A stretch of 64,000 nt of DNA from Erythrobasidium yunnanense. Taxonomy: Eukaryota; Basidiomycota; Cystobasidiomycetes; Erythrobasidiales; Erythrobasidiaceae. The stretch's first letter is position 1. Every line of letters begins with the position of its first letter. Of the stretch, positions 1 through 64,000 are shown one piece after another. The stretch spans positions 496,001 through 560,000 of the forward strand of contig BCJC01000001.1 of the NCBI GenBank assembly GCA_001600175.1, in the 5' to 3' direction. The position numbers and the translations under genes were made by a program. Under the pieces are notes generated by a model, which was given only the letters and a program-made list of their open reading frames with translations, had not been told where the DNA came from and searched no databases.

Positions 1-198
1 CTCTGGAATGACGTGGATAACTTGTTTATCACTACCCTACACGCAAACTCCTCATTTCCCGGATCGCCAGAATGCATACGCCCGCTCTCGCAGTTCGCTG
101 TGAGAGTGGTCGAGCAGCTCAGACACCGCTTTCCTCGCTGGCTCTGTCCAGGAATTGGATTGGGATTGATGGTCAAGAGTGTGCGGACATCGTACTCA

Positions 199-773
199 TC
201 ACTTGTATCCCATGTGCGCGTCGATGATGCTTGGGAATCGTTGTGGATCAAATGCTGGGAAGGCGGTCGCAGATTTCGCTGGGTCGTTCGCCAGGCTGTC
301 GATGGCCGAAGCTAGGGAGCTATAAGACCATTAGAATGTATACAAATCGTAGTGATGTATGCTACCCACTTCTCGTCTGCCCCCGCTACGACTGCCCAGT
401 TCTTTGCCCTCAATTCTGCCGCCAGTTCTGCCTGATGATTGTCCATGAGCGTCTCATTTGCTGCCACAATCAGCGATGGATGAGTACTGCCATCGGTTCG
501 GACTGCTGCCAGGATGGATCCTGCTCCTGCATGGCTGATGACTATGCTCGCTGCTGCTATACGCGCCTCGATGTCGCCCAGAAATGGATGACACTCTATC
601 TGAATAGAGTGAGATCTAGCTTTTGCATCTACGACGACGCTACTCTTCCCATGCTGTACGATGTATGTAGATATCCCTCGTCGCTCTAGCGCTTCCACCA
701 CTTTCTCAGACAGCCCAGCTGCGACCAGCGCAGGAAACGACGTGGATCCGACAGTGAGCACGCAGATAGACAT
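199..773 (-). CDS. ALG13: ALG13-like UDP-GlcNAc transferase catalytic subunit
   Basis: Catalytic half of the Alg13/Alg14 enzyme that adds the second GlcNAc to dolichol-PP-GlcNAc on the cytosolic face of the ER. Two exons, 773-370 and 319-199, give 174 residues, the usual size for fungal Alg13. The intron 369-320 has a GTGGGT donor and a TAG acceptor, and splicing keeps the frame. The N-terminus MSICVLTVGSTSF matches the family's VTVGTTSF start. The central ISHAGAGS and the following HQAELA stretch are the GT28 sugar-nucleotide binding region. The C-terminus (PAFDPQRFPSIIDAHMGY) is the helix that in yeast contacts Alg14. Start chosen because the family motif begins right at this Met. The membrane partner Alg14 is not in the window. 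Confidence 0.87.
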
Positions 774-871
774 GCGTTACGCTGTCGTAGATGTGTATAT
801 CCTAGATTCTACTTGCTACATACATTTTGATTCAAGAAAGACCCTTTGCTCGTCCCAACTGTCGCGAAATC

Positions 872-2803
872 ATGGCAAAAGCTTACGGAAAACGCAAAGC
901 AGCAGACACTGACAATACACAGAACAACGCCAATGATGCTGGATCCATCGCACAGCTAGAGGTGCTTTTTCTCCCTGTCCAAAAACTCGCAAATTTCCCG
1001 GTGCAAGATTTGACATATTTGTGCTTGCAATGATTTCCAGGCCAGCTTGAGGAATCACAACGCTTCATTCTCCCATCTACTAGGCTTGATCCCTCCCCAA
1101 TTCTACCTCCATGCGCAAGACGATGAAGAGGACGATGATGCAGAACACAATGTGCGTGCATTTCGCATGCTCCGATTCTGGCTCGCAAGGGCTTACACTA
1201 CATTTGTGTGGATACGTATACAGCCCAAGAAGAAGCAGAAACGACTCTCGAAAGCAGAAAAGGCGAAACAGGCAGCCGAGGTTGAAAAAGCTAAGAAATT
1301 AGCAAAACAGCAGGCCAAAAAGGCGAAGGTGCGTAGCATCTTATTTCTCACAGAGAAATGCCAATGCTAACTGTGATGAGCACTGGTAGTTCGACCCGAA
1401 TACGCCAAGGACGGTCTTAGAGATCCAAGCTGCGAGAGAAAAGAAGAGATTACAACAAGAGCAGGGTCTCGACAGTGATGATGAAAGGGATGGAGATGTG
1501 GCTATGACGCTTACGAATGGCTTTGGCGCGACCTCTACTTCGACTTCTGATCTCAAATCTTCGAGCAAGGCGAATGGAATTGCGATTGTGATAGCGGCAG
1601 AACCTGCGGGACAAGACGATGAAGAGGAAGATTCACCTAACGACACAGACTTTGAAGGCTCAGACGACGATGTCGATGCAAGCACAGCCATTTCCTCGAC
1701 AAAACCAGCATCCGCTCTCCCAGCAGCACTATCAGCCGGCTCTCCCTCAGGCTCCGAGATGTCCTCAATGCGAGATGCGATACTCGACGAGCGGCGCAAG
1801 AAAGCCGAAGTGGCCGCCAAGCTTCGTGAAGCTCGACGAGAGCGTACACGCGCCCGGATTGCTGAAGAACGGTCAAGGACCGCAAATGGAGACCGTGTCA
1901 TAGGTGGGCTGAACAAGAAGGGTAATAGGAAAGGCGAGAGTGACGGGAAGGAAAGCTCGTTGCTGCCGCCGTCTGGACCGGAGAGGAAAAGCCATATGAG
2001 CGATGTTAAAAAGGCATTCAAGAAAGCGGGAAAGAAGGCGCCGGCTGCGTCTAGAGAGGCGGATGAAGAATTCGGAGGAGATGTTGCTAACTCCTCAGCC
2101 TCGGCGATGCAAGTTGTCAAGAAACCTGCAGCTCAGCAGCCAGCTGCTTCAACTTCAAATGCAGTTTCTGCACCTTCTTCCTCTAAAACCGCTGCTCAAA
2201 GCATCTCTTTCTCCTCTCTTGACTTCACTCCCACCTCCGCCATCCAATCCTCCGACCCCTCCAAGCTCTCCAAGAAACAACGTGCCTCGCTCGCAAATTC
2301 CACACGCACAGGCATACTTTCCAAAGACCCTTCCATCGCTCTGAACGCTATAAACAAACGGAATGAGTTTTTGGAGAAGTTGACACCTCAAGCTAAAGAG
2401 CGTGCGTTGGAGAAGGATAAGTGGGAGAAGATGGAGCTCAAAGCGGGTGGAACAAAAGTGTACGATGAGGAGAGTAAGCTTAAAAAGATGGTAAAGAGGA
2501 AGGAGAAGGCGAAAGAGAAGAGCCGGAAAGACTGGTGCGTTGCTAACTTCCCCTTTTTGTGCCAAGCGCTTGAGCATCTGACATATCGTGATTGTTTCCA
2601 GGGCCGACCGCAAAGAAACAGTGACCAACACACAAGCCGCCCAACAGAAGAAGCGAAATGAGAACATAGCCGCACGCTTACAGCAGAAGAAGGATAAGAA
2701 GATGGGCGTCAAGAAGTCGAAAAGCGTAGGCAAGCCGAACCCGAAGAAGAAGGGAAGACCGGGCTTTGAAGGTAAAGGTGGATCGAGCAGTAAGAAACGA
2801 TAA
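872..2803 (+). CDS. SURF6: SURF6/RRP14 ribosome biogenesis protein
   Basis: Nucleolar factor of the SURF6/Rrp14 family, needed for 60S and 40S subunit maturation. Five exons (872-961, 1041-1151, 1224-1328, 1390-2534, 2602-2803) splice in frame to 550 residues. The Rrp14 N-terminal domain is clear: NHNASFSHLLGLIPPQFYL, equivalent to the family's FDxLLxLIPAKYYY. It is followed by a Lys-rich helix and FDPNTPRTVLEIQ. The C-terminal SURF6 core runs from about residue 380 (SIALNAINKRNEFLEKL), through GGTKVYDEESKLKKMVKRKE, to AAQQKKRNENIAARLQQKK. The last 40 residues are a basic Lys/Gly tail typical of nucleolar proteins. The middle (about 150-370) is low-complexity Ser/Ala/acidic. It converges on the seryl-tRNA synthetase gene. 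Confidence 0.92.
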
Positions 2804-3141
2804 GCCCAAGTAGAGGCAGACCATGCAGACTCTACAATTTCGAATGTAGCCTGCTATAGCTTCGACATAACTTTCCCCTTTCGGCTTCCTCAGGTCGCCC
2901 CCGGTTCGAGCTATGCTCTTATTTCCTGTGTATATCGAGTTATACCTCTTCCTGCTCGTGATGTTGTTCAGTAATGTGTTAGCAGCTATAGCACCTGCGT
3001 CGCAACTACTTCGGCACCGATAGCTTGACGAATTTAGACAATGCGAACGATACCTTGATAGTAATCTATTCAAGTCCATCTAGATGCAAATAGAACTGCT
3101 CGGGAACTACAACGCAAGCGCTCGAAAATTGAAGATCAGCT
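2804..3141. other. intergenic, convergent 3' ends
   Basis: 338 bp between the 3' ends of SURF6 and seryl-tRNA synthetase. I see no coding potential, repeat or recognisable RNA; presumably the two 3' untranslated regions. Confidence 0.6.
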
Positions 3142-4961
<1,820 letters not shown>

Positions 4962-5090
4962 GGTCGAGTTGAAACGGGTTAAGTATGAGTCGGTAGACAA
5001 GCAGTGTTAAGATGTATCGGTAAAGTGTTTGATTAGGTGATGAATGTAGGTAAATGACAACAAGAGTGATAGTACAGCCCGTACAATGCT

Positions 5091-6979
5091 CTAGCGCTTG
5101 CTCGGCTTGCCCAGCTTCGCCGTGATAGCAGACTGTCAGACCAAAGTCAGTCAGTCGACCCGGAAGAGCAGCATTCAAGACGCACCTTGATGATATTTGC
5201 AGCCTTCTCCATCTCCTTCTTGGTAAAGCCCGCTGAGACGCATATCCGGATGCTAGGCTCTGCCTGCACAGCTTCCTGTTTCCAGACCTTCTTTGCCCTC
5301 GTCACTAGCACGCCGTTCTCTCTGCATTCATCCACTACATCCTGCAGCATTCTCTCTTGCTCATACAGAAGTAGATTCTCGTTCTTTCGTATCGAGATGT
5401 GAATCAAAGGAGAAGAAGGGGAAGAAGGGATGTAGATGACGCTTTCGAGCTTGTCGAGGACGGTGCGTAGGTATTTGATATTGTCTGGAAGCGTAGCTAG
5501 AGGAAGTTGACCCGTCGCTGACATCTTGCCAGACAGGAAATCTAACCCTTCATTTGCTGCGACCGCGAGTAAGGGTGGTAGAGATGCAGAGAAGACGTAG
5601 GCGGCTGAGTTGATGCGCTGGTGAGAGATAGCAACACTTGAGCCTGCACAGAAACCTCCTCCCGCACAGAGGCCAACCGCCATCGAGCCCATTAAGATGT
5701 CAATCTCGGAAGCCTGCGAATCTTGATTGAGCTCTACATCCTGAGGCGAGAGAAGCAGACTCACAGGAACGTTGTGTAGCTCGGAAGCACCTCGACCAGT
5801 CTTTCCAAGTGTGCCGAAAGACCACGTCTCGTCTAGCATCAAGCGATACTTGAATTTCTTCTTGAGCTCCATCTGTTCAAGCAAGATCAGTAGAACTCTC
5901 GCGGACAAATTCTGGTGTCGTAGCTCACCAGTCTAGGCAAGTCCGATATCTGACCATCTCCCTCAAAGAGTCCTTCCGTAACGATAAATCTTCTCGTCAA
6001 AGGTGCTTTATTCCGCTTGTTCTCCCTCGCGATGGATTCCAGGACTGCCTCCAAGCTATCCATATCGTTGTGCTCGTACCATCTGACATGACTTCTGCTG
6101 ATCTGGATTCCCTTCTGTATCGCAAAGTTTACGCCTTTGTCCGCTACGATGATGTCCCCTCTCTTCGCAAAGCTCGGAATGACGGAGCAGACGGTCGTGA
6201 AGCCTTGCGCGTATATGATAGCTGCTTCCACACCTAGGAAAGCCGCGAGCGCATTCTCAAATTCGATATGTACGTCGAAGAAACCGTAGAATCCAGATGG
6301 ACCACACGATCCTACGCCGTAGCTCCTCAAGCACTGAATAGCTTTTTCTTTCACTTTCTCATTCAGAGCCAAGCCTGAGAAGTTGACTGATGCCAAGTTG
6401 ATGACTTCTTTGCCTTGAGCGGCTTTGTTGCTCGATGATGATGAATCTGGTGAAAGACCGCTTGATGTTCGCGAGAGATGGGGACCACTTTCAGGCAAGC
6501 TCTGCACAACACGAGGATGTAGAGATGGAGGACCGATAATGACGGGCGGCGTAGGCAGAGCTGAGCGCTCAGGATCCTCCCAGAGTAGCGGTTCGGGCTG
6601 CCATTCCTGGACGAGTTCGTTGATTTCCTGAGCGCGCAGGACATTAGCATACTATACGTTATGTTTCAGCATGATACGCCAGTCGTCGCTGCACCTTCTG
6701 GCTGAACTTTATAAAGTTCTTGCCGTTCTTGTCGCCTCTTGTTCTGCCCTGCCTCCACGTATACACTACAAACAAGAAGAGCAGTAATTCCAGGAGTGTT
6801 CGCGCAGGATCGTTCTGATGGCTGCTCTTGATGTACCGCCAGACGACACCGCTGCCGGGCAGACGACCGATGCCTTCAAGTAGCGGATGCCGCTGTGACA
6901 GCAGTCCCGATAAACTGTCCCATGTCCAGGCAAGCTGCGAATTGTGCAGCGATGCCCGCGCTGAATGAACAGCGTCCAT
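5091..6979 (-). CDS. LCB1: serine palmitoyltransferase subunit 1 (LCB1)
   Basis: Non-catalytic regulatory subunit of serine palmitoyltransferase, the ER enzyme that starts sphingolipid synthesis from serine and palmitoyl-CoA. The N-terminus carries a hydrophobic anchor (TLLELLLFLFVVYTW, about residue 62). Then come EINELVQEWQPEPL and the aminotransferase fold with NLASVNFSGL, GSCGPSGFYGFFDVHIEFE and the helix DETWSFGTLGKTGRG. The segment GSMAVGLCAGGGFCAGS sits where LCB2 has its PLP lysine; no lysine is present, as expected for LCB1. The C-terminus splices through an intron at about 5140-5185 to end in AKLGKPSKR. It is followed in tandem by SES1 and preceded by PFS2 at 102 bp. LCB2 is not in the window. 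Confidence 0.92.
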
Positions 6980-7081
6980 CGCTGTCGTTAGAAGTACTGT
7001 AATTGGCTCAAAACAGAGGTGTCATTGTTGACATTGTTCTCTGATGCTACAACAGCATTACCTCGCATCAAGGTCAAGCTC

Positions 7082-9193
7082 TCAATACGGTCGGAAGCGC
7101 TGTGATGTATTCCCGCCAGCGTTTGCGCCTGTCCCAGCTCCTCCTCCTCTCCCTCCACCTCGACGATGCTGATCTCCTCCTCTGAATCTTCCTCCATCGC
7201 CTCTACCTCCCCCATACTGGTTATTCCCTTGATTCATAGTAGCAGCTAACTGCTGAACAGCCGCCAGACCTGGTATACCTACATTTGCTTGCGGCCTCGG
7301 TCCAGCTTCCAGACCAGGAATTGCAAATCCACCACCAGGCGCAGGTGCATTGTTGTTATTATTGACGAGTGTGTTGTTTGTACCAGGAAGCGCAAAGTTG
7401 GGCATATGCGCTGATCCGCTTGTGTATCCTGAATTCCCATACTGTCCCCTGGGTGCGCCATATCCTCCTAGGCCAGGCAGCGTATTTCCAGCATAATCAT
7501 CTTGGTCGTCATCATTATCGTCGTCTTCTCTCGAACCCAGCTCCTTCGCTCTATCTCGGCCGATGTGGAAGCGGTCATTTGCTATATTGATGCCTGGTCG
7601 GCCTCTAGACCACCAGCGAGTAGTATGGTCGTTCGAGCCGCTCGCCAGTAGATGTCCCATAGGATGGAAATCGAGTGCCCAGATTTGCGATTCGTGCGCG
7701 AAGTCCACAGAATCGACGGGAGTAGGCGAGTCGAGGTTCCAGTAGAACAGCGACCCATCGTAGCCTCCTGAGACGAGATGGTTGTGGTGTATAGGATGCC
7801 ACGTGACTGAACATGCTTCTTTAGCATGACCTCGGAAGTCTTGCACCTCCTTCATCATTCTGATATCGAACACTTTCACAGACTGATCCCTGCTTGCTGA
7901 AGCCACCATATTTCCATTCGGACTCCACGCCACAGCTTGTACTGTGTTCTTATGATCATGCAGCGTCCGCAAATCTGTTCCTGTTCGGGGATCCCAGAAC
8001 TTGATGAGGTTGTTCTTACTGCCACTGACTAGAAGCGATTTCGTAGGATGCCATTTCACACAGCGTACATCGTATCCATGCCCCGTCAAGCTCTTCTCGC
8101 ACTCCCTCCTTTCGAAATCCCAGATCTTGATGCTCCCGTCATCGGATCCAGTGACGAATCTTGCATCGTCATTCGCGAAAGAAATGTCTCGAATAGGCTC
8201 AGTATGACCGTTGAACAGCGTGACGTTGTTATAGTTAGGCTGGAAGTACTTGATGATGCCTCCATGATCGCACGAGACGAGCCATGATCCTGAATGCGAC
8301 CATTCGCATGCCCGAATAGCACTATCGTGCGCTTGTAGGATCGTCTCGAAATTGAAGGTCAAGCCGTTCCAAAGAGTGAACTCTCCGCTCGACGAGCCAG
8401 TCAATACACGTCTGCCTCCAGGCGTCCATCTAACGCAGTTGACTGCTGTCCGGATTTTATTGGTGGATGTATGTGCGTATCGAGTGCAGTATGACATAGA
8501 GGTGTTTGAGCCATATGCGACCGGGGGCATGAGCTGTCATTGATGTTTCAGTTTGCAGAAGATCAGGGTCGCCAGCGTAGATGCTCACGTCTATTACATA
8601 GTTCGGCTGTGGGCGCATATGCGGGTAGCAGTCTGGACTAGTTTGCAGTGTCCGTAGCTTTAACCAAAGATCAGACTAGAAAGGGTCATATACGGCAGGT
8701 TAGAACACACCAGCTTCCACCGCGTGAGCGTTCCAAAGTAATCTATCGTTTTCCTAGGCTGTGTATCATTCACATCAGTATGCCTCAATACCGAACTCAT
8801 GCATTCAAGCTACCTTTATCCTAGCTTTCGCGCGTGGATCGTTAGTATTCTGGCCCGCTCGCGCTTGAGCTTCTAGCAAAGCAACTTCTGCGTCTCTTTC
8901 TTCCTGCGTAGGAGGTTGTGGCCGTTCAAGAACATGTTTCGGTGTCCATATAGCTGCAGGAGGTCACAGGATAGCCAGAACATCAGGGAAAGCCGGCAGT
9001 AGATTACGAGGAGGATTGCAGTACGTTGGATCTCTAAATAGTCATCATAATCATCGTTGTTGTATCCATCTTGCCGTGATTCTTGCTGATCTTCTTGATC
9101 TTGTTCTTTGTGTGATTCCTGACCCTCCTCCTCCCCTTCCTCTGCTTGATACGCTGACTCTGTGCTTTCCCGCTCCTTGCCTTTGTACGACAT
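7082..9193 (-). CDS. PFS2: polyadenylation factor subunit Pfs2/WDR33, WD40 protein
   Basis: WD40 scaffold of the cleavage and polyadenylation factor; its mammalian homologue WDR33 recognises AAUAAA. An acidic N-terminal exon (start MSYKGKERES at 9193) leads through small introns to RKTIDYFGTLTRWKL and the Pfs2-specific MRPQPNYVID, then LMPPVAYG. Seven WD repeats follow, for example FVTGSDDGSIKIWDF, LVSGSKNNLIKFWDP and LASGSNDHTTRWW. The C-terminus is Gly/Asn/Arg-rich (RGG-like), similar to other fungal Pfs2. The intron within TRWKL/SDLW is only 35 nt. Splicing at CAA-C|GTACTG gives PIWTPKHV and keeps the frame. The start codon lies 32 bp from the divergent start at 9226. Confidence 0.93.
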
Positions 9194-9225
9194 TGAAGGG
9201 ACCCCCTTCAAACGGAAGTGTTGAA
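9194..9225. promoter_or_regulatory. 32-bp divergent start-to-start spacer
   Basis: The start codons of PFS2 (minus) and the 204-residue protein (plus) lie back to back with only 32 bp between them. Each gene's promoter and 5' leader must therefore overlap the other's coding region, or both transcripts have very short leaders. Confidence 0.55.
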
Positions 9226-9998
9226 ATGGGCAGTAAAGCGTCAAAGACGGTAGAAGCAGCAAGCAAAGAGCTAGGGACAGCAGCAACGAGGAAAGCGACA
9301 TCCAACGCAATCAACGCAACTTCAAGAAACATAAACATACGCGGAGACAGCGTGAAAAGCGCAAGCGAATCCAAAGATGAAGCCATCCTGGGTGATGCAA
9401 GAGATCCGACAGCTCCGACTTCGAGGGACATGATTGCGCAGAACCTGGCAACGCTGGGTCAGGTGCAAGTGAGGGATGCACAGAGCCATAACGCAGGGCG
9501 ATTTACGCCGGTTAGCTGCAATCCAATGCTCTCTCGTTATGACGGGCTGATTAAGACATCATTTACCTTCCTTTCTCTCTCACTCTCTATATACCACATT
9601 GTTGATGATGCAGGACACACGAGCAGCCCGCATGTTGCAGCGGCGCGCAGAGATCGAAGAGCGCGAAGCCTATCCCTCCAGCACATCGCCAACCATGCGA
9701 AACAAGTTCTCAGCAAGCAATCTCACAACTCTCTTAGACGCTCGTAAAGAGATACGCACACCCGCAGAGTTGCAGAAATTGTGCAAAGACTTCAATTGCG
9801 ACCCTTCGTTTGTAGCGAACCTTACAAGATATGTAAACTCGCCCTCGTTGACGCTGCAAAGGACAAAACTGCAAGAGAAGGAGGATGAGTACCTCGTAAG
9901 TGCAAAATCCCTCGTGATCGTCTATCGTTCTGGGCTGACAGCGGCTTCAGGCTCGATGGGTGGACCCTGCGCCATTGCAAGAGCGCATCAGTGCATAG
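9226..9998 (+). CDS. conserved-looking 204-residue protein, possibly N-myristoylated
   Basis: I do not recognise the family. Three exons (9226-9510, 9614-9895, 9951-9998) splice in frame to 204 residues. The N-terminus MGSKAS fits the N-myristoylation pattern M-G-x-x-x-S. A Thr/Ala/Lys-rich helical region follows. The second half has a compact order: charged helix (RMLQRRAEIEEREAYP), then LTTLLDARKEIRTPAELQKL, CKDFNCDPSFVANLTRYVN, and a C-terminal EDEYLARWVDP. The second exon reads like a folded domain with a conserved Leu/Arg/Cys pattern. The last exon is only 16 codons and depends on the acceptor at 9950. It is divergent from PFS2 and convergent with the Vps39-family gene. Confidence 0.7.
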
Positions 9999-10134
9999 CG
10001 ATGAAGGAATAGTACATGGTAGATATCTAAAGTGTAGCATAGTCTTATAGGGCCTGCATTGCCTTGCAGCCTGTAAGATTCCTGAACGCGGAACTTGCTG
10101 TCATATACCGCCTCTACAGATATGGTCATGAAGA

Positions 10135-13100
10135 CTACAACAGATCGACAGCCTTCTCGTTATCGTAATTCTGGTCCTTCTCTAGATATACCACCGACTT
10201 CTCTTCAACCTCTTCCGCCCCGTCCACCGATCCTTCCTCCTCATCATCGTCACTTGCTTCTTCCGCCAGCGTTCCACCCAGGTTCTCCGTGATATCAAAG
10301 TACCTCAGGCTAACCTCCATATCCTTACCCTGCAATAGCGCTTTCACGAGTCTTCCCTCGTATTTCTCATGCAAGCTCCTCCTAAAACTCCTCACAAAGA
10401 AATTCTGCATAGAGTGAAGAGGCCATTCATCTGGTATACTTCCCAGTATCTCAGAAGAGTCTATGCGGATAGCTTGTGTCTGGATGATATGTGCAGCCCG
10501 TTCTTGTGCAGATGCTCCATGGTCGACTGAACATCGTTCCAAAGAGATCTTGATGAGTAAGTTGAGAAGCTCTTTTCGTCGCACTTCCTTCTCGGATGAG
10601 GATAAAGGAGGTTGTGGTAGTTGTTTCCGGCGACCATCACGCCGTAATAAAGCTATAGGAGGTTGGACACCCAGCTTCGAGACTAGCTCACGTATGTTCT
10701 TGGGTCCTAGGATATCACCTGTACCAGCGTGCGTACAGTATGACTCTGCCGCAACAAGGTCTCGTAAAGTGGTTGCTAGCAGTTTAAGCACTTCTTGGTG
10801 CAGGCCGAGCTGAATTGAACACATTAAATGTCAGTAAAGCTTCAGTATCTCAGCTTAAGAAGGGGACTCACCTTTCCATACACGATTGCCTTCTCGAAGA
10901 ACAGCTCTTCCAGCTCATCCATCTCCAACCTCTGCTTTACAGCCTGTACATCGTACGTATTGCTCGCATGCAGCAGTAGGACGAGTTTACCACGCAGTAT
11001 CATGGCCTCTGACAAGGCTTCTTTGTTGAGGACATACGAGAGCAGCGAGATCTGGCTCGTGGATGTCGCTGCGGCGTATTCTTCACGTAGACTTTTGAGA
11101 CGGTCTTTCAGGTCTGTATTGGCTAGGAGGGTCGAAAGCTTGCTGAGATAGCGGTCAATGAGCTCGTTGAAGTAGCGTGCGTCCTAAATGAGCGGAAACG
11201 TCAGCTGCCTGGCATTCATGCTCTCGTAAAGGAACGTACGAGGCCCTTGCGAGTGTATACGCAATGTTCCAGAAAAATATCGGCTGTATCTTGATCTATA
11301 TCCTTCAACGCAGAAAGACAGCGCTCGACATCGAGATTGACTCCTTGTGCAGGCTTGGTTAACAGCTTCGACGGTAACGTTAGCTCTAAGCTGGTCGTCC
11401 GATCTCGCATAGCATACCTTCAGACCAAGCGCCTTGCTCCGTTGAGTAAGCCATAGGCCGTACTTTGTCACACGTTCTGTATCTGTCGATGTCTCCAATA
11501 GGTTGAAGATCTTGTCGAGACCATCTACGAAGCGCGCATCTGTCCGCTCTCCGTCAACAAGCCTGCTCGACAATGTTGTTAACTCTTATGGTTCATTGAG
11601 CGCGCTATCAGGAGACTGCCTGTCTTACTCTGTCCAGATCCGCAGTGTTTCCGCGATGCGACCATCAGCCAGATATAGCTGCGATAGATACCAGTGCAGA
11701 GAATGGCTTTCAAAAGGTTCCACTAGCTCGTCAAGCTTGCAAGAGTGTGCTTCTTTTTCAAGCATATCGAGAAGAACAGGTGTCTGGGAAGGTGTTTCGA
11801 GATAGAGTTTCGCAAGGACGGTATCGACGAGCTGAGAAAGCCTTGTCAGCCCTACTAAAGATTCGGAATTGGCGACAGTTGGACGCACCACATCGACGTT
11901 CTCAAGCAGTGCAGTATGCTCTCTATCGATGCCTAGGTCTTGCGAGTCCTCATTCCGCCGCATAGTCCGCCAGGATCGCAAGAACTCGCGTAGCATAGTC
12001 CGAGCTGCTTTCTCAAGTTTCGAATGAAGGTCCGTGACGGTTGGTGAGGAAGGCGGTAGATGAGGCGAGTAGTTCCGAACTAGGTTATGGGAAACTGGAA
12101 GTTTCAGCTTAGATATAGCTTTTCGCGCATATGCAATGCAAAAGAAGTAATTGATTGGCAGAAAGAGAACGGACGAGACGTACTGATGCCTTCGATAGTC
12201 AGAGGTAGGAGTTCCTTCTTTCCCAGCATGTTCTGCAAGCCTTGAAAGACCATAATCTGATCCTCCTTGAACGGCTCCAGCATGTCTCCCACGAGGTCCG
12301 GGAACATTCTAACCAACAACCTGGGGTCCGTTCTTCCTTCCTGAAAGAGCCTCCGAGCATCTTTGAACCTCGTTTCAAACAGGTATGTCCAAGCGGCTTT
12401 CTGGTTTATATAGTTGTACTCTTCGACTTTCTCAGGCGTGTCGGGTGGACCGACTGCTTTTAACAGGTCTAGAGCGTCTTTGACACGGTTGTTCGAGATC
12501 AAGGCATCGACTTGCGCTACGAGCGTCAGGGGACATAATGCCAATACGGAATCACGCCCCAGGATCAAGGTGTTTGCTGCGACGGTGGTGATGTTGTTCG
12601 TGGGTAGTTGACGGCTTGATACGGGCCGACTGGCTGAAAGACCGCTTGTGGGCCGCCTTTGCGGAGTTGAAGGTAGGTCGCCAGGCCTGTGCTCATTATC
12701 GCTTGTCATATCCTCATCGTCCAGCTTGAGGTCATCTTCGTCAATAGATTGATCCAGAATGCTCGTCTCTGGCGTGAAGCGTACAGAGACCCTCTCTACG
12801 TTACTCGAGCTACTCGCTTGCGGAACCAGCAGCGGCGAAGCACGTATGCTAGAGCTCTCATACGACGAGCGTATCGGAAAGCCAGCTGAACAGCTTATGA
12901 GTGCACGAGGCTGGAATGAGTCTGTTTTGGAAGGAGGAGAAGAGATACCAGCGGGGTTCGGAGAGCCGAGCAGAGATACTGGTGCATGTGAGGAGAGCGT
13001 ATCGAGTTGTATGACTTGGACGATCTCTTGTGTAACTAGACTATGCACTTCGAGCGTATTGTTCTGTAGAAGCGCTACTATGTACGGATGGTCGACGACT

Positions 13101-14509
13101 GCAGGGATGGGAACTTGTCAATACTGATGCACTTATGCAAAGTTTCCTGCTCACCTATCGACTTTGGATTACTGGCCCACTCAAGCGTTCCTCTAGTCGG
13201 TTCTCCATTTTCTCGAATGAAGAGTCCAAGCGTTGTATGAGCCGTGTGGCTCGCGACCAAGAATTCATCTTCTCCAACAGCCACGATAGATGGTCTCTGA
13301 TAGCTCTTCGGCTTTGCACTCTGCACCCCTCCTCCGTTCGCATTTGCATCATTGTCCGGCGGAGGTGAATCTGGTGGATCTTGCGATATCGGCACGAGCG
13401 GTATGAGCGTAGCAGCTTCCAGATCGACCATTGAATAATTGACAGAATCGGCTATACATAGGTAATTCCTCCTCAACACACCAAGGATGGCTGTCGTGCG
13501 TAGTGGAAGATCCTTGATTTGCTCGATGCTGTATTGTGAGATTCGGTAGAGCTGCATGGACCGACGCTTGATCACGCAGATGGAGACATAGTTCGCGTGT
13601 GGGTTGGAAAGATCGACGGCGAATGTAGAGACGCCCCGGATGGGAGTGAATGCTGGTAGAGGAGCGAAACTTGGTAATGCATAGAGCGTCAGAACGCCCT
13701 CTGTGCAGTCTTCTCTCAGCTTGACTAGATGACTGAGTTAGGAAATGTACTTACCAGAGAGAACGAGAGCTTTGGCTACTGTTGGTAGAACAGCCAATTT
13801 CTCAACCGGTCTTCTGCCTTGGACTATATTATGCTGCTCAAGGAGGTACGCAGCCTGCATACAAACCTTACCATCAGCATATATATAGTAGATTCTAGCG
13901 TGAACTGACCTCTTCAGCAGACGAGCTGACCACGTCCTGTTCTCCCACTTCATCGGTGTTCGTCGCACGTTGTTTGCCTTTACTTCTAAACGGATCCAGC
14001 TTCCACACCGCTAGTCCTCCCTCATTTCCTCCTATATACACCGTATCTCCTCCCGCTTCTGCAGTCCTCACGACCTGTTTCGAGACTTGACCGCCTTCAT
14101 TGTTACTGAATGATCTAGACCCCCCTTCGAGAGATTGGCCGGTAGAGGGTCGACTACCTTGCTGTTGTTGGATCTGTATGGACGACTGGAGTGCCTGTTT
14201 CGGAGCTACGAGCTGCGAGAGACGATTGCTTAATGACACGACGCCAGCGGAAGTGGTGGGAGGAGAAGAAGTAGAAGCAGAAGTTACAGGAGGAGGAGGT
14301 GAAGCTGCGCCATTCCAGCTGGAAGAGTACGACGATGATGCTACGCCTGCCAAAGGCGCATTGTTGCCGGGAGAACCGAACGAGCCAGGACCAGCGCCAG
14401 AAGATGGGACATGGCTATACGATGATGAGGTTGAAGCAAACGCTGGCTGGATGAGCTTGACGATTTCGAAAGGAGGGAGCTCGTAGGGACGAAGCAAGCT
14501 CGAGGCCAT
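10135..14509 (-). CDS. Vps39/Vps3 (TGFBRAP1)-family endosomal tethering subunit
   Basis: Large multi-exon gene for a CORVET/HOPS-type tethering protein that links Rab GTPases to endosome or vacuole fusion. The N-terminus (MASSLLRPYELPPFEIV) leads into a CNH/beta-propeller region: DTVYIGGNEGGLAVWKL, then ILGVLRRNYLCIADSVNYS and EDEFLVASHTAHTTLGLFI. The centre has the helical NNRVKDALDLLKAVG and ARRLFQEGRTDPRLLVRMFPDL, characteristic of the family. Domain 1 follows with LVDTVLAKLYLE, then RIAETLRIWTELVDGE and TKYGLWLTQRSKALGLKV, which resemble TGFBRAP1 more than Vam6. The end includes IPDEWPLHSMQNFFVRSFRR, HEKYEGRLVKALLQGK and an acidic tail. Vps3 is my preferred identity, Vps39 the alternative. 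Long Ser/Pro-rich inserts are present at about residues 20-130. Confidence 0.82.
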
Positions 14510-14642
14510 CACATGTCGGTGAAAGCAATAAAAGCAGAACAAGATTATGCTATAGATGATGATTAGGAACACCATTGGTAAGATTGGCGTCTTTACTGCT
14601 ACAAGCCCTGCTGTAACTGGAGCGAGCTGAGATATACGCCCA

Positions 14643-15608
14643 TCACGCATCATAGTCTTCGTCTTCTTCTTCTCTCGCATCGCCGTCTGCATCTGCATCC
14701 CCTTCTGCATCTCCGTCGTCGTCATCTTCATCTCCTTCCGCGTCGCCATTCGCGCTATCATTCCCTTGCTGCTGCTGCTGCTCTTGGTTCGGCATATTGG
14801 CTTCCGTGACTTCCTCCATATCCTCGTCATCGTCGTCGTCCTCATCATCATCGTCATCTTCCTGCTCTGCGTCCTGTTCACCCTCATCGTCGTCCATTCC
14901 TCCGAAGAGATCGTTTGTCGCCTGCGCAAAGTCTATGTCCATCCCACCGCTATTGGCCGATGTGCTCTGCTGCAGTCCATCCAATGCACGTTGATGTTCA
15001 GCTTGCTGCTGTTCCCTCTGTCTTTGCTCCAAGTCTGGGTATACCCTCCTCTCTTTGACTGGCTTGTAGTCCCAATTGACAGCTGTCATCCTCTCCCTTT
15101 CAGGGGGTAAGCGTATCCCATAGCTCTCAGGCAGAATAGGTAGTGGTATGCGATTGATCTGAGAAGCTAAGGGCAGTAGGAACTCTTTAGGATAAGGTGA
15201 GGAGTACGAATGTTCTTGTTTCGAGGACACGGCCAGCCGGAGATCGTCTAGCTCTAATGTAGGGAGTGTGGAAGTAGAAGCTTCTGCGTTATTGGCAGCT
15301 GCATCGCGCGGTCTTGCTGCATGTTCTGCGTAGTTTAGCGCTGAGGAAAGTACATCGGATGTATAGCCTGGCAATCCACATTAGCGGCTTCCTCACAGCA
15401 GCACAAGAGTCTGCCTACGATGTGCAAACTCGAGTAACATTGCTACTACTGCCGGCTCTGCGTCTGCTACGCCCATACTGCCCAGAAGTAGGGCTATAAT
15501 CCTGGCTTCTCGCGGTAGATCTTTCGACGAGGCTGAATTGCTACTGCTGCTCGTCGTCGTCGTCGTCGTCGCTGGATTGACAGCTGCTGCTCCAGGAGGT
15601 TGGGCCAT
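14643..15608 (-). CDS. TAF9: TFIID/SAGA subunit TAF9
   Basis: Histone-fold subunit shared by TFIID and SAGA; it pairs with TAF6. Two exons join at FAH-R|YTSDVL (intron about 15372-15421). The histone fold is LPREARIIALLLGSMGV, AVVAMLLEFAHRYTSDVL and SSALNYAEHAA, then LELDDLRLAV. The conserved TAF9 segment after the fold is present: PYPKEFLLPLASQINRIPLP and YGIRLPPE. The C-terminal third is a long Asp/Glu run with Gln stretches (EDDDDDEDDDDDEDMEEV), encoded by GAT/GAC/GAA triplets. This is longer and more acidic than I would expect for fungal TAF9. The N-terminal Thr/Ser run is also low complexity. Start ATG at 15608 lies 155 bp from the divergent gene at 15764. Confidence 0.93.
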
Positions 15609-15763
15609 GTTGAATTACGGATAAGACTAAAGCCAAGCTGTGGATTCACAATTCAAGACTCTTGGATCGATACCAATCCAATTTCAAGACTTTAAAGGGA
15701 CAAGCTATACACTGTCGAAGACTCTACAGCTCGTGTACTGCCAGCTTGGGTCAGCCTTCAAGC

Positions 15764-17240
15764 ATGGAGCTCTCGCCGGCTGAGGCTCAGGATAGTCCAA
15801 AGGTAGTCAACAACGACCAGAAACACAATTGAGCTGATAAGGAATCGCGGTATCCTGACAGCCTGCAGCTCCTGCCCTCAATGAAGCACTCGAGATACCC
15901 GACGTGAAACCAGATGTCACAGCTAGCATGGACGAACCCTTGAATGCCGAAGAAGCGATTCCTACTCTACAAGACTTCGAGGTATATATCTACTTAGGCC
16001 CACTGGATCCAATCTGACCGCGTTCGCAGACCCTCCTATCTTCCTATCCGGCTACCTCTTCCACCCTAATCTCCCTATTCACCCTCCTCCTATCTACAAT
16101 CAATACACTACGCAATGACAATATCATCTACAGCCAGAAAATCCAGCTGTACAACTTCCTAGGAACAGCGACGGGCCAGGTCTTGACAGACGCGATTCTA
16201 GAAAGGCTTAATGCGCTGGAAGCTGAGAATCAGAGGTTGTATATGCGTGTAAAGCATGCAGAGGCCGAGGTTGTGAGACGCGACATAGTAGGGAACGAGG
16301 CGGAATTGGCTTTGAGAGGTCAGATTTGCTTGCATGGTAAGATAATAGAAGAAGCTAATGCGCCCGCTGCTACTTGATAGATGCACATACCGTCATATCA
16401 CAACAAGAAGACGAGCTAGATAGACTGACAGCAACGCTTAAAGAAGCAGCTTCAGCTTCGATTCTGACTAACGGCCATACTATGCATGCAAGCAGAACAA
16501 GCGAGACTATCGTTGAAGATCTACCAAGGGCAGCATCTCCATCTGCTAGTACGGCCGCTACGTCAACTTCTAGGCATTCTGGACACAAGCGGTGGAGGGA
16601 GGATAGTCGAGATCGCGCCAGTGGACACAGAAGAGACAGAGAGGGTAGTAGAAGAAGTGGACATCGCGATGAAGAGCGCCACAGCTCGCACAATGCCTCC
16701 AGGAGGCATTCGGAAAAGAGCAGCTCTCGAACTTCGGTAGATGAGGGCAGGAGGAGAGAGCGAATTGACAAGCATAGAGACAATGAAAGACGTGCCAGGT
16801 CACGCTCGAGATCACCGCACAGGCGGCGCAGGACTAATGAGGAAGACGAAGGAGACGCCGGGCACAAGCGAGGACAACGGTCACAATCACGAGAGCGGCG
16901 GAAAGACAGCACCTCCATCTCTAGATCCGTAGAACAAGCGTCCAGCAGAACCAAATACCACGAAGACGACGACGAACAACAGCAGCAGCCTCAAGACGCA
17001 GACGACTTGGACCCTCCGACGGTTCGTTCTACAGAGAACATCCCTACAGGTCCACGAGCGCACACTACTATATCTCAGCAGCATAGTAGAAAGCCAAGTA
17101 ATGGAAGTAGGAACCCAAACATGTTGGGAAGATTGGGACTGCCGCTCGCGAATGGTGCGAATGGATCGTCTTCTGCGGGTGGGAGTAGCAAAGGTGGGCA
17201 AAAGGGGATGAGCATACTCGGAAGGGGCAATAAGTCTTGA
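15764..17240 (+). CDS. coiled-coil protein with C-terminal RS/RD-rich domain
   Basis: I do not recognise a specific family. Four exons (15764-15802, 15862-15981, 16030-16336, 16381-17240) splice in frame to 441 residues. Residues about 55-180 form a helical region with hydrophobic heptads (STLISLFTLLLSTINTLRN, then ALEAENQRLYMRVKHAEAE and QQEDELDRLTATLKEA), probably a coiled coil. Residues about 210-330 are an Arg/Ser/Asp/Glu-rich stretch with RSRSRSPHRRRR, typical of nuclear speckle or splicing-associated proteins. The end is a Gly/Ser-rich tail. A nuclear RNA-processing role is an inference from composition only. It is divergent from TAF9. Confidence 0.78.
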
Positions 17241-17484
17241 AACAGTACAATCTGGTGTACCCAATACCATACGCGCTGGGCAGAGGGATTGTTGAACAAG
17301 TATGACGAGACGGCAGAGCCTGTTAGTAGTAGCTAGTAGTAGGAGATTATTGATAGCAGATGCAGAACAGAGAGTGAATATGTTAACCTTCTATTATTAC
17401 TGACTGAGATTCTGGTGCGAGGATATTCTAGGGTATCACCATTGTGAACTGTTTGCAAGACGGCTTATTATATCATCTCCAACA

Positions 17485-18654
17485 CTACCACAGACTGATC
17501 GCCATCACCATCACCGCTAGAACACTCATTGTCTTCGCTATCGCCGTACCTTTCAGTGCAGCACTTTCTTGATCCGAACGGCTCTGACTGGCTACAGCGT
17601 GACTTCCCAGCACTACTGGATTTCCAGGTCCTCCAAACTGATCTGCATATCCACCTGGAGAGTTCTCACCTGAGAAGCCTACGATAGTAGGTGCGCCTCT
17701 TGTAGTAGCTGACGATGTACTAGAAGATGGAACGGCAGGGAAGGTAGATGGTGAGGAGACCGGCTGAGTCACGATTTGCGTGTATGTCGTTTCGCGAGTA
17801 ACGTCGATGGAGGAGGTGATGATGCTTGTGAGGACGTCCGGCGTGACTATGGAAGTGGTAGATGAATCTGCTTGCGGGGCTGGGGAAGCTGCTTGACCGT
17901 TGCCTTGTGATGGCGAGGCGTTGCTTGATGCTGCTTGACTGTTCCCAGACGAGCCAAATGAGATAGCTGCACAGCTACCTTGCGTCTGGACCTCATTTTT
18001 ACACATGACGAGACAAGCTCCACCAGGTCCCGAACAGATCGTCCGGCTGTATGTTCTCACAAAGTCAGCTTATCGGTTGTACCAAGCAGATATGAAAAGG
18101 CTTACGCAGGTATTTGAGCGACTAGGGAGTATTCTTTGCCTCCTGGTGATGCGCGACATTGTCCGGTAGCGATAGAGGGTACGTCCGTCAGGATATTCAT
18201 ATTGACCCACGTAGAGCCCGTTGCATCAGGCGAGACGAAGCCTGGACCATCGACGACAAATCAGACAAAAAGCATTCAGCCAAACGAAGGGGGCTGGACT
18301 TACAGGCGTAAGGTCCGCAAAGCTCTGCAGACGGCACAGAGACGCGCATGAAGAGCACACCTGTCTCGGAAGCTGATGGGAGGCCAGACTGCACAGCATC
18401 TTGTACGAGAGACGTGATGTCTACTGCATTGCCGGCTCCATCACCGCATTGCGTGGTGGACATTTGCTGTAGCCAACTCATCAGCGAACTACTGGTTAGG
18501 AGCGAAGAGAGGTGCAGCTTACACGCCTGGCCATTTTGACGCTCCTGAGATCGCGAGGAGACGATCGAGGCAGGACTTGGGCTTTTGTGTCTTGTACGTG
18601 TGCGCTTACGATTCTTGCAGCCGCTAGTGCAAGTATGAAGTTGGAGAAGTGCAT
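17485..18654 (-). CDS. secreted, probably GPI-anchored, Ser/Thr-rich protein
   Basis: Starts with a signal peptide (MHFSNFILALAAARIVSAHV). The folded ectodomain contains several cysteines spread over short exons (STTQCGDGAGNAVDITSLV, SAELCGPYAC, ATGQCRASPGGKEYS, TICSGPGGACLVMCKNE). A long Ser/Thr/Pro stalk follows from about residue 190, likely O-mannosylated. The C-terminus is hydrophobic (MSVLAVMVMAISLW), preceded by small residues (ESAALKGTA), as expected for a GPI attachment signal. Intron boundaries fit at 18534 (GTAAGC donor) and about 18301. The conserved N-terminal part resembles small cell-surface proteins of basidiomycetes, but I cannot name the family. It points away from the F-box-like gene at 19371. 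Confidence 0.75.
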
Positions 18655-19370
18655 AATGAAGTAGCTTGAAGGCGGGAAATGGGTCGAGAGCAGAACCAGC
18701 TGCTTCTGTTTTTGCGACCTCGGTAGCGACTTGAAGAGCTCCAAGCGAGAGTAACGAGCTACGAGGCAGAACGAATGACAGAGGGGTATGAAAAACGACC
18801 GGATGCAGAAGAAGGCGATGCTTTGCGTAGAACGAAGGTATGAGGGACTGAAAACGACGAGAAAATGCAGCAGAAAGTAACGATTAGTAAGAGAACAAGC
18901 ACAGTAAGAAACCATGGTAGGCTGGGCTTGGGTGCGCCTCGATTCTGCTTTCGAGCCCAGACCGCTCGAGGAGCACAAAGAACCGTCAGTTGGGCGCCTC
19001 TTCGTAACAAAAGCAGGTCGAGCGCAGGTTGCGCCAAAGCATAGGAAGAAGGCATAAGCGTGTTTTCTGGACTGTGGTCTTCGCGCTTAAGCTGGTGCTG
19101 CTCAGCAGCCTCTGGATTTCGACGGCAGTCTGTCGGGCGGAGTTGTTCGAAAGCGCGAATGACACTCTTCTGTATTTGTGCTGTGTCCTATCTGTAGCAC
19201 CCTCGATTCTAGCCGTCAAACTATTGCAATCTTGCCAGATTTCGACGGGTTCGTTTGTGAACAGGTTACTTGCGCTCCGAGATTTGCAGAGTAAGTCAAA
19301 AAGGGTTTGCTGTCTGCGGTAGATATCACACTTCGCGTAGATGCAATCTAGATCTAATGCTTGATTGCAG
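18655..19370. other. 716-bp divergent intergenic region
   Basis: Lies between the starts of the secreted protein gene and the first F-box-like gene. Reading frames here look random. The right end holds a weak copy of the F-box upstream element at 19268-19280. Confidence 0.5.
19268..19280 (+). promoter_or_regulatory. weak F-box-family upstream element
   Basis: ACTTGCGCTCCGA resembles the array consensus CTTGCCTTCGCTCCA with a short internal deletion. It lies about 91-103 bp before the ATG at 19371. This is the most divergent of the set. Confidence 0.4.
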
Positions 19371-20612
19371 ATGACCACGCTTACCGACTTGCCGGTCGAG
19401 GTTCTAGAGGCCATCTTTCGCGAATTTCTGCCCAAGAAGCTTGCAAATCATGGACATCTCTGTAACTGGGAAGCTTTCAAAAGGGACTATCACAGCATCC
19501 GCGCAAGTCTGTACCGCTTGGCCATGGTCTCCAAAGCCCTATCAACAGTCGCGCTGCCTTTGCTGTACGAGCAGCTCGTACGACCTTGGGATATTAGGAA
19601 CATTGTCACAATAGCCTCTACATCCGAATCCATTCTACGCAACATGGCCTACGTCCGCTATTTAAGCATCGACATCGAACCTAAACGGACTAGGGGTTAC
19701 GTCTTTTCAATAGACACCCTTTAGATGTGTATTGCACACTGCAGTCACTTGCTTCATCTCGATATCAAGTACACTGGCGAGACCCATGAGGCTACTGCCT
19801 TCTTACAAGAACTTACAGAAAGGCCTGGCCTGCAAAAGCTGCACTGCCTACGTATACGCTCAGAGTTCAAAGATAACGAGCGCTACAACATGCGTTTTCC
19901 AGACGCTGTTCACTTCCCCAATCTGGTCGGACTTTACCTTGGCTTGATCAAGTCGGAAGCGGCGTCTATTAGACGACCAGCGCAACCTCTACCTCAATTA
20001 AAGCATCTGGTAGTTCATAGTGTCTATCTCATGGACGAGTTTTCGTCGATTATGGCACTCGCCTCGCCTGGACATCTACAAACCCTTGAGATTGACAGGA
20101 TGGAACTTTGGAACTCGCCCGCTATCCCAGTGCTAGATATCTTTGGAGTACAGCATTGGAAGCAACTCAGGAACTTGCGACTTGCAGGCGATGTAAAGCT
20201 TACATCACATACCTTCAATACACACTCCGCTCAGCTACCCACTTTGCAACAATTCCAGCTCGATCTGAATTGTTATTCTGAACCGAAAGACATCCTTCCC
20301 GCTCTTTCTTCCGCCCTCAAGTCGCTTAGGATACCTCTTAGCGATATGCCGCAGTGTTTGGACATTATATCGCTCATCCTCAACGAGCGTTGGCTGAGGG
20401 ACTCACCCAAAACCATAACACTGGATCTGGATGATATATGTAGAGACAGTACAGAAGGAGGAATCAACGTGGACGGGCAGATAATTCCGAAGGACGCCTT
20501 CATGGCTAAAATGCGAGAAGCGGTTACTGCCGCCGCGGCAAAGGGCGTTCTGCTAGGACCTGAAGATCTATTGGATGCTTTGAGCAGACACAGATATTGG
20601 AATACTGAGTAG
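19371..20612 (+). pseudogene. F-box/LRR-like family member A, interrupted by in-frame TAG
   Basis: Member of the local F-box-like family. It starts MTTLTDLPVEVLEAIFREFL, with the F-box pattern LPxEvLxxIFrxfL, then LAMVSKALSTVALPLLYEQL. Leucine-rich repeat-like strands follow, and the family C-terminus GVLLGPEDLLDALSR ends the frame. The same frame is broken once by TAG at 19722-19724. At this point copy B reads SPLLRCIAQC and this copy reads DTL-stop-MCIAHC. Everything after it remains collinear, open and family-like up to 20612. It could be a recent nonsense mutation, a sequencing error or a read-through codon. F-box proteins normally bring substrates to SCF ubiquitin ligases; no substrate can be inferred. 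Confidence 0.78.
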
Positions 20613-20754
20613 TCGGATGCAGAAAGCCAATCTCCGTGAGGATGCAAGGTATCCGCGCACGCGTTGTCTTGCTAGCGTGTGCTCCTTTGTGCAACGCATC
20701 TCTTCCTGGCTGTAATACCACAAGACTGTAGCACAAGCTGTCAAGTCAAACACG

Positions 20755-20770
20755 GTTGCTTTTGCTCCGC
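20755..20770 (+). promoter_or_regulatory. F-box-family upstream element
   Basis: GTTGCTTTTGCTCCGC, a variant of the array consensus, 106-121 bp before the ATG at 20876. Confidence 0.55.
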
Positions 20771-20875
20771 CTAACCGGTTCATCTGCACACACAATCCCG
20801 CCGGGCAACCTGAGACTCGTCTTTCTGGATATCTACAAGCTCTTAACCCTGCTCAGGCGCTCATCCGGCTTCAGA

Positions 20876-22075
20876 ATGGGCAACCTCACCGACCTCCCGA
20901 ACGAAGTCCTCGACACGATCTTTCGCGAACTCCTGTCAAAGCAGCTCGTAGATCATCAATACCTCTGCTCATGGAAGCTAGAAGAGGATGCTAAGCGGAC
21001 TCGAGCTACTCTACACTCCCTGTCTCTGGTATCAAAGGCCTTATCGAGCGTTGCGCTTCCCCTCCTGTACGAGCAGCTATTCGATCACCAAGACATGGAG
21101 GCCATTGTAAAGAACTTCTCTACGCATTCTGCCATTCCCTGCTACATGGCCTCGGTCCGCTACCTGAACATAGCGGAGTTCTTGGCTACATCGCGGCATG
21201 TCATCTCCCCTCTACTGAGATGCATCGCACAATGTGATCAACTTCAGCACATCATTCTAGATCTGAGCGACACTGCGTCCGGCGTCAGTGCTTTTCTGTT
21301 TCAGCTTGCAGAGCTCCCTGGAACTTCCGATCTACGAAGCCTCAGCATACGTCTCACTACGTCTGCCCACGAACATACACTCTTTCGTGACGTTTGCCGA
21401 TTCCAGAGCCTTGCTGGTGTTTCCATCTCCATCATGGTCCCTGCCGCAAGCGCTCCAGACCGGCCTCTAAAGCACCTGGACCTTAGGTGCTACGACGGTC
21501 TTCACGGAGTATCGAGGGGTATGGCTCTATCTTCGCCAGATAGCTTGCGGAGGCTAGTCTTCAGGCATGGATGGGTAGACTCCGGCACCGAGTCTGCAAT
21601 TTTCGGTGCCCACGTCTGGCAAAATCTGGTACAACTAGGCGTACAGAGCGATTCGCTGGTCATATGTGAAATCTCAGACCGTGCCAAGCTACCTGCTCTG
21701 CGATCGCTGCAGGTAGACCTGCACTCTAGTACGAGGGTAGAGACCCTCTTCTCCACTCTTCCGCCCAGTGTGGTAGTCCTCAAAGTTGAAGCCTTAAATG
21801 TAGACGAGTTAATGGACATCCTCACCCTAGTGCGAGATGCGCCATGGACGAGTGGACAAATAGAAACGCTTGTACTCGATCTGGACGACTTGTTCGACCG
21901 CTTTCTACAGTTCTACTCCGTTCACGAGATGCAGCCTTACTCGAAAGAGCCCCTCCTGACACTGGCCCGGGAGGCTATTCAGGCCGCTCCTTCCAGACGT
22001 CTGCAGCTATACCCTGAAGACATGGTGAATGTTCTAGACAGACTGGAGATCTGGGAGTACGAGACGGTATCGTAA
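20876..22075 (+). CDS. F-box/LRR-like family member B, intact
   Basis: Single open exon of 399 residues. The N-terminal F-box-like motif is MGNLTDLPNEVLDTIFRELL, followed by YLCSWKLEEDAKRTRATLHS and LVSKALSSVALPLLYEQLF. The body has irregular leucine-rich repeats (LQHIILDLSD, LRSLSIRLTT, LKHLDLRCYD, LRSLQVDLHS, LVLDLDDL). The C-terminus has the family ending AREAIQAAPSR then LQLYPEDMVNVLDRLE. The start at 20876 is chosen because the family motif begins there; the frame extends 40 codons upstream without family similarity. By family, a likely SCF substrate adaptor. Confidence 0.85.
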   Translation: MGNLTDLPNEVLDTIFRELLSKQLVDHQYLCSWKLEEDAKRTRATLHSLSLVSKALSSVALPLLYEQLFDHQDMEAIVKNFSTHSAIPCYMASVRYLNIAEFLATSRHVISPLLRCIAQCDQLQHIILDLSDTASGVSAFLFQLAELPGTSDLRSLSIRLTTSAHEHTLFRDVCRFQSLAGVSISIMVPAASAPDRPLKHLDLRCYDGLHGVSRGMALSSPDSLRRLVFRHGWVDSGTESAIFGAHVWQNLVQLGVQSDSLVICEISDRAKLPALRSLQVDLHSSTRVETLFSTLPPSVVVLKVEALNVDELMDILTLVRDAPWTSGQIETLVLDLDDLFDRFLQFYSVHEMQPYSKEPLLTLAREAIQAAPSRRLQLYPEDMVNVLDRLEIWEYETVS

Positions 22076-22505
22076 AGTGGGTCAGCAGAGACGCCCTTAG
22101 GGCTTTAGTTCCACAGCGAGACCGACGCTTGACTGAGAGCAGAGCTTGGCTTGACAGTATGTTGAAACCTTGCTACGCATCACAAACGGCGAAATCAATT
22201 TGGTACGTGCGTAGCAGTTGTGCAACTGTCTCGTTCGATTGTCGAGACCAAGGGCGGTCATCTTCCTCTAGTCGCTGCTGCATCGATCTTCCTGCTGAAG
22301 TCGCTGCAGCAAGGCTTCTGCTGTCCGTGTGTCCGCTGCTCTGGCGCAGCGCGGCCAGGCGCGTGATGCGCTGTCTTCTGGCAAAAGATGCCCCGCTTCT
22401 CCGGCCCGGAGCTCCGCTTCAACGTTGGTGCCTTGTAGCTGTCAATATAGCTTTCAACACTTCTTACTACTATACTTTCTCTTTGCTCTCTTACGGCACC
22501 ATACC
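22076..22505. other. intergenic upstream of P450-A
   Basis: 430 bp with no coding potential I can support. I do not find the F-box-family element here. The last 70 bp, pyrimidine-rich, should hold the P450-A leader. Confidence 0.5.
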
Positions 22506-24690
22506 ATGGCTTCTACATTGCAGAATCTAGGCTTGCAGCCAACTTTCACCACAGCTCTGGCTGGTTTTGCGATCATCGCTCTACTTCTGGTTCTTGTCCA
22601 GAAATCTACAGCCAGAACGAAACTGTACCCACCCTCACCTCCAGGCGCCCTTCCAGTCCTTGGTCACACGCTAAAGCTGGCTGCCTCGAAATATCCATGG
22701 AGAACCTTCCAGTACGCCGTCAATGGTATCAGCATCATGTCTGTCTGGCTGAATCCCCTATGAATCAGCGAAATGAGCGTAAAGCTCAACACACCTCCAA
22801 TCATGTATCTAAAGCTCGGCACAAGCGATACAATCGTGGTGAATACGGTCAGGGCGCAAAATGAGCTCATGGAGAGGAGAGGCGCTATCTATTCAGATCG
22901 ACCTCGACTGATTGTTCCAACAGAGCTGATCTCGTGAGTGATGCTACTAGTACTTACAGGATCCCCAGCTGACGAGACAAAACAGCAACAATCGGAGAGT
23001 TGTCTTGACGGTAAGACCTACTCACTTTCACCAGGGAGTTAGTATAGCTGACATGGTGTCTATAGTACTACTCAGACCGGTACGAGAGAAAGAAGCTCGA
23101 AGCGACCATGCGCTGATGCTTATCATTCAGCTGGCGAAAGATGCGCAAGTTCTTGCACAGTGTGCTGCACGACAAGATCGCGACAACATACGAACCCGTC
23201 CAAGAGCGGGAATCGAAGGTACTGTTGTCGCCGTCATGCAGCAGACCGCGCTGATGGCTTTCTAAGGCTTTGTTGCTGGGGCTACTCGATACTCCTGATG
23301 ACTTCCAAGATCTGTTCATGCTCTTCAGCAGCAACATCATACTACAAGTGCGCGAGTTGCAACCGCTTTTGGTCGTAACGTGCTAAGACTTCGTGGTACA
23401 GACTACCTTTAACAGACGAGCAAGTACTGTAAAAGACAAAGACATTCAAGATCTCCTTTATGATGTCTCGACATGGATGCTGTCCGCCAATCCAGGTCGG
23501 TTCTCGCATGCCTATACGTGGCACACCCTGACACCATTTGTCGATAGGCGCACACATCGTTCACGATTTTCCATTCCTTCAGTGAGGCCCAGCTGGTCAT
23601 GATCTACTGCGCAGCTCACGCATGCTCCGTACTTTGTCAGCAACCTGCCAGCATTCCTTACGCCATGGCGAGCGTATGGCAAGAAGCTGCACGATTTCGA
23701 GATGCAGCTGTACGAGAGTCTGGCGTCGACTGTCAAGAGACAAATGGCGAACAATGAAAAGCCAGAGTGCATAATGAGATGTGAGTTGCCTTGTGATGGC
23801 GGTTTACTCCAGCTTACCCCCTCAACAGACCTGTATGAAGGGAAGAAACAATATGAGCTAGATGATGAGGATGTTTTGTACCTCGCTGGAACACTCTTCG
23901 AGGCCGGAGCCGATACGACTACCTCTTCTCTCATCTCTCTGTTCCTGGCTTGTGCAATCGATGGCGGTCTCTGCGCAAGGATACAGAGCCATGTGGATAA
24001 GCACACCCAGCCGAACCAGATCCCTTCAATGGATGAAGCCCGACAAATAGACTACGTGGAGGCTGTCTACCTGGAGATTTTGGTGAGCCTCATATAGCGA
24101 TCATGAAAATGGCAGGCCAAAGCTGATGAGTTTACTGCAGCGCTGGCGACCGCCAGTGCCGGCTGCGGTGCCGCACAAGGTCATGCAAAACGACACGTAC
24201 CGTGACATGCATATACCCGGCGGAGCTACAGTCATCGGCAACACCTGGTCTATTGGAAGAGATCCAGAATTCTTCCCTGACGGAGACGTGTTCCGACCTG
24301 AGCGCTACATGCCTGGACCAGAGCGAGACAAGATCATGGCATGGCTCAACAAAGGGCACACGAGCTTCGGTCATGGCAGGCGCATCTGTCCAGGCCTCAA
24401 TCTAGCGGAGCGGTCACTTGCAGTGTCCATCGCGCAGATATTCTGGGCGTTCGATGTGCTCCCGCATAAAGTTGCTGGCACCCTAGACCCGTCAGTTTTC
24501 GAAACACGGCAGCAGTCTCTCTACTTTGCTGATAAACTTTTCGCCGCATAGATACAACTTTACTCAAGGTTTCGTTTGGCATGCTCGACCTTTCAAAGTC
24601 GCTGTCAGACCTCGCTCAGCAGAGAAGGAAGCGATAATTCGATCTGATGCAGGCCTCGCTTTGGATGAGATGGTAGCAGCTTTCAAATGA
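22506..24690 (+). CDS. cytochrome P450 (P450-A), intron-rich, plus strand
   Basis: Membrane-anchored P450 monooxygenase. The anchor is ALAGFAIIALLLVLVQ, followed by PPSPPGALPVLGH. About ten short introns must be removed. With consensus sites the frame stays open: PIMYLKLGTSDTIVVNT, ERRGAIYSDRPRL, VVLTYYSDRWRKMRKFLHSV, VSTWMLSANPGAHIVHDFPF, and the I-helix LFEAGADTTTSSL. The ExxR motif (EILR-WRPPVP) is created by an exon join at about 24079/24141. FRPERY and the heme loop FGHGRRICPG follow near 24370. The final exon needs an intron (about 24488-24550) that joins LDP to YNFTQGFVWHARPFKV and ends at 24690. It resembles multi-intron basidiomycete P450s related to OrdA-type oxidoreductases and differs from P450-B/C/D. 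Substrate unknown. Confidence 0.8.
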
Positions 24691-24764
24691 GCGTATTACG
24701 AGGTAGTGACTGCAGTCTGTTGTCAAGCTTTGCGTCTTTATCAATCGGATTCTCGAGACTCAAC

Positions 24765-24779
24765 CTTGCCTTCGCTCCA
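24765..24779 (+). promoter_or_regulatory. F-box-family upstream element, exact consensus
   Basis: CTTGCCTTCGCTCCA, 109-123 bp before the ATG at 24888. The match to the array consensus is exact. Confidence 0.65.
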
Positions 24780-24887
24780 TCCCGTCGCGTCGTATCGATT
24801 AACAAAGGTAGCATATGTAGCTGCACCCTCACCCTGTACATCCATTAATGACTCTGTCAAGCTGATGGGTGTCTGTCCAGCTCAAGG

Positions 24888-26104
24888 ATGGCCAAGCTCA
24901 CCGACCTGCCAAACGAGCTCCTCTCCCTCATCTTTCGGGATTTCCTGTCGGTATATCATGTCAGGGACACACATCTGTGGGAATGGCAAGTCGAGCTCGA
25001 TCCTGCCTCCCGTCGTGCCAATCTATATAAGCTATCCATGGTCTCGAAGCAATTGTCGACTCTGGCACTTCCCCTCCTCTATGAGCAGATGTTCCTTCTT
25101 AGGGACTTGATTCGATGCTCTCTGCTAAATCCCGAACCCCTACGGATGCCCCACCTGGCTCACGTTAGCTACGCCCAGATAGGCTGCGAATACCAAAGTC
25201 ACAAACAGTCCTTACACTATCTTCCAACCATCCCATCATACCTCAGGCATTGTGTTCAGATAAAGCATCTGCAAGTTGACCTCTGTCACCAGCATCGCTC
25301 GCAATCTAGCAGGCTGCTAGTAAGCCTCGTAGCTTTACCTCTGGCAGACCGCTTAGTCAGCCTTTCCATATATCTGGTAGTAGAGGAGGATGAGGCGCAG
25401 AACATGTTCGTGCAACTCTGTGCTTTCAGCAACTTGAAAGCCTTGAGAATCACGTTTGGCAATGAAGTACCACCTCAAAATCGGCCTTCACAGTGTCTGA
25501 AGCACTTACAAGAGTTGGACCTCAGGACGCATGCGGCACAAGAGATGCGTCCGCTTTCTCATCTCTCGCGAATCCCGTCAAGCTTCGCTCTTTATCGATG
25601 CACCTACAAAGAAGCGACAATTCCGTATCAGTCTCTCACATTTTCGCATCTCACCGATGGACCAGCCTGTCGAACCTCAATTTGTATGATGAAGAGGGCT
25701 CCGGCCGCCTACTGTTCTCGACCCATCTCGATCGCTTTCCCGTTCTGCGAAGCCTTACGCTGGACTTCGATTATGAGGTTTCGTTCAGAGGCATTCTGCC
25801 AGTCCTTCCCTCCGGACTCCAATCCATTTATGTCAATAGCTACACAATGGAGGATTTTCTTGAGGTCTTGTTCCTCATAGTAGACGGGACCTGGACCCCT
25901 GTGAGTATCAGGACCATCGAGCTCGACATCGAGAGGATGCTAGACTGGGAAATCTTCGATATCCCGGCGGGGGACATCCATCCATCAAGAGATCTAGCCA
26001 TCGAGATGGCAACCAAGGCGAAAGAGGTTGTGGATCTGAAGGGCGTGGAACTGGTACCGAGCAATATAGTACAGAGATTGGTGGATATGCATAAGGGGAG
26101 TTAG
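24888..26104 (+). pseudogene. F-box/LRR-like family member D, frameshifted
   Basis: Starts MAKLTDLPNELLSLIFRDFL, then LSMVSKQLSTLALPLLYEQMF. Leucine-rich segments continue to LKHLQELDLRTHAAQ. The reading frame then changes at about 25,530-25,560: the continuation ASAFSSLANPVKLRSLSMHL and the rest of the family body, up to VELVPSNIVQRLVDMH, lie in another frame that stays open to 26104. There are no splice sites that would repair this. Apart from that one shift the gene is complete. It is either a young pseudogene or carries a sequencing indel. Confidence 0.78.
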
Positions 26105-26169
26105 CTCAAGCATGCCGTGCACACTGCGAAGGTATCTGAAGATATGGTAGCCTCGGCTGGCGATCTGAT

Positions 26170-28408
26170 CTAATCTATACGCCTCATCCGCAACGGTAGT
26201 CTAGCACCTAGCTCCTCTTCTCCCGCAAGTATAGGTCTAGTAATGATATTAGAGCGTCGTAGCTGTTGTCCGGAATATCAGCTTGCGTGTGAGGCACGTA
26301 AGACAAGAACCTACGAATTTCGTTCCGCTTTCATCACGTTCCAGCACTTCGAAGCTGTCGATCAGAGTAGCCAGTATGGTCTTTGTCTCGAGCAGAGCAA
26401 AGCGGTACCCGATGCAGCCACTGGGGCCGTCAGCCAAAATCGGTCTGCTGGTGCACAAGGCAGCTCACCGAGGACCGCCGAGGAAGCTCAATATCTGCGA
26501 CCAAACCGTATATCCTTTAGCAAGCTGTAGATCCCCTAAACCATCTTGCTTCAACCATCTATCTGGATTGAACTCCTTGGCGTCTGCTCCGTAGATTTCG
26601 GTACTCTTGTGCAGAGAGTCGATGCCGATCATGATCACTTGATCTTTCTTGACGGGAATAGAAGTTATCGTAGAACCGTCTTTGCCGATAATCGGCTTAT
26701 GAAGAGGGATGATGTCGTCTTTGCTGGCTCCTCGAACGGTCATGAAGCTGAAGCGGCTACCCTTTAGCGGTGCCTGCGTAAGACTTGCTCACAGCACTTA
26801 CACAGGTGGTTCGCATCGAAGCGATTCTTTCTGTAAAGCGGGAAATCCTAGTCAGCGACATACATACTTCTTGACATGATGAAGCCGTACCACCAAAGCA
26901 TCCAGGAAAGGCAGCGCAGTAAGCCCTTCAGCTGTCAATTCGTCTCTACCCTCTCCAGCAGCCTTTGCTTTGGCTTCGCGGATCTCGTCACGCAATCTTT
27001 GCTGCATGGCCGGGTTGCGCGAAAGATGCATCAGAGTCCAAGTAAGTGTAGTAGCAGAGGTTTCGTGACCAGCCAAAATCTGCCGTGACCGTCTAGATTA
27101 GCAGGGCTCTGCTGGAAGGCATATTAAGCTCACAAAAGTCGTGATTTGACCCATGATCTCGTCATCCGTCATCTTGTCCTTCTTACTACTCGCCTGAGAG
27201 CTCGCTTTGTACATCAAGCTCATCAAGTCTTTCTTGCCCTCCAGCTCCCCATTCTCTTCCCATTCTTTCCTGATTGCAAGCATGTTCTGGCCCTCTTCCT
27301 CCATTCCCTTCAACGAAGCCTGCATTTCTCGCGCTTGTTTCGTAGGTAGCTTCGTCAAGAAGGGGAAGTACATGACCAGCGTGCCCATGATCAGCATGAA
27401 CATGGTCATCTGTCGGGCTTTCAGCATCTCCGAAAAGAGCTTCGCTAACTTGTTTTCGTTGTTGTCCAGTGCGCCAAACTTGTAGTCGAAGCCAGCTAGT
27501 CCAATAACATCCAAGGTGCAGCGGCTCAGCCAGCGAGTGATCTCGATAATTTGCCAGTCACCGCGAGCGGTCTTTTCCATTTCAGATGCCGCAGGCGTGG
27601 AAAGCTCTTGCATGACCAGATCCCGCATCTTCTTGGCTTGCTCCTGGAAGATTGGCTGATACGAGTTGACCATGGCTTGCGTGAATGGCAGGTTCATGAT
27701 GCGGCGTTGTCTGGCGTTCGAAAGATGTCAGCCCGTGTTCCGACTCGCTTGCACAACGCTTGACGCACCGCTTGTGATCTAATACATGTCCAATTCGCAG
27801 ATCAGTACACCGATCAGAAGGCTCACAAGCAAAGCTTACCATCTCCCTCCGCAAACAGAATACCTCTCCCCAATATTCGCGCAAGCTGACCGCGTAGCTG
27901 TGTAGGCTTTGGATAGTCGTAGCAGTTGGTAAGCAGGATATGATTGATAGCTTTCGGGTCGGCTAGGTAAAGCCTGTTCTCCCCAAAGAAGCCTCGATAC
28001 TGAATGACTGATGATCCATACTGTTCTGTACAAGGAAAAAGGCAGCTTCAGTACTTGAAGCAGCTTCGCGCCGTGATTGACGAGAACTTACCGATCCAAC
28101 CATCATGAATAACATCTGGCTCTGCTTCGAATACAGCAGGAAGGTTTCCACTAAGCAGAGAATAGGTGGGAGGGCCTGGAATATTGCGAATTGACGAGAT
28201 GTAGTTTGGGTCTGCAAGCATGAAATCAGGAATAAGCCGGAGCATCGCTACGAGCCGCTGTAGACCCACGGATAATCAGAGCATATATAAGATAGAGAAT
28301 AAGCAGAGTGAAACAGGCGCTGCTCCGCTTTGTCAGCTAGAGTCAGCTTGCAATCTGAGGCACGGCTCACAGCGTAGCCGTTCGCAGATTGACGTCGAAG
28401 TCGAGCAT
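26170..28408 (-). CDS. cytochrome P450 (P450-B), tandem paralogue 1
   Basis: P450 of the minus-strand tandem group. Exon 1 (from 28408) encodes MLDFDVNLRTATL. After an intron comes the membrane helix CFTLLILYLIYALII, then PNYISSIRNIPGPP and QYRGFFGENRLYLADPKA. The next exons give QPFTQ-equivalent MNLPFTQAMVNSYQPIFQEQ, SRCTLDVIGLAGFDYKFGAL, I-helix AGHETSATTLTW, ExxR as ESLR (from KESLRCEPPV), FNPDRW, and heme loop FLGGPRGCIG formed across an intron at about 26415-26462. The C-terminus is RRSNIITRPILAGEEELGAR ending at 26170. All junctions use GT/AG and stay in frame. Chemistry unknown. Confidence 0.86.
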
Positions 28409-28918
28409 CTTGCAGTTGGTATCAGATTAAGGAGCAGAAGGGTATGCACAGTCCATTAGTTGCAAGCGCAACCGGCACTCCGTAAAGACCGGTCATGAAA
28501 GAAGAAGGCGGAGACTTGCCGCCCAGAGATAGCGTAACTTATGGCTCTGATGTCGCAGCGAGTCTGGTATCAAGGATAGCGTTATGAGCAGATGATAGCG
28601 GCCTAGGTAGGGGTCTTGCTGCTCGGACTTGAAGCCAGAAGTTTTGGAGAACATAAGCCAGCTTTGAGATCTGCCCGAGTCCTGGGCGACAGCTCAGCCA
28701 GGCGGTACATATCATTGTCATGATGGCATTGCATTGTTCGTCCACTTTGTTATGTCTTTATGCGATGTAAAGAGCCAAGTTACAGCTTGTCTTTGCTCGA
28801 CGCGAAAAAGCAACAAACGATTCGCGAGACAAAACCAATTCTGGCCAATCCGGTCACGTAGCAGGTGACTACGACTTCAGAGATGCTGGCGGTGGTCAGC
28901 TTACGCGTTGCTCTCAGG
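28409..28918. other. 510-bp divergent region, P450-B / F-box G
   Basis: Between the divergent starts of P450-B and F-box-like gene G. No gene is supportable. It contains a variant F-box-family element at 28786-28800. Confidence 0.5.
28786..28800 (+). promoter_or_regulatory. F-box-family upstream element, variant
   Basis: CTTGTCTTTGCTCGA, 119-133 bp before the ATG at 28919. Confidence 0.5.
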
Positions 28919-30005
28919 ATGGCCAAGCTTACCGACCTCCCAGACGAGATCCTCACCTTCATCTTTCGCAACTTCCTCTCCTCTACTCTTACGAGTCATG
29001 GCTATCTATGCGAATGGAGAAAAGATGTCTTGGATGCCGCGACCCGCGCCAATCTATGCGCAATCGTCTTGGTCTCAAAAGCCTGGCATGCTCTCGCTAT
29101 GCCACTTCTGCTGGAACAACTGGACGAAGGAGATTTATATGCTCTATGCGATAATACAGATGGCTTGCGGGTGGCTCTCGAATACGCCTGCTACGCTTTC
29201 TACGCCAATTTCGATATATGGATCCATGACCTCGGTTCTACGCAAGACTCAGCTACAAAGCCTGTCGATCGAGGGTATGCCTCGGACCTGGATCCCTCTG
29301 CTTATGGATCGGCTTCCCTTCCTTCACAATCTGGTGGGCCTGCGACTGGATTTCGAGGGGGCCGATCGTCACAAGCTAGAACCGTCTATGAAGCAGTTGC
29401 GCCTCAGAGAGATCAGCTTAAGTAGCGTAAATGAGGACGCTGTTTATGTAATATGCATGACTATAGCGTGTCCGCAGACGCTGGAAAAAGCTACTATTCG
29501 TCTTGACGAGGAGTTGCATGAGCGTTCTCATTCCCCCATCTTTGGCACCTGGCAGTGGCCGAAGCTTGCGACTCTCACCATCCTTCTGGAACCGAAAGCC
29601 AAACTCAAGGGGCGCTATCTCGGCCTCTCCAATCTTACCGCCTTGCGTCGCCTCACCATCGAGCCCGAGGACATTGACGGCGACTCCACAGTCTCCTACG
29701 AGGATGTGTTGTCAGCAGTGCCAGCTATTGTCTGTCAGCTGGATCTCCTCGAGCTAAATGCGACAGAGTTGAAGGAAGTGCTGGAACTAGTTCGTCAAGC
29801 GGGGAGGTTACCAGGAGAATTGAAGATTTTGCATCTAGGGCTACGGTCTCTGAAAACTATGGGAATATCACTGGAAGCACTGCATATGGATCAGGAGGAG
29901 CTGCTGCTATTAGCCCAAGGTGCCGTGGCCGCTTTACAGAATCGAGGTATCGAGCTACAACCAGCAAATCTGGTAGAGATACTGGCAGGGATAACTGCAG
30001 GGTAG
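28919..30005 (+). pseudogene. F-box/LRR-like family member G, internal deletion and frameshift
   Basis: N-terminal half is family-like: MAKLTDLPDEILTFIFRNFL, then LVSKAWHALAMPLLLEQL and EYACYAFYANFDIWIH. At about 29,225-29,250 the frame changes, and the text jumps from the NFDIWIHDL strand directly to KTQLQSLSIEG. Relative to member H, roughly 45-50 residues (the CTQLKHLRL to AIIGIA part) are missing. The second frame then runs open through LRRLTIEPEDIDGD to the family C-terminus GIELQPANLVEILAGITAG, ending at 30005. This is best explained by an internal deletion that broke the frame. I see no intron that would restore it. Confidence 0.75.
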
Positions 30006-30071
30006 TTTATACAATTCGTTACTGTAATGACTAGCAGTATTATTCTCAGCTCGCTGCAATCAAAAGTTGCC

Positions 30072-30086
30072 CTTGCCTTCGCTCCA
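30072..30086 (+). promoter_or_regulatory. F-box-family upstream element, exact consensus
   Basis: CTTGCCTTCGCTCCA, 107-121 bp before the ATG at 30193. Confidence 0.65.
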
Positions 30087-30192
30087 CAAAGACGCGATCA
30101 GATTGCAGTCTGGACGCCGCCTGGCTCGACAAGAGGTGACTGTGCAGCTATTACGAGTTGTGACAGTGCTCAGCTAACGCGCTCTTCTCAGC

Positions 30193-31383
30193 ATGGCCAA
30201 GCTTACAGACCTACCTGACGAAATCCTTACCCTAATCTTCCGCAAATTCCTCTCTAATACCCTCACAAAACATCCCTACCTCTGCGAATGGAATATCAAC
30301 CACTCCGACATCGCCAACCGGGCGAATCTATGCCGTCTGGCCCTGGTCTCGAAGGCCTTCAACGAGCTGGCCATGCCGCTTCTCTTTGAACAGCTTTTCA
30401 GCAGTAGAGATGTTGCGAAAATTGGCCAGACCCAGCACAGCTTGCGCGTTGGGCTTGAGTATGCCCACCATACTCGCTATGCCGAAGTCACACTAGGCCT
30501 TGAAAGCGGACAACAGACCAGTCCCGTCCTGTCTTTCATGTCGGGATGCACACAACTCAAGCATCTCAGACTCATTGCATGCGGAGGTGCCAGCAATGTT
30601 GGCGAGCACTTCTCCGCTATAATCGGCATTGCTCAGAAAAGCGAGCTTCGGAGTCTATGGATCGGACTGGATCTGAGCGCCCACACGATTTCGGCTCTCC
30701 AGCATATATCTCTTGTGACTAGCCTTACCGGTTTGCGATTCACGACGGTGCAGCAGCACTTCTTTGAACCACCTCAAAGACAGTTGCAACAGCTAAAGGC
30801 TCTCGAAATCGCTTTTGGGCAAAGTAGTGGTACCAGCAATGCTATCTTGGCTCTAGCGTGTCCCGACACAATTGAGGAAGCCGCTCTGAATGCCTTCCTT
30901 GGCGTCAGCTCGGCAGGCAGCCCTGTGTACGCGCTTTCCAAGCTGCACTTATGGTCCAAAATGCACACGCTGCATGTATATATAAGTGAAGAAGAGGGTA
31001 GCAACCGCTATATTGACCTATCGAACTGTCCGGCGCTGCGCAATCTAACCTTCGAGCCGCATACCGAATCCGTCGTTGCATACGATCGCAGTTTGTCCAC
31101 AATCTCAAGTCCGTTATCGCACTTATCATTGCGATACGTTTCGGAAACAGAGCTGGCAAACATCCTCAGGTCAGCACATCGAAGGGACTGGCTAGGCAAG
31201 GGCCTCAGACGCTTTCATGTGGATATCGGCGACCTCTTGGCCCACGGAACTTCCTCAACAACGGTCAAAGTACAGCTGCTGCAGCTGGCTGGGCTCGCTG
31301 AAGCAGACCTGCACGCTAGGGGTGTGCAGCTCGATCCACCGAATCTAGTGGAGATTATTGGCCAGATACGTATGCAGGCGTGA
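30193..31383 (+). CDS. F-box/LRR-like family member H, intact
   Basis: Single open exon of 396 residues, the best plus-strand reference copy beside B. The F-box-like start is MAKLTDLPDEILTLIFRKFL. Then come YLCEWNINHSDIANRANLCR and LALVSKAFNELAMPLLFEQL. Leucine-rich strands include CTQLKHLRLI, SELRSLWIGLDL, LQQLKALEIAF and ALRNLTFEPH. The C-terminal family signature is ARGVQLDPPNLVEIIGQI. It is most similar to the broken neighbours G and I, so these three form a plus-strand subgroup. A role as SCF substrate adaptor is inferred from the F-box family. Confidence 0.86.
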   Translation: MAKLTDLPDEILTLIFRKFLSNTLTKHPYLCEWNINHSDIANRANLCRLALVSKAFNELAMPLLFEQLFSSRDVAKIGQTQHSLRVGLEYAHHTRYAEVTLGLESGQQTSPVLSFMSGCTQLKHLRLIACGGASNVGEHFSAIIGIAQKSELRSLWIGLDLSAHTISALQHISLVTSLTGLRFTTVQQHFFEPPQRQLQQLKALEIAFGQSSGTSNAILALACPDTIEEAALNAFLGVSSAGSPVYALSKLHLWSKMHTLHVYISEEEGSNRYIDLSNCPALRNLTFEPHTESVVAYDRSLSTISSPLSHLSLRYVSETELANILRSAHRRDWLGKGLRRFHVDIGDLLAHGTSSTTVKVQLLQLAGLAEADLHARGVQLDPPNLVEIIGQIRMQA

Positions 31384-31735
31384 TGAAGCTGCAGCCAGTC
31401 TGCTGTGCCAGTTCTCGATACTCCTTCACTGAAGCTCGATTGAGCATGGCCAGTAGTGCACAACCTGTTCCCGAATGTATGGCAGAGTTGTAATCAGAAT
31501 TATTGCAGGCTTCAATTACAAGGTGCGCTCTTCGATAGGTTGATACTGTAAATTCTCCTGATACGTCGATCATTTCACTCTGCTTGTCTGTCAATGTTGC
31601 ACCTTGCCTTCACCCCATATAACAAACGATCGACACGCCGAAGGCAGTCTGCCTCTGGCTGTCCATTTGGAGTCTTACAAGTAACAGCGCATCTGTATGC
31701 GTCTACCTTTTGCCAGCTTACACTTCATTTTCAGG
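31384..31735. other. intergenic H / I
   Basis: 352 bp with no supportable gene. It contains an F-box-family element at 31603-31617. Confidence 0.5.
31603..31617 (+). promoter_or_regulatory. F-box-family upstream element
   Basis: CTTGCCTTCACCCCA, two mismatches from consensus, 119-133 bp before the ATG at 31736. Confidence 0.6.
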
Positions 31736-33014
31736 ATGGCCAAGCTCACCGACCTCCCGGATGAGATTCTTACTATGATATTTCGCAACTTCCTCTCCTC
31801 CACCCTCACAGACCACTCTATTCTCTGTAATTGGAAGCGTGAATGGCACATCGACGACGCCGAAAGAAAGACTCGCGCCAATCTAGCGCGGCTCGTCCTG
31901 GTATCGAAGGCTTTGCATGCACTGGCTATGCCATTGCTCTTCGAACAGCTCTTCCCCTTTCAGGACACGCACAGACTAGTCAAGACAGAAGATAGTCTGC
32001 GTTCAGTGTTGCCCTATGCTCCCTACATCCTTTATCTCGACGTCCATATCGAGGTGAAAGGCGGAGATCTGCATCCTCGCATAAAACGGCTACTTTCGCA
32101 CTGCATTCGACTTAAACACCTCAAGGCGACCCCCTGGACACCTTACAAGGACACAGGCATGGCCTATTCATCCATCTTCGGCTTCGCTCGCAAATGCAGG
32201 ATACAAAGTCTATACCTTGAAATGTCGAACGACACAGGAGGTCCTCCGGTAGTGCTTGACCAGCTCTTGATCATCGATAGCCTCGTCGGTCTACAGATCC
32301 AGCTATCAAACGCTGTTCGAGAAGACCCGTCCCAGAAGATGCGCTAGCTCAAAACCCTAAAGATTGATAGCGCTGGCGAACCTGAAGCAGACGCTCTGTG
32401 CGCTTCCCTGGCGTGCTCCAATACCTTGGTAGAGGCGATAATAGATCTAGGGCCTCAGCCTTTGTCGAGCCAATATTTCGGTCTTGAGAACTGGCACGGT
32501 CTTGAGACATTAAAGACCCGTATGCATGGAGATGTAGATTTGCATAGTCAAGTCGCCGTGTCGCGTCTGCCCTCTCTGCACACTCTCACGATCTCACCAG
32601 AGGAGAACGATGTCATTTCATACAGCGCCATATTGCCAGGATTACCAGCAAGTATCACCATGCTAGTCTTGCGATGCGTGATATTTCCAGAACTCCGTAT
32701 GATCCTTGCGAAGAGATGTACTGCCAGGTCTGCGGCACTTAGTCCTGGATCTGGAGTCAATGGCTGACGAGTACATTTACATGGACACAGCAGAGGAAGC
32801 GGAAGAGGTGCTTGAGCTAGCTGAGACGGCTCTTCGGGTCCTGAAACAAAGAGGTGTCATATATCACCCGGTAGATATCGTGCAGATATGGAAGGACAGC
32901 TTCTTGGTGCACAATGAAGGAGAGGATGCAGGGGAGGCTTCATCGGAGGATGCAGAGGAGAATTTAGCGGGAGATGCATTGGAGGATGTAGTGGAGAGTG
33001 TACCAATGCCTTGA
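31736..33014 (+). pseudogene. F-box/LRR-like family member I, stop plus frameshift
   Basis: Starts MAKLTDLPDEILTMIFRNFL, then LVSKALHALAMPLLFEQLF, and remains family-like to DPSQKMR. There, TAG at 32345-32347 replaces what is a Gln in member H (QLQQLKALEI versus stop-LKTLKID), so a CAG to TAG change is likely. The same frame then continues to LRMILAKR. At about 32,705-32,740 it shifts into another frame that carries LPGLRHLVLDLESM and the C-terminus. The C-terminal end is unusual: an acidic extension (NEGEDAGEASSEDAEENLAG) absent from the other copies. Two independent lesions make this the most decayed full-length copy. Confidence 0.78.
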
Positions 33015-33124
33015 CAGGAATAGCTGGCCCGATCTTGTAAGATTAGCTATGATCCGTCAGTGACATTCTCGAGCAATCTCCATCACGATATCATCTCCTA
33101 CTGATGTGTATGTACAGAAAAGGG

Positions 33125-35436
33125 CTAGCTGGAAGTCTGCTTCACCCGCCTCATGCGCAACGGCAGTCTCGCTCCAAGCTCCTCTTCTCCAACGACAACA
33201 GGCCTCACGACGATATTCGAGCGTTTGATCTGTCGTGGTCTCAAGATTCAGCCATGTAGCAAGTATGCCGGTGGCCGCACTTACAAACTTCGTCCCAGTC
33301 TCATCCCGCTCTAACACCTCGAATGCGTCTATTAGTGTAGCTAGTATAGTTTTTGTTTCCAGCAGAGCGAAGCGGTAGCCAATGCAGCCACTGATAACTG
33401 TCAGCCATGATCATGAGAAATCGCAAAACAAGCTCACCGAGGCCCTCCCAGGAACGTCAAAATCTGCGACCAGACCGTGAACCCCTTCGCAAGCTGCAAG
33501 TCTCCCGTTCCATCCTTCTTCAACCATCGATCCGGGTTGAATGCCTTTGAGTCGGGTCCGTAGATCTCGGTGTTCTTGTGCAGCGAGCCAATGGCGATCA
33601 TCACTTGTTGGCCTTTATTGACGGGGATGGAAGTGATGGTGGAGCCATCTCGGCCGGTGATAGGCTTGTGTAAGGGAATCACATCGTCTTTGGCAGCTCC
33701 TCGTATCGTCATGAAGCTGTAGGGAGACGTCAAATCAGCGACCCGGCGACAGACAGTACCTAGGTAAACTGACACAGGAGGCTCAATGCGTAGCGTCTCT
33801 TTCTGTGTTTCCAATACAGGCTCTATCAGCATAAGCTTCCTCATGGTAACACCGTGGTGGACGTACGACCAGTGCATCCATAAAAGGAAGTGCAGTGAGC
33901 TCTTCAGCCGTCAACTCGCTTCTTCCCTCTGCAGCAGCTTTCGCTTTTGCCTGATGCACCTCGTCTCGCAGTCTTTGTTGCATTTCAGTATTGCGAGAGA
34001 GATGAAGCAGGATCCATGTAAGAGTGGTCGCTGAAGTTTCATGCCCAGCTAGAATCTGCATATATCGTCAGCTACGATAGTCGAGCCCAAGTCTGGCTAA
34101 TCCACTCACGAAAGTCGTGATCTGCCCCATCAATTCCTCGTCCAGCATCTTATCCTTCTTATTCGACGCTTGCAGATTGGCTTTATACATCAAGCTCATC
34201 AGATCCGTCTTCTCTTCCAACTCTCCATTTTCTGCCCATTCCTTCCTTATCGCCAGCATCTTCTTTCCTTCATTCTCCATTCCCTCCATTGCATTCTTCA
34301 TCTCTCTAGCTGCTTTCGTAGGTATCTTAGTCAGGAAGGGGAAGTACTGAATCAGGAAACCCATGACTATCATCCAAATCTTGATGTCTCTAGGTTTCAG
34401 CATGGCTTGAAACGTCTTTGCCAGCTTGTTACCAGAGTTGTCTAATGCACCAAAGTCGTAAGCGAAGCCAGCTAGCCCGATGACGTCCAGTGTGCAGCGA
34501 CTCAGCCAGCGTGATATTTCGACAATTCGCCAATCGCCTCGAACAGTCTTCTCTGTCTCGGTCGTGATGGGCGCTTCAAGCTCTTCAATTATTCGGTCGC
34601 GCAGCTTGTTAGATTGCTCTTGGAAGATTGGCTGGTACGAGTTGACCATCGCTTGCGTGAATGGCTGATTCATGATGCGCCGTTGTCTGGGTTTGCGGCA
34701 AAGCTCAGCTTGCGAATCTGGTCATTAGTACACTTGAGTATCACCTCTTATGATCTGAACACAAACCGAACGCATATCAGCGGCGTTTCAGCGAAACTTG
34801 AAAGAAATTTGCGTACCATCTGCTTCCGCAAACAGAATACCTCTGCCGAGGATTCTCGCAAGCTGACCTCGCAACTGCTTAGGTTTCGGGTACTCGTAGC
34901 AGTTCGTAAGGAGGATATGATTGAGAGCCTTCGGATCGCTTATGTATAGTCTGTTCTGTCCCATGAAGCCTCGATACTGTAGGACCGGCCCATATTGGTC
35001 TAGAGCGACACGTCAATCAATGTGTATAAGCCTTACTGATCCGATCCAGCGCTGAGAGTATGGTGACCAGAGCGACCTACCGATCCAGCTATCGTGCAAT
35101 GCACCAGGCTCCGCTTTGAAGATCGCAGGGAGGTTTCCATTGATCAGTGAAGCAGCAGGAGGGCCAGGTATGTTGCGAATGGACGAGACATGGTTAGGAT
35201 CTGTACACGTCGATGATCCAAAATAAGCCGGAGAGCCAGGAAAAAGCCAGCAAGAACAACATACGGATGATGAGAGCGTATCCAAGGTAGAGAACGAGCA
35301 GGAGGAGTGCAGCGCTGTCCAGAATTGGCGAAGTTGCGGTCAGCTCGATGATCTTGATTCAAATCACGCTGCTCTTGCTTGAACGGCCGCAAGCTTACAG
35401 CGTCACCGTCTTGAAGTTGATGTCGACGTCGAACAT
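33125..35436 (-). CDS. cytochrome P450 (P450-C), tandem paralogue 2
   Basis: Paralogue of P450-B with the same exon plan. Exon 1 encodes MFDVDINFKTVTL, and the anchor is ALLLLVLYLGYALII. Then come PNHVSSIRNIPGPP and DQYGPVLQYRGFMGQNRLY. Next are MNQPFTQAMVNSYQPIFQEQ, SRCTLDVIGLAGFAYDFGAL, I-helix AGHETSATTLTWI, ExxR as ETLR (KETLRIEPPV), FNPDRW, and heme loop FLGGPRGCIG across the intron at about 33,393-33,437. The end is IKRSNIVVRPVVVGEEELGA with stop at 33125. The frame is open over all exons. It is followed by SYS1 185 bp upstream of its start. Confidence 0.88.
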
Positions 35437-35620
35437 CTTGAGAGTCGTTTTGAGGAGAGCAAAGCCACTGTCGACACGCAATCCGGTTATTCGATGACAG
35501 CGGACATAAAGAGCTCTCAAGCGAAGCGAGATTCGCGCCGAGGTACACGTAAGTTCAAGTATTGGATGATTAGCACAAATGTGATGTTCTACGACTACAG
35601 ACGACGATAGTATACATCTA

Positions 35621-36746
35621 CTAGCTGCCCACGTCGACCATCGGTATACTCTCGTAACCAGGCTTGCCTTTCGACGAGCTAGGCATAGTATTCCCAGAAT
35701 TCGTCCGGAAAGCAGAAGGCGCAGAGTTTCTTCTCTGTCTTCTAGCTGGCGTATTCTGGGTACCAGGCCCATCCTCAGGCCGTTCATCCAGCTTCCACCC
35801 TTGTCCAAGTATAAAACCCTCCTTCATTTCCCGCTTCACACAGAGCTGTTCTGCCCAGATTATCTGAAGAGCAGCTGAGCCCGCTATGACTGCCCAGAAG
35901 AAGAGCGAAGTAGGGAATGAAGAGGCGTAGTATGTCGTGAGGACGGTATGTATTAGAACGAGGGTGAGTGAGAAGTCGAGGATATGTGTAGGACGTCGTA
36001 TGAGATGGTATATGTAGAAGATGCTGGCGGTGCGAAGGCAAATTAGCCATGATCAGCGAACAGCAAGGCGCTCAAACTCACTCTAACGAGCTCGCTGCTA
36101 TCCAAGCCACTCCAAGCACCCATCCTCTAGCTGGATCTGCAGCATAGTATCTCTCCGACATCTGATGTTGCTGCTGCTGTGCCCCTTCTGGTCTCCGTAG
36201 AAAGTCCTCGACCGCTTGTTCTGCTTCTGTATCGGGCTCTGTATCCTGGCTCGCATTCTGCGCTATCTTTGCCTGCCAATCTTGCTCTCCTGCTTGTCCT
36301 CCATCTGTGACCTGCCGCGCCTGTTCACGCTGGGTGTCGTTGTTGTCCGTGCTCGGCCTATGTCTTCCCAAGCTGGGCGGCAGCCTCGTATAGTCGCCAA
36401 TCTTGTCTTCGATAGTAGCTCTTCCCACCATCTCTCGCCAGTCCATGACCATTGCGACGTTGGATGCACCACCTTCGAGGCTCAGCGACAGAGGGTTAGC
36501 GAACATGACGAGCAAGGGGGGAGTGATGAGAGCCAAGATCAGGTAGTGACATGCTTGTAAGGCGATGATCTGGATGCATATGATGTGTTAACGTTGCGCT
36601 GCGTGCTGTTTGTTTCGCTCTGACCTGTGACACGATGAGCAAGGGATCCCTGAAGTCGCAAGACAGCGTTAGATATATCCACTGCTGTCGCTTCGCAATT
36701 ATCTGCCTCACCATCCCTTCCTTCGCGAGCCATCACGCCGGACCAT
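35621..36746 (-). CDS. SYS1: SYS1 family Golgi membrane protein
   Basis: Golgi membrane protein that recruits Arl3/ARFRP1 to the trans-Golgi. The spliced N-terminus MVRRDGSRRKGWDPLLIVSQ matches the family's xVWDPLLILSQI. Then come QACHYLILALITPPLLVMFA (TM1), the luminal loop, TM2 around GWVLGVAWIAASSLE, and FYIYHLIRRPTHILDFSLT as TM3. TM4 and the end of the core are YYASSFPTSLFFWAVIAG with AEQLCVKREMKEG, equivalent to GEYLCMRTELKEI. The loop between TM1 and TM2 has a long Gln/Glu-rich insert, and the C-terminal tail of about 60 residues is longer than in human SYS1. The gene sits between P450-C and P450-D on the same strand. Confidence 0.87.
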
Positions 36747-36943
36747 CTATTCGCATCGTTTTGGAGGAGCGCCAACAAGTGAAAACAACGAAGACGAAAG
36801 CAAGATGCTCGACACAGCCCGACTCTATGCCTATGATTATCGATCTGCCTTGCTCTGTGGGCAAATATCCTGCACAAGATCGGTTAAGGCTAAGTCTGCT
36901 CGTGCTAGATAGCGGGTATTGAATTTCGCAACTTCGCCGTCCC

Positions 36944-39316
36944 CTAATCTCGACTCCACTCTCTGTTCACACGTCTCATCCGTACAGGAAGTCTCGCGCC
37001 AAGCTCCTCTTCTCCCACAACCACAGGCCTGGTGACCATGTTGGCGCGCCGTACCTACCCGCATCAAGCGTCCGTCAACGAGGCACACAGCGACAGAATA
37101 TCATACGATTCTAGTGTACTTACTATCCTCGTACCAGCCTCATCGCGTTCAAGGAACTCGAAAGCCTCGATCAGAGTAGCCAAAATGGTCTTGATCTCGA
37201 GAAGAGCGAAGCGGTATCCGATGCAGCCACTACCACAAAGCATCGTTTTCAGCAGTTAAGCCTAACACGAAGTACCGATACTGTGCTTACCGCGGACCGC
37301 CCAAGAACGTGAGGATATGCGACCAGACTGTAAACCCTTTCGCCAGCTGCAGATCTCCGACTCCACCTTGCTTCAACCATCTATCTGGGTCGAAGAGCTT
37401 TGCATCTTCTCCGTATATCTCTGTATTTTTATGCAACGATCCGATGCCAATCAAGACATCTTGGCCTTTCTTGACAGGAATTGAAGTCATGATCTGACCA
37501 TCTCGTCCAACGACCGGCTTGTGCAAAGGGATCACATCGTCTCTCCCTGCTGCCCGTACAGTCATTGTCCTGCACATCAACGAATGAGCCACTTCGAGAA
37601 GCGTGACAGACGCAGATCTTTTACAAGTATCGCTTACGCAGGTGGCTCAATACGTAGTGTCTCTCTCTGAATTCAAGACATAAGCGGCATCAGCAATAGC
37701 TTAAGATGGTTGTGATTGAAGGATACGCACGATAAGAGCATCCATGAATGGAAGTGTAGTCAGCTCCTCGGCGGGTATAGCACTTCTCCCTTCGGCAGTA
37801 GCTTTGGACCTGGCTCTGTGAATCTCGTCCCGCAGTCTCTGCTGCATGTCTCTATTGCGTGAGAGATGGTACAAAACCCATGTCAGAGCCGTAGCAGAGG
37901 TTTCGTGACCAGCCAGGATCTGCGAAGTGTTTAACAGAAATGCTTAAGCCAACGGCAGACAAGAACACCTGAACTCACGAAAGTCGTAATCTGACCCATC
38001 AGTTCCTCGTCCAGCATCCTGTCCTTCTTGCTCGTAGCTTGGAGATTCGCTTTGTACATCAAGCTCATCAGGTCCTTCTTATCGTCTAACTCTCCGTTTT
38101 GAGCCCATTCTCTTCTGATCGCCAACATTTCCTTGCCCTCGGCCTCGATAGTCTGTAGAGCATGTTTCATCGCTTTACCTGCCCTTGTAGGTATCTTCTG
38201 CAAGAAGGGGAGGTAGTATACCAGGGTCCCCACTACTAGCATCCATACTTTCATCTCTCGTGGTCGCAGCATAGCTTGATATACTTTAGCTAACTTGTTA
38301 TCTGCATTGTCCAGTGCACCGAAGTCGTAGTCGAAACCGGCAAACCCGATGATATCAAGAGTGCAGCGACTCAACCAGCGTGACATCTCGACAACTCGCC
38401 AGTCATCCCTGGCGGCCTTTTCGGTATCAGAAGTGATGGCCGTCTCGAGCTCTTCAATGATTCGATCTCGCATCTTGTTGGATTGCTCTTGGAAGATCGA
38501 CTGATACGAGTTGACCATGGTTTGCGTGAAAGGCTGGTTCATAATGCGGCGCTGTCTGTGCATACCCAAAAGGCGGAGGCGTCAGCTGGTACATAATCAT
38601 AGCATGAGGTCACGCAATGACTAACCTCTTGTGATCTGGCGGAATAGTGAGCCGTACTCATCAGCATCTTTGAACAGCAGCTCTTGAGACTGCAAGCTCA
38701 CCATCGCCCTCGGCGAAGAGGATGCCTTTCCCGAGGAATTTAGCGAGCTGACCACGAAATTGCTGAGGTTTCGGATAGTCGTAGCAGTTTGTCATGAGGA
38801 TGTGAGTCAAGGCTTTGGGATCGGCTATGTAGAGCGTGCTCTCCCCAAGAAGCCTCGATATTGTATAACGGATCCATACTGTTCTATGTAATATGGCGAA
38901 TCTCAGCTGGATTGTACTGGGATATGCGGCGAACCATAAGTAGGAGAATGACTGACCGATCCAAGCGTCTTGTGCAGACCCTGGCTCTGCCTTGTAGATG
39001 GTAGGGAGGCTTCCAGCTATCCAGGAGGCAGAAGGGGGGCCAGGGACATTGCTGATTAATGAGACGTAGTTTGGATCTGGGGTGCACGAATTGTAGCCCG
39101 CATTCAGTCTGGAAAGACCGCTAGTTCCTGCAAGGTATGGCTCGACATACAAAGAATGAAGACATATCCGAGGTAGAGTAAAAGCAGAGTGAAAGAAGCA
39201 CTGCCAGCCAAGAGTATCAACATCGTCAGCTGAGGCACCGGAAGCGAACCGGCCTAATCTGCCCAGGGGCGGGCTTACAGAATCGCTGCCTTGAGATCCA
39301 CATCAACTCGAAACAT
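36944..39316 (-). pseudogene. cytochrome P450 (P450-D), tandem paralogue 3, frameshifted
   Basis: Same exon plan as P450-B and C: MFRVDVDLKAAIL, PNYVSLISNVPGPP, MNQPFTQTMVNSYQSIFQEQ, SRCTLDIIGFAGFDYDFGAL, I-helix AGHETSATALTW, ExxR as ETLR (RETLRIEPPA), FDPDRW, heme FLGGPRGCIG, and C-terminus RRANMVTRPVVVGEEELGAR. In the third exon, QYRGFL lies in one frame and STLYIADPKALTHIL in another. Compared with P450-B, the run at 38,841-38,850 lacks one base (CTCCCCAAGA here, CTCCCCAAAGA in B). All else appears intact. Either a very young pseudogene or an assembly error in a short homopolymer. Confidence 0.78.
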
Positions 39317-39693
39317 ACTCCTGCAGAGGGTCTCAAGAAGTAGAAATAGGCGTCAAGCAGAGGAGGGGGGTGGGAAGTTGATTGGGGCATGCGGAAAGAC
39401 GCTCTCGGGTCGAGAAGGATGTGACCCGGTCCATGTGTCATGTCGTTATTAGCTTGACGGGCGTGTCAAGCTTTCGTTCTCCTCGAGCAGGAAGCAGCGA
39501 TACAGGGTGAAGGATCGTTGAGAATAGTCAAGTCAGCCTGCGACCGATAGTAAAAGATATTGATACGGCGGGAGGGTAGCGGCGGTTTATAGGATGCATC
39601 TGCAGAGATAGTCATGACCTGTGAGCGTCTATCGGGAACTACCGAAAGAGGAGGGGAAGAATCTCGTTTGCATTAGCAGGCTGTCGTGAGCCT
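39317..39693. other. intergenic upstream of P450-D
   Basis: 377 bp between the P450-D start and the duplicated F-box promoter block. No gene or repeat is supportable. The right end marks the breakpoint of the tandem duplication. Confidence 0.45.
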
Positions 39694-40003
39694 GGCCATC
39701 CTCGAGCTTGAGATAATGTGCGTCGGCGCAATCAGCCTTTCTATAAAGGTGCAGAGTAATGATGGATCACGGTGTTGCCCTTGTTCGCGTAAGGAGATGG
39801 CGCGAAGGCAAGGTTGCTGTCGATGAAGTTGAATCATCCCTCCTACAAAGCAATGGAAGTGACGGTATCACACAAGCACGTATACTGTTTCATTCTACAC
39901 CTCATCGACGCGAAGCTAGGCAGCGCGCTGCATTGATATATTCTCAGCACACAAGGCAGACGGCTTTGCGCTGCGGAGACGCAGGCCTGTGGCTACGTCG
40001 ACA
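39694..40003 (-). repeat. truncated eleventh F-box unit: promoter and start codon only
   Basis: About 310 bp closely similar to 41240-41552, the stretch between F-box-like genes J and K. Shared landmarks include GGCCAT (start codon), CTCGAGCTTGAGA, CAGCCTTTCTA, GTGCAGAGT, CAAGGCAGACGGCTTTGCG-like text and AGGCCTGTGGCT. The start codon at 39699 opens MARLTTAC then stops, so similarity ends five codons into the coding sequence. It is the promoter side of a lost gene copy, cut off at the P450-D side. Confidence 0.72.
39798..39813 (-). promoter_or_regulatory. F-box-family upstream element in orphan promoter
   Basis: Minus-strand CCTTGCCTTCGCGCCA, about 100-115 bp from the orphan start codon at 39699. 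Confidence 0.55.
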
Positions 40004-40018
40004 CATGGCATAATGGTC

Positions 40019-41245
40019 CTATTCCTCGTCGTCGTCCCGTGCGTTGAGCTCTTGTAAACGAGGAACTAGATCTTCCGGTTCCAGTCTGACGCCCTTCGCT
40101 AGCGAGGCCAAGATCGCCTCTCTGGCAGCTCCCAGGATTCTGTTCTGCGAAAATACTGAAGCATCCCACCGGTGACGTAGCAGATTGGTGGTGTCTACTC
40201 TGATCTTTTGCAAGCCCGGCTTCAACCACTGTCCATCTTTGACAAGATCGAGTATATCCACCAGCTCACTCATCGCCAGGTTCCTAGCCTCAAATGTTAC
40301 CAGTCCTGTTGGCAGACCAAGAAACGATCTTTTGAACCATATTGAACAACCAAACTCCAGCCAAAGATGCCGGAGGGCCGGGAAAGAGCAGAGATGTTGC
40401 GATAGAAGCCGTAAGGCGGAGTCGTCATACATATAGAAATGCAGTCGTGTCACGCTGATCCATTGACGCACTCCGATTGTTCGGACAATGGCGTTCTTGA
40501 CAGCGCGATCATTTCCCGATGTGATGCAAAGCGTTTGGATGGTGGCAGGCACCGCTAACGCAAGTAGAGCAGCTAGATCTGCGCTGCTCTTTATGCGCTC
40601 AATGTGTAAAGCCTTCAAACGCTGTAGCGAGCGGCTCGGCCATGGCGGCTGCGCGGAGTCTGTTCCATAGCTCATGCCGAAGCAAAGGCCAGCCAGATTG
40701 CGCAACATGCTGATACTCTCCAGCACGGTGCTACTGTCATAAAACTCGTTCGAGTAAGCACTGGAGAGCGTTAAGCTGCTGAGACTTTGGCATATAGGCA
40801 GATTGACCAGCTGGCGAAGAAATTGGTCCGATTCAAGACTCAATACGTCGAGTCTCAGGTTCAAGTGTTGCAGCCGGTTGCAGTGACAGAGATATGCCGG
40901 TAATCGAGCCATGATAGCGCTGTCCTTGTTTCTGGCGCTTCGGAGCTTTATGCTGAGATAGTTTGTGTGCGCCAGATGGGAGAAGATGATATCAGGGCAG
41001 GCGCCAGATACGGCGAGTGTTGTGATGTCTGTGTAACCGAACATCTGCTCGTAAAGGAGGGGAAGAGCGACTTGGGCCAAACGCTTGCAAGCCAGCGCCA
41101 GACGACAGAGGTTGGCGCGTCGCGACACAGCGTCATCTTCTACAATCCATTTGCAGAGATATTGATGGTCTACGAGCGTCTTGGAGAGGAACTCGCGAAA
41201 GATTACAGTGAGAAGCTCGTTGGGTAGGTCGGGGAGCTTGGCCAT
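40019..41245 (-). CDS. F-box/LRR-like family member J, intact
   Basis: Single open exon of 408 residues. The start is MAKLPDLPNELLTVIFREFL, then YLCKWIVEDDAVSRRANLCR and LALACKRLAQVALPLLYEQM. Repeats include RLQHLNLRLDVL, SLSSLTLSSAYS and LQRLKALHIERI. The C-terminus is LAKGVRLEPEDLVPRLQELN followed by an acidic tail. It is closest to member K. J and K plus their upstream regions form a tandem duplication of about 1.55 kb. Putative SCF adaptor by family only. Confidence 0.87.
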   Translation of the reverse strand: MAKLPDLPNELLTVIFREFLSKTLVDHQYLCKWIVEDDAVSRRANLCRLALACKRLAQVALPLLYEQMFGYTDITTLAVSGACPDIIFSHLAHTNYLSIKLRSARNKDSAIMARLPAYLCHCNRLQHLNLRLDVLSLESDQFLRQLVNLPICQSLSSLTLSSAYSNEFYDSSTVLESISMLRNLAGLCFGMSYGTDSAQPPWPSRSLQRLKALHIERIKSSADLAALLALAVPATIQTLCITSGNDRAVKNAIVRTIGVRQWISVTRLHFYMYDDSALRLLSQHLCSFPALRHLWLEFGCSIWFKRSFLGLPTGLVTFEARNLAMSELVDILDLVKDGQWLKPGLQKIRVDTTNLLRHRWDASVFSQNRILGAAREAILASLAKGVRLEPEDLVPRLQELNARDDDEE

Positions 41246-41344
41246 ACTCGAGCTTGAGAGATTGTGTATCAGCGCAACCAGCCTTTCTACAGATGTGCAG
41301 AGTGACTATGAATTACGCTGGATGCACTTCTTTGCGCGACGCGA

Positions 41345-41358
41345 TGGGCGGAGGCAAG
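41345..41358 (-). promoter_or_regulatory. F-box-family upstream element
   Basis: Minus-strand CTTGCCTCCGCCCA, 100-113 bp before the start of J. Confidence 0.6.
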
Positions 41359-41569
41359 GGCTGTCGATCAAGTTGGCCTTTTGGATGGACACAGAGCAAT
41401 GGTAGTGGTTGTAACACACAAGGACGCATACTGTTTCCTTCTACATCTTATCGACCCAAAAGCAGGCAGCGCACCACATTTCATATCACCATCAAATGAG
41501 CAGACGGCTTTGCTTCGCGAAGACGAAGTAAGGCCTGTGGCTCCGTCGACATTTGACGTGTTTCTCCTG

Positions 41570-42817
41570 CTACTCCTGTTCTTCCTCCTCCTCCTCGTCG
41601 TACTCGTCCCAGTCCCACGCATCGAGCTCTTGTAAACGGAGAACGAGATCTTCAGGCTCCAGCTTAACATCCTTTGCCTGCGAGGCTAATGTCGCCTCCC
41701 TGGCAGCTCCCAGAATCCTCTCTTTCGAGTATTCTGATCTGTCCCATCCATGATCTGGTAGGTTTGAGTCGTCCAGTTTGATCATCTGCAAGCCCGGTCT
41801 TAACCACGCTCCATCCTTGACGAGATCGAGCATATCCACCAGCTCTCGCATCGCAAGGTTCCTAGCCTCAAGTGTTTCTAGGCCTTTCGGTAGTGTGGGG
41901 AGCGATTCTTTGATTTTAACTTGAAAAGCCAATTCCAGCCAAAGATGACGAAGGACTGGGAACAAAGATAGGTGTTCTTGAAAGATCCGTAACATGGACG
42001 CCGTATACAGATAGAGTTGTAATCGAGTGACGGCAACCCATTGATGTCCGCTGAGGATTTGCAGAATGGCGTCGCCGTTGGCGTAATGGGTGGGCAGCGT
42101 GATGGACAACGTTTGAATGGTAGCAGGCATCGCCACGGCTACGACAGCAGCTAGATCTCCCATGTCAAATATGTCCTCAACATGTAGCTCCTTCAGATGT
42201 TGCAGGCAGCGGGACGGCAGCTGTGGTGGAAGTATTGGGCAGTCTACGTTGAAGCAGAGGCCGGCCAGGCTACGGAAGCTGCAGACATCCTGAAGCACAG
42301 TGGAGCTGTCGTGATACCCGTTTGTGACAGGAGAGCAGAGCGTTAAGCTGACAAGCTTCTGACTCATAGGAAGATCCGCTAGCTTGCGGAGAAGTCGGTC
42401 TGATTCAGGACTCGTTGCGTGGAAGCTCAACTTCAGATGTTGCAACCGTCCACAATGAGAGAGATATGTCGGTAACTTGGCCATAGCTTCGATATCTTTG
42501 TGCCGTTCCGTATCAAGGCTTATGTTGAGATAGCTTGTATATGCAAGTTGAGAAAAGATGACGTCAATACTGACGCCAGACATAGCGAATGTCTGAAGGT
42601 CTTCATAGCCGAACATCTGCTCGTAAAGGAGGGGGAGAGTGACCGTGGCCAAACGCTTGCAAGCCAGCGCCAGACGATAGAGGTTGGCGCGCCGCGAGAA
42701 GGCGTCGTCTTCTAAATTCCATTGGCAGAGGTATCGATGGTCTACAAGTGTGCTCGACAGGAATTCCCGGAAGATGAGGGAGAGAAGCTCGTTTGGCAGG
42801 TCTGTGAGCTTGGCCAT
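41570..42817 (-). CDS. F-box/LRR-like family member K, intact
   Basis: Single open exon of 415 residues. It begins MAKLTDLPNELLSLIFREFL, then YLCQWNLEDDAFSRRANLYR and LALACKRLATVTLPLLYEQM. The body carries RLQHLKLSFHAT, KLVSLTLCSPVT, LQHLKELHVEDI and VLRHLWLELAFQ. The C-terminus is DVKLEPEDLVLRLQELDAW and ends with a run of Glu (EEEEEEQE). It is the closest relative of J. A poly-acidic tail is shared by J and K and absent from B and H. Confidence 0.87.
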   Translation of the reverse strand: MAKLTDLPNELLSLIFREFLSSTLVDHRYLCQWNLEDDAFSRRANLYRLALACKRLATVTLPLLYEQMFGYEDLQTFAMSGVSIDVIFSQLAYTSYLNISLDTERHKDIEAMAKLPTYLSHCGRLQHLKLSFHATSPESDRLLRKLADLPMSQKLVSLTLCSPVTNGYHDSSTVLQDVCSFRSLAGLCFNVDCPILPPQLPSRCLQHLKELHVEDIFDMGDLAAVVAVAMPATIQTLSITLPTHYANGDAILQILSGHQWVAVTRLQLYLYTASMLRIFQEHLSLFPVLRHLWLELAFQVKIKESLPTLPKGLETLEARNLAMRELVDMLDLVKDGAWLRPGLQMIKLDDSNLPDHGWDRSEYSKERILGAAREATLASQAKDVKLEPEDLVLRLQELDAWDWDEYDEEEEEEQE

Positions 42818-42924
42818 GTATAAGCTGGACAGGAATGCATCAGTACGACTACATCATTGAGTAACGTAGGGTGATTCGGCAGCTACTTTTGAGGCACTCG
42901 CCGGGCCAGACACAACGCGTCCAG

Positions 42925-42940
42925 ACGGAACGAAGGCAAG
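42925..42940 (-). promoter_or_regulatory. F-box-family upstream element
   Basis: Minus-strand CTTGCCTTCGTTCCGT, 108-123 bp before the start of K. Confidence 0.6.
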
Positions 42941-43097
42941 CTTGATCTCAGCAATTACAAATCGAAATACACACGAAACAACAAAGACTACTTGATAGAT
43001 ACACGTACTACACCTGCAGCAGCGCCCTCGAATCCCATGATACAGCTTTACTCTACCCATATTCTGTCTGTCAGCCTGATGATCCTGACCGGCTGTA

Positions 43098-44309
43098 TCA
43101 TTGTTCATGTTCCCATACCTCCAGTCCTTCCAGAACGCTTACTAGATCGTCCGGTTCCAGCACTACTGTTGCAGAGCGAGCCGCCAGTACGGCCTCTTGC
43201 GCTAAACTGAGGAGAGCCGCCTTGGTAGGCGCTTCTTCGTCCAACGGGAACGCTTCAGAGAGCAGATCTACATTGTCGAGCTTCAAAACTATTGTTTGGA
43301 TGGCTCCTCTGAGCCAATTACCAGTCTTTATGAGATTGAAGATGTCCGCTAGATGCGTTGTGTTCAGGCCACCGAGCTCTAAGAATGATAGATTTGCGGG
43401 AAGAGTACCCAGCAGTTGCTTGAGCTGTGCCCCAATGTGAGTGTATATGAGCAGCTGCTTAAGAGCAGGAAACCGTGTCGGTTCCTGCATTTCCAGCATA
43501 AGTGACGAGCTGGTGTCGAGCTCCAGGTCTTCCAAAGCTATCCATACAGCTCCCTTCTGCACGATCCGGCCCACACTCGATGGTAGCTCGTGCTGATAGA
43601 GCTTCAGCCGCTCCAGACTGGCCGGCTGAACAAGGGCCATACAAGCGGCTGTTTCCTTATGGCCCCCGTAGTAATCCGCACGAAGGTATTTGAGGTTTTC
43701 CAGAGTCTGCTCTGGGCCACCAATCGAGACGGCTTCGTAGTGCTCGACGATTATTTCGAGGCCCTTCAAGCCACTGAAGTAGCATACGTCGCGAAACATG
43801 GAGTGCTGCGCATCGCTAGGGATGACGAATATGCTCAAACTCTGCAATCCTTGCATCCCTTGCAACCGTGCCGCCTTCAGCAGAAATGTCGAGATGTGCA
43901 TCGAATTGCCTCTCATCGCAACGTGCATATGCTGAACTTGAAGACAGTGAGTGAGGCCCATGAGCAATAGTGTTGTGCACCGCTCTGCTTCGTCGAGCAA
44001 GCCGTCGAAGGATAGATATAGATAGCGAACCAAGGGCAAGTACTTTTGGACAGCCGCTAGTCTTGGCTTGTTTACGAGAAACTTCTCAAGGTCCTCGTCA
44101 TCAAAGAGTTGTTCGTAGAGAAGAGGGAGAGCGATCCTTGACAAAGCCTTCGATACCATAGCCAGAGAGTAGAGGGTAGCTCGAGCGCGCCCGGCATCCT
44201 CCTCGAGTTGCCATTCACACATGTGTCCATGATCTGTGAGCTTCTGCGATAGGAGCTGGCGGAAGACGTGCTCCAAGATCTCGTTTGGCAGGTCGGTGAG
44301 CTGGGCCAT
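43098..44309 (-). CDS. F-box/LRR-like family member L, intact
   Basis: Single open exon of 403 residues starting MAQLTDLPNEILEHVFRQLL. It continues MCEWQLEEDAGRARATLYSL and AMVSKALSRIALPLLYEQLF. Leucine-rich stretches include LQSLSIFVIPS, LENLKYLRADYY and LSFLELGGLNTT. The C-terminus is ARSATVVLEPDDLVSVLEGLE. The conserved ATG is at 44309. It groups with B and M (RATLYSL and ALSxxALPLLYEQLF) rather than with J and K. Confidence 0.87.
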   Translation of the reverse strand: MAQLTDLPNEILEHVFRQLLSQKLTDHGHMCEWQLEEDAGRARATLYSLAMVSKALSRIALPLLYEQLFDDEDLEKFLVNKPRLAAVQKYLPLVRYLYLSFDGLLDEAERCTTLLLMGLTHCLQVQHMHVAMRGNSMHISTFLLKAARLQGMQGLQSLSIFVIPSDAQHSMFRDVCYFSGLKGLEIIVEHYEAVSIGGPEQTLENLKYLRADYYGGHKETAACMALVQPASLERLKLYQHELPSSVGRIVQKGAVWIALEDLELDTSSSLMLEMQEPTRFPALKQLLIYTHIGAQLKQLLGTLPANLSFLELGGLNTTHLADIFNLIKTGNWLRGAIQTIVLKLDNVDLLSEAFPLDEEAPTKAALLSLAQEAVLAARSATVVLEPDDLVSVLEGLEVWEHEQ

Positions 44310-44643
44310 CTTCAAGCGAAGAGCAATTCAGCGCGTCGATGATAGCAGTCTACGAGGAAGAAGAGTCGACTTCGGCTGCGAGTCTCATCAAGGAAAGGCC
44401 TGAGCAGAGATGGAGCGAAGGCAACCTTGTTTGTAATTGGCAGAGACATGTACATAAGGGGTCTACTGTATACACGGCGAGCTGTTGGCTATGCTGCAAC
44501 AAAGCAACAACATACAAAATGACACAATGCTATCGCGTTACTTGTCTGGAGCTTTAATTGATATAGTCACCTTCGTAATCTGCATGTCCATCTCGCCATT
44601 GGAGTGTCACCTGGAGAACTGGTCGAGGGACTTAGGGGGATGT
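44310..44643. other. intergenic MFS / F-box L
   Basis: 334 bp holding the promoter of L, with the conserved element, and the 3' flank of the MFS gene. No other gene is supportable. Confidence 0.5.
44411..44425 (-). promoter_or_regulatory. F-box-family upstream element
   Basis: Minus-strand GTTGCCTTCGCTCCA, 102-116 bp before the start of L. The flanking 120 bp align with the region upstream of the Zn2Cys6 gene. Confidence 0.65.
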
Positions 44644-46998
44644 CTAGCAACAGCAACAGCAGTCAGCACAGCCCATGCTGATTGTAGAAATGTGCCGAGT
44701 CGCGATGCCCACCATTTTCGACATGGCCCTTAGATGTGGGCCGTATCGGTACAGAAGAAATGGTATGAAAGCGAGAATGACAGAGATACAGCCGAGCAGC
44801 GTACATGCCCTTTTGGAGAGTGATGCAAGCGTGTGTGAGCGCCTTAGCATATTGGCCGGTAGATGAGCCTGCACTTACCACGGTGCTCCGAGATTGCGAA
44901 ACATAGGCTGCGTGATCTGCGAAAGGCCTGCCCTGTTTATTGTTGATGTATCGATCAGACCAATCCACTTCTTTCGGTGCACGCTCAACGGTACTTACGC
45001 GAAGAATGATCGCATAAACGTATTACTGGCTACTGCAGAGGCCGCGACGGGCGTGTAGCTGTCAATGAGGTAATTCAAGCCAGCTCCGAAGATGAGGAGA
45101 AACGATACGCCAATCAGAAACAGGCCAAGAACGGAAGGAAACCAGTGGATGTTGGGGTCGCTCGTCCAGCCCAGCAGGAAGAAGCCAATCGGGAAGATGA
45201 TGCCTCCGAGCATCATTATTGGTAATCTCAGCTTAGGCCTGGCTTTCCCACCATGTGCGTCGAGATAGGGTTCGTAGAATCTCTTGTTATACTGCGAGAT
45301 GAATGCATTTAATTGCCTGCTGCAGAATGATGTTTTAGACGAACGTACTATGATGAAAGTAGCGGTAGCGACAAAACAACCCAGCAGAACACCGATCTGC
45401 GGGACAATCGAGACTTTGAGTTATGCCCCGCTCTCATCGTGGGTATGCGTGCACTTACAAACGGCAGACTGCCTCGAAGTGGTGGTAGACCTCTGACATC
45501 CTCATAAATGAACGGCACCGCTCCAAAGCTGTCAAAGGGGAATGCGAGAAGCATTAGCCAAAGCCGTTATATCCAGTGAAGCTACTCACAGAAGATACAG
45601 TATTCCGTATGTGAAGCTATTGTAAAGTGTTATACAGAACACCATTGGCTCTCGGGTAATCAGACGCATTGGGATGAGCAGATTTGTAGTCAGGAAGCTG
45701 TTTAGGCTACGAGGATTAAGCTCTTGGGCAGAGTGGTAGGCCCATGAAGCAGTTTCTTTTCGTCTCTGTTGAGCCTTTCTTGTTAGTATCGTAGGGGCGT
45801 AGGTTTCGGGTAGGATGAATATGTCCAGCAAAAGGACAGTTCCTGTCAAAATGACGACGATGTATTCCGTCCATCTCCATCCAAGGTATGACTGCGTGAT
45901 GGCACTCCCAATGATTGGCTGAGTACCGGATCAGCGGTGTTTTCCGGTGATGACTTTCAGTGCTAGGTCGGCTCACCCCTAAAGTTGGTCCTGCGACCAC
46001 CTGTGATAGTGTGAGTGTTGCTTAGTCTACAGATGTTGGCAGACATTACTTACAGCGAGAGCATAGAAATTAGCCGCAGTACCACGCTCTCTCTGGTCAA
46101 ACATGTCCGATAGCCCTCCGCCCACGTTCTGATACACTAACTATCAGCTGAGGTCTTGTATCGTTATATGCCGACACGTACAGACACGGGAGCGGAAGCA
46201 AAGATGCCAGCTGAGTATCGAAAAAGCGATGTGCAAGATTAGCAGAGAAGAGAAAGAAGGAGTGTGTAGACACCATACCAAAGAATCGTGTAATGAAGAT
46301 GGTCTGTAGGTTTGTCGCAGTTGCCGTGGCTACATTGTGATGGTACTGGTCAGCGAATGACCTTGCTGATAGGGAGATGTGGTCGTACCTGCAGAGAAGC
46401 AGAGAAAATTGAACAAAGGCAGCAGAACCGATATTTTGCGTCCGTATAATTCCGATAGAGGCGCGAAGATAACCTGCATGTGTAACGAAGTCAGAGTCCA
46501 TACGCCGGAAGGGCATACTGGTTGAACTCACCGGCCCAGGCACATAGCCCAGCACGAACAAGCTGATAGCCAATACTGCGACCTCTTTGGAAACTCCATA
46601 TTCGATCGAGACCTCCGACAGAGCTGGAGAGAATACTGAACTTGCCAAGGTTGAACAAGCGGTCGTCAGTCCTGCATGCCAGCTTGCATGAGCCGGCTTG
46701 TTGTAAGAGTGCGCAAATGCACTAACCGTATAGGACAGTAACCATGACCTTGTAGCGGTAATTCCAGTTTCTCGGATCGCTGGGGTCAGAGGGACCTTCA
46801 AAAGTGACCAGCTGGTTGCAGGCCGTCAGCTATACCAATCACGTAGCTATGGCCTTCTGCTGCAATATACGGACGTGATCTGAAAGTGCCTCCTCCAGGG
46901 TCTTGTGGACGGGTAGAGTAGCGTCGCTCTGCTGAGGTTCCGTTTTGACCATGTTTTCTTTTCTGTTTTTTCTCAGGGTCAGGTTTGGAGGATGTCAA
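44644..46998 (-). CDS. MFS drug:H+ antiporter (DHA1-like) with Cys-rich tail
   Basis: Multi-exon major facilitator of the fungal drug:H+ antiporter type, expected at the plasma membrane. A charged N-terminus (MTSSKPDPEKKQKRKHGQNG) leads to SDPSDPRNWNYRYKVMVTVL, the canonical entry to TM1. Next come SPALSEVSIEYGVSKEVAVL, LFVLGYVPGPVIFAPLSELY (DHA1 motif between TM2 and TM3), and the TM5 antiporter signature region ALAVVAGPTLGPIIGSAI followed by GWRWTEYI. The second half has PMRLITREPMVFCITLYNSF, FGAVPFIYEDVRG and LMLGGIIFPIGFFLLGW. It ends RYGPHLRAMSK, the normal terminus of the family, but then adds about 25 residues closing in CADCCCCC. Possible export role for products of the neighbouring P450 and hydrolase is inference. 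Confidence 0.85.
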
Positions 46999-47328
46999 GG
47001 AAAGAAGTCCACGATATTGTTATGCTTCATATATGCATTGGCACCGAATCCAGACAAATTACGAGCTATCCCGGACTGTGCTTCGGACCTTCGGTCGTAT
47101 CTTCGCTGATAGAGAGGACACCTTTCTGGACAGCGCGCGCATCCTGATCATGATGTGGTTACGATTCTATATGCTCCTCGCTGTTAGTCATGGCACTATC
47201 GGATGTTGAGTCGCTTTTAGGTCAAGACACCAATGAAGATGAAGGCTTGGTATAAAAAGCTGGCATCCCCAACACCTCTCTTCTTTTCTGCCCATCTATT
47301 CTGTTCTACTACTTCCGACCCTTCTCAG
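46999..47328. other. divergent promoter region MFS / dienelactone hydrolase
   Basis: 330 bp between divergent starts. A TATA-like box lies at 47251-47259. I do not see the F-box-family element. Confidence 0.5.
47251..47259 (+). promoter_or_regulatory. TATA-like box of the hydrolase gene
   Basis: TATAAAAAG about 70 bp before the ATG at 47329, a reasonable place for a fungal TATA box given a short pyrimidine-rich leader that follows. Confidence 0.5.
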
Positions 47329-48418
47329 ATGCTCTGCAAGGACTGTATCAGCGGTAAGCATGAGGAGTGGACCTACTAGATCAGCGACTAACGCTATTCG
47401 TGAGACAGGTCGCATTCAAACCGGTAGGTCCTTGATCATCTTAACAGGATCATGTCGAGTCTGTATAGCTCACTCTCTGGTCAAAAGGCACTCCCGTTGG
47501 CACTGAAATCGTCCTCGAAGGTCAACACAAGGCTTACGGGTCCATACCTAATTCAAACTCAAAGCAAGACTGCGCTATACTGGTCCTCACCGATATATTC
47601 GGTCTGGCCTTGGTCAACAACAAGCTTCTTTGCGATCACTTTGCAGCGCGCGGATTCCGGTCTATCGTTCCTGATTATCTCAATGGCGTATGACAGTCCA
47701 GGATGAGATTTATTGCAGGTTTGTAAACTGAAGCACATCCCATTGCAGGATTCTGTCCCAGTAGAGGCACTTGAATCTGGCCAATTCGATATCGGGCAAT
47801 GGTTCCAAGTGAGGCGCACTCGACATACTGAGAGTGAATTCTAAGTATCTTCTTATCCAGAATCATGGTACCAATGCTACCCGACCTGCAGTGGATGCAA
47901 CTATCAGAAAGTTGAAGAGTGAGGGTATAACAAAGATCGCGGCAGTCGGTGAGGCCAAACCTTCAAGCGATACTTCCTGCCTCAAATCTGAGCCCTCCCT
48001 CGACTCTATTGGCTAGGGTATTGTTTCGGCGCTCGTACGGCATTCGACCTGGCCTTCGACGGTGCAGTCAAGTGCGTGGTCGTGAGCCATCCCTCGCTTC
48101 TGCAGGTGCCTTCGGATCTCGAACAGTTCAAGAAGACTGGAGTTCCTCTGTTGATGAATACGTAAGTCTCGATTTTATGCCATAAACAGAAGACGCTCAG
48201 GCTTGCTTTACAGAGCGGAGTACGACGATATGTTCGGTAAACAGCAGCAAGACGCGGCCGATGACGTTTTCAAGGGCGTTCAAACTTTCAAGCATGTTCG
48301 ATACGATGGACAGAAGCATGGCTTCGCCGTCAGAGGCGATTTTCGCATTGACCAGAACAAACAGGCTATGGATCGAGCTTTCGAAGAGACGGTAGAATGG
48401 CTCAACTTACACGCATAG
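47329..48418 (+). CDS. dienelactone hydrolase-family protein
   Basis: Alpha/beta hydrolase of the dienelactone hydrolase family, which opens lactone rings such as those from aromatic ring-cleavage pathways. Six or so short exons. The first encodes MLCKDCISG, then GRIQTG, and TPVGTEIVLEG, as in fungal members. Next come VLTDIFGLALVNNKLL and RGFRSIVPDYLNG, then DSVPVEALESGQFDIGQW. The nucleophile elbow is GYCFGAR (catalytic Cys), formed after the exon join at about 47,945-48,015. The acid lies in AEYDDMFG and the His in GQKHGFAVRGD. All three elements of the Cys-Asp-His triad are visible. The stop is at 48418. It is divergent from the MFS gene. Substrate not inferable. Confidence 0.83.
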
Positions 48419-48596
48419 TCAGAGAACCTTCAGAACCGAGCGTTATATGCTGTTCAGTAAAGCATAGCATAACTTGTCTCAAGCCGATGTAACAAGGCAA
48501 TCAGACTCTACAGCCGCGCAAGGTGTTCTACTACTTGATTCCATCTCCTGTACATGCAAATAAGCGGATGACAATGTCTATATCCCTGGATGCCGC

Positions 48597-51428
48597 CTAT
48601 TGCCAAGCTGCGAAATCCAGATTGAATCCACCGTAGAGACGAGGATCTAGAGTATCGAGACTGAAGACACCTTGTGTGATCGTCGAGGCGTTTTCAGGGA
48701 GTGAAGGTAACCACTCTGTACGCATCTCCGGTAGGGCGTCCGAAGGCACGCTTTGCGGCTCGAAACCCAGTAAGTCCAGCCAGCTCATCGTTGATTGTAT
48801 GGGTTGCGCATCCAACTCTTGTCCTTGCTTCTGCTGTTCTTGTGTGCTCGTCTCAGCCCCTGAGACAGTCTCGGCAATACGCTGCAATCAATGAAGATGT
48901 TAGCTCACAAAGCCAGGAACAATCCGGAGGCCGGGCTGTTCGCACACGTACAGTCAGAATAGAGGGATACGTCTCCAGGTTCCGTGCACTCTTTGGTAGC
49001 CTGCTAGCCTGTACCGCTTCGAGAAGTGTATCAACAATGACGCTGCTCAAGATTCAGCGATGCGTGGCTTCTTGACGTTGTTATTACGTACATGCCGGTT
49101 TTGCCTATCTATTTGGCCAGGATCAGCTGTAAAGCGAGTGAAGATGTCGAAGTCGTCCAAACCTTTGTGACACCAGGAAGTGATGAAGTCGCAGCTCTTC
49201 CGAAGATATCCCTCAATGAAGCGAAGGCGGCAATCTTGGGCGCAGTTATGGCCTCTGATATCCCGATATCTGCATCGTGGATAGCCTGTGTGCAGAGACT
49301 TACTGGAAGTAGTGACTACGCATGCTATGAGTGTCTTACGTCGATGGCTAGCACTACAATGGCGGAGAGGGCGTCTGTCATGTCGGAAGGTGCGGTCAGA
49401 TATCGAGCATTCTCGGATAGAGTAGAGGGAAGACTCACGGCGATAAAAGAAATACAGAGCAGCGCTTCGGGAGTCTAAGCTGTCTAATTCGCACATGATT
49501 GCGAGGACTTGTATCGCGTCTTGCACACAGGAGTCTGTAGAATATCGGACACGATGATCTTCGTACCCTTGTATGAGAAAGGGACGATGCAGCCGTAGCA
49601 TGCGTGCGCGAAAGCCGCTGCAACAAGTCAGACAGCCAAATTCAGCTTTACGGTTCGCTTAGCACAGAAGACACATCGACTACCACATATATATGAGCCT
49701 CGTCCAATTGAGGGCCGTATTGCTCTGCCGATCTAGCCATTTGCGGTTAGTCTTGCGATGCGCTTGATCCAGTCCTACGAGTATCGCATAGTATTCTTGG
49801 AATTTACGAGAAGCGATGTCGGGTCGGGCAGGTAAGCTATTAATCTCTCGGGTGAACTCCGCAGTCTCAGCACGATCTCGCTGAAAGCAGGCTTCGAGGC
49901 TGCAATGTCAATGTGAGGAAAGTAATCACTGTATAACTCTCGTCTGTCTTACTTGGCAGGATCTCCGAGTGGGGTCTCACCAGCTAGGGCCTTTTCAAGA
50001 TCATCATCGGCAAAGTAGCGTGGTTTGCACGTTGTCCAGTTCAGGAGAAGAACGGTTGCAAAGTGTCTCGACGTACTCGTGCTTGCGATATCGTGACATA
50101 GGAGCTACTCTGTAATCAGCTTGGTTCTGTATTACTTCACTATCAAGCACCCCTACATCATTGAACATTCTGACACCCATCTCGCGTGCCAAGAGAGTGT
50201 TGTCAGGGTAGCCATCGTTCATTACCGGCATACGGCTGGGATCGCTTCCAAGCTTATCCAATTGGAGCGCTTGGGCGACACTGACTGCCATGCAGTGCAG
50301 TTGTCGTGCGGCTAGGACTTGCCCTTGATTGTAATGAAAATACGTCGCGATGTGTAATGTCTGGCATAATCGAAAAGAAGGCTTGTTTCTCCCATCTGCA
50401 AGCTGACGGAGGTTTGCGGATGCACAGATGATCGTAAGCTGACGTCTATTTGTTCAGCGCGAATGCAAGGGGTACCTACTTCTAAAGAAAGTTCGCCGAT
50501 ACTATATAAGGACGTAGCTTGAATCTCGTAAAAAGGGTCTTGGCTGAACAACGATGCCAGAGCAAGGGTTGTCGCATACAAGGCCAGCCATATTGGGCGG
50601 ACCATAATTTCCTCAGTGGGGGAAACCATCTGCCAGAAAGCTCTCGATTCGCGAAGAAGGCTTGGCCAGTGTATGCAGCCCAGATACGAGCCAACGGACT
50701 TCTTCAGAGTTTCCAGAAGAGTCTGTGCGGCCTCTTGGCTCCGCAATATTTGTAGTAAGGCCGAAACTGCATTTTGTATCGTGCGTGCGGATAGCCAAGG
50801 CAGGGCCGGTCTTAAGTCCAGAGCTACTGGTGCTGTGTCTAGCCTGATGGAAGAACGAGTAAATTCCTCAATTGTCTGCCAGGCTGCAGCTGTTCGTCGA
50901 TCCTGCTGGTCAGTTGGTAGAGATTCGAGGTAACGGGCTGCATCTTCCAGAGGGTTCTCTTGCTCAGCATTATCCGGCAAGCTCTGAATGTCCAGAGTCG
51001 ACGATGGCTTTCTGCGTTCTGCGGGCGGCAGGGCTACAGTAGGAGCTGTTCCGCTCAAGATGCTTTGCTCTAGGAGATCGAGCCGGGTCTGAATCGCTTG
51101 TATTGTCGAGTTGAACGTTTGTTGATCGAGATACGTTGTAGCAGGCTGAGCTGTCGGGTTCTCCCACCTACACGTCTGTCCTGCATCACGTTTCAAGCAG
51201 GCCTCGCAAGGCATCTTACGGTCGCATTTGATCTTCCTAAATACGCGATGACAGCGTCATCAAGTCTGCCCGCAAGGAAGCGCCGTGAACATGACCCTAA
51301 ACAAACCTCAGCTTGCATTCCGTACATGATAGCACAATCCGGTTGCGTTGTCGAGGTCGCTTCTTCGCGGGCTGATCCAGATCCTGATCCTGATCCTGAT
51401 CATCGTAGTCCTCGATGGTGTTCTGCAT
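48597..51428 (-). CDS. Zn2Cys6 transcription factor
   Basis: Fungal zinc-cluster regulator. Exon 1 starts MQNTIEDYDDQDQDQDLDQP; the (DQ)n comes from a GATCAG repeat at about 51370-51398. A basic segment KKRPRQRNR follows. The binuclear cluster is split by an intron (about 51233-51303): CTECKLR / KIKCDRKMPCEACLKRDAGQTC, giving six Cys with normal spacing. A linker with a coiled segment (FNSTIQAIQTRLDLLEQSIL) leads to the middle homology region (SLLFDYARHYTSRRIF, VSVAQALQLDKLG, RLHRPFLIQGYEDHRVRYS). The C-terminal exon ends TMSWLDLLGFEP and LYGGFNLDFAAWQ, a hydrophobic-acidic activation-like tail. Mid-gene exon limits (49.1-50.1 kb) are only approximate. Its 5' flank resembles F-box-family promoters. 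Confidence 0.83.
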
Positions 51429-51729
51429 TTTCGAGCGTTTTCGCGAGTTTTCAATGACAGCAGTCGACTTTAGTCAAGGAGGAAGGAGCGTCGACTTTGG
51501 CTGCTATTCTCGTCAGACACCAGAAATGGCTTCAGCAGAAATGGACCGAAGGCAATTTAATTCTGACCGGAAGGGCGAATACAAAAGGGCTTAGAGATTG
51601 ATAGACTGCGTGCAATGCAGTATTGAGATACAGCGTGATCTAATACGTGCGCATCACACGTCTGGAACACAAGCCAATACCGTAATCTCCTTCACATCCA
51701 GCTTCAACCGCGTCTACCGCGTCTACCGC
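51429..51729. other. 301-bp region with F-box-type promoter upstream of the regulator
   Basis: Lies between the regulator's start and the end of F-box-like gene M. The first 150 bp align with the upstream region of L: AGCAGTC, GAGGAAG, AGTCGACTT-GGCTGC, TCTC-TCA, and the element, in the same order. Confidence 0.6.
51542..51556 (-). promoter_or_regulatory. F-box-family upstream element in front of the Zn2Cys6 gene
   Basis: Minus-strand ATTGCCTTCGGTCCA, 114-128 bp before the regulator's ATG at 51428. It is within longer homology to the promoter of L. Confidence 0.6.
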
Positions 51730-52974
51730 TCATTCTTCGGCGAAGCGCCATTTCGAGATCTGCTTCACTAGATCTCCGGGCTCCAGCTCTATACCCATCT
51801 CAAGTGCCGCCTCTATGGCCTGCGTTGCCAGACTTGTGCATTCGCTCCTCGAGACACGTTCCCCATCATATAGAGGATCCTCCAGCACCGGATCAAGCCA
51901 ATCGTCCAGAGCCTGCACCTCCAACTCGATCGAATCGAAGCGATCGCCAAGCCAATGCCCACGTATAATGCCAGCAAGGACAAGTACGAAATCTTGCACA
52001 TCTACATTGATAATCTGAAGAGCCACTCGCATATATGGATAGATGGGAGTCTCTTCTTCGAGAATAGCAGGGGAAAAAGTGCGGACAGCGAGATGTTGCA
52101 GAAGGGGAAATCGATTGGAGTGCGAAGAGAACGGGGCCGGATCGGATGCTGCAAATCTAGGCAAGCCCAAGTATACCAGAGACTCCAACGTGTGTGCTGC
52201 AAAAGCTTCGGCAACGAAGTCGTTTGATGAATTGTCGTAATCGCAGAAGTAAAATTCGAGAGTCTGGAGGTGTTTTGTTGGTGCTAGCGCCATGCATGCA
52301 GCATACTCGGCTGATTGTGTGGCATACGCCATCTGCAACTCTCTGAGATGCTCCAGGGGTCTGTTCGGACGAGCTACTGGCCAGTCGCCAAGAGCGCTAC
52401 AACATTCGATTTGTAGCCCTACCAGATTCTTGAAGTGACTGACATCACAGAATACAGTAACTCCGGGACCAGATGTGTTAGCCATCACAGTGAGGCTTTG
52501 TAGACCCTGGAATCCCGGTAATCCAGCCAGAGCAAGCAGAAATGCACTCGCAGCCGCAGCCTCGCCATGACAGAATACTTCGACCGCTTTGACTCGCACG
52601 CAATATGCCAAGTATTGTTGTGAAGATGCGGAATAGGCTTGCAGGCCACCGGGATGCCCTTTTTGTGCCGAAAGCGATATACACAGGTAGCGCGTAAAAG
52701 CCAAGAGTGGTTTGACTGAATCTGATACAGTATCGATTGACGTAATTCGTGCCAAATCCTTGCTTTCGAATAGTTGTTCATAGAGTAGAGGTAGGGCCAC
52801 CTTTGAGATGGCTTTAGATACCAGTGACAACGCGTAGAGCGTGGCTCGGATACGCCTGGCACCGTAACCCAGATACCATACACAGAGGTTTTCGTCTTCT
52901 ATAAGGTAATGAGACAGGAATTCCCGAAAGATTAGCTCCAGTATCTCGATAGGCAGGTCGGTGAGATTGGCCAT
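51730..52974 (-). CDS. F-box/LRR-like family member M, intact
   Basis: Single open exon of 414 residues. It begins MANLTDLPIEILELIFREFL, then LCVWYLGYGARRIRATLYAL and LVSKAISKVALPLLYEQLF. The body has LQSLTVMANTS, FKNLVGLQIECC, LEHLRELQMAYA, LQTLEFYFCDY and LLQHLAVRTFS. The C-terminal signature is GIELEPGDLVKQISKW. It is the outermost minus-strand copy, separated from L by the MFS, hydrolase and regulator genes. It marks the right edge of the accessory island. Confidence 0.87.
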   Translation of the reverse strand: MANLTDLPIEILELIFREFLSHYLIEDENLCVWYLGYGARRIRATLYALSLVSKAISKVALPLLYEQLFESKDLARITSIDTVSDSVKPLLAFTRYLCISLSAQKGHPGGLQAYSASSQQYLAYCVRVKAVEVFCHGEAAAASAFLLALAGLPGFQGLQSLTVMANTSGPGVTVFCDVSHFKNLVGLQIECCSALGDWPVARPNRPLEHLRELQMAYATQSAEYAACMALAPTKHLQTLEFYFCDYDNSSNDFVAEAFAAHTLESLVYLGLPRFAASDPAPFSSHSNRFPLLQHLAVRTFSPAILEEETPIYPYMRVALQIINVDVQDFVLVLAGIIRGHWLGDRFDSIELEVQALDDWLDPVLEDPLYDGERVSRSECTSLATQAIEAALEMGIELEPGDLVKQISKWRFAEE

Positions 52975-53065
52975 CTGAATTATACATCAGCTATCTGAGC
53001 TGCGTCCACATTGAACCTCTACCTGCCGTCAACAGCTAAAACTTTTCTCGACTTCTTGCAGGTTT

Positions 53066-53080
53066 TGGAGCAGAGCCAAG
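53066..53080 (-). promoter_or_regulatory. F-box-family upstream element, variant
   Basis: Minus-strand CTTGGCTCTGCTCCA, 92-106 bp before the start of M. It also lies about 95 bp upstream of the divergent CLC gene. Confidence 0.5.
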
Positions 53081-53173
53081 CTGTTTGGGAGGATAGGGGT
53101 CGCATAAACGCGTTCCCCTTGACTTTGAAACAACTTCGAAAGCATCTATAGAGCAGCGACGACGAGCACCGTC

Positions 53174-56100
53174 ATGGCCTCAGCGCCTACATCACCTCGA
53201 CGGCCGACAGCGACGCTTCGCCCGCCCAAAGGACCAAGCGCGTTACTGGGCAGGTCGACGTCTCAGGCTTCGTTGCGTCGTCGCAGTGCTCTGGTACAAG
53301 AATTCATCACTGGTAGAACACATAACAAAGATGACTACGACGGGGAATACAAGCAGGCTTTGCTGGATGGATCCGAAAGTGGCCTCGGTGTTAGGTCTTG
53401 GTACGCTTCCTTTACTTCGATGTAAGCAGGTTCGCACGTACATATCGTGAATCACACTGATGCGTACTATAGAGACTGGCTGCATGATCAATGCAAAGAG
53501 GACTTCAGACTGACCAAGCTTCGAGCTCGACCGGGCCTTAGGGGTTTCATTGCCAACAACTGGGACAGATTTCAAGGCTGGATCGCCATCGTCTTCATAG
53601 GTGCATTTACAGCAGTCATCGCAGCTGGCATCATCGCGCTGGAAACCTGGCTGTTCACCTTGAAGGACGGGTATTGCACGACCGGATTCTGGCAAGCGAA
53701 GCGCTTCTGCACGTGCCCTTCCGCTGCAACAGTATCAGCGACTAAAGCAACGCAGAAGGTCGTATCTTTCCCAGCGACCACCTTCATCAGAGCCTGGGCT
53801 CATCCTGCGAAAGATCCGCACTGTCATGCTTGGCGAGAATGGGGAACAGTTCTAGATGGACATGGCAGTCGCTTCGTACAGTGGATGCTGGAGTACGGCG
53901 TATACATCATCCTCGCTGTAAGCCTGCTGTCTCCTATCGTGCGAGAGCCTAGCTGAGCTCCTCCCGCAGCTATCCTTCGCAACGTTTGCATCCGTCCTTA
54001 CCATCTATCTCTCGGCCAGCGATCAAGTAGTCTCCACCAAAGACTCTCCTGTAGCTAGTCGAAAGGCGCCAGATGTCGAGCCTTCTCCAACGGCCGAAGC
54101 CCGTTTATCTCGAACATTCTCCTATCCTTCATACGGGGCAATGCTGTTTTCCGAAAGACAAGGCATGTCGCGATCTTCAAGCTTTCATGAAGCTCTCAGT
54201 GAAGCGCAGCAGCACGCCAGTAAAGACGGTCCGCACCAAGATGAGCTGCATGCTGCTTCACCGGTCGCCGTACCGAGAAAAGTCATGTATTTCGCTGCTG
54301 GATCAGGTATTCCGGAAATCAAGACTTTGCTAGGTGGATTCGTGATCCGTGGCTATCTCGGCGGCTGGACATTGTGGGCCCCGGCCTGGTTGTACGGGAG
54401 AAGCGAGCTGCGAACTGATTATCATAAACACAGACTCGCAAAAGCTATCGGACTATGCTTCTCTGTTGGTTCTGGTCTAAGTCTAGGTAAAGAAGGACCT
54501 TTCGTTCATATCGGTAAGTTGCCCTCTCAAGTTTAGGCATCGAAATCTGCTGACTCATCGCTGTCGATACCAAGCTTCATGTGTCGGAAACATCGTCTCT
54601 CGCTTCTTCCCCAAATTCGACCAGAACGAAGCCAAGCGACGCGAGTTATTGTCTGCAGCTTGCGCAGCCGGTGTAGCTGTCTCTTTCGGAGCGCCTGTCG
54701 GAGGTGTGCTCTTCAGTCTTGAAGAGGTGTCGTGGGTTGAGGCGCACCTTGGAGCAACGGATCTAGCTGATTCAAGGTATCCATCCTAGCTACCATTTCC
54801 CGCCAAAAGTCATGTTCCGTAGCTTTGTCTGCGCTATGGTGAGGCTCCATTATACTCACAAGCTATTCAAGATACTGAAGGTGGCTATGGTAGATCGCCG
54901 CGACTGTCCTGAAGGCATTCGATCCGTTCGGCAGCGGGAAGATCGTACTCTTCGAAGTAAGTCGACTGCCATTATCCTCTTGACCATCCATCTGAGCTGA
55001 TTCTGGCTCGCAGGTAACATACGACAAAGACTGGCACTTCGTCGAGTTATTCGGCTTCATCGCACTTGGGATATTTGGCGGGCTCTACGGTGCTCTCTTC
55101 AACAAGGCCAATCTGGCCTGGGGTGAGCATAATGCCTGCGAACACTTCCTTTCGCTAATACATGTCCCTCGCTTTACAGTCAAGCGCGTCCGCAACGGAA
55201 CCTCCTTTAAGAAGCACCCAATTCTTGAAGTCGCCGCCGTGTGCCTCGTGACCGTACTCATCTCCTATCTCAACCCATTTACAAGAATGGGAGGCACAGA
55301 ACTCGTCTATGAGATGTTTTCGGAGTGCAGTCGTGATGATCCGCTCAATGGGCTCTGCATCAGGCAGCCGTCGCAGGTTTGGCCGCTTTTAAGGGTCATA
55401 AGCTTCGCTATGATAGCGAAGATCCTGCTTACTGTCATCACGTAAGCCAGCATCTCCTCAGTGTCTAAACCCCTTGAGCTGATCAATTTCGGTCAGATTC
55501 GGCATCAAGCTTCCAGGTAGATCTCCTCGAACCCTTTGATTATGCAGTCAGACTGACTCATTTGTTTCTCAGCCGGTATCTTCATCCCTACGCTAGCTGT
55601 CGGTGCTTGCTTTGGCCGTATTCTCGGACTCCTACTGGAATATGGATACGCTCTGCACCCAACATCTCCCCTGTTCGGCTTCTGTAGCTCATCTGGACCG
55701 CTACCTGCTCCTTTCGGACAAGCTTGTATACTTCCAGGCGTGTGGGCAGTAGTGGGCGCAGCGGCGACGCTTGCTGGAGTGACGAGAACTACCGTCAGCT
55801 TGGCGGTCATTATCTTCGAGGTGCGTATAGAAATTAGCATCATTGGAGACCCTAGCTGATGTATCCTGGGCCAGCTTACTGGATCGCTAACCTATGTTAC
55901 GCCGGTCATGATCGCTGTCTTGTTCGCCAAGACAGTAGCAGACGCAGTCGAAACTCGCTCGATCTATGACCTGACTATCGAGTGAGTACTATGATGACCT
56001 CTTACCTACATCTGCCTAAAACCTGCGACAGAGCCAACAACCTCCCTTATCTCGATGCGAAGGAAGAGCACATCCTGCACGGCAGCGTTATGGATGTCGT

Positions 56101-56651
56101 CGATACGGAAGCCGATTGCATATCGCTCGATTCGAACGTGACTATTGCATCTTTGTCCAGCCAATTAGCTGAGAACGCAACTTTGGCTACCGGCTTTCCA
56201 ATTGTCAAGGATGACGATGGCTTACGTCTGCAAGGCTTCATCGGCTTCGATGAGCTGGAACAGGCCATCGAGACATATAATGTCATGGCTGGCTCGGAAG
56301 TCCCGCCTACACCGTGCTCGTTCCGAGATATTTCAGCTCGCATCCGCTTCGAGAACGAAGAAGATGCAGGAACGCCATCTGCTACAAACGTACTCGACCT
56401 CGGATACCTCGTCGACAGAGCGCCAGTCACTATCTCGTCAAGAGCTCCCCTTCAGCTGGTTCATCAGTACTTCATCAGGCTCGGTGTGCGATATCTGGCT
56501 GTCCAGGACGAAAGAGGCTGCTATGTTGGCATAATTGATAAGAACAGGTCAGTCTATACATGAGTAAGTTAGCTGCATTCTGACTGAGTCTTCTCCTCGG
56601 AATTATAGATGGTTGGGCTATCTTAAATGGCTTGAAACGCAGAAGCATTAA
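53174..56651 (+). CDS. CLC-family chloride channel/exchanger (Gef1-like)
   Basis: Intracellular CLC transporter, by family likely in Golgi, endosome or vacuole membranes. A basic N-terminus ([18 protein letters not shown]) is followed by [18 protein letters not shown], the CLC start motif, created at an intron with donor GTAAGC at about 53422. The selectivity elements are [17 protein letters not shown] (gating Glu) and [25 protein letters not shown] carries the glutamates found in Cl-/H+ exchangers of the ClC-3/4/5 and Gef1 type, so exchange rather than a pure channel is likely. Two CBS domains follow (from about [13 protein letters not shown] and from [14 protein letters not shown]). The last exon, spliced at 56531, ends [11 protein letters not shown]. 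At least ten introns. Confidence 0.91.
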
Positions 56652-56994
56652 ATACCTTCCTATGTTTCTCTGGCTCCTCTCTCTTTGTCACTCCTGTTCC
56701 GAAGCATCTTTCTCCAAGTCGCATGATCCCTCATCAGTTTTACGTATTCTGTCCAGCAGCCGAAGTCGTTCTTTTCAGTCGTAGTTTCAGCAGTTTGGAC
56801 TGAAGTATCGTAGTTCCTGTGCCGTGTCGATGTATCCTTCCCCCATGCAATGCCTGTACATGACCAAACCTCGCCTATTGCGCCATTCTGCTCGGTTTCT
56901 TCGGACAACTCCCTTGTCTGCATGCGTTGCAGCTCATCTTCACTTCCTTCTAGACTGATCCTACGCCGTATTTCGACTCGCACTATGTCGACTC
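56652..56994. other. intergenic CLC / aminotransferase
   Basis: 343 bp. No gene, repeat or known regulatory element is supportable. Confidence 0.5.
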
Positions 56995-58828
56995 TTCCGA
57001 GTTCCAGCAAGAGAGTAGCCGAAGAGTACGAGCTCCGTCAAGCTGAACGTCCTGAATAGAAAGCTGACTAGCAACCCAGGCTCACAAAGCAAGACGTTTG
57101 GAGTGTCTTCAGTCCTGGTGCGCCTACTATCTCCAGCGCAGTAACGTAGAAAACTCATCGCAAGCGTATCTGCAGCCGGTGGTCATGTACCGAAAGACTC
57201 GCTCAACCTAGGTCCGCGCTTCTGGGCTTGATGCTAGTTTGCACTACTGATCTACAATTACCGCAGGACAAGGCTTCATGGACTGGTCCCCGCCTGATTA
57301 CATCCAACAAGCTGCATCAGATGCGATATCCGGATCAGCCGAAGCAAAGTAAGAAGCATGCCATCTCCCTCGCGAAATCCAGCTGAGACCGTTCTCCAGT
57401 CACTATAGTATACCGAGAGGTCGCGTCCGTCTGCGAAATGCCCTAGCGAACTTCCTTTCACCGTCATTTGGGCGCAAGCTAGATCCAGCGACCGAGATCC
57501 TGGTTACTTCGGGCGCGAATGTCGGAATGTACAGCTTTTTATCTGCATATCTTAACGATGGCGATGAAGTCCTCATTCCGGCACCGCACTTGTAAGCTGC
57601 TTTTGGACTATATTGCCTTTCCCAAGCTGACAATACGTGGTTCCCAGCGATCAATACATTTCAAGTGTCGAGTTCCATGGCGGAAAATGCGTTTATGTGC
57701 CTTTCCGACCCCCGCCAGAAGCTGCCCACTCCAACGTCTCTTCGGCCGACTGGAAGCTCGACATTAACGAGCTTCGAGCAGCCTGTACTCCCAAAACAAA
57801 GGTTCTCATCCTGAACAGTACGCTAGCCTAGCATGTACCGACGCTTGCGCTGACACATTGTACCCAAGCACCGCACAATCCGATTGGCAAGGTATTCTCC
57901 GAAGAAGAGCTTCGAGAGATTGGAAAGCTAGCAGAGGAGAAGAACTTCCTGATTCTATCGGACGAAGTCTACGACGTTCTTGCCCTAAAGCCCTCGAAGC
58001 ATGTTCGAATCGCTGCACTAGACAAGTTTTGGGATAGAACAGTGACCGTTGGCAGTGCTGGTATGCCTAGATATCCACCCGAGAGTCTCTCAGAGTATGC
58101 TGACATGTCGCTCTATATAGGCAAACAGTTCTCTGCCACTGGCTGGCGTGTAGGCTGGCTCATCGGACCTGCCAATCTCATCCGCCCGAGTCTTGCTGCA
58201 TCAACGCGTGTCACGTTTACCACCAACTCTCCATTGCAAGAAGCTGTAGCGACTGGCTTTGAAAAGGCGGAGGAAAGGCAGTTCTTCGAGAGTGCGTACC
58301 CGCATATTCGATGCCCCGCTTGCTATGTTGACGCTGACTTGCTGCCACGCATAGATCAGAGAGAATGGTATGAGAAGCTTCGGGACACCCTACTGAAGCA
58401 GCTTGACAAGCTTGGGTTGCCATAGTGAGCGGTCCTTTCCGATGTGGCTATTTAGAGCTTGACTCACCTGGTCGATCGCAGCACGATACCTCAAGGCAGC
58501 TACTTTGTACTAGTCAATACCAAGAGACTTCAGTTGCCGGAAGACTACGTCATTCCGGACATCGTCAAGAATCGTACGCGAGACTGGCATCTCGCATTCT
58601 TCGTCGCACAGACAGCTGGCGTGTAAGTCGACGCACTCTTCACTCTCTAGTCGTAGCTGAAGATAATGCCTCTTCAGCGTATGTATACCGCCTACGGACT
58701 TCTTCCCCCCGCACCTGCATGACATTGGGTCGGATTACCTGCGCATAGCTTACTGCAAACAGCCGGAAACAATAGAAGCAGCCGGAGAAAGACTTCTGAA
58801 GCTAAGACCTTATATCAAGCCTGAATAG
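56995..58828 (+). CDS. PLP-dependent aminotransferase (kynurenine/BNA3 type)
   Basis: Class I/II fold-type I aminotransferase similar to kynurenine aminotransferases and yeast Bna3. The start MSTLPSSSKRVAEEYEL is tentative because the first exons are short. Then come LGQGF-like GQGFMDWSPPDYIQQA, YSIPRGRVRLRNALANFL, ILVTSGANVGMYSFLSAYL, LIPAPHFDQYISSVEF, NSPHNPIGKVFSEEEL, and ILSDEVYDVLAL. The PLP lysine motif is SAGKQFSATGWRVGW, produced by an intron join at about 58062-58120. The C-terminus ends VCIPPTDFFPPHLHD then DYLRIAYCKQPETI. All family landmarks are present in order. It could also act as a cysteine-S-conjugate lyase, as related enzymes do. Confidence 0.87.
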
Positions 58829-58940
58829 AGTGGTATCAATGCTATGCAATGCGTTACGTAGTCTAGAATGTTAGGATAGGGGACAGCACTACAAGCAATG
58901 GAAGAATTTCTAAATCTAGTCTATAGCCACAAAGATGTGC

Positions 58941-59756
58941 TCACTGCGGCCACTTGTCGATATCTGCAATGAAGGGTATCCTCTCCTCGTTCAGTGACTC
59001 GCCTCTCCACTGCCCGATCGCCCGTAGGACTTCGATAGCTAGCTTGACATCTTCTTTCTTGACTCCAAGATTCTTCGATCCGTAGTAGTGCCCTTTGACC
59101 TGCTGCGGGCAGTCAAGCGATGCGCTGTTCTTTCAGATCTCAGTTATTTGTTATCGAAAAACGACGGTATACACTGACCAGCCCACAAACTCGATCAACA
59201 CGGTCTCCTGCCATGTGAGCACCTCTGTGCGCGACAAGTTTGCTCCGTACAAATCGTCCACAATCATTTCAGCAAGATCTGGCGATGTCTGCGAGATCCT
59301 ATCTATGATTTTCTCCGCATGTCTCTCATATATGGCTTTGAAAAACGCCCATCCCGCTTGCGAATCCTCTTCTGTTGTCTTGGTAGGCTTTGTAGACGCG
59401 GTAGGGAGATGTGCCAGTATTTCTGTGCCTTTCGCATGGCTCGACACCGAGTCGTACAGCGCCGACTGAGCATTGATTATACGCGGTACTCCGACTAGAG
59501 GGACAGCCTTGAAGAGTGTAGTACGTAGACGGAGTACTAAGGAAGCGAGGTGTTTGGGATCAGAGGAAGAAAAGGAAGGGGATGTGTCTGCGAAGAAGCG
59601 GAAGATCCTTGCGAAATCTTGAGGCTCATTCCTAGGTATAGCAGCTATAGCAGCCAGTAGGGGCAGAAGTGATATGTCATGATCCGGCTTCTTCGCAAGC
59701 TGCTCCTCTAGCCGGGCCAGGACATCTTCCAGCGGCTCTTTCTCTGGCCTGCGCAT
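58941..59756 (-). CDS. AhpD/carboxymuconolactone decarboxylase-like protein
   Basis: Two or more exons. The long exon from MRRPEKEPLEDVLARLEEQL is all helical and includes DFARIFRFFADTSPSF, LRTTLFKAVPLVGVPRIINA and WAFFKAIYERHAEKIIDRI. It continues SPDLAEMIVDDLYGANLS and TWQETVLIEFVG. After an intron at about 59110-59170 comes KGHYYGSKNLGVKKEDVKL, then AIGQWRGESLNEERIPF, ending DKWPQ. This pattern matches fungal proteins placed in the AhpD-like superfamily. The CxxC redox pair of true AhpD is not visible, so peroxidase activity is doubtful. Confidence 0.7.
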
Positions 59757-60038
59757 GTTGCTATGTCGTAAAGAATGTCTTGACCTGTTTCCTTGCTTTG
59801 CTTGTGAAATAGGTAGCTCTGACTGGGACAGATTTCGGAAATCTCGTCACCGATAGCTCCAGCCGTCACTTGATGTCGTACCGTACCGTACAGAGAGATA
59901 GTTCGGTCCCAAATCTTCAGTGCAGACAGGAACAGTGCCCAAGGAACAGCCGTCTTGAGTCTGTAGCCAGCGTAAACGCCCTCAGACTTGAAAGAGTTCG
60001 GCTGGCGTGAAATCCCTCGAAATAGCGACTTCTTTTGG

Positions 60039-61988
60039 ATGATATTGAAGAGCTTCGCAAACCTGCAATCAAGAACCAGATCTATCCTACCACTACGAAA
60101 CGCTTTTGGAATACGAACAATGACTTCCACAACTCTCCCTAATCTGCCCTTCTTCCACAAAGCTCATGATGCCGCTAAGAAGGACCCAAAGAAGCCGGCT
60201 ATCATCGATACAAGGACTGGAAAGTCGCATACATATGTAGACATCCTCAAAGATGCACAGGCATTCCGGGCAAAGCTTGCGAAAGATGGAGAAGCAGATA
60301 TCCAGCAGGCTCGCGTAGCTGCGCTGATTCCGAATGGCTGTGAGCGGAGCGAGCGACAATCCATATGACATGACTGACGATATTTGTAGACTCTTGGGTA
60401 GTAGCGCAATGGGCGACGTGGGTGAGTAGGATCAGGAGATAATGCTTACCGGCAAAAGAGCTGAGGGCGTGTTCTAGGCTGCTGGCGGTTTCTACGTACC
60501 CATCCTACATACGCATCCAGTCCCAGAGATGACATACATCGTCTCGAATTCGGAAGCTTCCCGACTCATCGTACATAAAAGCTTGGAGGAGAAGGGTCGT
60601 GAGCTGGCAGAAAAGACGGGGTCAGTAGGTTCGTACGGCCTATATACTGTAGCTGAAGCGTACGTTCTTACAGTGTGAAGGACGTCATTATTATCGACGA
60701 AGATTTCGAGCCCTCATCCGACTTAAGCCAGCTACCGGAAGTCAGCGATATGGACTTCGACATCAACCGCTCGGCTTTTATGCTCTACACGAGTGGTACA
60801 ACGGGTAAGCCGAAGGGCGTCAATATGACCCACAAATCCCTTACCGCCCAAGCGAAGAGCATGACGGAAGCATGGCATTGGACGTCAGATGACAAGATCC
60901 TGCATGTGGTGAGTATATATGCAAGAGAACATGTAGATGCATGTCTGACGATAATTTTGTACAGCTCCCCCTCCATCATATTCACGGTGTCTCGAACGTT
61001 CTCCTTACTGCTCTCTACAACGGCGCTACCGTCGAGTTTATGCCCAAATTCGATGCTCCTGGTATCTGGAAGCGTTTCCAAGCTCCCGAACGCGATCTTA
61101 CACTCTTCATGGCCGTTCCCACAATCTATTCCCGCCTTATCGAGATCTGGAACAGCATGTCGCCTGAAGACCAGCAGAAAGCCACCGAGTCATGCAATCA
61201 ATTCCGTCTACAAGTGTCAGGCTCAGCTGCTCTCCCTACACCGCTCAAGGAGAAATGGAAGACTGTCTCGGGAGGAAAAGTCTTGCTTGAAAGATATGGA
61301 ATGACGGAGACGGGAATGATCATCTCGTGTGGTATGCAAGATCACGAAAGAGTGGATGGACATGTTGGGCTGCCTATGCCTGGACAGGAAGTCCGTTTAT
61401 GGGACGATGAAGCGAAGAAGGACGTTTCGGACCAGCAGGAAACACCAGGAGAAATCCAAGTACGAGGTGATCTCATCTTCAAAGACTATTGGAAGCTACC
61501 TGAAAAGACGAAAGAGGAGTTTACGGAAGATGGCTGGTTTAAAACTGGTGATATCGCCGTACGCACGGAAGGTACGAAATACTATCGCATACAAGGACGC
61601 AGCAGCGTGGACGTGATAAAGACAGGTGGAGAGAAGGTATCTGCTTTAGAAGTGGAAAGAGCGCTGCTGTCTCTACCGTTCATTCTAGATGCCTCGGTGG
61701 TCGGGGTCGACGATCCGCGCTGGGGTGAGGTGGTGGGATGTGTGCTTGTTCTACGAGACAAAGAGAAGAAGCTGGAACTGAAGGAACTTAGAGATGCACT
61801 TCGGAATGAGCTGGCAAATTACAAGATCCCGCAGGCAATGAAAATCTGTGAGTCGGCCCCTGTGTACCGGTGCCGGATCTGTACTAATTCAATAATATGA
61901 TCAAGACGATACTGAGATACCAAGAAACGCTATGATGAAGGTCGATAAGAAGTCGCTTGTCAAGGCTGCCTTTCCACCGAAAGCGTGA
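60039..61988 (+). CDS. acyl-CoA synthetase, ACSF3/malonyl-CoA synthetase-like
   Basis: ANL-family ligase, closest by eye to ACSF3-type malonyl-CoA synthetases. Starting at 60039 gives MILKSFANLQSRTRSILPLR, Arg-rich without acidic residues, a good mitochondrial presequence. A second ATG at 60120 (MTSTTLPNLPFFHKAHDAAK) would give a shorter form. The AMP-binding P-loop is YTSGTTGKPKGV. PLHHIHGVSNVLL, VSGSAALPTPLKEKW and RYGMTETGMIISCGM follow. Then GEIQVRGDLIFKDYW, DGWFKTGDIA and the hinge/catalytic region GRSSVDVIKTGGEKVSALEV. The C-terminus splices to IPRNAMMKVDKKSLV, with the catalytic lysine expected in MxKVDKK. Five or so introns. Confidence 0.88.
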
Positions 61989-62139
61989 TGAGACTTGGGT
62001 TGTGCATAGTACTACTGGGTTATCGATGCATCAGCAATGCATTACGTGACAGCACCAACCCCTAAACCCGATCTAAGAGTCTGGATCTATTCCAGCTCAT
62101 TCATACAACAGAAACTAAGCTCGACTCTTGCTCGGCGAT

Positions 62140-63987
62140 CTAGAGCCACTCTACTGTCGCGGGCGGTTTGCTCGTAATATCGTATGTCACTCTGTTGATA
62201 CCGCCTACTTCGTTGGTAATGCGGGAAGATATCTGCCTTAGAACGCTTGAAGGGAAGTCAAACCAGTCTGCCGTCATAAAGTCGTCTGTCGTGACAGCTC
62301 GCAGTGTAATGACCTGATCATACGTCCGCCTATCGCCTTGCACACCTACCGCTTTCACCGGCAGAAGCGCTGCAAACGCCTGACTAATCTGATCATACAA
62401 GCCTGCTTTCCTGATTTCTTCAATGTAGATCTTGTCGGCTTTCTGCAGGATTTCGACTTGGGACCTGGTGACTGGGCCAAGAATACGGATTGCAAGACCA
62501 GGACCTGGGAAAGGATGCCGCCCGACTAGATGCGCAGGGATATTGAGTAGTTTGCCAAGTTCGCGAACCTCGTCTGAACAGCGAATACTTCAGCCTAGAT
62601 GTACCGAGAAGAGAAAGACGATTTACCCTTGAAGAGCTCACGCAGCGGCTCGATGAGCTTTAGCTTCATATCCTTCAGCAGACCTCCAACGTTATGATGC
62701 GTTTTGATCGTAGCGCTCGGCCCCTTGAAACTGATAGACTCGATGACATCCGGGTACAGTGTACCCTGCAGCAACCATTCAATCTTTCCTTTCGCCTCTC
62801 CTTCCTGACCTTTCGCTTTTGACTCTTCTAGCTCTTGCTCAGCTGCCGCCTCGATCTTTGCCGCTTCTTCCTCGAAAACATTGATGAATGTGTTTCCGAT
62901 GATCTTGCGCTTCTGCTCAGGGTCTTCAATGCCTTCTAACCTCTTTAGGAACAGATCTGATGCATCGACGACTGTAAGATTGACCCCAAGATCCTCGTTG
63001 AGCATCTTGTGCACTTGCGCCGCCTCGTCCATACGCAGTACTCCATTATCAACCATGATGGCATGGAAGCGGTCTCCGATAGCTTCGTGCATGAGCTTAG
63101 CAGCTACTGACGAGTCGACTCCTCCTGAAACGGCTCCGATGACTCTGCCTTTCTCACCACAGATCGTTCGGATTCGCTTGATCTCCTTGTCGATGAAGGT
63201 GGACATCTTCCAGTCACGCTTCACACCACAGATGGCGGTAAAGCGGTCGAAAATCTCTTTGCCTCGAGGTGAATGCGTGACTTCTGGGTGGAATTGAATG
63301 CCGTAGAAACGCTTCTTGTGGTGTGCGATGGCTGCGAAAGGCGCTGAAGGAGTGGTCGCGATCTTAACAAAGCCTTTAGGTAGTTCTCGAACAATGTCTG
63401 AGTGCGACATCCAGACCTGCAACTTACAGGTTAGCGGCTTTTGATGAGACCCCATCAAAATTGGCTCACTGGCACTTCACCTTCCACGCCTTGGAAGAGT
63501 AGATCTACATGATCTCCCACTTCACCTTCAATGCCCTTCGCATCTTCTGCATGATCTCTGACGACTGAGACCATAGCTTTTCCGTATTCTCTATGATCCG
63601 CAGATTCGACTGTCGCGCCGTGGAAGTTTGACATCTCTTGCAGGCCATAGCAGATACCGAGAACGGGCACAGGGTTGATTGACTCGTCAAAGATAGCTGG
63701 GTCGGCACGTGGTGCGTCGTCGTCGTAGACAGAGTAGGGGGATCCAGATAGGATAATGCCTGTAATTCTAGACTATCAGATCATGTAGAAGCTGGGTTGA
63801 TGGGTCTCGACGCCCCCTTTGGCTTGAATGGCACTTCGCTCAGTTTCGTAGTGCATGGCAGCATTTCGCCATAGACGCCCAGCTCGCGCAGACGGCGTAC
63901 GATAAGATGAGAATATTGCGATCCGAAATCAAGCACCAGGCTGGCATTGCGCGCGAAGGACGTCAGGTTTGAGGTAAGGATTTTCAA
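62140..63987 (-). CDS. GUA1: GMP synthase (glutamine-hydrolysing), 5' end uncertain
   Basis: Makes GMP from XMP, ATP and glutamine. The glutamine amidotransferase domain has [36 protein letters not shown], nucleophile GICYGLQEM, and [15 protein letters not shown] with catalytic His and Glu. The ATP pyrophosphatase has [29 protein letters not shown], the exon edge near 62,625, and [19 protein letters not shown]. The dimerisation domain ends [19 protein letters not shown]. The frame remains open to the right end of the window ([13 protein letters not shown]) with no convincing ATG, so the first exon probably lies beyond 64,000. An ATG at about 63,998 is immediately followed by a stop in its own frame. 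Confidence 0.93.
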
Positions 63988-64000
63988 GATTTTGGCATCG

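Follow-up and report, generated by a model that had tools for sequence, protein, structure and literature searches.

The conserved upstream word of an F-box gene family in Erythrobasidium yunnanense is probably a variant of an initiator-type core-promoter element

A CT-rich block followed by CAAG is known from fungal transcription start sites. In the oomycete Phytophthora infestans, the INR+FPR supramotif occupies approximately 16 nt around the start site of a minority of genes, is forward-biased, lies in most cases no more than 50-100 nt from the start codon and is supported by mapped start sites (PMC3599244). In Cryptococcus, TATA is placed 35-40 bp before the start, compared with 28-33 bp in metazoans, and the TSS-proximal motifs TATA, AAYKCCG and GGRNG are described (PMC11302930).

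The element reported here precedes a family of F-box/LRR genes in the basidiomycete Erythrobasidium yunnanense, and the oomycete INR+FPR appears to be the closest described case, alike in kind and unlike in sequence. Both are short start-site words (the start being deduced from sequence in our case) that serve a minority of genes, are biased to the forward orientation and lie near the start codon. Unlike the stramenopile supramotif (YCAYTYY followed by MWTTTNC), our element is fungal, has a gene-family variant and often comes with a 5′UTR intron; neither YCAYTYY nor MWTTTNC occurs in the consensus CAGCTTGnnTnCGCTCCA. The Cryptococcus motifs are likewise found near the start in a fungus, and a TATA at -40 to -35 would place the start inside our element, but none of those three motifs is this word. 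The generic form of the word, CTTTCCTTCGCTCCAAC, resembles the CT-rich/CAAG sites in that a pyrimidine block is followed by CA, but it is a fixed word rather than a composition-defined block, and its left half is distinct in the F-box family. Our literature search found no paper on this element, which does not imply that it is unpublished.

We analysed a window of 64 kb (C1:496001-560000) of the E. yunnanense genome (20.9 Mb, 10 contigs); a Zn2Cys6 gene and the signals of the predicted introns, both described below, are consistent with a fungal origin. An earlier note on this DNA had described a 15 bp element before all ten F-box family members in the window, oriented with the gene, and the shared word is confirmed to be real. 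The element lies upstream of all ten, with at most 3 mismatches to CTTGCCTTCGCTCCA in seven members and as weaker copies in the other three. It begins 106-133 bp before the ATG, in 10/10 it matches best on the strand of the gene, and in every member its leave-one-out matrix score exceeds that of dinucleotide shuffles (p<=0.023). The ATG of the first member is at 19371, giving an element distance of 106 bp; its copy, previously called weak and placed at 19268, occupies 19265-19279 with 5 mismatches. The copy assigned to 42925 is present, with its start corrected to 42926, and the one said to precede the orphan start at 39699 is found at 39798-39812. The features, in window positions, are as follows.

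19265 to 19279, plus strand: element of member 19371 (weak, 10/15; shuffle p 0.013)
19291 to 19370, plus strand: predicted 5′UTR intron of member 19371 (GTAAGT..CTAAT..GCAG; ends at the ATG)
20755 to 20769, plus strand: element of member 20876 (11/15, 4 mismatches; shuffle p 0.003)
24765 to 24779, plus strand: element of member 24888 (exact)
28786 to 28800, plus strand: element of member 28919 (12/15)
30072 to 30086, plus strand: element of member 30193 (exact)
30136 to 30191, plus strand: predicted 5′UTR intron of member 30193 (GTGACT..CTAAC..TCAG)
31603 to 31617, plus strand: element of member 31736 (13/15)
39798 to 39812, minus strand: element of the orphan promoter (ATG 39699, broken coding stub; at most 3 mismatches)
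41344 to 41358, minus strand: element of member 41245 (11/15, 4 mismatches; shuffle p 0.023)
42926 to 42940, minus strand: element of member 42817 (13/15)
44411 to 44425, minus strand: element of member 44309 (14/15)
51542 to 51556, minus strand: element before the Zn2Cys6 regulator gene (ATG 51428; at most 3 mismatches; matrix p 0.033)
52975 to 53022, minus strand: predicted 5′UTR intron of member 52974 (GTAGAG..CTGAT..TCAG; ends at the ATG)
53066 to 53080, minus strand: element of member 52974 (12/15)

With up to 3 mismatches, CTTGCCTTCGCTCCA has 11 matches in the window against 2.5 expected, and at least 11 were found in 0/100 shuffles. Seven of the matches are in family promoters, one belongs to the orphan and one to the Zn2Cys6 gene. 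The remaining two (2218 and 36028) both lie inside open reading frames and are probably due to chance; by eye, the frame at 36028 looks SYS1-like. Four of the ten window members carry a stop or frameshift in the coding region of the present sequence and have kept the element (19371-20612, 24888-26104, 28919-30005 and 31736-32347).

A protein search identified 15 more family members, 14 of them on contigs C3, C6, C7, C8 and C9 and one at C1:483 kb. Expectation maximization (EM) on the sense strand of these off-window promoters, using no window sequence, recovered the word de novo as gCTTGgcTtCGCTCCA, with sites 105-149 bp before the ATG in 15/15 (only the sense strand was searched) and a log-likelihood of 170.6 for the 20 bp model, compared with 88-102 in 12 shuffled sets. 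The matrix built from the window members reached a score of at least 8 at 60-200 bp before the ATG in 12/15 off-window members, compared with 3/34 non-family starts, all three of which lie in loci fetched for having the motif. The best match was on the gene strand in 13 of the 15. No convincing copy is present in two members, C7:1677922 (shuffle p 0.78) and C1:483253 (0.42), and the copy of C9:288949 is weak (shuffle p 0.10).

When all 25 promoters were anchored on the element, mean pairwise identity was 0.596 in the 20 element columns and 0.255, the chance level, in the flanks; such anchoring biases the element columns upward and leaves the flanks unaffected, and the EM shuffled sets cover this bias. 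The most fixed blocks are TTG, and CGCTCC(A) preceded by T, and a search for a second shared upstream motif yielded only single columns that stand out (-28, -26, -116 and -49). Promoter similarity is therefore not uniform along the length, and the suggestion that the core is functionally conserved is supported by the chance-level flanks, by the de novo recovery outside the window and by the control starts. In the control for random genes, the family matrix reached a score of 8 in 0/20 unselected non-family starts, and the generic-word matrix reached p<=0.05 in 0/20 of the same starts, compared with 16/25 family promoters. This control set is small, and many of its starts are ORF-based and may miss introns. 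Eight short-chain dehydrogenase starts, four of them lacking an in-frame ATG, matched either word at 11/15 at most; the Ras family was considered as a further source of control starts and not used, having too many introns.

F-box genes are numerous in at least one mushroom (210; PMC7567395), and the Pfam F-box-like model has 140 matches in the 20.9 Mb genome, with fragments counted separately and many matches in arrays. Such arrays occur at C1:459-484 kb, C1:3273-3309 kb, C5:981-1014 kb, C8:598-606 kb and elsewhere, one of them just upstream of the window. The model matched 6/6 family proteins scanned (E 1.7e-6 to 0.021), one of the six above the cut-off, and more proteins pass once neighbouring stretches are added. 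With the family matrix, none of nine starts of more distant F-box relatives scored at least 8 (a tenth was dropped, having no ATG at the expected place), and 4/35 other F-box starts did so; 60 F-box places had been taken, 22 of which were dropped with no in-frame ATG within 24 bp of the match. EM on the 35 starts of other F-box arrays returned TTgcCTTCctGCcnAt, which is similar to the family word, at a log-likelihood of 120.2 against a maximum of 106.2 in 20 shuffled sets. A superfamily-wide element was nevertheless rejected, since the signal was lost after removal of the three-gene array at C1:3306-3309 kb, and we claim a related word for that array only. Taken together, the 0/9, the 4/35 and the dependence on one array indicate that the element belongs to this family, and not to F-box genes generally. 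The three genes of that array (L078, L087 and L101) have related words of their own, TTGCCTTTCGACCTAC, TTGCCTTTCGTCCGAT and TTGCCTTCCGGCCGAC, at about 136-139 bp.

Where the mRNA begins can be approached through the distribution of ATG triplets, as a scanned leader avoids ATGs, while untranscribed or spliced-out DNA does not. ATG triplets number 6/1477 from the element to the predicted donor or ATG. Their frequency is higher between -150 and -50 (55/2450; Fisher p 9e-7 against the leader), over the 50 bp immediately upstream of the element (19/1200; p 0.0015) and within predicted introns (18/1001; p 6e-4). Upstream ATGs are thus four- to five-fold rarer just after the element, and common before it and in the predicted 5′UTR intron. 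Because this ATG-poor stretch is bounded by the element and the predicted intron, the mRNA seems to start at the element. A 5′UTR intron model was found in 19/25 members and a good one in 17/25, leaving eight without, whereas 100 shuffled sets gave a mean of 2.6 and a maximum of 6; the models end at the ATG or a few bases before it. With the predicted introns removed, the median distance from the start of the element to the ATG is 59 nt. In copy 19371 the predicted intron donor begins 12 bp past the element's last base, so transcription of this copy should start at or upstream of the element. An A or T is present 28 bp upstream of CTTG in 23/25 promoters and at -26 in 21/25 (permutation p 0.008), and the generic promoters described below peak in AT content at this spacing too, but not significantly (p 0.3 for the generic set alone). 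With the TATA spacing of either Cryptococcus or metazoans, the start would fall in or beside the element. The ATG distribution, the intron models and the AT-rich position are thus three indirect indications that point the same way.

Words close to the family element also occur before genes of other kinds. In the whole genome, near-copies outnumber those of the reversed word: 29 versus 5 for the 15-mer with one mismatch, 379 versus 205 for the 14-mer with two mismatches, and 147 versus 56 for CTTNCCTTCGCTCCAWC with two mismatches. At 21 of 28 non-family places within one mismatch of CTTNCCTTCGCTCCAWC, the sequence reads CTTT, and of 16 such places taken, 13 had a plausible start downstream and five had one on the opposite strand. 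This sister word, CTCTTTCCTTCGCTCCAAC, precedes the ATGs of unrelated genes. Among 29 non-family copies, a usable ATG frame 17-150 bp downstream was present on the same strand in 24 and on the opposite strand in eight (background 0.49, p 2e-4), the opposite-strand count being lowered because the sequence on the other side extended for only about 117 bp in five of the copies; counting the first ATG only, the figures were 18 and 5 (background 0.29). The predicted proteins behind the generic copies are varied, and several have signal-peptide-like starts by eye.

The family and generic words differ in their left halves, CAGCTTG versus CTCTTTC, with G at position 4 in 22/25 family promoters and 4/28 generic places (Fisher p 3e-7, computed conservatively with 21/25). 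A 26-row generic set, which leans to clear leaders, suggests a longer word, CTCTTTCCTTCGCTCCAACnnnTTC. This set omits L145, L153 and L158 (no start) and L030, L032 and L034, all six of which are in the 29-copy count, and takes the weaker L024, L026 and L141. L139-L142 differ more from the 17-mer and stand outside the 29-copy count; L139, L140 and L142 have no clear leader by eye. In the generic rows (L134-L138, L143-L157), TTC often stands three bases beyond CTTTCCTTCGCTCCAAC (T in 17, T in 17 and C in 15 of the 26 rows), a hint that the start-site element is longer.

These observations are probably best explained by an initiator-type core-promoter element that serves a subset of genes and has its own variant in the F-box/LRR family. 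Its location at the deduced mRNA 5′ end, together with the similar word before unrelated genes, points to a core-promoter (initiator) function, and because the sister word precedes some unrelated genes, a role in marking where transcription of these F-box genes begins is most likely. Orientation to the gene is fixed in window, off-window and generic copies (10/10; 13/15; 24/29 compared with 8/29 opposite), the position is narrow (105-149 bp), and the word is not confined to one gene family, as would be expected of an initiator. The sequence directly shows where the word occurs, its orientation and position, its conservation between chance-level flanks, the change in ATG frequency at the element and the sister words before unrelated genes; from these we infer transcription starting at the element, splicing of the introns and the kind of protein that would read the word. 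In such a model, CAGCTTGnnTnCGCTCCA would be a directional word, some 18 bp long, that spans or abuts the site where RNA polymerase II starts. The promoter and 5′ leader would consist of a weak AT-rich position roughly 28 bp upstream, then the element and a short leader, with an intron of about 60 nt ending at or near the ATG in most members. General initiation factors would read the family element, as they would CTCTTTCCTTCGCTCCAAC before a subset of unrelated genes. What had been suspected to be an array-specific regulator site thereby becomes a likely start-site element, which is directly testable, and the family variant, set against the genome-wide background, offers a natural experiment on the part played by initiator sequence in the expression of large birth-and-death gene families.

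The earlier note had proposed a dedicated transcription factor that co-regulates the array. The window does contain a candidate, a Zn2Cys6 regulator gene with its ATG at 51428 (Zn_clus E 2e-7; locus 51236-51640, minus strand), whose upstream region, the element among it, can be aligned with that of F-box gene 44309. Duplication thus seems to have given the regulator gene a promoter of the F-box family, and our analysis points to a regulator gene carrying that promoter. A site for a dedicated factor co-regulating the F-box arrays, perhaps this very protein, would fit a family variant distinct from the generic word (CAGCTTG versus CTCTTTC; Fisher p 3e-7), a word common to dispersed members on several contigs and a regulator gene within the array that has the same promoter. 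However, we consider it unlikely, as similar words, oriented and placed alike, occur before unrelated genes, and the position coincides with the presumed mRNA start; a factor for this array only is not supported. The family variant is enriched in the family, yet its close relatives are not restricted to a regulated gene set. The usual Zn2Cys6 half-site is a CGG/CCG triplet, whereas the word is not palindromic and is without either triplet.

A role at the RNA level, in which the mRNA would open with a pyrimidine-rich tract that controls translation or stability in the manner of 5′TOP tracts, strikes us as improbable. The generic word is indeed pyrimidine-rich at the presumed mRNA start, and the word lies upstream of an ATG-poor leader. 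Nevertheless, the family conserves two G positions (CTTG and CG) for which a TOP tract has no need, and the family element, taking the mRNA end as predicted, has a conserved G within its first bases in place of a C followed by an unbroken pyrimidine run. Functionless similarity left over from recent duplication, to which plain promoter copies (the orphan and gene 41245; the Zn2Cys6 gene and gene 44309) and the coding-disrupted copies that retain the element lend some colour, is very hard to reconcile with flanks that have fully diverged over 25 promoters (0.255) while the element stands at 0.596.

The initiator-type reading leaves room for a specialised reader, as the family variant is clearly unlike the generic word. 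By way of speculation, to which we attach little credence, this dispersed and rapidly evolving F-box family could maintain CAGCTTG-CGCTCCA as a private initiator variant for a specialised factor, which would switch about two dozen copies across several contigs together at the level of the start site; the Zn2Cys6 regulator, on the same promoter, could then close a feedback loop.

The orphan start at 39699 reads as a broken coding stub behind a promoter similar to that of gene 41245. Lastly, three similar frames are interleaved with the F-box array (27098-27697, 34068-34673 and 37931-38563, the last on the minus strand); the first is a cytochrome P450 by Pfam, and the other two are assigned by their resemblance to it.
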